The notes under the pieces: generated by a model | What the model saw: only the letters and a program-made list of their open reading frames with translations | Told to the model about the DNA's origin: nothing | The model's database searches: none | Position numbers and translations under genes: made by a program | Assembly (NCBI GenBank): GCA_947179485.1 | Contig: OX359245.1 | Span: 74,511,067-74,575,066, forward strand | From: Allacma fusca | Lineage: Eukaryota > Arthropoda > Collembola > Symphypleona > Sminthuridae | Reading direction: 5' to 3' | DNA length: 64,000 nucleotides | In this document: one piece after another, positions 1 to 64,000 of the stretch | How the letters are laid out: every line of letters begins with the position of its first letter | Position numbering within the stretch: the first letter of the stretch is position 1

Positions 1-3000
1 GGACCATTCTTTCTATTTGTCCAACACTATTATGTCTTAGTGCTGTAGATGTAGAATGGTTCATGCCTAATCTGCGAAGTAATGCTTGAGTGATTTCCGC
101 TCTGAATTCGGATCCTCCGTCACTCAGCAAGTTTTTAAACAGTCCGTATTTTAAAACTACTTTGTGAAGCAAAAACTCTGCTATCCTGTCAGCAGTTTTA
201 TCTGGAATTGCTTCTGCGATCACGAACTTTGAAACATAATCCTGTGCGATTATAATGTACTTGTTCCCTTTTATGCTAATTTGCATGGGTCCAATTAGAT
301 CGATACATAATGCATCTCCTACATTTTCTATCCTGATTGGATGAAGTAGTCCTGCTGGCTTCATTCTCATGGATTTGGCTGCTTGGCAACTTTCACATGA
401 CATGACATATTTTGCTACTGAGACGTTCATTTTTCTCCAAAAATAATTTTTGTTGAGTCTATGAAGAGTTTTCTGGAATCCTAAATGTCCTCCGCATAGA
501 ATCCCATCATGAGCTTTTGATAGTAGGAAATTTCTAAGTACTCGGGGTACGTATAACTTACGTCCATCTTTATGTACTATAGTAAGAATCCCTTCTTCAT
601 CAATGTCATATCGGCTATACTTTTCTTTGTCCTTCCAATTTAACGTATGCCGCATTTTTATTTTGTCCATGATGAACAAACAATCTGGATCGTCCCTTTG
701 CATCTCCTGCATGTTATGTTCCTCTAACATAGTAACTTGCTCTTCCTCTTCAAGTATCCTACACACAGGCTTGTGTGTGGAAAAAGTATCTTTGCTCCCT
801 TCGCACCCCTGTAGTGCGTGAGCTCCTGGAACAAATTTTATTGCTCTATTTAATGACATGTCCTCAGTTTTCTGAGCGTCTTTATTCCTTGGGTCTTCAT
901 CCTGTGAAAGACATAGTGAATGTGACGTCTTTTTACTTGTCACAACACCCTGCCCTTTCAGAGGTTGAATCTTCCATGATCTTCCATCGGTGAATTTGAT
1001 TTCACCTTCCCGGATATTTTTCCTCAGCTCTTCTACTGTGGTCGCCAGTAGAGAGAAATTATCTTCATTATCTGGATTCTCTGTGGATATGTACGTATGC
1101 GACGGCGGAGGGTTTTTGTTTTCCTCCGACTCGCATGCTGCAGATCTTCGTTGGATATTTTTCATCCATTCATCCATATCTCTGGAAATCTTCATCGCCT
1201 TGATCCGCTGTGGGGTATCAAGATCCGGATTGTTAGCATATCCTGGACTTTCTGCATCAGGAGTTTGATCGGTTTTCCTGGCAGATTGTGCAGTGTATGT
1301 CTTCAATTGCGAAATAACTTCCTGTTTGAGCTTCCATTCGTCTCCTTTTGCTGGCGTTGGATTCCTCCAAGTTTCTTCAAATGCAAACCATTTCTCCTCA
1401 TCTGTGGGATCGTGTCCGGATGGAATGTGATTTTCCACACTGAACTTTTCCTGTCTCAGTGTCGGTCGGTCGCATTCCTTTTGGACGTTCCTATCTTCAT
1501 CCGTGAGTACCAATTTCTTGGCCTCTGTAGGACTGGCGGGATGGGTGGGCGGGTTAGTTGAGGACTTCTCTTGTGTAGTCTCAGCTGCCTGGCTCACCAG
1601 ATCCGCTGTTTCCTGATTCTTCAATGTTTGATCATGGACTTCCGTATCGGAGTCTACAATTATGGCTGGTGGTAGATGTACAGCTTTAGTTTCAGCCTCA
1701 CCTGCCCCATCCATTGTTGTGAATTCCATTGTACTTCGTGTCATCTGCCCTTGGGATTTTGGTGAATCAATGTCAACCTTCCCGTTGGCTGGACTTTGTG
1801 ACGTTATTGCTGTCGTTGACTTTGGAGTAGGAGACCAATCAGTCCCCATTCCAATGTCAGTGATAGTATTTCTGTCAAAATCTTCCTTTTCATTTTGAAC
1901 TTGAACTTTCTTTGGCGATAAAAATTCCTTCATATCTAACTCATTTATTGTAGCATTGTGACGCTCTATATCTTGTATTAGTTTGAGATTTTTCTCGTAG
2001 ATATACTCGTTGGTATATTTCCAGGTATTTTCATCCTCTTGTGGATCATCCTCCCGAAATTCGTGTATTGTAATGATGTCATCTACGGATAATTTCCATT
2101 CTTTGAGCGCTGAGTAGCTGTGTGTAACTTCATTAACACGGCTCTTTACGCTCATTGTATGGTTCTCCCAATCCGTTTCCTCCAAATTCGGTTGAGGTGC
2201 TAAAATTTCCACTTGTGGTTTGACTTTACGTCTGGGTTGACCTTTCAATCTTCCTGACCATGGATTTTGTCGCTGCGGGATTATGGGTTCCTCTTCATCT
2301 GAGGATTGACTTTCGTCATCCGTCCAATATTTTCCCTTATAGCTTTCCCTGGTCGTAAGGCTGGCTGCACACGCTGGTGGTGGCATCATTATGTTCCCCT
2401 GAGGGATTTGTTTTTGTTCTTCCAAAGCGATTTTGTGCTCTTTGACCGGATCTGGGTCAAATTCGATCACTCGGTCCTCTGTATCTTCCAAATCTTCCTT
2501 TGTATAGGGTAATGGAGCTCTGGATAGAAAGTCTGCATCCAAGTGTAATGCTCCTTTCTTGTATGTGACTTGAAAGTCAAATTCCTGTAGTTTATTTACA
2601 AACTTACTTATTCGGTGGTTTGGATCTTTTTGTAATCTTAAGTAGCACAATGCTAAATGATCTGATCTGATTAAAAATTTTCTCAAATAAAGATATTGTC
2701 TGAATTTGCGAACTGCATATACGACTGCTGCTAGTTCTAATTCTGTGACTGAGTAATTCTTTTCTGACTGAATTAGTGTCCTTGAAGCATAAGCTATTGG
2801 ATGTTCTCCTCCATCATCTTGAAGTATACAGCATCCTAGTCCTGAGATTGATGCATCTGTATGTAGTATGCAATCCAACTCTGGGTTGAAATGAGCTAGG
2901 ACTGGCTGTGTCATTAATTTGGTTTTGAGAATGTTGAAGGCAATTGTTGCATCTGCACTCCATTGGAAGCATCTTATGCGTTTTTGTCCTTCAGATTTCC

Positions 3001-4807
3001 CTTTACTTCCAATCCATGATTGTGAGATGGGACTAGCAATCTTTGCGAAGTCCTTAATGTATTTTCTATAGAAACTGCATATTCCGAAAAATCTTCTCGC
3101 TTCCGTTTCAGATTTTGGTATTGGCACATGTCTAATAGCGTCCACCTTTGCAGGATCTGGACTGGTGCCTTCCCTGGATACCTTAAATCCTAAAACAATT
3201 ACTTCAAAATATCCGAATTTGCATTTCTTTGGCTTGAACTTAAAGTTTTTGTTGCTGGCTCTTAACATCAATTCTTCGAGAGATGCTAATTTGTCCAAAA
3301 GATGAATTCCATAAGAGATTACATCATCTAAATATACCATGGCTCCCCTAAATTTGAGTGAGCCCAGCATTTGATCTGCTGCTCGCTGAAAAGCTGACGG
3401 TGCAATCTTGACTCCCATAGGTAGTCGTTTGAATGCATATAATCCGTCCTGTGTGATGAAAGAGGTTATAATTTGATCATCCTCGTGTATTAATAGTTGG
3501 AAGAAGCCTGACTCCATGTCAGGAGTGTCAAACATTGCAGATTTTCCAAATTGCATAAGTATGTCATCTATTCTTGCTAAAGGGTAAACTTGGTCTGTGA
3601 TGGTTTTATTTAACGCTCGATAATCCACAACTGATCTAAATGTTCCGTCTTTCTTTTTGATGAGAAATAGTGGACTGCTGTAAGGTCCGTTTACTTCCTT
3701 TATTATGTCCGCATCTAACATCTTTTGTACTTCCTCACGTACTTTTTGTCGCTCCATAGGTGAGCAAGGGAAAGGTTTTGCCTGAACGGGTGGATTATTT
3801 CCCGTATGGATCCGAATGGGATCAATCCACGCTGGTTCTTTCAAATCTCCCTTGTTAAATGCGAAACATTCTGGATATCTTGTCAACAATGCTCGGTACT
3901 TAGCTCTTCCTTCTTCATCGAGCTCTTCATTGACGTCGAAACAATCGAGCTGTTCTTGTGTGAGCCTTTTATGAGCATCACGTAATTGATTGCGTTTAAT
4001 TTTGATGAGATCAAAATTTTCTTCAGCATGACCTATAGCTGTACGTCCATACATTGTTTGTGGGCATGGAGCTGGATTAAATACATATGCGAAAGGTTCT
4101 TCATTTGGTACTACACCTGCGGCTACTAAAAGTCGCTTGCTGGTGTAAAGCTTTTCTGATGGTTGCAAATAAAAATCCTTTTTGATACGTTTTGGAATTT
4201 GTATGGGCACTTTCATGTGTCCATAGGCTGGTATTGTGACTACTTTTCGAGTCCTGCACATCATGTTCTTCGGTCCTTTGACTTCATGAAATGCAAAAAT
4301 TGACCTGACAAATTCTATGTCGGCCTTTTTCTCTCCGACGTAGAGATGAGTGTCTCTAGTCATTGGGACTGTTTGAAATCGGTCGCTCCGTATTTCATTA
4401 TTCTTGTAATCCAACGTTATTCCGTAGCGTGATAGAAGATCTTCACCTATAATCATTCGTGGCTCTAGTGTTTCCATTACTAGACCTTTGAATAAAAGTT
4501 TTTCACCTTCAATCATCATTGTGAATTTGGTGAGGCAAATTGGTTTCACCAATTCTGCATTAGCTACTGCTACTCGCAGAGCGCTTGGGACTTCTTTTAT
4601 CTCCGCACATCTTGGTACTAAGTTTCTTTGGATACAGGATCTTGTTGCTCCTGAATCTAGTAAAGCTGGTATCATCATACTGCATATTTGTACTTGTAAA
4701 GTTGATTTGTTGCCGTTTGATAAACGACATGGGTTGAGATCAATAATTTCTAATTCTTCGTCGTCTTTTGACTGACTTTCTACTCTAGTTGCTATAATTG
4801 CATTCAT
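1..4807 (-). CDS. pol: pol polyprotein of the Ty3/Gypsy element (partial)
   Basis: One minus-strand frame stays open to the window edge. In order it shows an aspartic protease (LDSGATRS near 4650), a reverse transcriptase (YLDD box at about 3322-3340, with the usual KKKDGTFR and LPMGVKIAPSAFQ surroundings), RNase H (HTDAS near 2850, ending in a DADFLSR-type motif near 2520), a hydrophilic linker of roughly 600 residues (about 2510-620), an integrase zinc finger (two His near 500-520, CESCQ near 375-390), and the catalytic core (DLIGP, SDGGSEF, GQIERM) cut by base 1. Pol lies in a different frame from gag and overlaps its end, as in many Ty3/Gypsy elements that use frameshifting. A methionine codon at 4807 is the first candidate for separate initiation. 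It looks whole within the window. Confidence 0.9.
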   Translation of the reverse strand, partial: MNAIIATRVESQSKDDEELEIIDLNPCRLSNGNKSTLQVQICSMMIPALLDSGATRSCIQRNLVPRCAEIKEVPSALRVAVANAELVKPICLTKFTMMIEGEKLLFKGLVMETLEPRMIIGEDLLSRYGITLDYKNNEIRSDRFQTVPMTRDTHLYVGEKKADIEFVRSIFAFHEVKGPKNMMCRTRKVVTIPAYGHMKVPIQIPKRIKKDFYLQPSEKLYTSKRLLVAAGVVPNEEPFAYVFNPAPCPQTMYGRTAIGHAEENFDLIKIKRNQLRDAHKRLTQEQLDCFDVNEELDEEGRAKYRALLTRYPECFAFNKGDLKEPAWIDPIRIHTGNNPPVQAKPFPCSPMERQKVREEVQKMLDADIIKEVNGPYSSPLFLIKKKDGTFRSVVDYRALNKTITDQVYPLARIDDILMQFGKSAMFDTPDMESGFFQLLIHEDDQIITSFITQDGLYAFKRLPMGVKIAPSAFQRAADQMLGSLKFRGAMVYLDDVISYGIHLLDKLASLEELMLRASNKNFKFKPKKCKFGYFEVIVLGFKVSREGTSPDPAKVDAIRHVPIPKSETEARRFFGICSFYRKYIKDFAKIASPISQSWIGSKGKSEGQKRIRCFQWSADATIAFNILKTKLMTQPVLAHFNPELDCILHTDASISGLGCCILQDDGGEHPIAYASRTLIQSEKNYSVTELELAAVVYAVRKFRQYLYLRKFLIRSDHLALCYLRLQKDPNHRISKFVNKLQEFDFQVTYKKGALHLDADFLSRAPLPYTKEDLEDTEDRVIEFDPDPVKEHKIALEEQKQIPQGNIMMPPPACAASLTTRESYKGKYWTDDESQSSDEEEPIIPQRQNPWSGRLKGQPRRKVKPQVEILAPQPNLEETDWENHTMSVKSRVNEVTHSYSALKEWKLSVDDIITIHEFREDDPQEDENTWKYTNEYIYEKNLKLIQDIERHNATINELDMKEFLSPKKVQVQNEKEDFDRNTITDIGMGTDWSPTPKSTTAITSQSPANGKVDIDSPKSQGQMTRSTMEFTTMDGAGEAETKAVHLPPAIIVDSDTEVHDQTLKNQETADLVSQAAETTQEKSSTNPPTHPASPTEAKKLVLTDEDRNVQKECDRPTLRQEKFSVENHIPSGHDPTDEEKWFAFEETWRNPTPAKGDEWKLKQEVISQLKTYTAQSARKTDQTPDAESPGYANNPDLDTPQRIKAMKISRDMDEWMKNIQRRSAACESEENKNPPPSHTYISTENPDNEDNFSLLATTVEELRKNIREGEIKFTDGRSWKIQPLKGQGVVTSKKTSHSLCLSQDEDPRNKDAQKTEDMSLNRAIKFVPGAHALQGCEGSKDTFSTHKPVCRILEEEEQVTMLEEHNMQEMQRDDPDCLFIMDKIKMRHTLNWKDKEKYSRYDIDEEGILTIVHKDGRKLYVPRVLRNFLLSKAHDGILCGGHLGFQKTLHRLNKNYFWRKMNVSVAKYVMSCESCQAAKSMRMKPAGLLHPIRIENVGDALCIDLIGPMQISIKGNKYIIIAQDYVSKFVIAEAIPDKTADRIAEFLLHKVVLKYGLFKNLLSDGGSEFRAEITQALLRRLGMNHSTSTALRHNSVGQIERMV

Positions 4808-4827
4808 TCTTTCTTGGATATCTTCAG

Positions 4828-7800
4828 TTACTGGGGGTGCGTCCCCCTCTGTGAGTTTCCCGACGGATATGGGCTAGATTGTCTTTTGTGTGGGCAATTT
4901 CTTCTCAGGTGGCCCATCTCTCCACATCCGAAACACTTTAAGTCGGTTTGAGTGGATTCTAGCGCCAATTGTCCCGGTATCGGTTGTGACTGCTCCTGGC
5001 GGTCTGGTTGATTTCTCCAAGAGTTGTTTCTGTCATTGCTTTGGCTGTTCCGGTCCCTGGAGTTAGTTCTACTCCTGTTGTTATTGTTATTGTACTGTTG
5101 GGGTCGCTGACCTCCTTGGTTATTGTTTGGCTGGTAACCCTGGTTCTGGTAACCTTGTGGGTTGGCCTGAATTTGTTGCATGCCAGGGTTGGCGTACCCT
5201 GCATTTTGTCCTGGACCGTATCCTTGTTGCGGTACGTATCCTTGAGATGGTCCATACCCTTGAGTGGGTGCATAACCTTGAAATGGTGCATAACCCTGTT
5301 GTGGTGGGTATCCTTGATTCGGATTAAACCCTTGAGGTGGCAAAAAGCCTTGAGTTTGATTAAATCCTTGGCTGTTATAGCCGTTGTAGGATTGATTGTA
5401 CCCTTGGTTCATCTGTTGGTCATTCCACTGACGATTTCCCTGGTTGTTAGGGTTGTTGTTGTAGTATTGTCGGTTCGGACTTTGTCTAGATCCGAAGTTT
5501 TGGTTCCGCTGCGGGTAACCTTGGTTGTTGGAGCTGTTGCCATCATTTCTGTACTGAGGCCTACTCCTGTCTTGATTATTGTAGAATCTCTCAGGTGTTG
5601 GAGATCTACCTCGGTTCCCATAATTTCTTCGGTCATCATACCCTTGGTTGTTACGTCCCCTGTCCGGGTAGTTGTTATTGTTACTGTAACCTGGGCTGGA
5701 ATTCCGTGAGTTGTTGAAGTTTCCCTGACCTGGACTTCGTCCCCGTTGGTCATTAGGTCTATTCTCAGGTCTCCGATAGTCCTGTTGTTCTCTTACTGCA
5801 GCTATTTTTACTACAGTTGTTTCCGCTGGAACGGGTTTCATTCCGGAGGTTAATTTCTCCAACATTTCTTGGACTTTGGCAAATCTTGTCTCAATAGATT
5901 CCGCGCCGTCCGTCTTTCGATCTTCATCGTACTGCTTGATTCCCTCTATGAAATCTGCTACAGTCCCTGCTGTCCATCCTCGGCAGAAAACTATGTATTC
6001 GGATGTTAAACCTGCGCGTAAGAGTCTGATTTTCTCCAGTTCGGGCATAAATCTGTCGACTCTATTGATTAGTGCTAATTTCGCATCTATGTATGCGCAT
6101 GGATCTTCATCCGTATTCATCTTTCGCTTTTCCATTAGTGTACGTATCATTTGGTCGGTGATACTGTACCTTATTAAAAATTCCTCTCTGAATTCGTCCC
6201 AGTTAATGGTGTCGTAGGGTAGTTCCTCATGTAATCTTCGTTCGGCAATCCAATTTCTGATCCAATCCCTGACGGGTGGGTCAAAGATGATCTGTACGTA
6301 TTGCATCCTAGTTATGATGGTATCTCCTCCGAACCTGTTGGTCTGAAGTTCGGCTGTTGCGAAGGCTGTCTCTGGGTCATCTACACCCGGTTTGAATTCT
6401 ACTTTGGGAAACATGAGGGCGGTCATGTCGTCGTCCAGATGTCTCCTTGGAATTATTCGTACCTGTTCTTGGTCTGCAACTTCCTCAATACGTATTCCCT
6501 GATTACGATCAATTGGTACGTATGGGTTGATGATGTTAACGTTGACCTGGTTAAAGAAATTATTTCTGTTCACAATCTGTCTATTCCTCCAGTTGTCGAA
6601 GGCCTCAAAGTCGTGAGGGTTACTTGAGTTGCTACTGCTGGAGCTGGATGATGAGCTACTTCCTCCGGAACTTCCGGGGTCACTCCTTGCTCTCTGCCTG
6701 CCTCCGATGTGTCTACCTCCTCTTGAGCCTCCTCGACCTGGATTTGACCTTGATTGAGATGGTCGCTGGTTGTGGGAATTGTTGTTATTAGCCCCTCTCG
6801 GCTGGTTTCCTCTCCCTGATCCACTTGGTCCTGGGCCTGGTGGTCTGGGTTGGTTATTTCCAATTTGACGGCGTGCTCGTAAGGGTTTACGTCTCTTTCT
6901 GACTTGAGTGAGTACAACTTGAGTTTCCGGACTAAGGTCTCGAAGTCGGATTCTTGGGAAGAAGTGGGTTTCTCCGGTATTATCCACAAATCGGACTTCC
7001 TCTTGTATCTCTTCGTCTCTTTCGATTGCTCTGAACGCTGCGTCGTAGGCGTCGTCTATAGAGATTCTTATGGTAAATTGACCTGGTACTTCTGGAATAA
7101 TGAAGTCCTCTTCGTCAACTCCAATAAAAATGTGGTCTGTCTCTTCACTAGACTGTGTACTGTTATGCTGACCACTCTCACGTCTTGGAGTGTCTCTCTG
7201 TACTACCTGCTCTTCTTCTTCCTCACTGGATGTATCACTCAAGATTTCCACGTTAGGGTCGTGAATTAATCTATTCAGTGCCTCTTGGTGGTCGTGTTCG
7301 TTCTCGATTTCTTCCAAGAAGCCTGGTGGTACCCTTTGTCTGCGAACGCCGTTCGGTAGACTGATGTGTCGATGGTAAAGTCTGAAGTTGGGTGCGATGT
7401 AGCTGGAGATCTGTCCTGGATCTAGCGATCTTCGGGTAATTATATTCCAGAAGGTAAATATCGGGTGTTCACTCAGAACAATTTCTTCGTGTTCAGCTCT
7501 TGTGGCTGCAAACGCTTCAAAGTTTGAATCCCTTGCTGGTCTGAACCTTCGTTGTATGATTCCGTCCCTTCTGTTATAGTAGATCAGGCGTCTCACTTGA
7601 CCTGTCCAAGTTGTTTCGTTTTCTACCCCCTGGTTTCTGAATCTGTCTTGTTGTCGTGCGATCTTAGAGTATTGTCTTACTGTTATCCTGCTTGGTACTA
7701 ACTCGTCTTCGGTTGCTTCGTTCTCGCTGGTGTATACTCTGCCACTTGGTCCTGTCCAAATGTTAACTCCGTATTGTAAGTCGTCAAGCCAACTGACTTT

Positions 7801-10800
7801 ACCTTGACTTGTGGTTGGAGTTGTTGTTACTCGAGATGGTCCTGCTACTGCTGAATTTGGTCTGACGGGGACAGCTGGAGCTGTCGGTGTCGTTGGTCGG
7901 TTTGCTGACCTAGTTATGAACCTTCCGGTTGGTCTAGCTGGTACTGCAAAAGTCGTTGCTGCACGTGTCGTAGATGCAGGTGTTGCTGTCCGTGACCTTA
8001 AGGTGTCACCTTGGACGTACGACTCGTTGCTTCTAGATGTCTGTTCCGAAGGTGGTGGTTGTGGTGCTGTTACAAGCTCTCCACCTTCTATGATGGTCCT
8101 GTCGTTGTTGGTTGCTCGTTGCAGGATGTCTCGACCTCGTAAACTGTGGCGGTGTATACCTGTGCGTCCTATCGGTAGGCTGTTATATAACGAGCCTCTC
8201 GGTGATTGATAGATGGTAAATCTGTCTTGGGGTCTAAATGCCTGATAGTAAGTACCTGTGTCAGAATTTCTGATGGTATTTGCGATAGTTAATGACGGAT
8301 TCTGTTCCCTTATTTGTCTCCCTACTTGCACCAATGTTCTTAAAGCTGTTTCACTAACGTCAAGCGGTGGTGCTCGCAACGCGTGCACGGGTGGATGTAC
8401 GTAGATTCGACCTCCTGGTGACTGGTAAACTCGGTGTACCAGTTGGTCGTTGGCATTGGCTTGGGTGGAATCTGTGTTGACGTACAACTTTGTTGTTGTT
8501 AAATCCCTCTTAACGTTAGCCTGCGATGTACTACCAATTTGGGTGGTCTCGACCTCCTCAGTCGGTGTTTCCAAATCGTCCTGGGTAGGTTGTGGCCTAA
8601 ATTGCAGGTTAGGTCGAGTTGGTCGATTCCTTGGCGTATTTTCCGTTGAAGCCTGTCTATTCTGACTGGTTGGTGAGATGTGTACTGGGTTGATTTGCTG
8701 TGTTATCTCGTGAGAGTTGCTGTGTTGGTTTGACTGCCCTCTTTCACCTGTTGCAGGCGTTGAGCGACAGGAATTACTGGACCTCGGGGTTACTCTCGGT
8801 TGTGCCGTAGAGCTCCCTGCTGGCGTCTGATTCCCTGTCTGGGTTGTAGGTGATGTTGTGGGTGCTCTCGGGCTACCCTTCTGTATGGCTGTCTCGCAAC
8901 GGCTGTTGCTCGGTCTCTCACGTATCGTAGTTCCCTGTGGACTGGTCCTGGGATTTAAGTTGCTGTTTTCCTCAGCACTATTTACCCTGTAATGTCTTCT
9001 CACCGATTTCTGGAAAAGTTGTGACCTAGGTGATGAGTAATCTACCTGGTTACTATCCGTCACCTGGTTACTTGGTCTGAGATGGTCACGATCGGAGTTA
9101 CTCGACTTCCGATTTCGAGGGGTTGTTAAACCTGCTTGAAGTGTCGCTGAGGCTATTGCCTGGGCTATAGCCTTGTTGATTGAGCTTGAGCTGGTATTCA
9201 GGCTTTCGGGTGAAATTCTTCGTGACGTAACGGGTTGTACCGTAGGTTCGCCTGAGATGGTCCTTAGCGTAGATCTAGATGCTGGTTCTAATAAACCCGT
9301 AACCGGATTCCGTGTTACTGGTGGGTTTCGTTGTTCGTACCTAAGGTACCTGCTAATGATGTCGTCAGCACTGGAGTCGATTACACTTTGTTGGGTGGTC
9401 CCGTTGTTATTTGAATCTTGTTCTGGGCCTGGCCTACTCTCGTCGCTGACTCGTCTTTCTTGTCGTGGTTGACCAAATTCTAGATTTTCGCTAAGTCTTC
9501 CGGATTGTATCACGGTTGTGTACCTAGGTGTATCGTTGAAGAAAATCTGGCTATCCTGGTGTGCCTGGTGACTTCTCAACGACAATACCCGGTGCTCTAA
9601 AAGGTTTCGGATGACGTCTGTGGGGATGAAAATGTTGTCCCTGACGTTCCGACCGTACTCGAAGGCACGTGTACGTAACACTTCCCTTTCTTCCCTATTC
9701 GGATCTCTGTTGTTGTCCCGTCTGTGGGTGACTTCAGCTAATCTAAGGAAAAAATGTGTCCACTGGACTGTACCTGTATAAAGATTTTGAGCTAACCTGT
9801 GATACACCTCTATCAGTTGTCCTTCCAATCCTCGAACTACCAGAAAATTTTCCACTGAGTTCCGTTGGAAGCCTGCGGTGGTCACTAATTGTTGAAACGA
9901 ACCTGCTGGTACTATCACACCTGTACCTGTCACTAATTGTACGAAATTTTCTTCCACCCTTTGGATGTTATCTTGCCCTTCTCTGATCGGTGGTAACTGA
10001 TCCTCGACTGGGCCTTCCTGTTCTGTAGACTCAGACACCCGGCTGAGTGTCCTTTGAAAGCCTACGTCTCCTCTATTGGAAAATCCTGGAGATGGTCTTG
10101 ATAGAAACCTGTCTCGTACAAGTTGTTGTATGTCTGGTTGTTGAGAAACTGTAGTATTCGACTGTGAAGCCTTACGGTGGTCACTGATGCTTAAATTTGA
10201 TAACTGCTGATTTAATTGAGTAGTGACCTGGTCACGATCACTCCCTATACTGTTATTAGTACGTGGCAATCCTGTTGGTGAGTCACCTTGTTCGCTCTGT
10301 TCAGTTGACTCGTCCGATTGAGTTATTGCTAAATTGTCCCTAAATGATGAGTGTGTACTGAGATTCCCTTGCTGGATAATCTCTGGTGTACTTGTTGCTA
10401 TAGCAATTGGTCTATTGGAATCCCCCAACTCATCCAATTCCGTTGAGCTTTGCTGATTAACCTGTTGTTCTGTTTGTCCAGTAGCTTTGCTGCACATTCC
10501 TTGGCTTTGTACATCCTGTTGGGATTGTACACTCGTATCTTGAGGAATGTCTCCGTTGCCAACTAGGTTTGTCAGGTTGCTGACAACCACATTGTTGGGT
10601 GATTCATTGGTCACGTCTTCCATCTCACTTTCTGGAGTTGCGAATCCTTGCTCGCCCTCCTCTATGCTTGTGTGATTGCTTCCAGGATCCGTGATGATTT
10701 CAAATGATGACGTGGCAGCGCTACTAGTTGGTCTTTCCTCAGGTTGATTGAATTGCGACAGGATTTCCTTGATCGTGGGGTCAGCGTCGTGACTGACAAA

Positions 10801-11394
10801 AACCATGTCTCCTCTAGCATTTAGCATGAATTCGCCTGTGGCCTCAACCTCCTGGTCTTGTTGGACCTGTTGGCCCTCCAGGTTGGTTACCTCGAGGTCG
10901 CGTAATTCTCGTTGCATAGCTAGTCTATGGAGATTTTGTCCTTGCACCACCTTTGTTTTTGAAAACTTTGGTGTTTGTGCTGTCGATACTGTTGGTGTTC
11001 GTTTAGGACTGGTTGCCGTACCTGTTGCAGGTGTTGACACCGTGTCCAAGAACACATCCATGCTTTCATCATTATTGTCAGGATTATCTCCGTGCTCCGT
11101 GGCCTGCGAGCCCGATGGACTTTGTGCAGATAATGCCAGGGTTGTACTGCCGGATTCTTCCATGACTGTAGATGTCGAAGCTGAAGACGTTGAAGAGAGG
11201 TCTACACCTGCCGTTGCTGTGTTAGCCTTGGCTTTTGCGGCTTTTCTCTCCTCTTTCCTACGGGCGAGGATTTCCTCCAAGCCTGTTTCATTCTGTGGCA
11301 CTGGTCCTGCCGATCGCGTAGTCCTTCGAGATGGTATTGAAGGTGCAGGTGGTGGTTCCCTTCTTGATGGATGTTGGTTCTTTTCGGGTTCCAT
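4828..11394 (-). CDS. gag: gag of the Ty3/Gypsy element, unusually long (2188 aa)
   Basis: The product has four zones. The N-terminal two thirds is a long polar stretch rich in Ser, Thr, Gln, Arg and Asn with no recognisable fold. At about residues 1690-1900 comes a retrotransposon capsid-like domain (DWIRNWIAERR, WDEFREEFLIRY, MEKRKMNTDEDPCAYI). Then follows a Gln/Asn/Gly/Tyr-rich region with about ten QGY or QGF repeats (about 5120-5420). A single CCHC zinc knuckle (CFGCGEMGHLRRNC, about 4895-4938) sits close to the end. Capsid domain followed by zinc knuckle just before pol is the standard gag layout. The length is several times that of a typical Gypsy gag. The frame looks whole. An AG dinucleotide in an acceptor-like context sits just before the start codon. 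Confidence 0.88.
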   Translation of the reverse strand: MEPEKNQHPSRREPPPAPSIPSRRTTRSAGPVPQNETGLEEILARRKEERKAAKAKANTATAGVDLSSTSSASTSTVMEESGSTTLALSAQSPSGSQATEHGDNPDNNDESMDVFLDTVSTPATGTATSPKRTPTVSTAQTPKFSKTKVVQGQNLHRLAMQRELRDLEVTNLEGQQVQQDQEVEATGEFMLNARGDMVFVSHDADPTIKEILSQFNQPEERPTSSAATSSFEIITDPGSNHTSIEEGEQGFATPESEMEDVTNESPNNVVVSNLTNLVGNGDIPQDTSVQSQQDVQSQGMCSKATGQTEQQVNQQSSTELDELGDSNRPIAIATSTPEIIQQGNLSTHSSFRDNLAITQSDESTEQSEQGDSPTGLPRTNNSIGSDRDQVTTQLNQQLSNLSISDHRKASQSNTTVSQQPDIQQLVRDRFLSRPSPGFSNRGDVGFQRTLSRVSESTEQEGPVEDQLPPIREGQDNIQRVEENFVQLVTGTGVIVPAGSFQQLVTTAGFQRNSVENFLVVRGLEGQLIEVYHRLAQNLYTGTVQWTHFFLRLAEVTHRRDNNRDPNREEREVLRTRAFEYGRNVRDNIFIPTDVIRNLLEHRVLSLRSHQAHQDSQIFFNDTPRYTTVIQSGRLSENLEFGQPRQERRVSDESRPGPEQDSNNNGTTQQSVIDSSADDIISRYLRYEQRNPPVTRNPVTGLLEPASRSTLRTISGEPTVQPVTSRRISPESLNTSSSSINKAIAQAIASATLQAGLTTPRNRKSSNSDRDHLRPSNQVTDSNQVDYSSPRSQLFQKSVRRHYRVNSAEENSNLNPRTSPQGTTIRERPSNSRCETAIQKGSPRAPTTSPTTQTGNQTPAGSSTAQPRVTPRSSNSCRSTPATGERGQSNQHSNSHEITQQINPVHISPTSQNRQASTENTPRNRPTRPNLQFRPQPTQDDLETPTEEVETTQIGSTSQANVKRDLTTTKLYVNTDSTQANANDQLVHRVYQSPGGRIYVHPPVHALRAPPLDVSETALRTLVQVGRQIREQNPSLTIANTIRNSDTGTYYQAFRPQDRFTIYQSPRGSLYNSLPIGRTGIHRHSLRGRDILQRATNNDRTIIEGGELVTAPQPPPSEQTSRSNESYVQGDTLRSRTATPASTTRAATTFAVPARPTGRFITRSANRPTTPTAPAVPVRPNSAVAGPSRVTTTPTTSQGKVSWLDDLQYGVNIWTGPSGRVYTSENEATEDELVPSRITVRQYSKIARQQDRFRNQGVENETTWTGQVRRLIYYNRRDGIIQRRFRPARDSNFEAFAATRAEHEEIVLSEHPIFTFWNIITRRSLDPGQISSYIAPNFRLYHRHISLPNGVRRQRVPPGFLEEIENEHDHQEALNRLIHDPNVEILSDTSSEEEEEQVVQRDTPRRESGQHNSTQSSEETDHIFIGVDEEDFIIPEVPGQFTIRISIDDAYDAAFRAIERDEEIQEEVRFVDNTGETHFFPRIRLRDLSPETQVVLTQVRKRRKPLRARRQIGNNQPRPPGPGPSGSGRGNQPRGANNNNSHNQRPSQSRSNPGRGGSRGGRHIGGRQRARSDPGSSGGSSSSSSSSSSNSSNPHDFEAFDNWRNRQIVNRNNFFNQVNVNIINPYVPIDRNQGIRIEEVADQEQVRIIPRRHLDDDMTALMFPKVEFKPGVDDPETAFATAELQTNRFGGDTIITRMQYVQIIFDPPVRDWIRNWIAERRLHEELPYDTINWDEFREEFLIRYSITDQMIRTLMEKRKMNTDEDPCAYIDAKLALINRVDRFMPELEKIRLLRAGLTSEYIVFCRGWTAGTVADFIEGIKQYDEDRKTDGAESIETRFAKVQEMLEKLTSGMKPVPAETTVVKIAAVREQQDYRRPENRPNDQRGRSPGQGNFNNSRNSSPGYSNNNNYPDRGRNNQGYDDRRNYGNRGRSPTPERFYNNQDRSRPQYRNDGNSSNNQGYPQRNQNFGSRQSPNRQYYNNNPNNQGNRQWNDQQMNQGYNQSYNGYNSQGFNQTQGFLPPQGFNPNQGYPPQQGYAPFQGYAPTQGYGPSQGYVPQQGYGPGQNAGYANPGMQQIQANPQGYQNQGYQPNNNQGGQRPQQYNNNNNRSRTNSRDRNSQSNDRNNSWRNQPDRQEQSQPIPGQLALESTQTDLKCFGCGEMGHLRRNCPHKRQSSPYPSGNSQRGTHPQ

Positions 11395-14300
11395 ACCTGT
11401 AAACGTCCTAACTTTTTCTTGATGGGCTAAAAAATGCTAAGGCGTTTCGTAGGGTTTGGTTTTATGAATTTGTTTGACGGTTGTGAGAGTTCTTTTGTCA
11501 ATTCCAAACCTGAAAACCTTCTTAAAACTTATGCCAAATTTTAACTTAAACCGTTTCCTAAAATTTTGCCTTGTATGCCTATGCTTATATAACCCTAATC
11601 GTTAAACTTAATTTGCCAATTGGTGATGATAACTTGGAGAGAAAAAAAATTTTTCTGTGCTTATAACCTAAGTGTTCAATCCCTGAACATCCCTAACCTT
11701 AGCTGTGAATCGTCTTAAAACTTAATCTCTGTAATTTTAACGTTTCTAATGAGTACCTCCTGGTGTTACCACCTGAATTTCCTTAAAACCTAAACTTTCT
11801 AATCTTAACTTCCGTTAGCTTATCCTCCTTAAACTTATTCCTGTCTTACAACCTAACTGTTTTTAAACTTAATTCCCTTAAACTTAAACTCCCTAAAACT
11901 TATTCCCCTTAAAACTTAATGTCCTTTAAAACTTAACCTTCTTTAAACTTAGTCTCCTTAATCCTATCCTCCTTAAAACTTAAGCTCTTAAACTTACTTA
12001 TTTGCAATGGCTAGTTGCGTCTAAACCCCTTAAATTATCAGTCTTTTTGTCAATCAACACTCCTCACATTCGGGCTGGTGTTGCCTAAATTCCCTAAATA
12101 CTCCTGTAATGATTCCCAGAATTAATAAGGACTGTATTCCTCGCTACTAATTACCCTTCTGTCCCAAAGGATATGTTTCGCGTCCTAATTCGTACCTAAG
12201 AACTTCCTTGAACCGATCCTACCATCAGCAAGGCTTGTATCTGTTGTAGACAGCAAAAACTGAAAGCACCAGAATTTACTGAATTCCTATCCCTATAACC
12301 AACTCTCAAAAACCATGAGCCTGTGGTTTCTTATGCCAATTCTCTCTACTCTAGCAAAATCCTTCGAGAATGGCTAATCTTATGATGCACTCAAAACCAT
12401 GAGTCATCTATGGAAGAAGTAATAAATATGAAAGTCCCTACGTATGGCCATAGCTGGAAACCGCATACATAGATTTTAAAGTGAACATCCGTGCTTTGGA
12501 ATGTCCCCTGTTATCCTATCCACTAAACCATGGACCTCCTTACTAGTAATAGTCATTGCTGTTACCTATCCGCTAGCTCGGGCACATTACAAACATATAC
12601 CTATATCGGTGCGTCAATCATAGCCTCTCCGATTACCTCTAGTAGGTCACAGGCTTATCGGTACTTTTGTCGGCACTCCATCCGATCACCTCCGTGCTTG
12701 GAATGACTCGAACCCTACTAAACCATAAGGTCCCTCATAATCTTCCTAGCCTCTCGGATTCTACGTATACTAAAACTTATACACAACAATGATTCCGCTC
12801 ACATTTCGGCCCTTGAATCCCTAAAACTACGTAGATGAGAATTTTCTTATATGTATGCTTATATACTATGCCAATGTGTCCACGCTCAATGTACCTCGGC
12901 CCTTTGGACTAAATTTTGTTCAAACCTTAATTAAACTGTCCTAATCACCTCGGTGCTCATATTCGGCCCTCCCGAGTAATTTTGCTCACCTTACATACTA
13001 TAGTCTTTAGATGGTCTGATCTACCTATGCTCTCTAACTGAGCTATATAGGTTTTGATTTGCAAAATGACTAACTGAAATCTGATATGCTCCGTGCTCAC
13101 ATTCGGCCTTCCGGATTGACTTTTTGAAATCCTAATATTTGCCAAAACCATGACAAATTATGTCCTAATTACCCAGCGCACAAAACGGCATTTCTGGTAG
13201 AAATGGAAAGATGGAAGGAGAAAGATGTTTGTGAAAAGTTTATGATAGGTCCTATTGTTACCCGTGTAAACCTACACATCAGGTAAAGAAAGTAATTTTC
13301 AGCGAAAGAGTTTTAATTGGGTTTTGCCACCTTGCCATGGGGCTCTTAATTACGTAATTTGGAGATTATAGATGTTAAAGACATTTGTGCTCATAACTCG
13401 GCCCTTCAAATGTACTTATACTAGAAGGAGAAAAAAATGTAGAGAAAGAAGAGAGTGAAAGATTATTTTTGAGTTATTTACTGAAAAGATAGATCGTATT
13501 TTGCTTTAAACTAAGCTTGGAAAGTGAATTTTGAGAGTCTTGTATTAATAAAAAAGTCCTAATTAAATAAAAGATTTTAATTGTGTTTTGGGTTCCTATC
13601 CCCTAGCCTGGGGTTTTCCAAAACTTCGGAAAGTAATTTGAAGAGTTAAAAAGAATTTCAACGCTCAAAACGGCCTTTTTGAAATTAAGAACTTAAAACT
13701 TACGAAGAGAAAGATTACTATTATACTGCGCTCAATTAACGTCGGCCCTTCAGCCGGAATAGTACCCTTTACAATACGAACACTGTTTATGCCTCCGCTC
13801 ACAACGGCACTTAAGGCTTTTAAAAAGATAGAAGAAGACTTATTTTACTGGAAGAAGCTAATTTCGGTGAAAATTTTTAATGCACATACACCTACTATGT
13901 ACTCTGAAAACCACAAAATACATATACATATATGCGCAATTTTTCTAATTTAAACATATGATTTGTATCTAAACTCTGGTTAATTACTCCTGAATATTAG
14001 CTACGCGTCGTAACTACATGACAAAATTAATATGCTCCTAAACATGAAATTCATGAACCTTAAAGAAAAATTGTATTACCTTATTGGACGTCCTCTTCCC
14101 CTAATTTTCCGGATGGAAAGAGTCCCAATTTCACTGGTCACTTAAAATAATATTTCTGGCCACAAAATAGTTCTTTTTCTAGTGCCGCATTAGGACTTCT
14201 GAACTGTTATTTGAATCCGCGCGTGATGATAATGGCCAAATTTTCTTTCTTGAGGTAACATTGTTGCATGTTATGACTGCCTTTCACGAGAAGTTTCGGG

Positions 14301-14583
14301 TGGCCCTGGAGAGAAATGAAACATCACCTCCGTTTCGGACCCCATACTTCCATCCCATGAATTTTTGAAAACTGCGACCGTACTTGCTACAAAGTTGGTC
14401 TTTGTTTCAGGGTCATCCGCAGGTCCCCGACCTACGGATCCTCCGGGTCCTTACCAAAAAAAACCCGAAGGCCTGGCAGAAACATCATGTTACGTTGTTT
14501 ATTACTCGGGTATTGATGTTGTGTGGGTAATAATAATGTAGCCTAGGTTCGGGTGTTCCATCCCCTGAATTCCTGGAATCCGA
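11395..14583 (-). other. 3.2 kb leader between 5' LTR and gag
   Basis: No long open frame was seen. From about 11480 to 12000 it is built of many variants of CTTAAACTTA / CCTTAAAACTTA. From 12060 to 13800 degenerate words recur: a GCTCACATTCGGCCCTT-type word (for example near 12060, 12798, 12952, 13090, 13386, 13659, 13727), CCTCCGTGCT (near 12495, 12690, 12950, 13088) and, on the minus strand, CATGGTTTWG (near 12310, 12395, 12525, 12720, 13148). Some minus-strand stretches resemble tRNA promoter boxes (see findings). The primer-binding site was not identified with confidence. Confidence 0.7.
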
Positions 14584-15060
14584 TGTTGTTGGAAACGCAT
14601 GAATAAATGGAACTGATGAATTCTGTGTGTAGTTCGTTTTTATAATTTATTGAGCCGATTTATTGTTCCTAAACTGATACAATTTACACTGAACAATTAA
14701 CATTTAACACAAAATAGAATTTGAATTCTGAATCTCTTCTTCTCATGAAATCTCCCGATTTCATGTCGCCCCGCTGGCTACCTTTTGAGCTCCATCCCGG
14801 AGGGAATGGACTCTAGGTGCGGCTCCTCTGATGTTGCTTGCTTGAAGTCGAGATTAGAACTTGTACTTAGTCTACGTATTTTTATCTAAATCTAATCTTA
14901 TCCTATTCTTAGTTTATTGTTTATTAAATAATCTAAATCATTTCCTTATAATTATGTTATGTCAGCGTTTGGCATCACGTAGCCTCTGCTTACGACCTTC
15001 CAAACTATTTGCTGACTTAGATTATGCTTATTCTACTCTATTTATAATATATCCGTAACA
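14584..15060 (-). repeat. 5' LTR of the Ty3/Gypsy element
   Basis: The outer end on the minus strand reads TGTTACGG and is followed at once by a TATA box (TATAAATAGAG, about 15035-15050). Two AATAAA polyadenylation signals lie further in (near 14647-14665). The inner end is placed at the CCAACAACA run near 14584, which mirrors the TGTT start. The outer border is well supported; the inner one is approximate to some tens of bases because the partner LTR is not in the window. Confidence 0.65.
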
Positions 15061-15752
15061 ATATTACAGTCAAATCGTGCCACCTTCAAAATGGTACGTG
15101 TTAGAAATATGGGATGTTGGGATGTTCTTATAGATACTGAATTTATTTTTGGAATGGGACTATTTTGGGACATGAGTGATTATAATCCACGCGATATTTC
15201 GGAACGGGATCGGGATACATATTTTTATCCCTGGATTTAGGAACCTTCTGTGGGACAAAACAAGCATCCCCAGCAGATGCTCTAGTAACATTATATAATA
15301 CTATTTCCAATTTCATTCATATGCAACTTTTATGGCACTGTGACAGCTTGTACAAAAAATACAAACGGCAACATACCCATAAATTATATTGAAATTGACC
15401 AAAATCTAAACTGGTCTCGTGCCCAAAATTCACAAAAATGCATAAATGTCCATTTTACAACGTTTCGAGACACCAACTTACATTTTACATAACAGCAAAA
15501 GTTGAAAAATCAATTTTGATTTAAATCAAGGATTTATTTGAAAAAAATCAAGTGATTTAAATCTTGATTTAAATCAAGATTTAAATCAACGTGATTTAAA
15601 TCTTGATTTAAATCAAGATTTAAATCAACGTGATTTAAATCAAGCCACCCTGCTTTCATTAGATTTCTGCGTTCATTATATATGTATGTGTTAATTCGAA
15701 TTCTAGACGTTTAGAAAAAAAATCGCCTTGCAGTAGGCGGGTTGTATATTAA
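15061..15752. repeat. Intergenic DNA with ATTTAAATC palindrome array
   Basis: No gene was seen. Between about 15488 and 15653 the self-complementary word GATTTAAATC recurs about ten times, including a near-perfect duplication of a unit that starts CGTGATTTAAATC. The right edge, read on the minus strand, starts CAGGGTGGCTTGATTTAAAT, which looks like a hAT-type terminus. I could not find the partner end or a target duplication. Confidence 0.6.
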
Positions 15753-17631
15753 CTACAAGTTCAAAAATTGATCGTAACGAATATAATTATTTTGTTCCTT
15801 TTTAATGTGATAGTATATTAATCTTGGTCTAGTCTCACTATCAGTATCGTACACAAATTCAAAAGACATGTTCCAAGAAATTATTTCATTTGGATCGGAC
15901 AAAGAGCTGGGGAATATTTTAGTCCATTTATCCACCTGGGAACCAGCAATCGGGAAAATATTAAAGATGGTATCTTGAGGACCCCCAATTTCTATAGGAA
16001 TGACGAAACCTGGAACGTCACCTGCTTTCTTATCTCGCGATTTATAAAACTCAGTTTCTTCCACATTAATGCGTTCTGTAATAAAAGGAAGTCCGAGTTG
16101 ATAAATTCTAGCATGGATTTGTTCAGTTCGGTTTTTGGGTCCTAAACTGTAGCGTACTTGCAGTCTACCTTTACGGTAAAAGTTGCTGTTTGGTCTTGGA
16201 TCACCAGCAAAGGTAAATATGTCCGGAAAAGCGCTACTTGATCTTTTGTCTCTTAAAATGTCAAGAGGGATACAGGGCCCAATTGACAACACTTGCCTCA
16301 AAATTGTATCTAATGGCACATCCGAATTTGCACGTCCAGGATATATCGCCAATGACAAGCCTTTACATTCCGCGTTTGTAAAAAGCCTAGCGCATTTGTT
16401 TAAAGTTGTTGCATATTTAACGTGTCTTATTTGTCTTGTATTAGAACATCCCAAGTAATCTCTGACTAACCCGGAGTGATAATCTTCAAACGTTCCTATA
16501 ATAAATGTAACAATTCATAACTTAAGTTTTATAATTAGTCGTGGATTTAAAGCAGTGTACATTTTTCCCTGGACTCAAGTTGAGGACATGGTGTAATGTA
16601 CCTACATGCAAAGTCATTTGTCAGAGTATTTTTCCAGCTTGTGCTGGGCCATACCTAAGAATACTAAGAAATAATGTCAACTAATAATAAATAATTATAT
16701 TTGAACATACCGCCGCTGATATTATTCCCACTGAATAACCGAACCATAGGTTTGAGGAACATTTCTGGAAGACATTTGGGTAAACAACATATGAGATAAT
16801 AGTGGTTACATACATATATTGTATATCAAAGCGGAAGCAGCCCTAGCTTATAATGCTCTAATAAGCACACTAAAAAGTTTAATGTGAAACAAAAGTTGAA
16901 ACACTGCTCATTGGCATGTTAATTTGGTTAAATTTTTGGTTTATTAAGCTCATTTACAGATTTATAGCTAAAGCCTGCTCTAATATTGTCCCCGATTTCT
17001 ACAATACTCAATGTAATGCTTTCTGATTGTATTCATTTGAAAGAACTTGAATTTTAGTGTTGTACAAAATAAATGACGGTGAAGTTATAAGTTTTTCTAA
17101 AATTGTTAAAATCAAAAATTAACAAACATTTATAATTTATGTTTTTTAAAAAATGATTTTAAATATTTTATTCGAATTCTTTGAACACTGAATCCAAAGT
17201 TTCTGAGCTACAAGAAGGTAAAGGATTTGTGAAATGTGAAGAAAAATTTACTAACACGAACGTCTATTTTATCGTTGCCCTTCTATGGACATAAACAAGA
17301 AAAATGCTTATCTGGACTTTATGCGTATATATACAAAAACAAGATATACTTAATGTTTTTACACCTTTAAATATTTGCACGTCGTCTTTGCTATTCCACG
17401 GTGGTGGACCAGCATAATGTTTATACTTCTTTTTCATGGAACTTTCATCCGAACCTTTGCGCTGAGTGGACTCCACGTCGTTTGATATAATTTGTTGGCA
17501 ATTTTGGGAATCAGAAATATGATTCAACTTGTTGAAGTTTGACCCGACCAAATTGCCAACACTTAGAGACTCCAAGCTTTGAAAAACGGGACTGAAGTTC
17601 ATATGGATATAATGAAGATTGCTGGCCGTTA
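15753..17631 (-). CDS. Secreted nuclease-fold protein B (N-terminal exon not found)
   Basis: Two exons are supported: 17631-17365 and 16495-15753. Both have AG/GT borders and phase-1 junctions that match its neighbour (18036-19780). Together they encode about 336 residues ending at a stop at 15753. The C-terminal part carries the shared signatures SLGPKNR, an FGG-type loop (IEIGGPQDTIFNIFP), then ETRPRLIYYHI. This layout resembles DNA/RNA non-specific endonucleases of the EssD-like (Endonuclea_NS_2) type. I see no classical active-site signature, so a catalytic role is doubtful. Paired cysteines suit a secreted protein. The signal-peptide exon seen in the neighbour was not recognised upstream. 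Family assignment is by motif memory only; paralogy with protein A is clear. Confidence 0.6.
16690..17060 (-). other. Duplicated block inside intron, membrane-helix-like exon remnant
   Basis: This intron segment is repeated, diverged, at about 37450-37780, and its right part again near 41930-42060. On the minus strand one frame of the copies gives a hydrophobic run (ALKAGAALALI in the 37.5 kb copy; WFGYSVGIISAAV here) after an acceptor-like AG. It may be an exon remnant of an unrecognised membrane protein carried along with the nuclease-fold genes. The frame here is not clean. Confidence 0.3.
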
Positions 17632-18035
17632 CTGTTTGAATTTAGAATGATAAAATTTAGATTATTAATTTCTTTGCAAGATGATGGGCGAAATTAATTA
17701 ATGGGGGATAGATAAAAGATTGACAGATAACTAGATTGGTTCATTAAATGCTTCCCATGGAGTTAAATACTGTCAAATACAAGTGGTAAATCAATGTTTT
17801 TTACAAAAAATAACCCGGTTAAATAAAACATTTGCCCTGTATTGCAGATAAGGAAGGGACTTTAGTTTTTTTCATTTACTCTGCAAAAATATGTAATAAT
17901 TGATTTCTCAAGGTCTCTAATCAGTTTCATTTGAATGTGTTTCTAATTGGGACCGGATCGGTCACAAAGCAATGACAATTGTATTTAACATTTTTAAAAT
18001 GTATTTTCTGTGACCATACATATCCGCCTTAAAAA

Positions 18036-19780
18036 TTATTTATTCAGCTGTTTTTTAGGGTATGTAACTCTATCGAAAAGAGCTGAAAAATAACCATTAC
18101 TGAACACAATTCTCCCACCTTTGCGCCTCCCGTTATCTTGAATATACGGTTGGTCCCTTTTTAACTTTGTACGGTGTTCATTGATAATCCGACCGTAATA
18201 CCATTTCGTTATATCAGCATCGTCATCGAGATTAACTTTCAGATTTATTGAATAGTAAAAGAACAGCGGTCTGGTTTCGATTTCATTCTCGTACTCGAAT
18301 TTTAAAAAGACAAACAAGGCGTCATTTCCCACAAAACCAGACAACACGCTATCCCAATCACTCAAACAGGACGGACTTGCAGGGAATTGATTGAATGTTT
18401 CTTTGGTTGTTCCACCAAATTTAGGTGGAATTGCGTAACCCACAATATCAGCATTCTCTTCTTCTGGTGATTTCAGAAAAGGTCCAGCATCTCCGGGGAG
18501 AACCGGCTGTAAACCATAATGACTTCTTCCTAGGTAAGCTGCAATCACCTGAATTCTGTTCTTGGGCCCCAACGAAAATGTGTAATAACGTTTTTCAAAA
18601 ATTTTCACAGGAGAATTTATATAAACAGGTTTCATCTCTGTGAAATCGGGGTTAAAGCTTCGAAGTTCGGGTTTTTTGAAAATGAATGTTGGAAATGACT
18701 CATTGAAACCACCACCCGCAAATTCATTTGAAAGACATGGTCCAATCGCCTGGAATGTCACATCTCGAGGACGCATCAATTCCTCAGAATTTCCACTTCC
18801 AGGATAAACAGCCAATGACCAGCCTTGGCAACGTTGACTTTCAAAAAGACGAATGCATTTCCCGAAAGTGAAAACGGATTCCACTCTTCGTCTTAGGTTC
18901 TTTAAGTTGGTGCACATTCCTTGGGGTTCACTTCGTAAAAAACGGTAGTCTTCCGTTTCGCCTAAATATTATTGTCCCACAAATTGACAGCATTTTCCAC
19001 GAAACATTTTTAGACTGCAGATCTAAGATTTTTATGGGTATATTTATTCAAATATGATATATATACTTACCATGATGCTTGTAGCGAAAAAGCCTGGCTC
19101 TAGGGTTATTAAGCATTTCTGCAATTCATTTTGATTTCGTATTGAGAAATGCACGTAATATTTTTAGATTTTCTCTCTAAGCAGTTTAGTAAGTTTAGTA
19201 ATTTACTAAATGTTGTGCGGGGTAGTCATTATCATTGAAGACTTTGAAATATAAATGATTGAATATCATTTGCGGGCTTGATAGTAAAAAAGGAAATAAA
19301 ATTAAAATCAAACCTTGAGTAGTTGAATTGAAAACAGAGTCCCAGCCATATTTGTTGACGAGTCTTCTGTTCTGTTCCGCACTCAAGAAAGTCACGTTTT
19401 GACAATTGCTCCCGTCTCCATTTGGCACATTGTGATTTGGAACCGTCGACGTGTTTCTGTATTTTGTGAGCCCAAAGTTTTTAGGAAATCCGCTCTTGTA
19501 AGTGTCCTCCAGTTCCGTCAGCCAAATTCCAGAAATAGCTACGGACAAAATTTTTCTCAGAATAGTATTTTTTATTATCTGAAACTAATTACCATGCGTG
19601 TAGTTCGCAGACAAAACGTTGAGTTGGTGCACGTTGGACAGTTTAAATTTAATATTATTAATTACTCATAACGCGGAATTTTGTTTCGTTGAGAGGTCTT
19701 ATTCCCTGGTCCTCATTTGGAAGTATAGTTGCATCAAACTTGTTGAAATGCACAAAAATTAGAATTACAAGTAAATTCAT
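18036..19780 (-). CDS. Secreted nuclease-fold protein A, three exons, 421 aa
   Basis: Exon 1 (19780-19666) starts with a clear signal peptide (MNLLVILIFVHFNKFDA). Exon 2 (19538-19314) and exon 3 (18961-18036) follow. All junctions are GT-AG and phase 1, and the sum is 422 codons including the stop. The mature protein has Asn-rich glycosylation-like sites (CQNVT, FNSTT) and a cysteine pair around the motif CIRLFESQRCQGWSLAVYPG. It also has SLGPKNR, then a region of the EssD-like non-specific nuclease type: an FGG loop followed by FNQFP, a Trp, and a strand pair ending ETRPLFFYYSI. The classical catalytic signature is not recognisable. A basic tail follows. It is therefore probably a secreted, perhaps non-catalytic, nuclease-fold protein. 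It lies 405 bp upstream of paralogue B on the same strand. The domain name is tentative; the gene model is well supported internally. Confidence 0.68.
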
Positions 19781-21855
19781 ATTGAAACGCTTAGCTGACT
19801 TCTCTTTTGCTCCTCTTGCTCATTTTAAAATAACTAGATACAAGCACTAAAAATAAGGACAAACGGCAAGGATATAAGGAAGGTTGCGGTTGCAGGCTTG
19901 TCATGCTTAATGTAAGACTTTTCCTCATTACATTTTGTTGTCGTGAAGGAATAGCAAACTCCTCATAAAAATTTCCTCAAAGCTCATTTCTATTCACAAC
20001 GGAATATTTCTTCGGGACGTTTTTGGATTATGCTTGCACATTTATATCTGTATTGAATTTGTTTACGAAAGTGTATAGAAGCTTCTACAAAAACCTCAAT
20101 CAATAAAGCAGGAAATGACGCACTGATTTCAATAGACTAGTGATCCTGATCTGATCTAGTGGTTTCTCGAGGAGACACGTTACAACAGAGAGAAAAAATT
20201 CAGGCATGGAAAATTTCATACGGGATGGAAGTTTCGTGGCGAGCAGGGATTTTGAAATTGATTGGTCATCTGTTAGGAGGAATTTCAATTGTTTTTGACA
20301 TCATTCAGGAAAATTTGTTCTGTAAACAGGGATTTTGAATTGAAGGACCTTTTTAGCAGGGATTTTTAAATATGTGGACGTCTGGTGGGGAAATATTTTT
20401 TGTCAAACTAAACTTTAAAATTTCGTTTAGCAGGGACTGTTTAACTTAACACCAGGGAAATCAGATTCAGCAGGAATATCTGTAATCTAAATTTATTTTT
20501 CAAGGAGATTTACCAAAATGCAACCGCTGTTTTAAATTTGACAGACTTTTTAAATAATCACAAAATAATAATAGTTGTTTTGCTGAGATATATATAAATA
20601 GTAATATTCTACAAGGAAAACAGAAAAACCCATGGAAATTAGGATTCTCTTTGATAAACAGAAAACCCCGTGTGTATTAGAATTACAGTATGCCAAAGCT
20701 GGGAAAAAAATTACTTTTCCTAAATCCTACATACAATTTATAGATTAAAAAATCCGTGCACTGCACTGATTTGAGCAAACTTCGTTTGCATGTGCTGGAA
20801 AGTGAAACTTGTATTAAAAGGTTTATAGTAAGGTAGGGAAATAGATTTGGATTGTAATCGGTAAAGGTCGCATGTCCGTACGTCAATCCGTTGGAAAGAT
20901 AGCAAATGCAAGATTATTTTGATAATTATATACAGAAAATAATTTTCTGAGGTCAAACGGTTGACCTCAGGTCACCGAAGTTATCAGAAGGCACAACTAG
21001 ATTTCATGACCGATGTTTTGGTGAAGGTCACATGTCCCTACGTCATTCCGTTGTAAAGATATGGCTACCACAAGATTTTGTAGTGACGGACGGACGGACG
21101 GACGGAATACACTCCTGCATAAGAAAGTTTCACTTTCTATAAATTGCATTCACTTTGCATGCATAAAATTTTCCAGAAATTTAATCATACATACATATAA
21201 TATGCAGCATATAAATAAATGTATGGATAAATATGTACACGTGCCTATAAAAGTGTTTGCTGAACATTCTGAACCTTTATAAAAAGTAATGAAGCATGGC
21301 TTTTAAATATATAATTGCGTGTATATAATTAATTAGTTAAGTTTAAAATTATTAATTTCTAGTTACGTGGGTTTCAGTCAAAACGTATAGAAATCGTTTG
21401 CATTGCAGTAAGCATAGGTAATAACAAATGTGAATACACCAGTAGACACAGACCGTGCCAAGAAAATACAGATGGAGCTCGCTGAAGATAAATGGTGCAT
21501 ACATATCTAAATCTCCCGGTCTTTTGTACATACTCGTACATACAATATTCACAGCATACATATATCATAAATGTTTTTAGTAGAAACATACAGACTACAT
21601 ATATTGCGTACAAATATTCGGAAAATGTGTTAACATACATACATAAAAAACTGCGTATATTTATGCATAAATGTAGGATATGTAAGAAATACCTGGAAAA
21701 CCCCTGGATAATATAAATTTTCATGAAAAATATATAATTATTATGGAATTATTATGGAAAACTATGCAAATTGAAAACCCGAATTAGAGACCCATACCAC
21801 CCTGTTTTTCCCAACCAAGTGCCCTTATAAATATTACATGGAGAATTGAAGGTTT
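19781..21855. repeat. Intergenic DNA with CAGGGATTTT words and GACG microsatellite
   Basis: No gene was seen. Around 20170-20480 the phrase (G)CAGGGATTTT recurs several times, the same word that fills the hAT-like element at 62740-63086. At 20860-21060 a segment containing CATGTCC-TACGTCA-TCCGTTG is present twice, and it ends in a GACG microsatellite (21085-21104). From 21480 to 21720 the DNA is rich in ACATACAT. Confidence 0.55.
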
Positions 21856-22165
21856 CATTCACGTGAAGTTTGAATTTTATTCGCGGAAATAAATACCTGC
21901 AAATTACCTGAAATGTCAAGTTCGGGTTCAGGTATTTCATGTACTGCGACCCGAACCTGAACCCGATAAATGATAAAGTGTTCAGGTATTTTGTTTTTAC
22001 CCGAACTTGACGGCAACCCGACCTGAATTTTCAGGTGCGGATCTTGCAAATACCCGCACTCGACCCGAGAATCGGGTACTTTATTTTAGCTGACCCGAAC
22101 CCGACCCGAACCCGACCCGACGGGTATTTTTCAGGTACTACCTGATACTTGCAAGGAGCTCTGGT
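21856..22165. repeat. Degenerate CCCGAA / CCCGACC array
   Basis: A run of variants of ACCCGAAC and ACCCGACC alternates between both orientations (CAGGT, CGGGT). The right edge read on the minus strand begins CAGAGCTCCTTGCAAG, similar to the CAGAGC termini of other hAT-like elements in the window. No matching left terminus or exact target duplication was found, so the element borders are unproved. Confidence 0.5.
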
Positions 22166-23000
22166 TTCAGTAGTGAATTCTATTGCAGACCATATTTGAT
22201 TAGAGCGGTAACAGTTTTGAAACGTGAACCCAAACATTGATTATATTTCCGTAATACTATCTCTGTCAAAAACCATTTTTAAATTCCTTGTGACACAACT
22301 AAACATTTGTAGCATTGCCATTTTTTTGGCATCCTTTGTTGGCAAATGGTCGGTCCGGAAATACACAAAAACAATATTGTAAGTGGACTGTGAATTACTA
22401 ATATGAAATCTCACTATATCGTTTTGCAACTTCAGGTTATTCGATTTTTATTTGTTATAAGTCAAATCCTCATCTCGGATTTACTACCCTAATATCTGTA
22501 AGAATACATTGATAACTGGTTGCGTTATAAATATGCGATTGGTCGAATTACATCTATCAGTAATGAATATTCAAGATAATTATTATTCTCGCAATTATTT
22601 TTCTTTCAACGTTATATTGTACAGAAGACAATTTAGCAATGCTGTCAAACCAGGGATTAGGATGTTTTGCTTCTGATATGGGGTGGCAGGTGGCACTGTA
22701 ATGATGTTTTGACTTCCCGTGTTTACTATCCCACATATCAACATTAATTTCAAAATTTGTTTCGAAAGCATATATCGATTTAATATAGGAATAGTTTTGT
22801 AAAAATGACATCTTCGATTTTATAGCTTTTATCATTTATAATTTTTGTAAAATGTCTTGCTATGAAAAACGTAGCTCTTTATATGAAGATACTGCTAGCA
22901 CAAATGGTTTCAAGTAAAAATAAATGTAGAACAAAAGAATAAGGAAATTGCAGTTTGTAAAAGTGCATGATGTGCGACAACAACCACAAGGAAATCTCAA
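22166..23000. other. Intergenic DNA, nothing recognised
   Basis: AT-rich sequence downstream of the IR-family pseudogene. I saw no supported gene, repeat array or transposon terminus here. Confidence 0.4.
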
Positions 23001-25228
23001 TTACAAAAACAGCCCCACAAACAATGTTGCTCGCAAAGAAGGCGTGTATAGTGCCAGGGCTAGTGAACTCTTCATAGACAGAGCTTTTGGGGCTTTTTCT
23101 ACAATGCTTCTTATTTTGGAGACAACTCTAGGAAATTTGACCCGATCCCATTTTTCCCAAAGCCCATAAAGTCCACTGCTCATCATAGTTCGAGTCCGAT
23201 GGAATGCATGGTCGTATTTTTCTCCAATGAGCACCGGTACTTGGACATACACCGGTCGGCTAAAATACCAATCACTTGTTACCCTCCCATTATGGGCAAA
23301 TTTAAGATTCCTCTCCTTCATCACCCCTTTGACTTTCTCCCAGTAATAGTCCAGTACATTTGAGTACACAACCATTGCAGACTTTTGCGAAGACAGTTTC
23401 TCCTCTAAAATCAATGTAAGGTTATGCCGAGGAAAGCAATTATATTTTCTCTGACGCAAAACACCTCCCTTCTTTTCCCTCAAAAGTGTCCTATCTTGTC
23501 CCGAAACCGTATTCGATACCGCCCTTGTCCGGATAATTGCAATTTACACAAACCCCACCAGTTCCTGGAGAGCAAAGGAAAACCTTTCCCGATTTCATGG
23601 GATTACCTGAGGGAAAGAATAAATTAAAATCCTGCAACTCCTCCAATCGACTCCAATTCGTTTTAAATTCGTTCTCAGTCGTGAAAACAGTTTCCAAGAA
23701 TCCCTTGTAACCATTGGATATCACAATCCCGGTAAGTGTCCAAGCCATGAAAATAATGGCACGGAATTTTGAATGGGAATTTTTTATTTTGGTGAATGCA
23801 ATACTTGAACCTTGTTCCACCAAATGAGCGCACAGGAAAAAGCTCACGTTGAAAATCTCGCAGAATTTTCTACCATCTTTTGAAACATACCCAAACCAGA
23901 GGGAGCCTGACGTGACAACTGTAGCCAGTGCTAGCCCTACCCAAACTTTGAGTTCAAAAGGCTGAAGATAGATGGCGAATTCTGCCTGGAGACCCTCCAC
24001 GCTGTCTGATGTGAGGAAATTAAAACTCTCCGTTTGTGATACTCTTAGGGACTGTGTACTAATGACGTCATACATTTAGGGGGGAGGGGGAGTAGCAGAA
24101 TGAGTGACTTCGGATGACATGAGGAGGGGAGGGGCAAGTGTTGTCTGACATCATACAAAAATAACGAGGGTTTATTGTACTACGTAAAAGCAGTAATCTT
24201 AGATATTTTAGAATTCAGTGGGGTTGACAGAATATGATTTGATGTGATTTTGGGGGAGGGGGTGTTCAAAAGTGGCCAATTTGGAGTGACGTCATTAGTA
24301 CACAGTCCCTTATCACATTACTCTTAAAATCTGGGGGTTGTTTTAAATTCGCGCCGAATAAAATAGTATTTCTCCAATTGTTATTGTTGTCTTCACGCAA
24401 GCCCGCAAGTGTGTCATTACAACTATTGTATGCATTTATGAAATAGTAAACAGTTTCATGTAACCCCCAAGGATTGGTACGACGATTTGGGGATCCAAGG
24501 CATGGTTTGGGCAAGTATTTGTTTTTGAGGGAATAATTAATAAATGGCCACACTAGTGGTTTCCCTCTGTCCGTTACAGATTCAAATACATGTTCCATTT
24601 TTGTAACGCAGCTTTCTGGCAAACATTCAAACGGGAATATAACATTTGGTTTCATCCTCGAACAAGCATAGTATCCGAATATAATTTTGCTTGTACCATT
24701 TACCTTGTCCTGGAATAAAATAAAGACCGGTGTGAAGTAAAATTTAACTTGAACGTTACTAATAGTCGTGTTTGTCAATTGATGTGTTTTGTGGCTGTCG
24801 TAAATTATAATGACCATTTTTGTAAATGCTAGGGAATTTTGTTCAGCCCGATCTATGAAGCTGTTGATTTTATCATTAGTGTGCATGTCCGTCCAGAATT
24901 TCGTTTCAAGATTCGTATTTTGACCGCCCAATGTGATGATCTGGACAAGAGAATGCAAAGACCTGGCTTTGTAAACTCGGACTTCCCATATTTTCGGGAG
25001 TCCCCCGTACTTGTACATATTAAATGCTTCCTTATTCTTCATGGGATACACATGCAAAATTATTGGTGTCCTAATTTTGCTATAATCTACGGGCTCTGCT
25101 ATTTGCACGAACACAACGATGGAATTGAGAAGCTTGCTGGTGATTTTTTGTATGTCAATGTTTTTCATTTCCTCGAGACCGTAGCAAAATTGATTGATTG
25201 TTATAATCCATAGGATTGAAACCTTCAT
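23001..25228 (-). pseudogene. Ionotropic receptor (IR) family chemoreceptor, interrupted
   Basis: This reads as a single large exon on the minus strand. It starts at 25228 with a signal peptide (MKVSILWIITINQFCYGLEE), followed by an extracellular ligand-binding-like region. Then come TM1 after the IR-typical YLQPFELKVWVG (about 23980-23900), TM2 ending VISNGYKGFLETVFTTEN (about 23740-23680), a second lobe, and a final hydrophobic segment near 23060-23000. IRs are variant ionotropic glutamate receptors used in arthropod chemosensation. Two lesions make this copy a pseudogene as sequenced. A 262-bp MITE (24048-24309) splits the reading frame inside the ligand-binding region. There is also a frame change near 23485, just after the CNYPDKGGIEYGFGT stretch. 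Outside these the frames stay open, so decay is recent. A fragment of a paralogue lies at 57255-57460. Confidence 0.75.
24048..24309. mobile_element. PIF/Harbinger-like MITE in IR gene
   Basis: The 262-bp insert has perfect 23-bp terminal inverted repeats that start GGGACTGTGTACTAATGACG. It is flanked by the 3-bp target duplication TTA (24045-24047 and 24310-24312), the PIF/Harbinger pattern. It contains no coding capacity. Near both ends it carries G-rich runs (GGGGGGAGGGGG near 24077, GGGGGAGGGGG near 24252). The IR gene on either side is colinear once the insert and one TTA are set aside, so the gene predates the insertion. Confidence 0.88.
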
Positions 25229-25742
25229 TGTAACAATACGCTTGAATATTTTTTGTATATTCCTTTTATATACAGATCATGTCTTATTTCACAGAACTTA
25301 GCTTATTTAAATGGATTTGGGTACTAATCCTTTCAATTTTGAATATATTAATTTTGCTATATATGTAGTAGTAATTGCAAGCAATTTTTAAGTGCATTTA
25401 GCACCTTCAATAAATATGTTAAACATTTGAACAAATTTCTACTTCACAGTACTTCAGAAGCATGAGAAGTACTGAGTAGTGGTTTGAAATATTTCTAAGT
25501 ATCTAGTGCAATTGATCTTATTATAAGGGGAGTTTATTTTTTAACTGTTTTTAAATGATTATTTTCCAAAAATCAATAAATTAATATAATTTATAAAGTA
25601 ATACAATTACAGGAATAGTAGTCATAGGGTGTCCGAAAGTTTAGACTGTAGTTTAGGTTGTAATGACCGAACCCTGAAGATAACATTGGTGTTTGGCTGT
25701 GAGGAGGATACGTCCTTTTACAGCTTGAGTGCACTTAAAAGT
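25229..25742. other. Upstream region of the IR gene
   Basis: AT-rich DNA upstream of the IR start codon. No other gene was seen and no core promoter could be assigned with confidence. Confidence 0.35.
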
Positions 25743-25849
25743 ATATCCTTGGCTAAATTCTAAAAAGTACAATTTTCATTTCATAACCTATGCCTTTTAA
25801 ATAGGTTCGCAAATGAAAATGGCACCTTTTAGAATTTAGCCAACGATAT
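25743..25849. mobile_element. Short hairpin MITE (about 107 bp)
   Basis: This is almost entirely one inverted repeat. The left arm TTGGCTAAATTCTAAAA (from about 25749) is matched by the right arm TTTTAGAATTTAGCCAA, and pairing continues inward through ATTTTCATTT / AAATGAAAAT and ACCTAT / ATAGGT. It is non-coding. The superfamily cannot be told; the flanks are TA-rich. Confidence 0.7.
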
Positions 25850-26599
25850 GTGTATATACGGGCATTTAATGTCAAAATGAGAGTAATGTGTACACACGTC
25901 TCAACGTAATAAATTACATTTAAGGAAAAATTAAATTAAGGAATATATTTAGTTTATTGAAGAAGAGACCAATTCATTGTCATTCAACAGCCCTCTCAAG
26001 TACTTTGCCTTCATACATTATAATGTAACGGCAAATTGATTGGTGTCAATATCCAGAAAATGATTCCAAAATTGAAAGCACTGAAGAGTTGGATGAGCGC
26101 AAAAAAAACAAGTAGCTACAGTTTGTAATGCCTGGAATAAGTTTGAAAAATCATCAGACAAAAGGAGAAAATCCCAGATTATATTATCACTTGTAATCGT
26201 GGTGAGACAGTTACTATTGAATAACGTCACTAATAGCATTAAATTTTAATCAATAGGATTACTAACCGATTGTAACCGTAACTGCATGATTCATTAACCG
26301 ATAGCGAAGACAAAAACTGAAATGTCGCTGCCCTAACGCTTGAGTAAATAACATACGTAAACGCAATTTTTCAGTTATCATATTACTGGACCAACCCTTG
26401 GAAATCGTATGAGGTGAGATTCCAATCGGCTAAAGTCCATTTAGAATGATTTTACAGGAGACACGAAAAACCTGTAATTGTCAATTCCAAACGGTTAAAA
26501 ATTACGTCCTGCCAATTTAAAAATACAGAGTACAGTAACAGTGTTCTGGCCAAGACTCTTTGACTTGAATAAGACATAATATGAAGTTTGTTGACTTAG

Positions 26600-29319
26600 T
26601 GTAGTTTAATTTTTTTTAAATTAAAATCGAATTTAAAATTGTAAGACTTTGCCCCTTCCAGTGTTTTCCTTCTTTGAGCACTTACTTTTCAATAAAATTC
26701 GTTTGTCAACTTTTATGAATTTCTGTGGGTAAAATCAATAGTATGCTACTGTAAATGAGAGTTAAAGAATGGTGTTTCAATATACTAATCCAAAGACATG
26801 TTTATTTTTACTCAAATAGAAGTAATTATGTGTATTTCAGTGAAAATTGGGAGGACTCACACTTAATAATATTATTATCATCCGTTACCTCTCACAGTAC
26901 TCAACCTCTGCTATTACGCAATCTCCATTGCACTGATCTCATGTTAAGGAAAAGCTACCCCGTAAGCATATAGTCAGTGCTTAAGAATAAGCATGAGGAA
27001 AATTTTCCTGGAAGTAAACATGAGCACTGCTGTGCCAATATTTATCAAAAGTACAACTGCGAGACCAGCAATTATTCCAAGTTTCCATGTGTAATAATTT
27101 CAAAAGCTCCAACCCAATTGCAATTAAGCGGACACCGTGTGAATAGGCTTGATGAGTTGTCGGGGTCAATCACAAATAATGATCGGTAATCATTAATTGC
27201 TATTAATAATCGTCCATATCACTGGATTGCGTAATTTCTATCTGACGGGCACGTTTCAATAACGATGGGATCCATATTTCTCGTTTTGAGGTATGTATGT
27301 GTTCAATCATAGTGGAAATCTGTGGAAAACACACGAGCTTGTTTGTGTGACCAATCAATTTCTAGTTCAGTATGAGAAGGTAATTTTATCTTGACTGCTT
27401 GGAACATGAAAGACAAACTTGAAAATATTCTCAAGACCAAAATGAGTGCAAGCAGTGCAAGCAGGTATATGTATTGTCACCAGCGAACAACGCTTGACCT
27501 GTGAACTGGTGAGATCTGGATGCTTGGGAATGAGAGCACATGAACAGGATATATGTACTTTGCAGTTATTATAACAAGAAACCAGTTTAAACGCAAATAC
27601 TGCAGGTGAAGTCATACAAGGGCATATTTTTAAAGACAACCATGCGAAATGCCGTGGAAAGAAACTCTGCTTACATTACAACGTGCATGGCTTACTATAA
27701 CAAGTAACACAGGCACCATGCCCTTTGGATTTCGGGATCGTTCTAGAATTTGACCCTCTAACCAATCAAAAGCGAGAGTCAGTCTATGTAAAAAAAATAA
27801 TGATCCAACAACGAGCTCTTAAATAACCAGACTCACCATGAGTGTGGCGGATTCTATGATGATTTCCCCTCCACCAAAAAAATTATAAGTTTTTTGATAT
27901 TAGTTTGACGAATTTGAATACCCCGCCCAAATTTCTACATGTATTTCAAAATTTCGTTAGAAATGATTTTACTTTTTGATTTTTTTTCCAAGCAATAATT
28001 GCTTATCTAATTATTAGACTTCTTTTTATTGAGAGAATATTTAGGCCACATCCTGGTCAGAATGTACTGCGGTGTTTCGAATTGCACAATCCCCAAAGCT
28101 CCCAAATTGTGTTTTTTCGAAATTTTGAAGACAAATGAACATGAGCTTGTTTAAAAAAAATTTATCGACAACTTCATCCAAAGACAATTTGTTCTGAGGG
28201 GAAGGGCCAAGCCTCAGATGATTCATTCTAGACTTATATTTAAAAAAATGATACAAATTTATGGGTTGTTAAATGAATGTAACGTGTTTGTTTAACTAGT
28301 AAGTGATACCTTCCTGATTTTATAAAAATGCTGGATGAAGTACTGGGCCTTGTAAATTTAATGAATTCTAGGCTTGGTGCAAACACAAGCACAAAAATAA
28401 GAGAAAAGTTTCTTTTAGTGCAATTCTAAAATACAGAAAAATGTGTGTGTAGTAAAGTTTAGCGTGTTTCCTGGAAGTGACAAAATCAGACTCTTATATG
28501 TTGAAAAAGAGAGCAATTCCTATAGAAGCTCTCTCTCTCTCTGAGAAAAAATCCAGCGTTCTTTTCTTAACCTTTAATTGGAGGAAAAATATCGCATGAG
28601 CCAGGAACTTCCAATAAGGTAGGAGGTCAATAGTACGGGAAGGTAAGGATTAGGAATCTTTAAGAGATTGTGGTTGAAAACCTAGGGATTTACAAAGGAA
28701 TCTCATTTGCATATTGATAGTGCACAAAGTCCTTCACTTATTTTTTTTCTTTTGGCTGGCCTAAGCACAACGTATGTATTTGAAAATACTTCCGTGACGA
28801 GCAATGGAAAGTTCCACGCTACCTCGGAAACTGGGAATCAAAATGTTGTAGTTATTATTGTGCAAATAATCATGACCTGAATTAGATCAACATTATTTGC
28901 AATGTAATTATTAACAAGGGTTTTGTTAATAATTGTATCAAGCATGTGAGTACGCATGCAGTTTTCATTAGTAACCTGATATTGTAAACAGGTGGTAATT
29001 GTATGCATGTTAAGTGCATATTTACAATGTGCTGGCAAGTTCAGAAATATGCACTTAGCTGAACACGTGCCCAAGGTCAAATTGAAATACTGGCTATTTA
29101 CTTATACCTACAGTTGAAATTACAGCTATTCTTGTATACAATTAAGACTAAGTGTGTTCAGTCTGGGTTCTCGGATTTGATTCGCCATAATAATACAGGG
29201 GGTTCACATTAGAGCTAATCTAAAGTAGTTTCATTTAAAATTTGAGTCGAATTTAAAATTTTGTTGAAATCACGTTAACTGTAATTGGTTTCAGTTCATC
29301 TGAAAAAAATTACGGAAAT
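26600..29319. repeat. Duplicated upstream block of the Sec14-like unit
   Basis: No gene was seen here. Several stretches recur, diverged, upstream of the other Sec14-like copies. GTTGTCGGGG near 27155 matches 39925 and 58740; the GGTAATTTT-TGACTGCTTGGAACAT stretch near 27380 matches 40140 and 58940; the block at 28100-28220 resembles 40430 and 59270. The block immediately before the start codon (about 29205-29319) is shared by all four copies. It is best read as the non-coding part of a segmentally duplicated unit. Confidence 0.6.
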
Positions 29320-32300
29320 ATGTCCAGTCCGGATTCAAAAGAAATTGAGTTAATTTCGCAGGTTTGTACAGTTTAGTACAGAGCTGCGTTCATGTCAAGT
29401 TATTTTAGACAGCTTGACTTGAACTTGAACTTGAAAAAATTGTCTAAACGAGGTATCCATACTTACACTTGATTAATCAAGTTTCTCAAGCAACTTGAGT
29501 AAGTTCATTTTATAGAACCTGTTCAAAGTCAAGTTATTTTAAATAACTTGGCTTGAACTTGAACTTGTCTTGAACTTGACTTGAACTTGACTTGAACTTG
29601 AACTTGAAAAAATTATCTAAACGAGGTATCCATACTTACACTTGATTAATCAAGTTTCTCAAGCAACTTGAGTATTCAGTAAGTTCATTTTATAGAACTT
29701 GAACACAACTTGACGTTTAAGTTGGACACATAACTTTATTTGAATTTGATTATTCAAGTATTTGTTTCGCAAATAAACAAATAATCTTAGAAATTTCGTC
29801 CGCAATTATTGCAGGTAATAATGATTAGGTTGTAATTAGGAAAAACTAAGTGGCATGCGGAATCCTTAAGTTTAAAATTACTAAAAGGTTTAAAATACTT
29901 GATCAAATAACTGTAAACATTGTAGTCTAATCTAATTTACTAATTTTCACTACTAAGCGGTTAGCAATCATATTATTGGCCTGTTCACATTAGTGTTGCA
30001 CTCATCTGGTGATTGCAACCAACCGTCTTCGTCTTCGTCTATAGGTGTAATACGAATTTGAGATTCAAATTTCCGCACGCTTTTTTATGGGCTGAGCCAG
30101 CAATAACTGGCTAAATAATTTATTAAAATTATTTTGTTTAAATTAAAAAAAATATTGAAGCATTATACATTAGCAAGAGCGGCGACATTGCCACGGGCAG
30201 CCGTCTACCAACAAGACGACCCACTCTTTCAAATTATAAGAACGAATTATTTTAAAAAAATCATTAAAGCAAATTTAAATTTAAAAATCATTTTACCGTA
30301 TGTTAGTCTACAATTTTACTAGGGTTGTGCTACTATGATGTATTTGCACACAACTATTTACTGTCTGCCCTATTTACATGCCTCGCTGAGCTGTGCAGTG
30401 CTCTTCCTTATAAAACAAGAAGTCGGAAATTTTAATCATTCCACGCTTTCAAAGTATGGAAACAGGGCACAAGAATTATTCTTGACCTCGACCACTGGGC
30501 ATCGTGGAGGCGGCATTGGAATAAAAACAAACACAAAGATGCCATTATTATGTTAATCGACGCCCAATATAGTTTTTATGGGGATGCAATGATGTCACTA
30601 ATTAGGCAATGCCTACATTGCTTTTCACTGAGTAAAACTCAAGTTATACTTAAGTTTTATTCAAGTACTTCCATTCAGTGTGCTTGAACTTGACTTGATT
30701 TTGTAATCAAGTAATAAATTATTAACTTGTACTTGAATTTAAAAATTCAAATTAAAATATAATTATAATTTCACTTGAAATTGATGTTCAAGTTTCTAGT
30801 TACAAAATCGTCTGCACTTGACTTGACTTGACACGAGCTTAAACTGTTCCAGTTTTACTTGAACTTGAACTGTTCCACTTTTACTTGAACTTGAACTGTT
30901 CAAGTTTTACTTGAACTTGAACTGTTCCAGTTTTACTTGAACTTGAACTGTTCAAGTTTTACTTGAACTTGAACTGTTCCAGTTTTACTTGAACTTGAAC
31001 TGTTCAATGTTTTACTTGAACTTGAACGCAGCTCTGGTTTCGTACCCATGCTAAAGATTTTAATCAGTAGAGGACCTTTTATATGACAGAATTAAATTTG
31101 GATTCGTACGTCAAACTTTCAGTTTTAAATGAACTTGTATGTACATGTTGTGTAATCCGTAAACTATAGTTTCGGCAGCGGGTGTCAGACCTAAACCTGA
31201 AAGGGAGATTTTTAGATGATCATGATCTTCTTCGTTGGATTCGGGGTAAGTTGATTTCAATAACTTATACCTCTAGCCAAATGATAGATTACGGTCTCTA
31301 TCAATTCTCAGTTTTAAATTTAAAATTCAACCCTCAATTTTCCAGCCAGGAATCATAACTTGGATCAAGCGGAGAAGATGATTCGAGAGGTATTTATTTG
31401 AACATTCTTTAAAAATCTTGAAGAACTACAAGCTCTATAATTTGACTTTCTAACTGTTCCTTATCAATCAAGTCCATCAAATGGAGAGAAAACTACGACA
31501 TTGACAACATTCTAACCTGGAACCCACCTGAGAGATTTTTAAAAGAACTGCCCCTGGAGTTTCTGGGCTATGACAATGAGAACTCTCCTGGTAAAAATTA
31601 ATATGGTAGCACCTGTGTTATGGAAATTGGGGCAAGAAATGCATAGCCCAGTTCATGCGATAGGCATTAATTCCAGAAATACATATATCAGGAGGTTTTT
31701 TGCAAGTCGGATTTTGCTTGTCTAATTTTGACTCTTTGTTATTTAACAGTGGTGGTAGCGCCATATGGGAAGTGGGATCTGAAGAAATGTGCGGACTTAG
31801 GGGAGAAAGAAGAATTTGTAAAATACTGCGACCAACTCTTTGAATTTTTACTTAGTAAAATGGAAGGAAAGAAGAAACCAAACGGGGACCCCGTGACTCA
31901 GTTCGTGATTATCCTAGACTTTAAAGGATTAGCATACAGAACATTAGCCAGTGTAGGAGGTTAGTTTTTCCAAAACATAGGTCATGTAAATTCAAGTAAG
32001 GATAAACTAGACCCATGTACTATGTCCACAGACACTCACGCATGTCCAATGTCCATGCTGCTGTAATCAGTGCAAAGTAATTCTATAATGTGAATATACC
32101 AAATTTACAGCGGTCGACATGTCCTTAAAAGCAGTTCGGAGCTTTGAAGCCAATCAACCTGAAACATTGAAAGCTATGTATCAGATTAACAGTAAGTTTA
32201 TTGCATTTATTGTGTGTAGTAGAAAGTATAGATTATAATTTCTATCAGGATTAGTGGTCAAACTAGTTCAGTTTGGTTCATAAAATTCAGTTCAGTTAGC

Positions 32301-35300
32301 TATTGTTCGGTTCAGTTCAGTTCAGTTCTCTCTATGAACTGAAACTGAACTGGACTGAATCGAAAATCAACATTTCAGTTCAGTTAGCTATTCTTCGGTA
32401 AATGAATTCTTGGCTGAATATGTATAATTATACTTACATATCGTCGGTGTAACTTCCTAACCGGCTAAAGTAAAAAATGCTTAGAATACAGACCGGCTAT
32501 TTAGCGCTGTCGCTCAATACTCACAACAGCCATAATTCCCCCATTTCCCTTAACTTGACCACACCTTCCACTCCCCTTACACTAATCCCCACGTACGTAC
32601 TACCATACGTACTACATCTATACTCTCCATCCCATTATTTCCCCTCCACTTCCCCTCCACCTCCAGTCCACTTCCTTTCCCCTCCATTTCCACACCACTT
32701 AACCTCCACCTCACATTATATTACACTCCCCACCACTTACCCTCCGCTTACCCCTCAATTACATTCCCCTCCACTTGCCCTTCAATTACATTCCCCTCCA
32801 CTTCCCGTCCGCTTACCCTTCAATTACATTCCCCTCCACTTTCCCTCCACTTTCTTTTCATTTTCCCTCAACTTCCCTCCACTTTCCCTCCAGTTCCCCT
32901 TCAATTATATACTCCTCCACTTAACCTACAATTACATACCCCTCCACTTTCCCTCCACTCAACCTACAATAACATACCCCTCCACTTTCCCTCCACTCAA
33001 CCTACAATAACATACCCCTCCACTTTCCCTCCACTCAACCTACAATTACATACCCCTCCACTTTCCCTCCACTCAACCTACAATTACATACCCCTCCACT
33101 TTCCCTCCACTCAACCTACAATTGCATACCCCTCCACTTTCCCTCCACTTCCCCTTCATTTAAATACTGAGAGGAGAAGTGGAGGGGAAGTGTAGGGGTT
33201 GAGTATTTAAAGGGGAAGTGGAGGAAAAGTGGTGGGGTTATGTATTTGAAATAGAAGTGGAGGGTAAGTGGAGGGGTTGAGTATTTAAAGGGGAAGTGGA
33301 GGGAAAGTGGAGGAAAAGTGGTGGGGTTATGTATTTGAAATGGAGTAGAGGGTAAGTGGAAGGGTTGAGTATTTAAAGGGGAAGTAGAGGGAAAGTGGAG
33401 GAAAAGTGGTGGGGTTATGTATTTGAAATGGAGTAAAGGGTAAGTGGAGGTGTTGAGTATTTAAAGGGGAAGTGGAGGGAAAGGGGAGGAAAAGTGGTGT
33501 GGTTATGTATTTGAAATGGATGTGGAGGGAAAGTGGAGGAAAAGTGGTGGGGTTATGTATTTGAAATAGAGTAAAGGGTAAGTGGAGATGTTGAGTATTT
33601 AAAGGGGAAGTGGAGGGAAAGTGGAGGAAAATTGGTGGGGTTATGTATTTGAAATGGAGTGGATGGTAAGTGGAGAGGTTGAGTATTTAAAGGGGATGTG
33701 GAGGGAATGTGGAGGGAAAGTGGTGGGGTTATGTATTTGAAATGGAAGTGGAGGGTAAGTGGAGGGGTTGAGCATTTAAAGGGGAAGTGGAGGGAAAGGG
33801 GAGAAAAAGTGGTGTGCTTATGTATTTGAAATGGATGTGGAGGGAAAGTGGAGGAAAAGTGGTGGGGTTATGTATTTGAAATGGAGTGGATGGTAAGTGG
33901 AGAGGTTGAGTATTTAAAGGGGATGTGGAGGAAAAGTGGTGGGGTTATGTATTTGAAATGGAGTGGATGGTAAGTGGAGGGGTTGAGTATTTAAAGGGGA
34001 AGTGGAGGGAAAGTGGTGGGGTTATGTATTTGAAATGGAGTAAAGGGTAAGTGGAGGTGTTAAGTATTTAAAGGGGAAGTGGAGGGAAAGTGGAGGAAAA
34101 GTGGTGGGGTTATGTATTTGAAATGGAGTGGATGGTAAGTGGAGAGGTTGAGTATTTAAAGGGGAAGTGGAGGGAAAGTGGAGGAAAAGTGGTGGGGTTA
34201 TGTATTTGAAATGGAAGTGGAGGGTAAGTGGAGGGGTTGAGCATTTAAAGGGGAAGTGGAGGGAAAGGGGAGGAAAAGTGGTGGGGTTATGTATTTGAAA
34301 TGGAAGTGGAGGGTAAGTGGAGGGGTTGAGGGAAGTGGAGGGAAAGGGGAGGAAAAGTGGTGGGGTTATGTATTTGAAATGGATGTGGAGGGAAAGTGGA
34401 GGAAAAGTGGTGGGGTTATGTATTTGAAATGGAAGTGGTAAGAAAGTGGAGGGGTTGAGTATTTGAAGGGGAAGTGGAGGGGTTGAGTATTTGAAGGGGA
34501 AGTGGAGGGGAAGAGGAGGCGAAGTGGAGGGTAGTGGAGGGAAGTTAAGGGTAGTGGTTTCGAAGTGGACTGGAAGTAGAAGGGAATTGTGGGATAGTGG
34601 AGGTAAACTCCACTCCACTTACATGATACACTGCAAAGGGGAATTATGGCCGGGTTTCACTTTAGAGTTTCTAGCGGAAGCGCTATAGCCGGTTTTCATT
34701 TTAGGTATTTTAAATTATAGCCGGTTAGGAAGTTTAGCCGACGATATACAGATTTTTTAATTAACGTGTACACAGTTCTTTGTATCTCATTTAATCTGAT
34801 TTTAAATATGTTCAATATAGTACTGTTCTTGCACTGCAAATGCAATCACATTATACGTAGATATTCCTTAAAAATCCGAATTCCACTCGATGAATCGAGT
34901 CCATGTGGTGAGCGAAGCGATATAAGGTGAGTGAGCATTTGTGCAATGCGTTAGGGTGAACTGGGCAAACGTACTTATTAACTTCGTGTTTTGGGATTGT
35001 GTAGAATCGTCATCGAAATAACAAGATGGGTATTTTATGATTAATATCGTGTTCGAGCGTTGAGTTCCACCAGTGTCCAACGTATGGGCGATTATTTCCA
35101 AAATTTAAAAAATCTATTAAGTAAAAGTAGTGGTCCCATGCGTGTAGGGCACATAGCGTAAAAGTAATAGTGGAGAGAAACGCTGCTACCAGTCCACTAG
35201 TGGTCGGAACAATTCAATTCAATTCAAAATTTACAATTCAATCTAGTTTGAATACTGAACTGGATTAAAATTTGTGTTTCAATTCGGTTCAGTAAGAAGC

Positions 35301-37100
35301 AATTCAATTCAATTCAGTTCACTCTATGAACTGAACTGAATTGTAAACCATTTGGTTCGCTGGGCATATTTAAATACTGCAAAGGTGGCTAGGGTGGCGA
35401 GTCAGCTAAGGCAGCTGACCATCTCTCCTTACCCTTTTTATTGTATTACGTTAAGCTGATTTAAAAAATGCAAAATTTTGGAAAAAATAAAATTTTGATA
35501 ATTTTGGAAAAAATTAAGCTAGTAGTACTGACTGGTACGTGTAAAAAAATCCATTGAAATCGGTGGAACAGTTAGTCGTTTTGGATTTTTTTACGTACGA
35601 ACACACATTACGATTTCCACCAATAAAGAATAACTGCTCCAAGAGAGTGGCCTAAAGAATGTTCACAAAAAGTTTGAACAAAATTGGTTCGGAGGAAAGC
35701 GTCGAGACAAACAGTTCCAAGCATCCACGGACAACACTATCTTATAAGGGGGCTGACGCCACCCTAAAAATATTAACACATTTTAATGCTGGTTTTATTG
35801 ACGCAAAGATGGTGCTAATCTTATCCTTACAATATCGGTTTTGAATGAGCCTGAAATTGGTTTTATTTGAAATTCAAAGAAAACAATTCAATTCGATTCA
35901 AAAGGTGAATTGAATTATTCGGTTCAGTAAACGATCGAATTGAATTGAAAAATCCATGAATTAAACTGAATTGTAAAATTGCAATTTAAACTGAATTGGT
36001 CCGACCACTCCAGTCCACTGCTAAAAAACGGTTTCTGATTTGGAAATTTTGGATCATGAAAATTTTGCCGAACATGTAACATACTGGTGCTTCACTGAGT
36101 TATTGAAAAATACGTTTTCAAAATTTCGAAAAATGAAACCCGTTTGGAGCATCTGCGTGTGAAACTGCATCTAATGGTAGCGGTCACATGCGTGTAGGGC
36201 CCATAGCGTGAAACTAATAGTGGAGAGAAACTAAACTACCACTCCACTGAGACGGTTCCAGTATGTCGCTTCGCTCATAAAAAGTAACAGTCAGAGATGA
36301 GAAGTGCGTCATACAGAACGACAAAAACAGGCTTTATTGTGCATGCGTAACAATCATTTCAAACGATTCAGTTCAGTTCAGTTTTACGCTGGAACTGAAC
36401 CATTCAGTTTATTTTCTGTATCGAACTGAACAAAACTTGTATGAACCAAACTGAACTGAAATGAAATTTTCAGTTTTGAACTGAACTGGTCCGATCACTA
36501 ATCAGGATGATGGTTATTTCCGAATTTTTTATTAATCTCTTCAAATCAGCCAACACGGTGTTTGCTGCAATATTTGCTCTCGTCAAGCCAATAATGTCAG
36601 CATCCACGGTTTCCAAAGTGCAAAATTTTACAAGTGATGACTCAAAATGGAAGCCCGTCCTCCATTCCCACATCCCACTGTCCGTTCTACCTCCCGTCTA
36701 CGGTGGAACCAACACTTCCTCGACTTGTGATGAGATCCTGGCAAAACCAGGAGAAGACCTGTTCGAGGAAGACGAACCACCTTTTATTGAAGTTACCGTT
36801 CCGGCAGGGGATAAATTGGACATTTGTTTCACGGTGGAGGAGGGCAACAGTACCATTAAATGGTCATTCAAAACGGACAAATACGACATCGCTTTTGCTG
36901 TTAATTGTGATGGGAAAGCGTACATTGAGAAGAATCGAGTGGATTCCCATTTGGGATTTCAAGAGGGGTCTATAACTTGTGACACACCTGGAGATTACAT
37001 CTTCACTTTTGACAACACCTACAGTCGGATGAGAGTCAAAGCCTTGACCTACAGAATTGATGTGTTTACTCCAATTGGACGTAAACAAATCTCATATTGA
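29320..37100 (+). CDS. Sec14-like protein A (CRAL-TRIO + GOLD), 7 exons, 373 aa
   Basis: Exons are 29320-29361, 31170-31245, 31346-31389, 31473-31590, 31750-31959, 32111-32191 and 36550-37100. All borders are GT-AG and the total is exactly 374 codons including the stop. Residues about 15-90 form the CRAL-TRIO N-terminal helices (FLDDHDLLRWIRARNHNLDQ, AEKMIRE). Residues about 95-250 form the lipid-binding CRAL-TRIO fold (PVTQFVIILDFKGL, FAAIFALVKPIMSA, LPPVYGGTN). The last about 110 residues form a GOLD domain (FIEVTVPAGDKLDICF to YRIDVFTP). Proteins of this type bind phosphoinositides or other small lipids in the cytosol and act in lipid transfer or signalling; the ligand here is unknown. No signal peptide is present. 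Intron 1 (1808 bp) and intron 6 (4358 bp) are swollen by transposons. An AATAAA signal follows the stop at about 37157. Confidence 0.88.
29379..31036. mobile_element. hAT-like element with CTTGAA arrays, in intron 1
   Basis: The 1658-bp element has termini CAGAGCTGCGTTCA at the left and TGAACGCAGCTCTG at the right, a 14-bp inverted repeat. Flanks are GTTTAGTA (29371-29378) and GTTTCGTA (31037-31044), an 8-bp duplication with one mismatch. Subterminal DNA on both sides consists of ACTTGA / CTTGAA tandem words (29390-29600 and 30640-31026). At the left an 85-bp internal segment (AAATTGTCTAAACGAGGTAT and onward) occurs twice (about 29434 and 29604). No transposase was found, so it is non-autonomous. 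Intron 1 of the paralogue at 44.2 kb lacks it. Confidence 0.82.
32439..34746. mobile_element. TIR element carrying a pyrimidine/purine strand-switch minisatellite
   Basis: The ends form an inverted repeat, TATCGTCGG-(2-3 variable bases)-AACTTCCTAACCGGCTA, within 32439-32468 and its complement at 34717-34746. They are flanked by TACA on both sides (32435-32438, 34747-34750), a possible 4-bp duplication. The interior from 32530 to 33165 is nearly pure pyrimidine on the plus strand (CCCCTCCACTTTCCCTCCAC, with about six tandem 38-39 bp units from 32930). From 33170 to 34615 it is nearly pure purine, with about 16 copies of a 50-90 bp unit containing GGGGTTATGTATTTGAAATG and GGAAGTGGAGGG. No gene is present; open frames here are by-products of composition. 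Confidence 0.8.
35199..36010. mobile_element. Nested hAT-like element with ATTCA arrays
   Basis: The 812-bp insert begins TAGTGGTCGGAACAATTCAA and ends TTGGTCCGACCACTC. The 8-bp duplication CAGTCCAC flanks it (35191-35198 and 36011-36018). Subterminal words are AATTCAATTC in place of the GTTCAGTT of its host element. It contains a further nested TIR element (35390-35766). Confidence 0.82.
35390..35766. mobile_element. TIR element, TAGGGTGGCG...CGCCACCCTA type
   Basis: The 377-bp segment starts TAGGGTGGCGAGTCAGC and ends GGGGGCTGACGCCACCCTA. The same ends bound the 400-bp segment at 49079-49478, and both contain the phrase CATTGAAATCGG followed by CAGTTAGT or CAGTAGTT. No clear target duplication was found and there is no coding capacity, so the superfamily is unknown. 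Confidence 0.65.
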
Positions 37101-37156
37101 GGCTAGTTTGGCTCCTCATAGCGAAGGAATACCAATTATAGCCTAAAATTCTGAAA

Positions 37157-37168
37157 AAATAAAATAAA
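37157..37168 (+). promoter_or_regulatory. Polyadenylation signal of Sec14-like gene A
   Basis: Overlapping AATAAA hexamers lie about 57 bp after the stop codon, on the gene strand. Confidence 0.6.
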
Positions 37169-37334
37169 ATTGGCTTTGTTATTCCATGCATTGATACACC
37201 TATACTCTCAAAGTGTGTACCAACTCATCATCAGCACATAAAATATCAACCACTACTGTTCAAACATGGATTGACCAACTCATTACGTTTTAAATTTTTG
37301 ATATAATTTATTGCCTTCTTTGTCACGAGTAGTG

Positions 37335-37440
37335 TTTCTATCAGTAACAAAAAATTGAGCTCGACTCGACTCGAAACAAAAACATCGTGAAAATTCAACT
37401 TTTTGTCCCGAACTCGAACTCGGGACATTCAAGTCGGGAA
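37335..37440. repeat. Short ACTCGA / CTCGAA array
   Basis: GAGCTCGACTCGACTCGAAA is followed by CCCGAACTCGAACTCGGGAC, another short degenerate word array like those in the hAT-like elements. Termini were not resolved. Confidence 0.45.
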
Positions 37441-37444
37441 AATT

Positions 37445-38190
37445 GTTTGTAATCGATATTATATGCATATTGCTGAAATTATTCCTATTGAATAGCCAAA
37501 CCATAGAGTTTTCTGTATGAGCATTTCTGTATGACTGAATAATATGTGAGTTAGTTGTAGTTACGCATATCAAAGCTAAAGCAGCCCCAGCTTTTAATGC
37601 TCTAAAGTAAACAGTTTAATGTGAAACAAACGTTGAAGCACCGGGCACTGGCATGTTGATTTGGTCAAATTGTGGGTGTATTAAGCTCATTTACAGCTTT
37701 CTGGCTAAAGCTTGCTCTAATATTGCGGCCGATGTCTTCAGTAATCAATGTTATGATCCCTTGTTCTATTCATTTGAAAGCTCTTGAAACTCAGTACAGA
37801 TAAGAGTAAAATTAATGTTTTCCATAATTTGAAGTGTTGAAAAAAATTAACATAATTCCTTAATTTCTGTTTTTGATTATTTTTTTTCGATTTTATTTAA
37901 ATTCCTTGAGCTCTGCATCCACAGTTTTTAGCTACAAGAAGTTCAAGGATTTTGAAAAATGTGGAGGAAATTTACTATACGAACGAAGAATCGATTATTT
38001 TATCGTAGCCCTTCGCTGGATCGGGAAGAGAAAAATGCTGAGCGTTACCCTGTGTATGGAGTTTGTGCGTATTTACACAAACAATCTATAATAAATTAAT
38101 GGCAATTTTGACGCTCAATGAGCCGAATCAATTTTCCGAAATGGAAAACGGATTCAAATCTTTTTCTTAGTAGGTTCCATATATAAGAAC
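37445..38190 (-). pseudogene. Broken remnant of the nuclease-fold gene region
   Basis: 37445-38090 is a diverged copy of 16706-17350, the intron block plus the end of exon a of protein B. 38130-38185 resembles a short piece of exon 3 of protein A near 18845-18905. It is broken and non-functional, a fossil of a segmental duplication. Confidence 0.55.
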
Positions 38191-39080
38191 ACTGACGACA
38201 TTAATAAATTCCCAAACGATCAAAAGTTTGTCCCTGTATCTACGCGGCAGGGAGAATTGCTCAAGTTAAATACCACATTCAGACAGCAAAACAAAGTTTT
38301 TTAGAATCACGAGTGTTGCTTAATGAATTTTATCCACACGAAAAATAAAGCCGGCAAAATATCATGGTTTAAATAAAACCCTTGAATTTTATTTCAATTC
38401 AGAAATAATTGGTCGCACTAATTTCATTTGTTGCCCGCTGCAGATTGAAATACACGTTCCATGCACCAAAGCATTCGAACAACCTCAATTCTTGCATTTT
38501 ATTCTTGAAAAGTATGTACATCTATCCCATTAATACTTTGATTGTACCAGTAGATTTTTTTTTTGGAGAAACAAAAAAACTGGTGCAAAGCAAAATGGTT
38601 GAACGTTTATAACGACAACTTTAATAGCGTTTGTCAATACCTCTGTTTTAGAGCCTTCGGAAATAAAGACGAACCATATTTGGAGATGTCAGAGATTTTT
38701 GTCCATACTCAATTTTAGTCTTAATACATCTGTGAAGTGTACTTTCAGCCGGCGTGTTCTACCGCAGCATATGAATTTAACAAGGTATAATTTTTGGAAA
38801 CTCAAACATCTCGTATGCATCCGAGTCCCGACGACCCGAACACTGATTTGCACGCAGGCTGAAAGGTTATTCCACCTGGGATTTAAACATTAAGACTAAC
38901 AATAAGGGTACATCAAGATTGCTGTAATCAACAGGTTCCACAAATTACACAAGTACAACGCTACAATTCAGAAGTCAGCTTTTGATTGTCCACATTTTGT
39001 ACCTTTTCAAAAGGACAAAACAAAACTGAATTTTGGCTACAAACCAAGGAAATGAAGCCCTCAATACAAGAGCGGAATTG
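38191..39080 (+). other. Duplicated segment with unrecognised exon-like stretch
   Basis: This is homologous to 57770-58640. Both copies contain, after an acceptor-like GCAG, a stretch beginning IEIHVPC (here near 38445) that reads IEIHVPCPKTFERQQFLNFI in the better copy. I do not recognise the protein. The open stretch is short in both copies, so it may be an exon remnant of a gene that once belonged to this duplicated unit. Confidence 0.4.
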
Positions 39081-39298
39081 AATTTCCTTCGTTACGGTAG
39101 TTCTGTTCTTTTCAAATGAAAATCCAATCTAATTTTAAGGCTTTGTTCCTTCCAGTGTGCTCCTTGTTTGAGTACTAACAATAAGTGACGTTCCAATAAA
39201 ATACCATACATCTTGACCGTAAATATACTTATTTCTATAAGAAATTTACTTGCTTTGCATATGTATGGGGAAAATTTACCCATAGCAGGAAAGCAGGG

Positions 39299-39789
39299 TA
39301 GTGGTCGGACCAGTTCAGTTCAAAACTGAAAATTTCAATTCAGCTCAGTTCAGTTCAGTTTGGTTCATACAAATTTTGGTTCAGTTCGATACACAAACTA
39401 AACTGAATGGTTCGGTTCCAGCGTGAAACTGAACTGAACTGAATCGTTTGGGCTGATTGTTACGCATGCAAAATAAAGCCTGTTTCTGTCGTTCTGTATG
39501 ACGAACTTCTAATCTCTGACTGTTACTTTTTAAGGAATATCTACGTAAAAAAAATGGTTGCATTTGCAGTGCAAGAACAGTACTAGATTGAACATATTTA
39601 AAATCAGATTAAAGTGGGATACAAAGAACTGTATACCCCTTATTTAAAACATCTATATATATATATATATTCAGTTCACTTTCAGTTCATAGAGAGAACT
39701 GAACCGAACCGAAGAATAGCTAACTGAACTGCAATTTTCGATTTTTCAAGCTGAATTTTACGATCCAAACTGAACTAGTCCGACCACTA
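39299..39789. mobile_element. Short hAT-like element with GTTCA arrays
   Basis: The 491-bp element begins TAGTGGTCGGACCAGTTCAG and ends CTAGTCCGACCACTA. The flanks AAGCAGGG and AATAAGGG look like an 8-bp duplication with two changes. Both subterminal regions are GTTCAGTT word arrays. It corresponds to the uninterrupted core of the 4.25 kb element at 32252-36500 in the opposite orientation. No transposase. Confidence 0.78.
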
Positions 39790-39889
39790 AATAAGGGTAA
39801 GCGGGAGTGCTACTCTGCCAGCTGTTATCAAAAATCCAACTGCTTGGCTAGTATATTTATTCCAGGATAGTTTCCGTGTAAACACAATT

Positions 39890-41797
39890 TTTATAAAACT
39901 CGTACCGTGAGACTTGACTTGATGATTTGTCGGGGATAATGACGGAGTATGCTGCAATTAATAATCGTTCACGTCACTGGATGTGTGTAATTTCGATCTT
40001 ATCGGCACGTTTTAATTACGGTGGGATCCACGTTTCTCTTTTTGAGGTATCTATAATTTATGCTCAAATATAGAGGAAAACTGTGCAAAGCACATGTGCT
40101 TGTTTGTGTGATTAATCAGTTTCTAGGTCAGTTTGAGAAGGTAATTTTCTCTCGACTGCTTGGAACATACGAACTTTCTCATCGAAATATTCTCAGGACG
40201 TAAACGGGCTTACTGTAGTGCAAGCATGCATGTGTACATGAATATGTATGCATATGCACCCACGAACTGGTGAGATCTGGGTTTTTCAAATGGGCAAGTT
40301 TTAAAGCAATTAGGCTTCTCTTTAATGTGGTATTGCTGACGGAGATGCGACAATCCAGGCAGTCCGTGAAGTCCTTTAAACCTGTTTAAAAAATGTTTTC
40401 AACAACTAAAGAAAATTTGTTTTAGGAGGAGAGCCCATATCATTTCTTCTGACCGAAAAAAATGCATGAAAAACTGGTCAAAATTCATGGTTTTGTTCAA
40501 AAATTTGAAAGATTGTTAATATAATACAATGCGTTTGAAAATACTTCCAATCTCTGGTATTTGCACGCATTATGAGCTCTGGAACATTCGACGCGACTTT
40601 GGACGCTGGAATTAGAATGTTGTAGACGTGCAGTTGCGATAACTAACATGCAGTTTTGGCTTGAGTCTTGGCGACTCGATTTTTCACTTCTTGATTTATT
40701 CGACCTTTTCCAATAATTTTCTCATCTTAGTAGCTCTGTCTAAATATAACTCAATAATATCTTGATACAAATATCCGCCTTGTTCTAATTAACTGCCAAT
40801 AACACAAAATAACTTGCCATCCAACTTTTTTTATAACTCAAATTTATAAATTGTATTAATTGTGGCTAATAAGTATCATCAGTGTGTCACACAGACTCTT
40901 TATGTAATTAGTGACAAAATACTACATTATGAAGACCTTAAGTACAAAATTTTGTTAAATCCTATTCTCCACTTCTATTTTGTTATTATTCCTCGTCTGT
41001 ATTTATTTATTTATCCTTTCTGAAACGTTTCCCTAAAAGCATATATTTTATCTACACAGTCTAAAATATATTTACTGTATGTTGTAAGGTTAAAAGGGTA
41101 TTAACAGTAATCTATATCTATTCAGAAATACTAAAAATACCGACAGATGTTTCCATCATACGGGCATGATGGCAAAAAAATCATCAAAATGTCTAAAATC
41201 TCAACGTATTCAAATACTCGAGTACAATGGTCGCGGGTACGAGTAAATGACCCCATTATACCCGTACCCAGCAGGTATATACCCATTTTGAAATCCTTGT
41301 AACCGTACCCATACCCGTATCCGCAAGCGCCATTTTGAGCCTACCGAAGTGTACCCGGGTAGTATCCGGAATTGTTCGGGTACACAAAATCTGTACCCGG
41401 GTAGTACCTATACCCGTACCCGTACCCGTTTACCCGAGTATTACCCATAGCCGTGCCGAGCACTGATATAGCTATACACCTTTCCATAATAGATGGGAAA
41501 TTGACATACTGGTTATTTTTTCGATTTAAAAGGGAACTTGCTGCTTCCTCATGAAATCACCTGCAACAAATACTTACGTGAAATTAAAAGGACTTCTATT
41601 CTTGGATGAAATTAAGTAATTATATGTTTTCAATTTTATTTCTAGGATTTTATTTGCCATCATAACTCAGAATAGGGGAATTAACATTAGAGCTAATCTA
41701 AAGGAACTTCAATTAGCTCACTCAGTCGAATTAAGCAACTCCTTGCAATCACACTAGCAGTAATATTTTTCGCCTTGTCTGTAACATTTAGGGAAAT
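39890..41797. repeat. Duplicated upstream block of the exon-1-only Sec14-like copy
   Basis: 39905-40630 matches the region upstream of the other copies (near 27150 and 58720). A TACCCG-rich insert occupies the right part (41210-41465). 41465-41797 again matches the proximal upstream DNA of the other copies, including CTCACTCAGTCGAATTAA. Nothing else was recognised. Confidence 0.55.
41213..41465. repeat. Degenerate TACCCG array
   Basis: About twenty variants of TACCCG or CGGGTA lie within 250 bp. The right edge on the minus strand begins CAGTGCTCGGCACGG, typical of a hAT terminus, and it interrupts sequence otherwise shared with paralogous upstream blocks. The left terminus was not found. Confidence 0.55.
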
Positions 41798-41839
41798 ATG
41801 TCCAGTCCAGATTCCAAAGAAATTGAGTTAATTTCTCAG
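41798..41839 (+). pseudogene. Exon-1-only copy of the Sec14-like gene
   Basis: The 42-bp exon encodes MSSPDSKEIELISQ, has an intact start codon and a GT donor, and is preceded by the conserved upstream block. The next 100 bp diverge into remnants of the nuclease-fold gene region and no further Sec14 exons follow before 44.2 kb. It is therefore an orphan first exon, perhaps still with a promoter. Confidence 0.72.
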
Positions 41840-41929
41840 GTTTGTAAACTTTAATATTCATGCCGGGGATTTTCTATTAATAAATCCTATAATTCAAAAC
41901 TATAGTAATTATTCCATAGCCGATTTTCA

Positions 41930-43200
41930 CGCGGGTAAGCTCATTTACAAATTTCCAGCTAAAGCTTGCACTAATATTGCGACCGATATCTACAGTACTC
42001 AATGTAGTGATCCCTTGTTGTATTCATTTGAAAGCTGTTGAAATTCAATACAAATAAACGTAAATGTAATGTTTTAAAATTTTTTGTTGTGAGCTAAAAT
42101 TAACGTAATTTCTTAATTTCTGTTTTTGGGAAAAAAATTTGATTTTATTTGAATTCCTTGAGCTCTGTATCCACAGTTTTTTAGCTATCAAAATGTTAAG
42201 GGTTTTTGGAGGAAATTGACTATAATAAAGCTACAATTTAGTTTTGAAGCCTAAATATTTGCACGCCGTCTCTGTTATTCCACGGAGGTGGACCAACATT
42301 GGATTATGTTTTTGAGATTTTTGCTGGCAATTGAATAAACCAGGAATTCCATTTAATGCCAACTTGTTGAGCCTTGACCCCGCCAAATTTCCAGCAGTAT
42401 GAAACTCCAAACTTTGAAAAACCGGACTGAAGTTCATATGGACGTAATGAAGATTTTTGTCGGTTAGATTGATAACATTTAGATTATTCACTTATTAACA
42501 AGACGGTGGGCAAATTTTATATATGGGGCAAGAGATAACAATAATTTATTATAGATAATTAGACGATAATTTTTATTGAACACAAATCCACCTTTGCGTC
42601 GCTCTTTATCTTGAATATACTCTTGGTATCTTTTTAATTTTGCACGGTATTCATTAATAATCCGGCCGTAATACCATGTAGATATATTGTCATCGTCACT
42701 GAGATTAACTTTTAGTTGAATAGTGAAAGTAAGGCAGTCGGATTTCAATTTTGTTTTCTTACTCGAATTTTGACAAACAAAGACTCATTTCTAACAAAGT
42801 CTGACAATAAAAGGTTATCCTAATAATTCAAGAAGTACAGATTTTCAGGGAAATAGTTGAATGCCTCCCTGGTTGTTCCACCAAATTTAATTGGAATTGA
42901 ACATCCGACAATATCAGCATTCCCTTTTTCTGGTGATTTCAGAAAAAATCCATTCTCTCCGATAAGATCGGAGTAAAAAATGTTAGATGTGTGCCAGCCC
43001 AGCTAGTATCATTTCAATTGTAATTTTTAAAATTATTTGTAGTTAACGAAAATACATGCAAGGTTTCACACGACAAGTTGAATATACAGATTTCATCTCT
43101 AGTAAATCCTAATTAAAGCTTCGAAATTCGAGATTTTTGAAAACAAATGTGGGAAATGACTCTGAAATTGAAACTACCACCAGCAAACTCATTATTATTA
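41930..43200 (-). pseudogene. Broken copy of the nuclease-fold gene pair
   Basis: The order matches 18760-16960. Remnants of the last exon of protein A (about 43190-42490, including WYYGRIINEYRAKLKR) are followed by a remnant of exon a of protein B (42480-42235, NLHYVHMNFSPVFQSL) and the start of its intron block. It is clearly broken by several changes and is a fossil of a segmental duplication. Confidence 0.7.
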
Positions 43201-43317
43201 AATATTATTTTATATAATAAATAATAGCATTCCCTAGCATCCAATCTATTAAAAGTATATCATGTATATTAAGTTGCCAGTAATTTGTACACGCATTTCA
43301 CGTATATGTTGTGAAAA

Positions 43318-43553
43318 ATTCCGGGATATTTCGGAACGGAACGGGTTCGGAACGGAAAAAGTAGCATAATACGGAATGGAACACAACCTGTAACGGAAAA
43401 AATACTTTACTCCTTTGTTCCGAACGGTGTCAGATCAAATGTTCCGATGTCCCGACAGCCGGAACGGAACCGGGAACAATATTATTTGTAGGTTTTGGAA
43501 CGGAACGGAATTTCCTACGGAACAAAAATGTTGAACACATTGGAAGCTCTACT
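43318..43553. repeat. Degenerate GGAACGG array
   Basis: Multiple variants of TTCGGAACGG and CCGAACGG occur. The right edge on the minus strand starts TAGAGCTTCCAATGTG, close to the CAGAGCTTC terminus at 63777. No proved partner end. Confidence 0.5.
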
Positions 43554-44164
43554 TCTAAGCGAAAAAAAGTGCATCAAACATTTGGTCAAAATTCATGTTT
43601 TTTTCAATAATTTGAAGTTTGTTAATTGAATACATTGCATTTTAAAATACTTCCAATCTCTGGTATTTGTACCCATTATGAGCTCTGGAAAGTTCTACGC
43701 TACTTCGGACCCTGGGAATTAGATTGTTGTGGGAGTTGTAGTTTTTGTTGTGCAAATAGTCATGCCCAGATGAGCATTAATTGCAATGTAATTATTAACA
43801 AGGTTTTTGTGCCCCATTAGGAACTTTATATAATATACACTTGGTATTTGTATGCAAGTTACATCCAATCTTATGATGAGCCTGTAAGTGTATGAATCCG
43901 GCACTTACATGTATAGCTGTACACCTTTCGATAATACAACGGAAAATGACATGCTGGTTATTTTTCCGATTTGAAAGGGAAATTGTTGCTTCGTCATGGA
44001 GTCAGCTACAACAAATAGTTACGTACAATTAAAAGTACTTCTATATTCTTGTATGTAATTGAGTAATTCTAAGTATGTTCAATCTAAGATCAAGGAATTT
44101 ATTTGCCATTACAATACTTGAAATCCAAATTAAAATTAAGCTAAAGGAACTACAATAAGCTCAC

Positions 44165-44170
44165 TCAGTC
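44165..44170 (+). promoter_or_regulatory. Possible initiator element (TCAGTC) of Sec14-like gene B
   Basis: TCAGTC lies 71-76 bp before the start codon inside a block conserved in all four copies (CTCACTCAGTCGAATTAA in three of them). The sequence and spacing fit an arthropod initiator, but this is only a suggestion; copy A has a changed version. Confidence 0.3.
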
Positions 44171-44240
44171 GAATTAAACATCTCCTTGCAATCACACTAG
44201 TCGTAATTGTTTTCGACTTGGTTGCAACATTTACGGAAAT

Positions 44241-46682
44241 ATGTCCAGTCCGGATTCCAAAGAAATTGAGTTAATTTCTCAGGTTTGTAAACCTTAGTAT
44301 ACACGCTGGGGGTTTTACTCGGGAAACGAAAAGCATTTCTGTGGTAGCATTAAATTTGGATTCGTGCTTCAAATGTTTCAGTTTTAAATAAAATTTGAAT
44401 TGATTTCGAATCCTTAAACTATACAGTTTCGAGAACGGGTGGCAGACTTAAACCTGAAAGGTAGATTGGCAGAAGATCATGAACTTCTTCGTTGGATTCG
44501 AGGTAAGTTTAATTCAGTATAAATTATTGTTTCAGCCAAATGATAGATTACGGCCAGAGTCAATTCTCAATTTTGAGTGCACAAATCAACATTCAATTTT
44601 CCAGCCAGGAATCACGACTTGGATCAAGCGGAGAAAATGATTCGAGAGGTATGTATTTGAACATTCTTGCAAACTCTTGAAGCACTTAAAGCTCTATAAT
44701 AATTTGACTTTCTAATTGTTCCTTATCAATCAAGTCAATCAAATGGAGAGAAGCCAACGACATAGACAACATTCTGACCTGGAATCCACCTGAGAGATTT
44801 TTAAAGGAACTGCCCCTGGAGTTTCTGGGATACGACAATGAGAACTCTCCTGGTAAAAATTATAGGGGTAGAATCTGTGTTATGGAATTTGGGGCAAAAT
44901 ATGTCTAACCCAGTTCATGCGTTATGCATTAGTTCCAAAAATACATATAACGTAAAAACCCCAAAGATTGCCCCCGGCCAACTTCCAAACATTAACCTAA
45001 ACCCAGGCTATCTTTAGAGGCCTGGCCTGGCTACCGTTAGGAGCCATGTTTTTTAATATTTAATTCTATTCCAGAATAATAAATGTAGCATAATTCTGAT
45101 TCAGAAGAATAGTCCAGATTGTCAGTAGAGTAAATAACAGCTTCAAAATTCTCGATGTTAAAACTTACTGAGGTTTTAATTTTGCTTTTTCGAAGTACGA
45201 ATTCTTTCAGGATTGACTTTAAAATGTCGAGCAGCTGATCCGCGAGAATTTTCTTATGTAAATTTAATTACAGTTAGTTTGAACTTCAAATGAAATCACG
45301 TTAGCATTTTGATTACTATAATTAAGCCTAATATAATAATTAACACACATTGAATCCTTATGGCTATGAATTTCATGCTGAGCAAGCAAAATTATTCACA
45401 AACAGCACGTGTTGGTTTGTTTTCAACAATAGATTCTTATGTGGAATTATTTAGACTGCATATACGTATAGTAAACAACTGTTGTATAAAAAACCAGGCC
45501 ACCTTTGGAGGACCGGTCAAGTTAGCGTTTTTACGGTATTTCAATTGGATTTTTAGCAAGTCGGATTTGACTGCTCTAATTATGACTTGTTCTTTTTTAA
45601 CAGTTGTAGTGGCGCCATATGGGAAGTGGGATCTCAAGAAATGTGCGGATTTAGGGGAGAAAGAAGAATTTGTAAAATACTGCGACCAACTTTTTGAATC
45701 TATGATCAGTAAAATGGAAGGAAAGAAGACACCAAACGGGGACCCCGTAACTCAGTTCGTGATTATCGTAGACAATAAAGGATTAGTATACAGAACATTA
45801 GCAAGTGTTGGAGGTAACTTTTTACAAAGCATTGTTCATGTAAATTGATAAAATTACAAGTTCGAGCTATGCTTAAATATTACTACTTCAGAAGCCATCC
45901 ATTCGTGTGCATGCTTTAATATAAATAAAAAACTTTCACAGCGGTTGACATGTCCCTACAAGCTGTTCGGAGATTTGAAGCCAATCATCCTGAAGTGTTG
46001 AAATCCATGTACCAGATTAACTGTGAGTTCCATCACAACTGTAGAATTTACTATGCATAAGAAAAGGTAGATTATAATTTCTAGAGGATGATGGTTGTTT
46101 CCGAATTTTTTATTCATCCCTTCAAATCAGCCAATACGGTGTTTGCTGCAATATTTGCTCTCATAAAGCCGCTAATGTCAGCAGCAACGGCTTCGAAAGT
46201 ACATGTTTTCACAAGCGATGCTTCCAAGTGGAAACCCGTCCTCCAGTCCCATATACCACTGTCCGTTCTGCCCCCCCGTCTACGGAGGAACCAACATTAT
46301 GTCAACTTGTGATGAGATCCTGGCAAAACCAGGGGAAGACCTGTCCGAGGAAGACGAACCAACGTTTATTGAAGTTAGCGTTCCGGCTGGGGATAAACTG
46401 GACATTTGTTTCACGGTGGAGGAGGGCAACAGTACCATTAAATGGTCATTCAAGACAGACAAATACGACATCGCTTTTGCTGTTAATTGTGATGGGAAAG
46501 CGTACATTGAGAAAAATCGAGTGGATTCCCATTTGGGATTTCAAGAGGGGTCTATAACTTGTGACACACCTGGAGATTACATCTTCACTTTTGACAACAC
46601 CTACAGTCGGATGAGAGTCAAAGCCTTGACCTACAGAATTGATGTGTTTACTCCATCTGGACGGAAACACATCTCATTCTGA
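44241..46682 (+). pseudogene. Sec14-like protein B (CRAL-TRIO + GOLD), one frame change
   Basis: Exons 44241-44282, 44427-44502, 44605-44648, 44735-44852, 45604-45813, 45942-46022 and 46131-46682 match gene A in number and phase, and the first six match in length. The first six exons read cleanly (FRERVADLNLKGRLAEDHEL, SIKWREANDIDNIL, CRAL-TRIO core). In the last exon a run of seven C at 46271-46277 replaces the six bases CCTCCC of gene A, shifting the frame just before YGGTN. The GOLD part beyond it is intact and almost identical to gene A. As sequenced the product would lack GOLD. A homopolymer sequencing error is equally possible, in which case this is a working 373-residue paralogue. Confidence 0.78.
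44951..45535. mobile_element. TIR element in intron 4 of Sec14-like gene B
   Basis: Intron 4 is 751 bp here and 159 bp in gene A. The extra DNA is bounded by CGTAAAAAC at the left and GTTTTTACG at the right, with weaker inner pairing (GGCCAACTT / AAGTTAGC-type). No transposase was seen. Superfamily and target duplication are not clear. Confidence 0.5.
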
Positions 46683-48169
46683 AATTAGTGTGGCTCCTGA
46701 TATCTAAAGAATAGATACCAATAATGACATAAAATCCAATTAAAAAGAAAACAAATTGACTTCTTTCTAATTTCATTCACTCATACACCAATACTCACAA
46801 AATGTGTACCAACTCATCAGCACATATGACATCAACTACTACCATTCAACTATGAGTTAATTAAATTTTTGATACAATTCCCTTCGCGAACACGAGTAAG
46901 TAATTTCATGATAGTTTGAGTAAAAGCTAAAGTTTATAAAGATTTTAAATTTTTAATCAAATTTCTATAATATCCGTAACAATTAAATTTGAAACTGAAA
47001 TTGCATTAAATTTGAGTGACTTTTAAATAAGGAGAATGGGAAACCACCACGTAGAATGAAATCAGTCACAAGATAAAATCACTATATTGGTTAGAAGTTG
47101 GTAAAAAATACCATTGGGCTGAAAATATATGTTTACTCACATAACTCATGTGGTTAAATGAGAACGTGTCGTAGAATTACCTAAGCCCTACTTTAGAATT
47201 TCGTTCGGTTTGTATATTTAATTGAGTAAAAACTCTTGCAAAACGTATTATCCTTTCAACAAATGTCTATTCATAGATTATCACTGCAAAAGCAATATCC
47301 CGGAAACATTAAAAAAAAATCATGTTATAATTCATGCGTAATCACATTTTAACAAAGCATAAATATGTGTAAGTTAAGGTTATTTCCCAATAATTATTCC
47401 CCATTATATAGTCAAATATCGGCTAACACTACGTACAATGGAAAACTCGTTATAACGAATGGAATTTAGCTGCAAATATATAAGACTCATTTCCACATAT
47501 TGAAGGGATTCGGTGTGTATAAAATGTAATAAGAATCTGACAGATTTGTTCTTCTTGATTGTTTCACCGTGCAAAATATAATTTATGATAATTCCTACCG
47601 TTTGCTCATTTTCTATTATTATCTAATTATTGGTATACACACGCGTGAGTTTCAAGCTCGTCACCTTTTCAAATTGATCCACTGATTCTTATTCATTAAC
47701 ATTGTATTTTTCAATTTTTAAAGCGATGCACTGCTCTTGCTTATGTACTTACATTGAAAAATTTAATGGAATTATTCGTTACAATACGACGGCGGTGTTC
47801 CCTCTAATTCCAAACTTCTATTGTTATATTCTATTGTCCGGGTATAGTCTTGCTAAATGTTCTAAATTGTGTGCCAATTTGAAAATTGTGAATCCAAACA
47901 TTACATAGCTATTGATTTAGTGTTAGTCATTAATTTTCCCTCCACCACAGCATTATAACTACCAATACTATACTAACACTATGAGAATACTTGGTTGTTA
48001 TATATAATAAGTATAAGTCAACAGAGAGCTTTGATAGAAGAATTTGATAAACTAGATATAATAGATTTTAAAGAAAAAATAATAAGACATTTATTCCCCC
48101 TAAATACTGAAACATTTACTTAAACAATAACTTACTGCAGTTCGGGGTTGAATATAAACTAGAAGTTGG
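46683..48169. other. Intergenic DNA, nothing recognised
   Basis: AT-rich DNA downstream of Sec14-like gene B. No coding region, transposon terminus or repeat array could be supported. Confidence 0.4.
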
Positions 48170-48626
48170 TAAATTGGCCGTAATAAATGTACTTTTTTTG
48201 TTCATCCTTAAATTAGTAGTAAATAAATATTAGTCTAGTGTTACGCTCCGTATCTTATACAAACTTAAAAGACATGTGGCAATGAAATATTTCATTTTGG
48301 TCGAAGGAAGAGCTGGGGAATATTTTCACTCCTGGGATTCATGAATCGGGAAAATATTAAACGTCATATTTTATGGACCCCCAATATCTATAGGAATGGC
48401 GAAGCCTGATTCCTTGTCTTGCGAATTATAAAAATCAATTTGTTTCACTTTAATTGCGTTCCGTAATAAAAGGAAGTCTGTGTTGATAAACTGAACCACG
48501 TATTTGTTCAATTCGACACTTGGATCCTAAACTGTAAAGTACGACCAGTCCATAATTATCGTAAAAGCTGCTGTTCGGTCTTGGAGTTTCCGAAATGACA
48601 AATATGTCCGGGAAGGCACTACTAGA
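48170..48626 (-). pseudogene. Broken nuclease-fold gene, C-terminal part (split by Helitron)
   Basis: A diverged copy of 15755-16245, the end of protein B. It is broken. Its other half lies at 52444-52595, and the 3.8 kb between is a Helitron with nested inserts. Confidence 0.68.
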
Positions 48627-48825
48627 TCACTAATACAATAATTTGGCCGTGGCATAAACTTTATATTTCCCTCCGCCCGCGTCATAATAAGACTTACTCA
48701 AGTCAACATCAGAACTGACCAGACTGACTGCTGATACGCAGTGCAGTCAGTTCAGTCATATAGCAAGGTATATGTAATGCAATGGGAGAGCGCGCTACAT
48801 GTAATGAGCTGACGGCTATGGCTAA

Positions 48826-50202
48826 GGGGACGTGCATAAATAACGTTTCATATTCCCGGGGGGAGGGGGTTTTAGGGTTGATGATTTTTGCATACTGCAG
48901 GGGGGTGGGGGTAATTCACTGATGACGTTGCACTGAATTTAGGACACATGAAGCAATAAATAGCTTTAAATGTAACAGGTTTTAATTAAATGATTGTAGA
49001 TACAGAGAATCAAATACAAAAATCCACACGGGGACCAATAACAAAAATCATCGCTACGCGATAATTTGAGGCTTCGCGTAGGGTGGCGTCAGCCACCGCC
49101 GTCAAAGTAGGATAAATTGTCGATTTTTTTAGAAATTTCAAGCATTTTTTTTAGAAAAAACTGATTGCAACGAAATATACAGCAGTATTTACTACTTACA
49201 TAAGTTATATTCACAAAAATTTTCATTGAAATCGATTTAGTAGTTTTAGAGATAACAGTCATTTGACATAAAGTCCAAAATTTCATGAATTGTTTTCGGA
49301 AAAAATATTTGGCCGATTTCAACCAAATACGAACTCAGCCTTACTTTTGATACAAGTAGTGTCCATAAAAACGTTCATTGAAATCGGTTCAGTAGTTTTA
49401 GCGTAATCGTGCGGAGGGACACACGGACATACGGACGTACGGACAAGGCTATTTTACTAGGGGGCTGACGCCACCCTAAAAATATAACAATAAGTTCGTT
49501 ATAACAATTATTTACTACACGTGAGCAAATTCATGAACATGTTTCTACAAAAACGTTCTACAACTCTCTTTTCTTGTCCACTTCTTTTTCAACTTGAGAA
49601 TATTTCATCTTCCGCTGGTAACGCTTTTCAGCTTCATCGTCACTCATTGGATGATTTTCCAAATGCATCAATCGGCACATTTTTTTAATTCCCGGAGCCG
49701 GTACGTTTGGGCAATCCTGTTTTTCGTGGAAAGGACTGGCACAGCTCCTGCAAACTGAGTCGAAAAGCAGAAAGCTAAATACAACCTGCAGTTCACCCCT
49801 GGTTAGTTTAGACCGGAATTTCTTCTCATATTTCGAAATTATCTGACCAGCATTTAATCCATTAACTTCTCCACTGCATTTGTCTGTTGTTCAAAGCTAT
49901 CAAATTCGATTTTCTACGGTTTCTGTCCCGGAGGATTTGCCGGACACAACGATTCAAGTTATAGACGACATTGCATTGGATTCAGAGTGAGATTACAGAT
50001 AAAGATGATGATTAGTATGCATTTTTGCAATAAAAATGAATAAAAGGTGCGTGAATTTTAAAAAACTTAGTTTTTACGGGTACTTAATCATGATGACGTA
50101 TATAGGGGAGGGGGGGTTCTGACATAGTGACGGTGTGATGACAACAGGGGGGGTAGGGTCCAAAACTTGCGTAAAAATGAAACGTTATTTATGCATGCCC
50201 CC
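48826..50202. mobile_element. PIF/Harbinger-like element (1.38 kb, non-autonomous)
   Basis: The left end GGGGACGTGCATAAATAACG and the right end (minus strand) GGGGGCATGCATAAATAACG form a TIR that continues through TTTCAT. It is flanked by TAA (48823-48825 and 50203-50205), the superfamily's 3-bp target type. G-rich tracts lie inside both ends (CCCGGGGGGAGGGGG near 48857; GGGGAGGGGGGG near 50106). No transposase was found. It carries a nested 400-bp TIR element. Confidence 0.8.
49079..49478. mobile_element. TIR element, TAGGGTGGCG...CGCCACCCTA type
   Basis: It starts TAGGGTGGCGTCAGCC and ends GGGGGCTGACGCCACCCTA. The interior repeats the phrase CATTGAAATCG..TTAGTAGTTTTAG twice and ends with a GGACATACGGACGTACGGAC stretch. 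It is the sister of 35390-35766. No clear target duplication. Confidence 0.68.
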
Positions 50203-50240
50203 TAACCGCTCATGGCTCTCACTCTCACGGCTCCGCTCCG

Positions 50241-51133
50241 TAGTACTCGGAACAGTTCAGTTCGATTCAAAATTTGCAGTTCAGTTCAGTTTGAGCAGTG
50301 AACTGAAACGAAAATTCGGTTTCGGTTCAGTTCAAGCAAAAACAGTTCAGTTCAGTTCAGTTTTACCTGATGAACTGAACTGAATCGGTGAATCAAACAA
50401 TTCAGTCGCAGTGTTTGGTAATCAATAATAATTGCGGGTGTACACACATAAAGATCCGAATTTAGTCATCCGAGTCAATCCCAGAAAAATTGATTTTTTC
50501 CCTCTTAACCTGTTCCTAATCGCATTCACCACAGCAAACAGTGCACTGGAGAATGCACAAATAATATGCTCTTGATGATGGTAATGTACACTGGAATTGC
50601 CCTATGTTTCAGAATCAACGTTTAGTAATCCGTAATAGATTGCTTCCTTTTAGCATGACATCTTTGGGCGAATTCAGTATCTACATTTTCCTTAGGATTC
50701 GTTTAAATTTTAATTTTTTTAGCTCCGTAATCAAACCAGAATTTTAAGTACTTGTTGAAGTTTTAAAGAAAATAGTTAGTGCGAACTTCTTTAGCCCCAT
50801 GTTTGGTCCGGGAACAGCAATGTCCCATATAATTATTAAAAGAACATTTTTGAAATCATAAAGTAATTAAAAAACTGTTGATTATTTGTTAATTAACTAC
50901 ACAAAATGACAAATAAGAATGTACGTTGGTAGCGACATTTCCAGCAAGGAGCCCGTTTGCAAACTGTTTGAACTGCAGTTTGCATTATACGGTTCAGTTC
51001 GATTCTAATACTGAATCGAACTGTTCAGTTCAGTTCAACAGCTGAACTGAACTGTGTTTATAATGAATCAAACTGAACTGAACTGAACCGAATCGGAATT
51101 TTTCGGTTTTGAACTGAACTGGTCCGAGTACTA
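50241..51133. mobile_element. hAT-like element with GTTCA arrays
   Basis: The 893-bp element begins TAGTACTCGGAACAGTTCAG and ends CTGGTCCGAGTACTA. It is flanked by a perfect 8-bp duplication CCGCTCCG (50233-50240 and 51134-51141). Both subterminal parts are dense in GTTCAGTT / AACTGAACTG. No transposase. Confidence 0.88.
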
Positions 51134-51266
51134 CCGCTCCGTGTCCGCTGACTGTCTCCCAATTATACACACGTTGCATATATGTATATCATGATGCTCT
51201 CCCATTGTTTTACATACAGTATGCTATATACGCAACGTGTGTACTTGAGAGCACTCTAACGCTAGG

Positions 51267-51737
51267 GCTTCTGTTCGGCACGCCCAGATGTTTTCGGGGC
51301 GGGAACGGGACAGTTTCGGGACAAACATTTTGTTCCCATGTTATGGCAGGACGGAATCGGGGCGAGCTTTTTTTCCCGAAGATTTCGGAACGGGAGGAAA
51401 CAATAGATCGGGACGGAATAAGATGCTGTAATAAATATTGCCGTAAATTATTATGTATAGGAATTGTTCCGTTTAAAATTTGATATTCTATATGAACACT
51501 TCTTAAAATAAACTACTTACTTTACTATTACTGGAGGTGCTCTTATATAAACAGTTGAATTTGGAGCATTACTTTTAAGACTGGGATTATGATTCGGACC
51601 GGACACCCGGAGGTTTTAAATTTTTGTCCTAACATTATTTCAGGACGGTATCGGGACGAACTTCTTTTGTCCCGATACTTTCGGAAAGAGACGGAATTGT
51701 CTGCGGGACCAAAAAATTGTCCCAAGTTCAAATCCTA
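51267..51737. repeat. GGGACGG-type array, possible hAT-like element
   Basis: Two blocks of GGGACGG / CGGGACAAA words (about 51295-51425 and 51590-51725) are bounded by TAGGGCTTCTGTTCGG at the left and, on the minus strand, TAGGATTTGAACTTGG at the right. The termini are partly alike but the flanking octamers match poorly, so the borders are tentative. Confidence 0.5.
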
Positions 51738-51789
51738 GCTGACGTGCCGCATCCTCTCCCATACACATTACACAAGTTGCATATATAGT

Positions 51790-52220
51790 TTGCCATTAAT
51801 GCCTGTTGGCGCAAGTGTAATACTATTACGGAACCTTAATACAACGCTGGGTAAAGGTCTAATAACCCGTCTAAATTATTACACGACTACAAGAAAATTT
51901 AATATTCGCGACTGTTCTAACAGGCAGAGCCGCTGGAGAAGCATTATTTATTCGCCGGATTACCTCAAATAATGGTGACTACCCATTTGTTTCAAAGCGA
52001 AGGCAGTTTCCTATTAGAGTAAGCTTTGCTATGTCCATTAACAAATCTGAAGGACAAAGTTTTAAGAAAGTTGGTATTTATTTGCTTAAACCCGTTTTTT
52101 CGCATGGTCAACTATGTATATGATGCTTTTTGCAGAGTTAAGTCAAAATATATTATAAAGGTAGTTGCAACGGACACGGCAGAGCAAGGCGAAATGATGG
52201 GCAAAGGTGCAAGAACGTAA
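51790..52220 (+). pseudogene. Helitron helicase (Pif1-like) C-terminal remnant
   Basis: Translations show MPVGASVILLRNLNTTLGKG, then in other frames KRRQFPIRVSFAMSINKSEG and VGIYLLKPVFSHGQL. These are the conserved C-terminal blocks of Helitron/Pif1 helicases (VILLRNL, FAMTINKSQGQ, FSHGQLYVA). The frame changes at least twice and the Rep part is absent, so it is a decayed fragment. Confidence 0.75.
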
Positions 52221-52443
52221 ACAAGCAATTGTGTACCTAAGGAAGTTTTGAAACATGTAACGTTACATATTTAATAAAAATAAAATGTATTCAAAATCTT
52301 GAGAAATATCTAAAGAGTTCAGTTTGAAAAAATTTGTAACCAAAAATTTTATTATTACTAGCGGTGAAGCCACTAGCCTCCTTGGTACTCTTTTTAAGAG
52401 AAACCCTGTAAACCACCGACGCAGGCGGTGGCTATACTGCTAG

Positions 52444-52595
52444 TGTTTTCATAAAATTAGTGGGAATACAAGGCCCAACTGATATAACTTCCCTCAAAAT
52501 TATGTCTAATAGCACATCCGAATTTGCATGTGCAGGTTATATCAATTAGGACAGACCTCTACAATCCGTGCTTTTAAACAGCCTAGTGCTAGTGT
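52444..52595 (-). pseudogene. Broken nuclease-fold gene, upstream half (split by Helitron)
   Basis: A diverged copy of 16250-16400 from protein B. It is contiguous in origin with 48170-48626 and broken. Confidence 0.62.
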
Positions 52596-53548
52596 TTCGG
52601 GTTCGAGTCGACTTCCAATCTAATTTTGTTGGTACCGTTTTCTGTCGAGCCGGTTTCGGGTGTAAAGGTTTCGACCCAAAAAATCGGATCGAGTTTGAAA
52701 AATCAACCGGTTTCTACCAAAACTCGACAATAAAAACTTATTTTGGAATTATTGATTGATGTTACCTGAACAATACAAATTTGCCATTTGGTCCCACCTA
52801 GCTAGCCCGATTTAATACAAAATATACAGTTTTTGTGCAATACATCAAAGAAAACAAATGGCAGTCTCCTTACGCTGAAAGTACACCGCGTAACACTCCT
52901 TATACCTAGGTTTTGTTAGCACACGAATCTAAGTACCCTATTGTGACAAGGATGGCGCGTGAATTTTTGGGAATTCCTGGCAATGGGGTCCGTATCTTGC
53001 GGGCGTTTTCGTCTGGCTCCGATATTTTCACACCGAAATGTGTGCTACTCAAGAAGATATAATATTAACGTTACTGCATTTAATATCGTAGTTAAAGTCG
53101 GCGTCAAACAAGTCTATCGAGAAAAAAGGAAGAGAAGTTTTTCGGTAATACCTAATTATAATGAAATTAAAAATCGACCCATGGATTGTTACATTATGTT
53201 ACTATCACAAAAGAAATTACGTAAATATTTTGTCTGATTTCGGTCCGAGTTCGAGTCGGCTTCGGGTAGAAAATTGTTTTTAAAAAATTATTTTTGTAAT
53301 ATAACACTGTTGACACAATAGATGGGAAAGAATACGGGAGATATATAATATCAATGTTGTTCAGTTTTAAATGTAAAAATTATTTATTAATCAAAATACA
53401 CAAGCGCATGTAGTTAACTAAAAGAAGTACAAAATTAGACCTAGCCTGACGGTCGGGTGGTGTAGCGAATCTGTAAGGTTGCAGAAGAGCGGGCTCCAGA
53501 CTCTAGTTCACCCCAAAATAATTTCAGGCTCTTCTATCTTTCCCTATA
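52596..53548. repeat. Intergenic DNA with TCGGGTTCGAGTCGG words at both ends
   Basis: Word blocks TTTCGGGTTCGAGTCG (52598-52740) and GGTCCGAGTTCGAGTCGGC (53230-53275) bracket about 500 bp without a recognised gene. It resembles the other word-array elements, but no terminal duplication was found. Confidence 0.45.
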
Positions 53549-54056
53549 TACTATCGGTAATCATATAATGGCGAGTTAACATATAGGCCGGCAATTGAGT
53601 AAAGTGAAGAATGGACGGAGGGTCCCACTTCACAGTACGCAGCTATCGGGCCAGAATGGTTCTATACATGTGAATTTAAAACCTAATAAAGGAGGTATAG
53701 AAAACTCTGTAAAGCCCCCGGGCATATCGGAGTATAAACCCCAATTTTGTTTCAAGTACAAAACTACAAATGTAAATTTATGCAAGTAGCACCATTATTA
53801 TTATGAAACTCAATCAGCAATGATGACATTTATTCGTGAGGTGTAATTATCACCAGCCGCAATGATTTGATTCAATTCACGATTCACAGTATGCAATTGG
53901 ATTCATTCTTGCTAGCTGAATTGAATCGAATGATGATTCAAATCATTCAGAATGTAAACGATAGTAACAAACATTTTATTTAAGGATTTTATAATGACTA
54001 CATAAAACAGCGGAATAATATGTCCAACAGTTTCACTATCACTAACATTGTCAATG

Positions 54057-54231
54057 CAGCAAACTGTCGCTACAAGGGATACCCTTATAAGGGATTTTTT
54101 GATATAAGGGATTGGGATTTACAGCCCCGATTCACATTTACACAATTTATAACACTATGCTTTTTATAAGGGATAATGTTTATAAGGGAAAACGTTTGCA
54201 ATGAGCATTCCTTAGAGCAAAAGTTGACTGT
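54057..54231. repeat. TATAAGGGAT word array
   Basis: About six copies of TATAAGGGAT-like words lie between CAGCAAACTGTCGCTACAAG at the left and, on the minus strand, CAGTCAACTTTTGCTCTAAG at the right. The ends look like a short inverted repeat of a MITE (Tc1/pogo style ends are possible). No target duplication was proved. Confidence 0.45.
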
Positions 54232-54437
54232 AACATTAGCAAATTCGATTTGCATACCCAGCTAATTAATTGTTCTATTATGACCTAAATTGGACCGTTG
54301 GTAAATGCCGTAATAATAATAATTGATGTATGTAATATATAAAAATTATTATTTACGAAATAATTAATTAGTCCATTTTCCAACAATGTCTCTTAGCGTG
54401 CAAAGCTTTTAATGTGACGCGTTACTAGCTGCATTTT

Positions 54438-54668
54438 TTAGCAAGATATGCAAACGAATTCGTTGCACGTGAATGTGATATAATTTATTTGTTTAGTCAT
54501 CGTTTGCGCATATTTCGCTACCTCTGGGACTGCTTTCATCGAATTCATTACCACGCCGTTCCATACGTGAGCCAAACAAAACGTTTGTTCGTACTTATTT
54601 AATCCTGCCTTCTCGGCAAAATCGTCGCCAAATGCCTTGACCATGTTGCTACCACCATCTGTAACCAC
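54438..54668 (-). pseudogene. hAT transposase catalytic-domain fragment
   Basis: The frame reads VTDGGSNMVKAFGDDF, then CLAHVWNGVVMNSMK. This matches the hAT pattern of an Asp in VTDnGsNMvkAF followed by the C..H motif (CxAHxxN). Flanking sequence does not continue in frame, so this is a remnant. Confidence 0.72.
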
Positions 54669-55422
54669 GTATCTAATCTAAACTCCTACTCCCCCTGATA
54701 TTAACACACTTCTTAAAACCCAATTAAGCATGCATATGTTTGTATTATTGAACCTTGTGTAGAATTTCCAAGTTTTCCATCTCAATAATGACTCTCAGAC
54801 GGATGTTATCCCACGTATGGCGGCTAACTAACCGGATAACAGCAACAGTTCTTCTTTTAAGAGATAAATCTGAATCAAAATAGCAAACTTGAATGCATAA
54901 TACCGAGTCCAGGTATCAAGTGCTCCAGCAATTGAGAATTAGCGTGAGGTCAGTTACGTTTTTGAACGAGCATCTTAAAAAGGGGTACACCTACGAGAAA
55001 TAATATTATTTTGCATGAAGTGAAACATACTAGAGGCGCTATCCCCTTCAAAGCCTATCTGTTATTCACTATCATATCTTCTCATGTAGTCTCAAACTTG
55101 TGTGCAAAGACTTTGTAGCTTAATGGCCGAACGAAAGGTTGCAGAATTTGTAATGACCTTCTACGAAATTTGTCGTTTAAAGATGCAAACGAAATCCCAG
55201 GAGTAATTATAAAATTTGTAAAAGTATCATCAAATAATTGTTGTATGCGATGATAACGTGGAAACTGGTTTCTAGCTTGAACGTTCCTTCTAACATAAGC
55301 TTCAATATGATGATACTGTGTACATATGTAACCATCCGTTAGAAACCAGAATAAATATAATAGGATATATTAAGTGATAAGTGTACTGGTTTGTAAAATG
55401 CATGTTTATGCGAAGTCAAACA

Positions 55423-55981
55423 TTATAGTTTTAAAACATTCTTTTTGAAATGTCCCGTTATTCTGGATGGTGCTGAATCATGACCACATACTTCAGTATC
55501 ACAATATGAACACAACACCTTGCAAGGTCTTTTGTTAATCTTCCGGCTGTCTCCATTTCGTGGTTCCGGGCTGGCATTATGCCCAAGATATTCGCAGTAA
55601 TATTCAAGGTCTGCCGGTAACTTCAAATTAGGTTGTTTTCTAATATGACTTCTACTGGCTGTTTCTTGGTCCTTGTTGAAGAAACTGACTTTCCAAACAA
55701 GAACTTTCAGATAGAACTGATTGATTTGAAGAGGTACTTGATGTCGACTTTCGTTTCCGCTTCTGGATAATTCGGGGCCGTAACCTCGTTCTTGACGTTG
55801 ACGTATTGTTTGCATCATTTCCCTCAGTTTCACTAAAACCCTTACTAGCGCCACTAAAGCTTTCCTCAACATTATTAGCGGTCACCGCTGATTCAAAGTT
55901 GGTACCAAGAATATCTCGCAGATATGCTTCACTAATACTTTCAATCTCGACAACTTGTGATTTCATGTCAACTGTGCTCAT
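55423..55981 (-). pseudogene. hAT transposase N-terminal part with BED-type zinc finger
   Basis: It starts at 55981 (MSTVDMKSQVVEIESISE). A Ser/Thr-rich segment follows and the reading frame changes near 55720. The second frame gives a BED-like finger CKVLCSYCDTEVCGHDSAPS ending ITGHFKKN (about 55520-55425). BED finger followed by the catalytic fragment 0.75 kb downstream fits a decayed hAT transposase on the minus strand. The C-terminal dimerisation region was not found here. Confidence 0.65.
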
Positions 55982-56760
55982 TTTTTCGGTTTCAATAACC
56001 AGTCTTATTATACAATTTTATCCGTGGAAGTGAATGATATTCTATTGTTGCAATCGATCAGTTGCTAAAGTTGCTGAAGTGCCTACTTATCAACTTCCCA
56101 CAGAACAGTGTACTACCTGTAATTATTCTTACTCTAGACTTGTCACTCAAATAATTGCTTAATATAACATTACCAATACAAATCAAGTAAAGTGTTTATT
56201 ATTTTGTACCTTTGTAGTGTCTATGACTGACAGTGCCAATTGCATCATCAGGTCATATGCATGTCATGCATATGACCGGATTTTACGGGCATGCACGTGT
56301 CAGTTTTATGAACGAGCTGGCCTATGTACATTTTCACTGTTAACTATCCGAAATATGTATTCTGTTCGAATTCATTATTTTTTATTTATGACTTTCTGTA
56401 CCTTGGATATCATTATAAGGGCGTACTCACATAAAACATGTTCCTTCCGTAACCGTAAATATTTTAGTCGCCTTCACGGAAAGAACTAAACGGAAACAAC
56501 ATTCCAACCGTTTACAAACAGACGTCTCACATTCACACTCACGTAAGTAATCAAAACAAATTGGGGTTTATACTCCGATATGCCCGGGGGCTTTACAGAG
56601 GTTTCTGTACCTCCTTTTTTAGCTTTATAAATTCACATATATGCAACCATTCTGGCCCAAAAGATACATACTGTGAAGTGGGACCGTCCGTCCATTCCAC
56701 ACATTACTCAACTGCCGGCCTGTATGTTAACTCGCCATCATATGACTAATACCCAAAGTA

Positions 56761-57016
56761 GAGACAAGGTGTCCCCGCACTTATGCTTTCCGCTATATAA
56801 GCTCATACAGTTTCGTGGCACATACTTGGGGTAACATACAGCATCCCAGCAGCTTTTGTAAGTCTGTATATGACAACACACATACGCAGACGTGGCTATA
56901 GAGAGAGTGAAATGTACAGCTACAGGTGGAGAGAGAGGATATGCAGACAAGTTACTGAATGTTCTTCAACTGTCATGGAGTTATTAGTAAAAAAGCAAAT
57001 AAAATTGAAATCAAAC
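56761..57016. other. Short intergenic stretch, nothing recognised
   Basis: No gene or transposon terminus was seen between the long-TIR element and the next pseudogene fragment. Confidence 0.35.
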
Positions 57017-57120
57017 CTTAAGTATCTGAATTGGAAACAGTACTAGTCGTAATCGTTGACCCGTCTTCTGTTCTTCTCCACATAACAAAAGTCACGTTTT
57101 GACAAGTGCTCCCGCAGTCA
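57017..57120 (-). pseudogene. Broken nuclease-fold gene fragment (exon 2 region)
   Basis: A diverged copy of 19312-19425 in exon 2 of protein A, including the donor-site neighbourhood. A small fossil fragment. Confidence 0.6.
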
Positions 57121-57254
57121 GAACTCAGTTTGTTCAAAACGTTTATCGCAATATTGTTTAAAATATAAAAATGTACTGCCAAGGGTTTTTTCTTGCAGTT
57201 TATTCTGTTTAATTGTTTTAAAAAATGCCCGCCTGAGATCATTTGCCTAGCGAA

Positions 57255-57460
57255 CTAAAAAAACACGTATAAATAACAGCTTCCTATCGGAGAGACCTGT
57301 TCAGAGAAAAAAGTCCTTATTGTTGTTTTCCCACTGTCCCTTGCAGATTTAAATACATGTTCCATCTTTGTAACGCAGCTTTCGGTAAAATATTCGATCG
57401 GGAATAAACGATTTGGTTTAATCCTGGAGCAAGCATTGTATCCGAATAGTAGTAACAAGC
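57255..57460 (-). pseudogene. IR-family receptor fragment
   Basis: The frame reads FGYNACSRIKPNRLFPIEYF, then ESCVTKMEHVFKSARDSGK. It aligns with FGYYACSRMKPNVIFPFECL..ESCVTKMEHVFESVTDRGK of the IR at 23001-25228. Only this part of the ligand-binding region is recognisable. Confidence 0.72.
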
Positions 57461-57769
57461 CCTGCTTCGAAAGATTAATTATTTGGTGGCAGGAATCGTA
57501 ATTATCATGATTGATCGTACTTGTGAGCTACAAAACAAGGCCCTATCCATGCCCCAGTTTGATCCGTTGGTTGCGGCTGGAGTTTCCATATATCGCAATA
57601 TAAAATTATTCGTCAATTGAAACTTATTTAAATACAACGTTCGTTGTAAACATCTTTTTCCTGCCATTTTTTTTTTTATTATTTTTCTATTAAGTTCAGT
57701 ATCGACAATTTTGCCCTTAAGTTTCTTTCCTGATATAGCTCTAGAAAGTTAAACATATAATTACCCGTG

Positions 57770-58640
57770 TGTGAAAACTGGCGATACTAATAAATTCCAA
57801 AACGGAAAAGGTTTGTTCCTGGCCATGCGCAGCAGGGAGAATACCTCAAGTTGAATTCCACATTCAGACAACAAAACAATGTTGTTTTGAGTCATGAGTG
57901 TTGCGTAATGAATTTTATTCACACAACAAAATAAAGTCTGCAAAATATCATGGTTTAAACAAAAGCCTTGAATTGGATTTCAATTCAGAAATAATTCGTC
58001 GCACTAATTTCTTTTGTTGTCCGTTGCAGATTGAAATACACGTTCCATGCCCGAAAACATTTGAACGACAGCAATTCTTGAACTTTATTTCTGAAAAGTA
58101 CATCTATCCCGTTAATACTTTAATTGTACCAGCAGATGTTTTTGGAGTTATATGTTTTTGGAGGAACGTTTATTACGACAACTTTGATAGCGTTTGTCAA
58201 TACCTCTGTTTGAGGGCCTTCGGAAATAAAGACGAACCATGTTTCTAGATGAGTTTTTTGTCCATATTCAATTTTAGTCTCAATGTCTCTGTGTAGTGTA
58301 CTTTCAGTCGGCGTGTTCTACCGCAGCGTATGAATTTAACACGACATAATTTTTGCGAACGCAAATATCCAGTATACATCCGAGTCCCGACGACCCGGGC
58401 GCTGATTCGCACAAGGTGAATGATTATTCCACCTGGGATTTAAACATGTAAGACTAAGGGTAAATCAAGATTGCTGTAATCAACAGGTTCAACAAATTTA
58501 CACAAACACAGCGCTACAATTCAGAAGTCAGTTTTTGATTGGATACATGTCCACATTTTGGACCTTTCCAAGAGGACAAAAACAAAACTTAACTTTGGCT
58601 TCAAACCTAAGAAATGAAGCCCTCAATGGAAGAGCGGAAT
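57770..58640 (+). other. Duplicated segment with unrecognised exon-like stretch
   Basis: Homologue of 38191-39080. After an acceptor-like GTTGCAG (about 58024-58030) a frame reads IEIHVPCPKTFERQQFLNFI, continues through YIYPVNTLIVPADVF, and stops near 58248. I do not recognise it. Conservation between the two copies hints at former coding function, but a complete gene is not evident. Confidence 0.42.
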
Positions 58641-58699
58641 TGAATTCTTGGATAGTTTTCATATATCTACAGCTTATTAGTTTTTAAACTACGAACTCA

Positions 58700-60006
58700 A
58701 TTTTAATACTACTGGTACCGTGTGACTCAGCTTGATGAGTTGTCGGGGTTACTGACAAATAATGTATCAATTAACAATCGTCCACGTCCCTGGATGCGTG
58801 TAATTTCTATCTTATCAGCACGTTTTAATTACCGTGGAATCCACAATTCTCTTGTCCAGGTATGTGTTCAAATATAGTGGAGAGCTGTGCAAAACACATG
58901 AGCTTGTTTGTGTGACCAATCAGTTTCTAGTTCAGGATGAGAAGGTAATTTTCTCTCGCCTGATTGGAACAGACGAGCTTGAAAATATTCTCAGGATGTA
59001 AATGCGGGTTCACTGTAGTGCAAGCAGGAATATGTACATACATATGGATGGATAGGCACACGCGAACTTTTGAGATCTGGGTTTTTTAAATAGATATTAG
59101 AAATGACTGTAAGTTTTAAAGCAATTATACTTCTCTCAAATGAGGTATTACTGAACGAGGTGCGACAACCCAGTCAGATTGTATTTCGGTTTTTAGAATT
59201 TCACAATCGCTGCAAATTTTTTTCGCGATATTTTGAAGCCCAGCGAAAATAAACGTGTTAAAAAATATTTAACAACTTCATCTAAAGAAAATTGTTTTAG
59301 GAGGAGAGCCTAGTCTCAAATGATTTCTTCTGGGCGAAAAATAGTGAGTCAAAAACTATAATTGAATACAATGCATTTTAAAACATTTATAATCTCTGGT
59401 TTTTGCACCACGATGAGCTCTGGAAAGTTCTACGCGATTTATGACTCTGGGAATCAGAATGTTGTAGACGTTGTAGTTTTTATTGTGTAAAAAGTCATGC
59501 CTGGAACTAGATTAAAAATAATTGCAATGTGATTATTAACAAGGTTTGTGTTGCAAGCAGCATACGTATGCTGATCCCATTAGGAAGCTTATATAATATG
59601 CACCTGGCATTTGCATGCAAGTTACATCCATGCTCATGATGAGCCGGTAAGTTCAGAAATCCGGCACTTACATATAAACCTGTACACCTTTCCATAAAAG
59701 AAGGGAAATTGACATACTGGTTATTTTTTCGATCTAAAAGGGAACTTGCTGCATCCTCATGGAATCAGCTACAACAAATACATGCATGCAATTAAAAGGA
59801 CTTCTATTCTTGTATGCAATTAAGTAATTATTATTTGTTTGTTCAATCAAAGATCTGGGATTTTGTTTGCCATCATGATACGGGGAATTAACATCAGAGC
59901 TAATATAAAGGAGCTTCAATTAGCTCACTCAGTCGAATTAAGCAACTCCTTGCAATCACACTAGTAGTAGCAATTTTTTCGGCTTGTCTGTAACAATTAT
60001 GGAAAT
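58700..60006. repeat. Duplicated upstream block of the Sec14-like pseudogene
   Basis: It is colinear with the blocks upstream of the other copies (27150-29319, 39905-41797, 43560-44240). It includes GTTGTCGGGG, the GGTAATTTTCTCTCG segment and the proximal CTCACTCAGTCGAATTAA block. No gene was seen within it. Confidence 0.6.
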
Positions 60007-60705
60007 ATATCCAGTTCAGATTCCAAAGAAATTGAGTTAATTTTTAGGTTTGTAAAGTTTAGTATTTATGCTGGGGATTTTATGTTCTGTGGTAGCATTA
60101 AATTTGGATCGTGCGTCAAATGTTTCAGTTTGAAATTAAATTTATAATAATTTATAATCCCCAAACTAAAGTTTTGCAACGGGTGGCAGACTTAAACCTA
60201 AAGGGAAGATTTGCGGAAGATCATGATCTTCTTCGTTGGATTCGGGGTAAGTTCAATTCAGTATAAATTCTTGCTTCAGCCAAATGATAGACTATGACGT
60301 CAAACAATTCTCATTTTTAAATGTACAATAATTCAACTTTCAATTTTCCAGCAAGGATTCACGACTTGGATCAAGCGGAGAAGATGATTCGAGAGGTTTA
60401 TTTTGAAATTCTTGCAAACTCTTGGGAAGCTACAAACTCTAATAATTTGACTTTCAAACTGTTCCTTATCAATAAAGTCAATCAACCTGAAATGTTGAAA
60501 GCAATGTATGAGATTAACTAAGCTTCATCTCAACTGTAATATTATAAATATAGGAAAATGTAGATTATAATTTCTAGAGAAGGATAGTTATTTTTCAACT
60601 TTTTGATTAATCCTTTCAAAACTAATGTGGTTTTTGCTGCAATATTTGCTCTCATGAAGCCGCTAATGTCAGCATCAACGGCTTCCAAGGCACATGTTTT
60701 AAACT
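60007..60705 (+). pseudogene. Collapsed Sec14-like pseudogene
   Basis: Exon 1 has ATA in place of the start ATG and a one-base deletion near its end (60007-60047). Exons 2 (to about 60246) and 3 (about 60352-60396, DLDQAEKMIRE) are recognisable. Then the start of exon 4 runs straight into the end of exon 6 at a shared AATCAA word (about 60478-60485), so the rest of exon 4, intron 4, exon 5, intron 5 and the start of exon 6 are gone. A stop follows directly. The start of exon 7 persists (CTCATGAAGCCGCTAATGTC near 60650) and breaks off near 60700 before the GOLD part. Confidence 0.82.
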
Positions 60706-61995
60706 CAGTGGGGATCCAGGTCCTCTGTCCGATAAAAAAATTAATTTGTTGTTGTTTTTAAATTTTTTATACTGGACTTGCGCGACTAACCCAAATTATT
60801 TTATGGCATTTCGTATTGGGTCATGTTCCTATGTTCACATGAAGTTTTAATTTGATCTATGCTATCCACCCCGAGATGTTCCCTTAATTGTTTTCCATTG
60901 TGAATCCCCGGGGGAAGGTTAATTTTTAAAATTTGATTATAAATTATAACAATTCAGTTCAGTCCAGGTTTTTCCAATCCAGTTCAATTCACATGCTTAA
61001 CTGAATTGAATTAGATTTTCGATTCAATTCAGTAAAATCCAATTCAATTAAGTTCAAAATAGGTATTGAATTGAATTGAACTGAGTCGGAAACCAACGGT
61101 TTCCGTGAGTATACTTAAAAAATACGCTTTCTACATAGAAACGTCGACAGTTTTCCAAGCCCCCGACAGAAGGCAGCATAATTTAGGGCACAAATCGCGA
61201 ACTGAGTTGGTTGGAGAAGTAATTATATTTAAGATAATTCATAATAATTGCAAATATTTAGAATGACTGGTTCATGGCGTGATAGTGTTCAAAATTGCAC
61301 ATATAATTAAGTAACTGACTTGCCAGAATGCAAGAACTAATATTCTACAGATTAGCAAGATCATTTAATGAGAAGTTAATAGTTTTGTGTTTTAATGAAT
61401 GTTGTTACAAACTCTAGTCTTCATTGCATCTTAACCAGAACGCAATATGTATTACTTTTGCTATTGTCAAATAACTTGTAATATAACTTGTAATAATATG
61501 CTAACAGCAGCGTCAGTAACTACTGGTACACTGTAGCAATCTTACGGCATTTCATGTCTCCACTCGGATTTATACCTACAATTTCGGGTGCAGATTTTGA
61601 AATTGTATTATTTTAAATGGCACTTAACAGTATAAAAGTTGGCCTCCACAGGGGGTCACCCCTCAGAATAATTACGTTTAAATACTAATCTCCTCAACAT
61701 CGTACAAATATTTCTGTAATGAATAATGTACTTACATGTCCAAGACGGTTCAGGATGCCAGAAAGCGGATTTTCGGGATGAAATAGATGAATAGTGGTGT
61801 ATTTTTGTAATGTGACTCTTGCGTTTATGTAGAACAGAACAGTCTGATCACTATTGGGTAAAAACCCTTACAAATTCCAAGACCTTTTAGCGAAAGTAAT
61901 TATTTCCGTAGGTCTTCATGAGCTCTTCAGTGTCCACTTCCTTTGCAATATCTGAGGAGCAGTGAATGATTCAGCAACGGTTTAGCCATTATTGT
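60706..61995. repeat. Intergenic DNA with ATTCA array (60955-61100)
   Basis: From about 60955 to 61095 there are repeated AATTCAATTCAG / TTGAATTGAACTG words like those of the nested hAT-like element at 35199. The point where the pseudogene breaks off is followed by CAGTGGGGATCCAGGTCC, which could be a hAT-type terminus. No partner end was proved. Nothing was recognised from 61150 to 61995. Confidence 0.45.
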
Positions 61996-62350
61996 TTAAT
62001 TACGGGTTTTACATGTTTTTATTCGTCGTAAAGGTGCAAATGATGTCTCAGCCGTCGCGGAGCTGACTGGGAGCACAATAAGAATTTTATAATTAGTAGA
62101 GCTCCTCTCTACTAGTTCATTCCCATGAATCATAGTCATTTGGAGATTAAGTCTCTCAGAATTGAACTGATACAAATCTGATAAAGCATCTACTTGATCC
62201 TCCCGGGATTTTGGTTCTAATTGATTCCAGTTAAGCAATATGTTCACTAACTCGTTGATCCCGGACTGATCAAAACGACGCTTAAGTTCCGCAACAACAA
62301 GGTCGATCGAATTGTTGAATATGTTTTGGTACTTTACTTCTACAGTTGTA
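61996..62350 (-). pseudogene. hAT transposase C-terminal (dimerisation) fragment
   Basis: The minus-strand frame runs through DLVVAELKRRFDQSGINELV and reaches LPVSSATAETSFAPLRRIKT. The latter is the hallmark hAT C-terminal dimerisation motif (LPvSsAtaERsFSaLrRIKt). The N-terminal and catalytic parts are absent. It is a separate copy from the hAT remnants at 54-56 kb. Confidence 0.78.
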
Positions 62351-62739
62351 AAGATAGGTGAATTATTTTTTCCATACCTCTTTGGGTTCGTTGAGCACGT
62401 TCTAAATGAAAACAGTCACAGGCTTCCTCCATGCGATTCCAAAGCCCTTTGAAGACGTTCTGAACTTTATGCTTTCTAAAATGGTCAATGTACACATTCT
62501 AAGCTTGAACAATGCCACTGACGGTAGATCGCTAGTGTGTAAAAATTTTAAGAGACATTAATAATTTTGCGATGTTGTGGTGATACGAGGCCCTCTAACC
62601 GTCCGTCTCTTGGAACAAGGGGGCTGAAGCCTAACTTTTGAAAATTCTTCATTGTCTACAAATAAAACTTTCCTGTGCTTCAATTCATAGCCATCATTCC
62701 ACCGTATGTACTCTCTACTACCTAAACCTTAAGGTTCTC

Positions 62740-63086
62740 CTGGGGTCGGATTTATGTGGGAATACGGGAAGAATCTTCCCAGGGAAAACAATTTTTCAGC
62801 AGGGAAATTTTCAAACAGGATTACAAACAGGGATTGTCAAATCTGTAGAACTTTTTTTTTGGACAGGGATTTTCGAAATTGTTGAGGTGTTTTACTGGAA
62901 AAAATTTTGGCACCAGGGATTTTTGAAATTGTTGACCTTTTTTCCAGCATTTTTGAGTTTGTTGGGGTGTATTACGAAAATTATTTTGTCAACAGGGAGT
63001 TTTAAACTTGACTCGAACCGTGACACCATAACCACCAGGCACAATAAAAAAATTCTTCCAGGGAGATTTACAAAATTCGACCCTTG
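62740..63086. mobile_element. Short hAT-like element filled with CAGGGATTTT words
   Basis: The 347-bp element has left end CTGGGGTCGGATTT and right end (minus strand) CAAGGGTCGAATTT. It is flanked by a perfect 8-bp duplication AGGTTCTC (62732-62739 and 63087-63094). The interior is about six degenerate copies of CAGGGATTTT with AAATTGT spacers. No transposase. Confidence 0.8.
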
Positions 63087-63094
63087 AGGTTCTC

Positions 63095-63776
63095 TAACTT
63101 AAAAGCTTGAATGAAGTACTCAAGAAGACGCGCGACATGATGCACTGAACTGATAGGAGCGAAACGTTTCCACTTTTCGTTCCACGCTTTTCTGCCATGG
63201 TTGGACATATGTTCACTAATGCAATTTCATTTTAGGTTACAAACTGATCTCAGGAATGTCTGACTAATTTTGGAACTTGAAATTTGTTGTCCAAATTGCG
63301 GGGGGGGGGGTACAATTCATATGCTGTACCACCCTGAATACAATCAGGGGGTACACTTTACCACCTGTACCATAGGGTTGTTTAGACCCTGTCAATACCA
63401 TATATTTACCATTGTTGAACAAAAGTAATCCCTCACCCCTGGATTGACAATCTTTGCTACATGTGATTCCTAGAAGTTAAATTGACCAGTATTGGCCAAA
63501 AATTATTACTACACGGCGTAATTACGGGTAATTTTTGTTAAAAGTAATTCAATACCGTAACAAATTACCACTATAAATGAGACATTGATCTAAGTTGTTA
63601 TGTTACCAGCGTTTGATACTCACCATAAACGGTCGCAAGTAATTTTAATTTTTTTTGATAGTTTTGACTATTATTGGTCAGAGGCACTTAACCTGTATTT
63701 TGTTTGGGTCAATAAAATTGTTGTTCCCGAAATTCGAAATTACAAACGGGAACAGGGACAAGTGTTTGGTTACCAT
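63095..63776. other. Intergenic DNA with an 11-G homopolymer
   Basis: No gene was seen. A run of 11 G at 63300-63310 is followed by a GGTAC-rich stretch (GTACAATTC, GGGGGTACACTTTACC, CCTGTACC). Confidence 0.4.
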
Positions 63777-64000
63777 CAGAGCTTCTGCCGGGGACAGGGA
63801 CGTCCCGTCGGGACACTGGACGGACCGGGACGGGACGTCCCCGGGGACAAAATAATTGTCCCCATGTCGTATTCGGGACGGGACGGGGACAAAAAAAATT
63901 GTCCCCATTATATTCGGGACGGGACGGGGACAAAACAAAATGTCCCCATTATATCGGGGACGGGACGGGGACAAAAAAAATTGTCCCCATTATATCAGGG
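63777..64000. repeat. GGGACGGGACGGGGACAAAA tandem array, start of a hAT-like element
   Basis: It begins CAGAGCTTCTGCCGGGGACA and runs into a tandem array with a period of about 53-61 bp (CGGGACGGGACGGGGACAAA, ATTGTCCCCATTATAT), with at least three full units up to the window edge. Each unit can form a hairpin (GGGGACA / TGTCCCC). The terminal CAGAGC resembles that at 29379. The right end lies outside the window. Confidence 0.7.

Follow-up and report, generated by a model that had tools for sequence, protein, structure and literature searches.

The hAT-like elements in the window, by which we mean the whole 64,000-nucleotide stretch of Allacma fusca DNA analysed here, are very probably for the most part non-autonomous hATs, and their arrays of short degenerate words would be subterminal binding-site clusters for the transposase of each family. 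A wider reading, which we put forward tentatively as a possibility, is that a hAT radiation within this one springtail genome uses the array as a lineage password. DNA-binding domains and word copies would then change together, including a concerted site-by-site switch between sister subfamilies with the same terminus, and the word would set which non-autonomous elements are mobilised.

Elements and word arrays in the window

An earlier sequence-only reading of this DNA had described six elements with short hAT-type termini, and re-reading of all six found the ends that it gave (Table 1). The word that it assigned to each element was also recovered, as was its count of four perfect 8-bp duplications (TSDs) among the six, which are those of E2, E3, E5 and E6. 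Note that the start of E3 was set 1 base to the left of the 35199 given earlier. E1 and E2 are absent from Sec14-like paralogues within the window, and these paralogues align across the joined flanks (empty sites).

Table 1. Coordinates of hAT-like elements, family ends and word arrays in the window, with TSD agreement.
Feature	Start	End	Strand	Description	TSD
E1	29379	31036	.	Non-autonomous hAT-like; TIR CAGAGCTGCGTTCA; word TTCAAG/CTTGAA	GTTTAGTA (29371-29378) / GTTTCGTA (31037-31044), 7/8
E1 left word array (CTTGAA)	29393	29700	.	Limits approximate	
E1 right word array	30620	31022	.	CTTGAACTGTTCCAGTTTTACTTGAA tandem units included; limits approximate	
E2	32252	36500	.	TAGTGGTC-ended; GTTCA (TAG-G) subfamily; carries nested insertions	ATCAGGAT (32244-32251 / 36501-36508), 8/8
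E3	35198	36010	.	TAGTGGTCGG element; ATTCA (TAG-A) subfamily; nested within E2	CAGTCCAC (35190-35197 / 36011-36018), 8/8 if start is 35198, last TIR base changed
E4	39299	39789	.	TAGTGGTCGG element; GTTCA (TAG-G) subfamily	AAGCAGGG / AATAAGGG, 6/8
E5	50241	51133	.	TAGTACTCGG element; word GTTCA	CCGCTCCG, 8/8
E6	62740	63086	.	Short; family TIR CAGGGGTCGGAT	AGGTTCTC, 8/8
CAGTGCTCGGCACGG (CAGTGC) family end	41180	41465	-	TACCCG word array	
GATTTAAATC word array	15515	15652	-	Ends in CAGGGTGGCTTGATTTAAAT, terminus present 201 times in genome	
GGGACGGGGACA word array	63777	64000	+	Begins with CAGAGCTTCTGCCGGGG, terminus present 327 times in genome; runs off window	

Unpaired arrays of the same style, among them CCCGAA (22 kb), GGAACGG, GGGACGG (51 kb) and TCGAGTCGG, had also been reported often to border an element end. 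This holds for the three examined, whose terminus recurs genome-wide: the CAGTGC-family array at 41.2-41.5 kb, CAGGGTGG at 15.5 kb and CAGAGCTTC at 63.8 kb. TSDs were sampled in the CAGTGC family among the three, and no second end of its copy at 41.2-41.5 kb was noticed in the window.

At 53569-56737 lies a degenerate element with inverted repeats of ~200 bp. It was a candidate for a hAT belonging to the window itself and was dropped; Pfam gives nothing of that kind there.

Genome-wide ends and 8-bp duplications

A blind scan of the window for an 11-bp TIR with an 8-bp TSD gave 28 hits where shifted flanks gave 20-25, and was dropped in favour of family copies. Since such a scan is without power, proof must rest on genomic copies. 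Genome-wide, counted as forward plus reverse matches with the reversed pattern as control, the TAGTGGTCGG-type terminus occurs 430+438 times (control 0), the CAGAGCTGCGTTCA terminus of E1 397+363 (control 0), the TAGTACTCGG terminus of E5 102+108 (control 0), CAGTGCTCGGCACGG 562+555 (control 1), CAGGGTGGCTTGATTTAAAT 101+100 (control 0) and CAGAGCTTCTGCCGGG 172+155 (control 0). The E6 search gave at least 46 matches, with 40 of 1208 candidates scored.

TSDs with at most one mismatch were found in 21/23 copies of the TAGTGGTCGG (TAG) family (swapped flanks 0/588), 9/12 of E1 (swapped flanks 0/132) and 9/9 of the CAGTGC family (swapped flanks 0/72, minimum 3 mismatches), all three samples being drawn from C1, and in 7/12 of E6 (12 fetched of the 46 matches). 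Most sampled copies of these four families therefore have the duplication, as expected under the sequence-only reading. Two E1 end pairs across loci (L043/L044 and L062/L063), neither among the 12 sampled, show no TSD. At the transposase-bearing loci, TSDs were perfect in L022, L034 and L149 and had one mismatch in L023.

TSDs of hATs follow the consensus nTnnnnAn. T at position 2 and A at position 7 were present in 9/9 and 7/9 of the E1 TSDs, 12/21 and 13/21 of those of TAG, and 8/9 and 4/9 of those of the CAGTGC family (the last counted by eye). Terminal inverted repeats starting with CA or TA are a further hAT trait, and short repeats of this kind were found in the elements examined, both those of the window and those bearing a transposase.

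Transposase-bearing hATs and their arrays

An initial pass over the genome gave 860 candidate hAT dimer domains. Comparison with transposase-bearing hATs of the same genome showed that many have word arrays of their own. Specifically, an array was seen in 18 of about 31 transposase groups (by eye, 50 loci); in several transposase-bearing hATs no array was visible. Both ends, TSD and arrays were recovered in L022, L023 and L034 (3/9 loci extended upstream) and also in L149, and the hAT dimerisation domain (PF05699) lies inside the ends of all four (1.8e-13 in L149). Beside other transposase loci, 3' word arrays were seen. Another locus, L013, matches 6dww at 1.4e-7 in the hAT dimerisation region. 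E5 aligns to the two ends of L149 over its leftmost 657 bp and its rightmost 229 bp, and is an internal-deletion derivative of that transposase-bearing hAT.

Among the N-terminal pieces scanned, L034 alone has a zf-BED finger over the Pfam cut-off (2.7e-7). The other nine have a weak finger or none: among them, L013 (0.015), L032 (0.09) and L149 (0.13) match below the cut-off, and L022, L026, L011, L016 and L023 gave no zf-BED match, cysteine-histidine patterns being readable by eye.

In the listed places searched, no transposase-bearing partner was seen for E1, E6, the CAGTGC family or the three TAGTGGTCGG subfamilies, so that their hAT membership rests on ends, TSDs and words. A 3.46-kb E1 copy (L047/L048) with a perfect TSD was considered as an autonomous element and rejected, no transposase being seen in the part inspected, which lay outside its 419-bp middle (L081). 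Long CAGTGC (L128) and TAG-C (L147) copies also have perfect TSDs, and no transposase was recognised among their listed reading frames.

An array score gave z>10 in 25/50 transposase 3' flanks, some of these being neighbours' arrays. It misses irregularly spaced arrays (L016 8.8, L100 7.9, L017 4.2), catches neighbours' or later repeats (L018, L023, L031, L091, L098, L106), and its scanned stretch leaves most of the L034-L037 arrays outside. Because of these misses and false catches, no rate of word-coded families was taken from the score.

Word similarity in relation to transposase similarity

Similarity of words was correlated with similarity of hAT dimer domains across the 18 array-bearing transposase groups picked by eye (r=0.78, 0/20,000 permutations) and across 19 families (r=0.72, 0/20,000 permutations). 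Note that these Mantel tests cover families with a visible array, the limits of which were set by eye. In the same 13 families, arrays gave r=0.73 against transposase similarity and adjacent non-coding DNA r=-0.11. When the comparison was confined to 11 separate lineages, the signal dropped to r=0.43 (69/5,000).

The idea of a single word per family fails in its strict form, because TAG-G elements, L149 and L034 have near-identical words on different termini; what stands is that the word tracks transposase similarity, as measured over the 19 families. The transposases of L149 and L034 are distant despite these words, and convergent words in distant transposases were found for L149 with L034 and L027 and for L099 with L100 and L106.

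The words might instead be bound by a host protein, such as a domesticated BED/CGGBP-type factor or a silencer, with the arrays kept for that purpose. Although host proteins derived from hATs are known and differ widely in their motifs (PMC8097297), we consider this improbable, given that word similarity tracks the element's own transposase and that in known hATs repeats of this kind serve as sites for the transposase (PMC3143072, PMC10368747).

Position of the words and agreement between ends

The word sites no more than 350 bp from an end number 25/25 in L128 (5.3 expected), 29/30 in L032 (6.2 expected), 19/22 in L034 (3.5 expected), 21/25 in L023 (4.6 expected) and 26/37 in L022 (6.9 expected), and the arrays of these elements are thus not mainly away from the termini. 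This test is uninformative below about 1 kb, terminal meaning whole length in E6 and the short TAG elements. Elements have 16-37 word copies; E6 has seven, of CAGGGA(TTTT), spread along its length.

The same word was present at both ends in the 12 families tested (own-pair 5-mer cosine 0.73 vs 0.22), and the own partner end ranked top in 11/12 (0/100,000 permutations). In eight of the 12 (L016, L022, L023, L026, L032, L034, E1 and E6, with the 5' arrays of L016 and L026 partial) the two arrays are not colinear, the observed score being reached by 65 to 222 of 300 shuffles. Sites are irregularly spaced, and occur in both orientations in many families.

Replication slippage or short tandem duplication could in principle yield such arrays as neutral low-complexity DNA with no binding role, and local duplication does add copies, since some arrays have clear tandem units (a 26-bp unit in 7.3 copies in E1, and likewise the long array of L015). 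However, the occurrence of one word in non-colinear arrays at opposite ends, the irregular spacing and mixed orientation, and a word that tracks the transposase across families where adjacent non-coding DNA does not make a neutral origin distinctly improbable. An origin by inverted duplication, in which the second end is a copy of the first and families have words in common by descent of that DNA, is very improbable: the ends are colinear in TAG-C (0/300 shuffles), TAG-A (7-9/300) and E5 (2/300), borderline in CAGTGC L128 (17/300) and mixed in TAG-G (22 and 152 of 300), and this origin could hold for TAG elements, E5 and perhaps CAGTGC, but it is contradicted in the eight non-colinear families, similarity of spacer DNA is lost where that of words persists, and the TAG subfamily words have changed at homologous sites.

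Sister words in the TAG family

The TAGTGGTCGG terminus carries three sister words, AATTC, GATTC and AGTTC, in homologous arrays, between which the word differs site by site. The expectation that copies of one family would not carry unrelated words is therefore upheld in part: one family has three words, but these are sisters differing by a letter per site.

The arrays of TAG-A and of TAG-C, the latter known from two copies, are homologous (176.5 and 144.5 against block-shuffle maxima of 120.5 and 102.5), and of 30 sites, 13 show AATTC changed to GATTC and 5 show AGTTC changed to AATTC. TAG-A and TAG-G were aligned in both orientations and the flipped alignment was used; its scores exceed the shuffle maxima, narrowly on one end (105 vs 99.5; 129 vs 100), whereas the unflipped scores of 88.5 and 99.5 fall within maxima of 95.0 and 105.0. 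Of the 24 sites compared with flipped TAG-G, 9 show AATTC changed to AGTTC and 4 show it changed to GGTTC. The letter in the TAG words is lineage-specific (Fisher p=1.2e-5).

Proposed mechanism and known systems

Each word array is probably a cluster of sites bound by the N-terminal domain (BED-type finger) of the mobilising transposase, and many sites beside a short terminal repeat would let a multimeric transposase tell the right ends from other genomic DNA. Each transposase lineage would tend to read its own word, so that ends, non-autonomous copies and transposase would be keyed to one another, and drifting specificity would alter the word one letter at a time, at most of the sites in either end. 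The array is most likely a lock read by the family's own transposase. We infer from published hAT biochemistry that transposases bind the words, and a change of specificity presumably drives the word switch. The proposal of the sequence-only reading, that word change reflects co-evolution with different transposases in a radiating, word-coded set, gains support from these sequence comparisons.

Subterminal transposase-binding repeats are already known for hATs, in a few model elements; the radiation of words in one genome, with a concerted switch, is new as far as literature searches show. The searches found nothing on springtail hAT words and no account of binding-specificity divergence among transposon lineages sharing one genome. 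The ends of many co-resident hAT families are natural samples of the likely binding site, beside the gene for the presumed binder. Comparing sequences and running simple binding assays could directly test a BED-finger recognition code, and likewise the way in which transposons alter their key when both ends and every copy have to keep up. If the password reading is true, a code table that pairs proteins with words could be read from the genome for BED-type fingers, and, since the word would set which non-autonomous elements are mobilised, a switch might let a lineage escape its own parasites or silencing by the host.

In Ac/Ds, Tag1 and Tol2, the sites bound by the transposase are short repeats inside the terminal repeats, and short non-autonomous copies retain them. 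These systems differ in motif from the arrays here, and are not known to show many kinds of dense word array within a single genome. Their subterminal repeats are named in PMC3143072, which together with PMC10368747 bears out the earlier statement that hAT transposases bind short subterminal repeats. In Hermes (hAT, Musca), according to PMC10368747, BED domains of several protomers touch short subterminal repeats near the tip, with about five repeats over the outermost 55 bp of each end and the right end bound by no BED domain. Hermes is like the elements here in its subterminal repeats and in the dimerisation region that L013 matches, and differs in its word and in the number of repeats per end.

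CGGBP-type BED/Hermes domains are related hAT-derived DNA-binding domains whose motifs are diverse, and for four hAT proteins the motif has a match in the subterminal regions of the protein's own Repbase model (PMC8097297). That work used binding arrays and mostly host genes across species, whereas here many hAT lineages of one genome were compared by words read from their ends, and a switch of word within one family was seen.

The transposase of Herves (hAT, Anopheles gambiae) binds CG/AATTCAT, repeated several times at both ends; the CGATTCAT tetramer is enough for binding, and CGTTCAT is a weaker variant (PMC3143072). TAG-A (CAATTCA) and TAG-C (CGATTCA) match the first seven letters of the motif, as a likeness of words, and the TAG-G word AGTTCA has GTTCA in common with the weaker variant. 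The TAG elements differ from Herves in having 16-19 word sites each, and in that a single TIR family carries three sister words.

The arrays and known hAT subterminal repeats

The arrays of short degenerate motifs (words) are best explained, from sequence comparison, as putative subterminal transposase-binding repeats of hATs that have radiated into many words within one genome. Such repeats are of a known kind. Herves transposase is reported to bind CG/AATTCAT, which is repeated at both ends, with (CGATTCAT)4 being sufficient and CGTTCAT weaker (PMC3143072), and the subterminal repeats of Hermes are described as bound by BED domains, several contributing at the left end (PMC10368747). Motifs of BED/Hermes-related domains are reportedly diverse, and those of four hAT proteins matched their own subterminal regions (PMC8097297). 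What is new is how widely words vary within a single genome, together with the switching that can be seen; in titles and abstract openings of open-licence papers, we found nothing that describes a genome with many word-coded hAT families, or words switching in concert.

Window elements and their copies

The window lies at C1:74511067-74575066, and the genome searched comprised 392,743,791 bp in 91 contigs. All six hAT-like elements of the sequence-only reading (E1 to E6) were found again with their ends, and their 8-bp target site duplications (TSDs) were perfect in four, 7/8 in one and 6/8 in one. E1 and E2 are intronic insertions in one copy of a Sec14-like gene (its name and its introns both judged by eye) and are absent from the paralogous copies in the window, which align over the joined flanks. 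E3 was inserted later than E2, since it lies within E2 and has its own TSD; a minisatellite block also lies inside E2. The end sequence of this block recurs adjoining the element in locus L003, so that the block looks like another mobile family.

Coordinates of features (window positions unless a contig is named)
Feature	Position	Description
E1	29379-31036
E2	32252-36500	TAG-G
E3	35198-36010	TAG-A
E4	39299-39789	TAG-G
E5	50241-51133
E6	62740-63086
Block in E2	32420-34770	Large minisatellite, changing strand (CCCTCCACTT to AAGTGGAGGG), between inverted ends TATCGTCGGTGTAACTTCCTAACCGGCTA ... TAGCCGGTTAGGAAGTTTAGCCGACGATA
CAGTGC family	41.2-41.5 kb	One end
Degenerate element	53569-56737	Inverted repeats of ~200 bp (TGGCGAGTTAACATA...); duplication 7/8, TCATATAA/TCATATGA
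Sec14-like lipid-binding protein genes	29300-37100; 41750-46700; 59900-60700	Tandem copies (gene identity judged by eye), the last partial
Flanking blocks	about 37.9-40 kb; about 57.8-59.5 kb	Also look duplicated
L047/L048	C1:1269397-1275856	3.46-kb E1 copy
L023, L088	C5:36927200-36932448	Transposase-bearing hAT and TAG-C element

The expectation that most copies would be flanked by 8-bp duplications held in the copies sampled: TSDs with at most one mismatch were present in 21/23 elements of the TAG family (termini TAGTGGTCGG), 9/12 of E1, 9/9 of CAGTGC and 7/12 of E6. Copies of TAG, E1 and CAGTGC were the first places listed, all on C1, and those of E6 were spread over five contigs. The TAG sample consisted of 22 loci, chosen for both exact termini being listed or present, and gave 25 end pairings, two of which were crosses within a nested pair, leaving 23 elements; 18 TSDs were perfect, three had one mismatch, and the exceptions, L003 and L115, had five mismatches each (swapped flanks, 0/588). 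From 30 E1 end loci, 12 elements had both ends in a single locus, with eight perfect TSDs, one with one mismatch and three with 2-4 (swapped flanks, 0/132); among three pairs spanning two loci, one TSD was perfect and two had none. Seven CAGTGC pairs were perfect, and all 72 swapped flanks had at least three mismatches. For E6 (12 fetched of 46 matches), six were perfect, one had one mismatch and none was found at the termini of five; copies L076 and L077 have nearly the same flank. The E1 copy at L047/L048 contains an apparent further nested element (word TCATGTTCAAG, end beginning CAGAGATGATCGCATGG), with open frames of another mobile element on its flanks. In the degenerate element, broken frames look by eye like a BED finger together with a hAT-type catalytic stretch; no BED/hAT-type domain match was obtained in Pfam, and the ends of this element showed no word array.

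Words of transposase-bearing hATs

A PF05699 profile search gave 860 candidates, and all 150 of those scored were matches. Fifty transposase loci were sampled and grouped into families by BLAST (first 30) or by eye (next 20), and family-specific words were read by eye between the stop codon and the 3' terminus.

Words in the 3' arrays of transposase-bearing loci
Word	Loci
GTAGAGTAGAATAG	L011 group
GTAGTGGGTAG	L013
GAAGGAAGG	L015, L016, L033
AAGGCA	L017
TAGGAAGG/AGGCA	L023
GTGAGGGC/GAGCGTGAG	L022
GAGTTCGAGGCTGAG	L024 group
TTGAACTGAAC and AATTGAA	L034, L027
CGGATAGGAT	L032, L109
GAGTAAGTA	L094
CGGTTCGG	L099
AACCGTTTTTAACCG	L100, L106
GGACTGAGACTGA	L103

No 3' array was visible in about 13 other transposase groups, including L009, L019-L021, L025, L028, L030, L093/L095, L102, L105 and L108. 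Array scores above 10 were obtained for 25/50 transposase 3' flanks, for 3/30 coding stretches, all from one family (L019-L021), and for 5/30 stretches taken from window positions 1-28,500, among them the two arrays at 15.5 and 22 kb. Among nine loci extended upstream, both ends and a TSD were present in three (L022, 3766 bp; L023, 3767 bp; L034, 4452 bp), and the 5' end was not found for six.

Among the matches to the E5-end pattern was one end pair, 3 kb apart, enclosing a PF05699 transposase match. This element, L149, is 3028 bp long (TSD CCCCTCAC) and has a hAT dimerisation domain (1.8e-13). Each of its ends carries an AGTTCA array, with 12/16 sites within 300 bp of an end. Since E5 matches both ends of L149 (left 604 bp, 78%; right 221 bp, 87%), which carries the hAT domain and the same word, the comparison shows that E5 arose from this hAT by deletion.

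Arrays with words GGTCTGGTCC and TATAGGC adjoin transposase loci L091 and L101 and are probably ends of other families. At L023/L088, the hAT with word TAGGAAGG is apparently inside a TAG-C element, so that one word-coded family appears nested within another.

Location of arrays and sharing between ends

The proposal that arrays are terminal was borne out in the five elements tested, where most word sites lay within 350 bp of an end: 25/25 in L128, the long CAGTGC copy (uniform expectation 5.3), 29/30 in L032 (6.2), 19/22 in L034 (3.5), 21/25 in L023 (4.6) and 26/37 in L022 (6.9), with patterns picked by eye and the test being informative only above about 1 kb. In 12 families, 5-mer cosine between the two ends was 0.73 for own pairs versus 0.22 for other families (0/100,000 permutations), with 5' pieces that were partial for L016 and L026 and, for L032, positioned at the first word site. 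The own pair was best in 11/12, the exception being L034, matched by TAG-G.

The same word at both ends could come from one reader of both or from inverted copying of one end. Ends were colinear in TAG-A, TAG-C and E5, mixed in TAG-G (L123, 22/300 shuffles; E4, 152/300) and borderline in CAGTGC (17/300). In L016, L022, L023, L026, L032, L034, E1 and E6, the two arrays were no more colinear than block-shuffled ones, and because of these eight families the comparison speaks for one reader, which would recognize both ends, rather than for an inverted copy.

Word similarity and transposase similarity

Pairwise dimer-domain similarity was compared with array 5-mer similarity. The correlation was r=0.78 for 18 families and r=0.72 for 19 with L149 added, each reached by 0/20,000 permutations. 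In the 13/18 families with enough sequence, arrays gave r=0.73 (0/5,000), and non-coding DNA just before the array gave r=-0.11 (4,000/5,000). When each close clade was represented by a single family (11 in all), r was 0.43 (69/5,000); the word-transposase signal is therefore mostly at the level of close relatives. Convergent words were seen in L149 and L034 (protein similarity 0.21, word 0.67), in L149 and L027, and in L099 with L100 and L106.

Word switch among TAG subfamilies

The TAGTGGTCGG elements fall into three subfamilies, with words CAATTCA (TAG-A), CAGTTCAG (TAG-G) and CGATTC (TAG-C), represented by 17, 4 and 2 of the 23 TSD-tested elements. The TAG-C consensus comes from two copies only (L003 and L004, 96% alike); across the genome, the patterns of its ends were matched 250 and 220 times. 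Consensus ends of A and C were colinear (176.5 and 144.5, where the highest scores of 200 block shuffles were 120.5 and 102.5), and those of A and flipped G were so more weakly (105 and 129 versus 99.5 and 100); A and unflipped G gave no colinear alignment above block shuffles.

Sites were counted only where both sequences keep TTC, so that the counts are not a measure of core conservation, and repeats can push the alignment to word-on-word pairing. From A to C, 30 homologous nnTTC sites comprised 13 AATTC to GATTC, five AGTTC to AATTC, five unchanged AATTC and seven others. From A to G, 24 sites comprised nine AATTC to AGTTC, four AATTC to GGTTC, three unchanged AGTTC and eight others. At AATTC sites, first-letter-only changes numbered 13 in C versus 1 in G, and second-letter-only changes 0 versus 9 (Fisher 1.2e-5, with four double changes omitted and sites in one array not fully independent).
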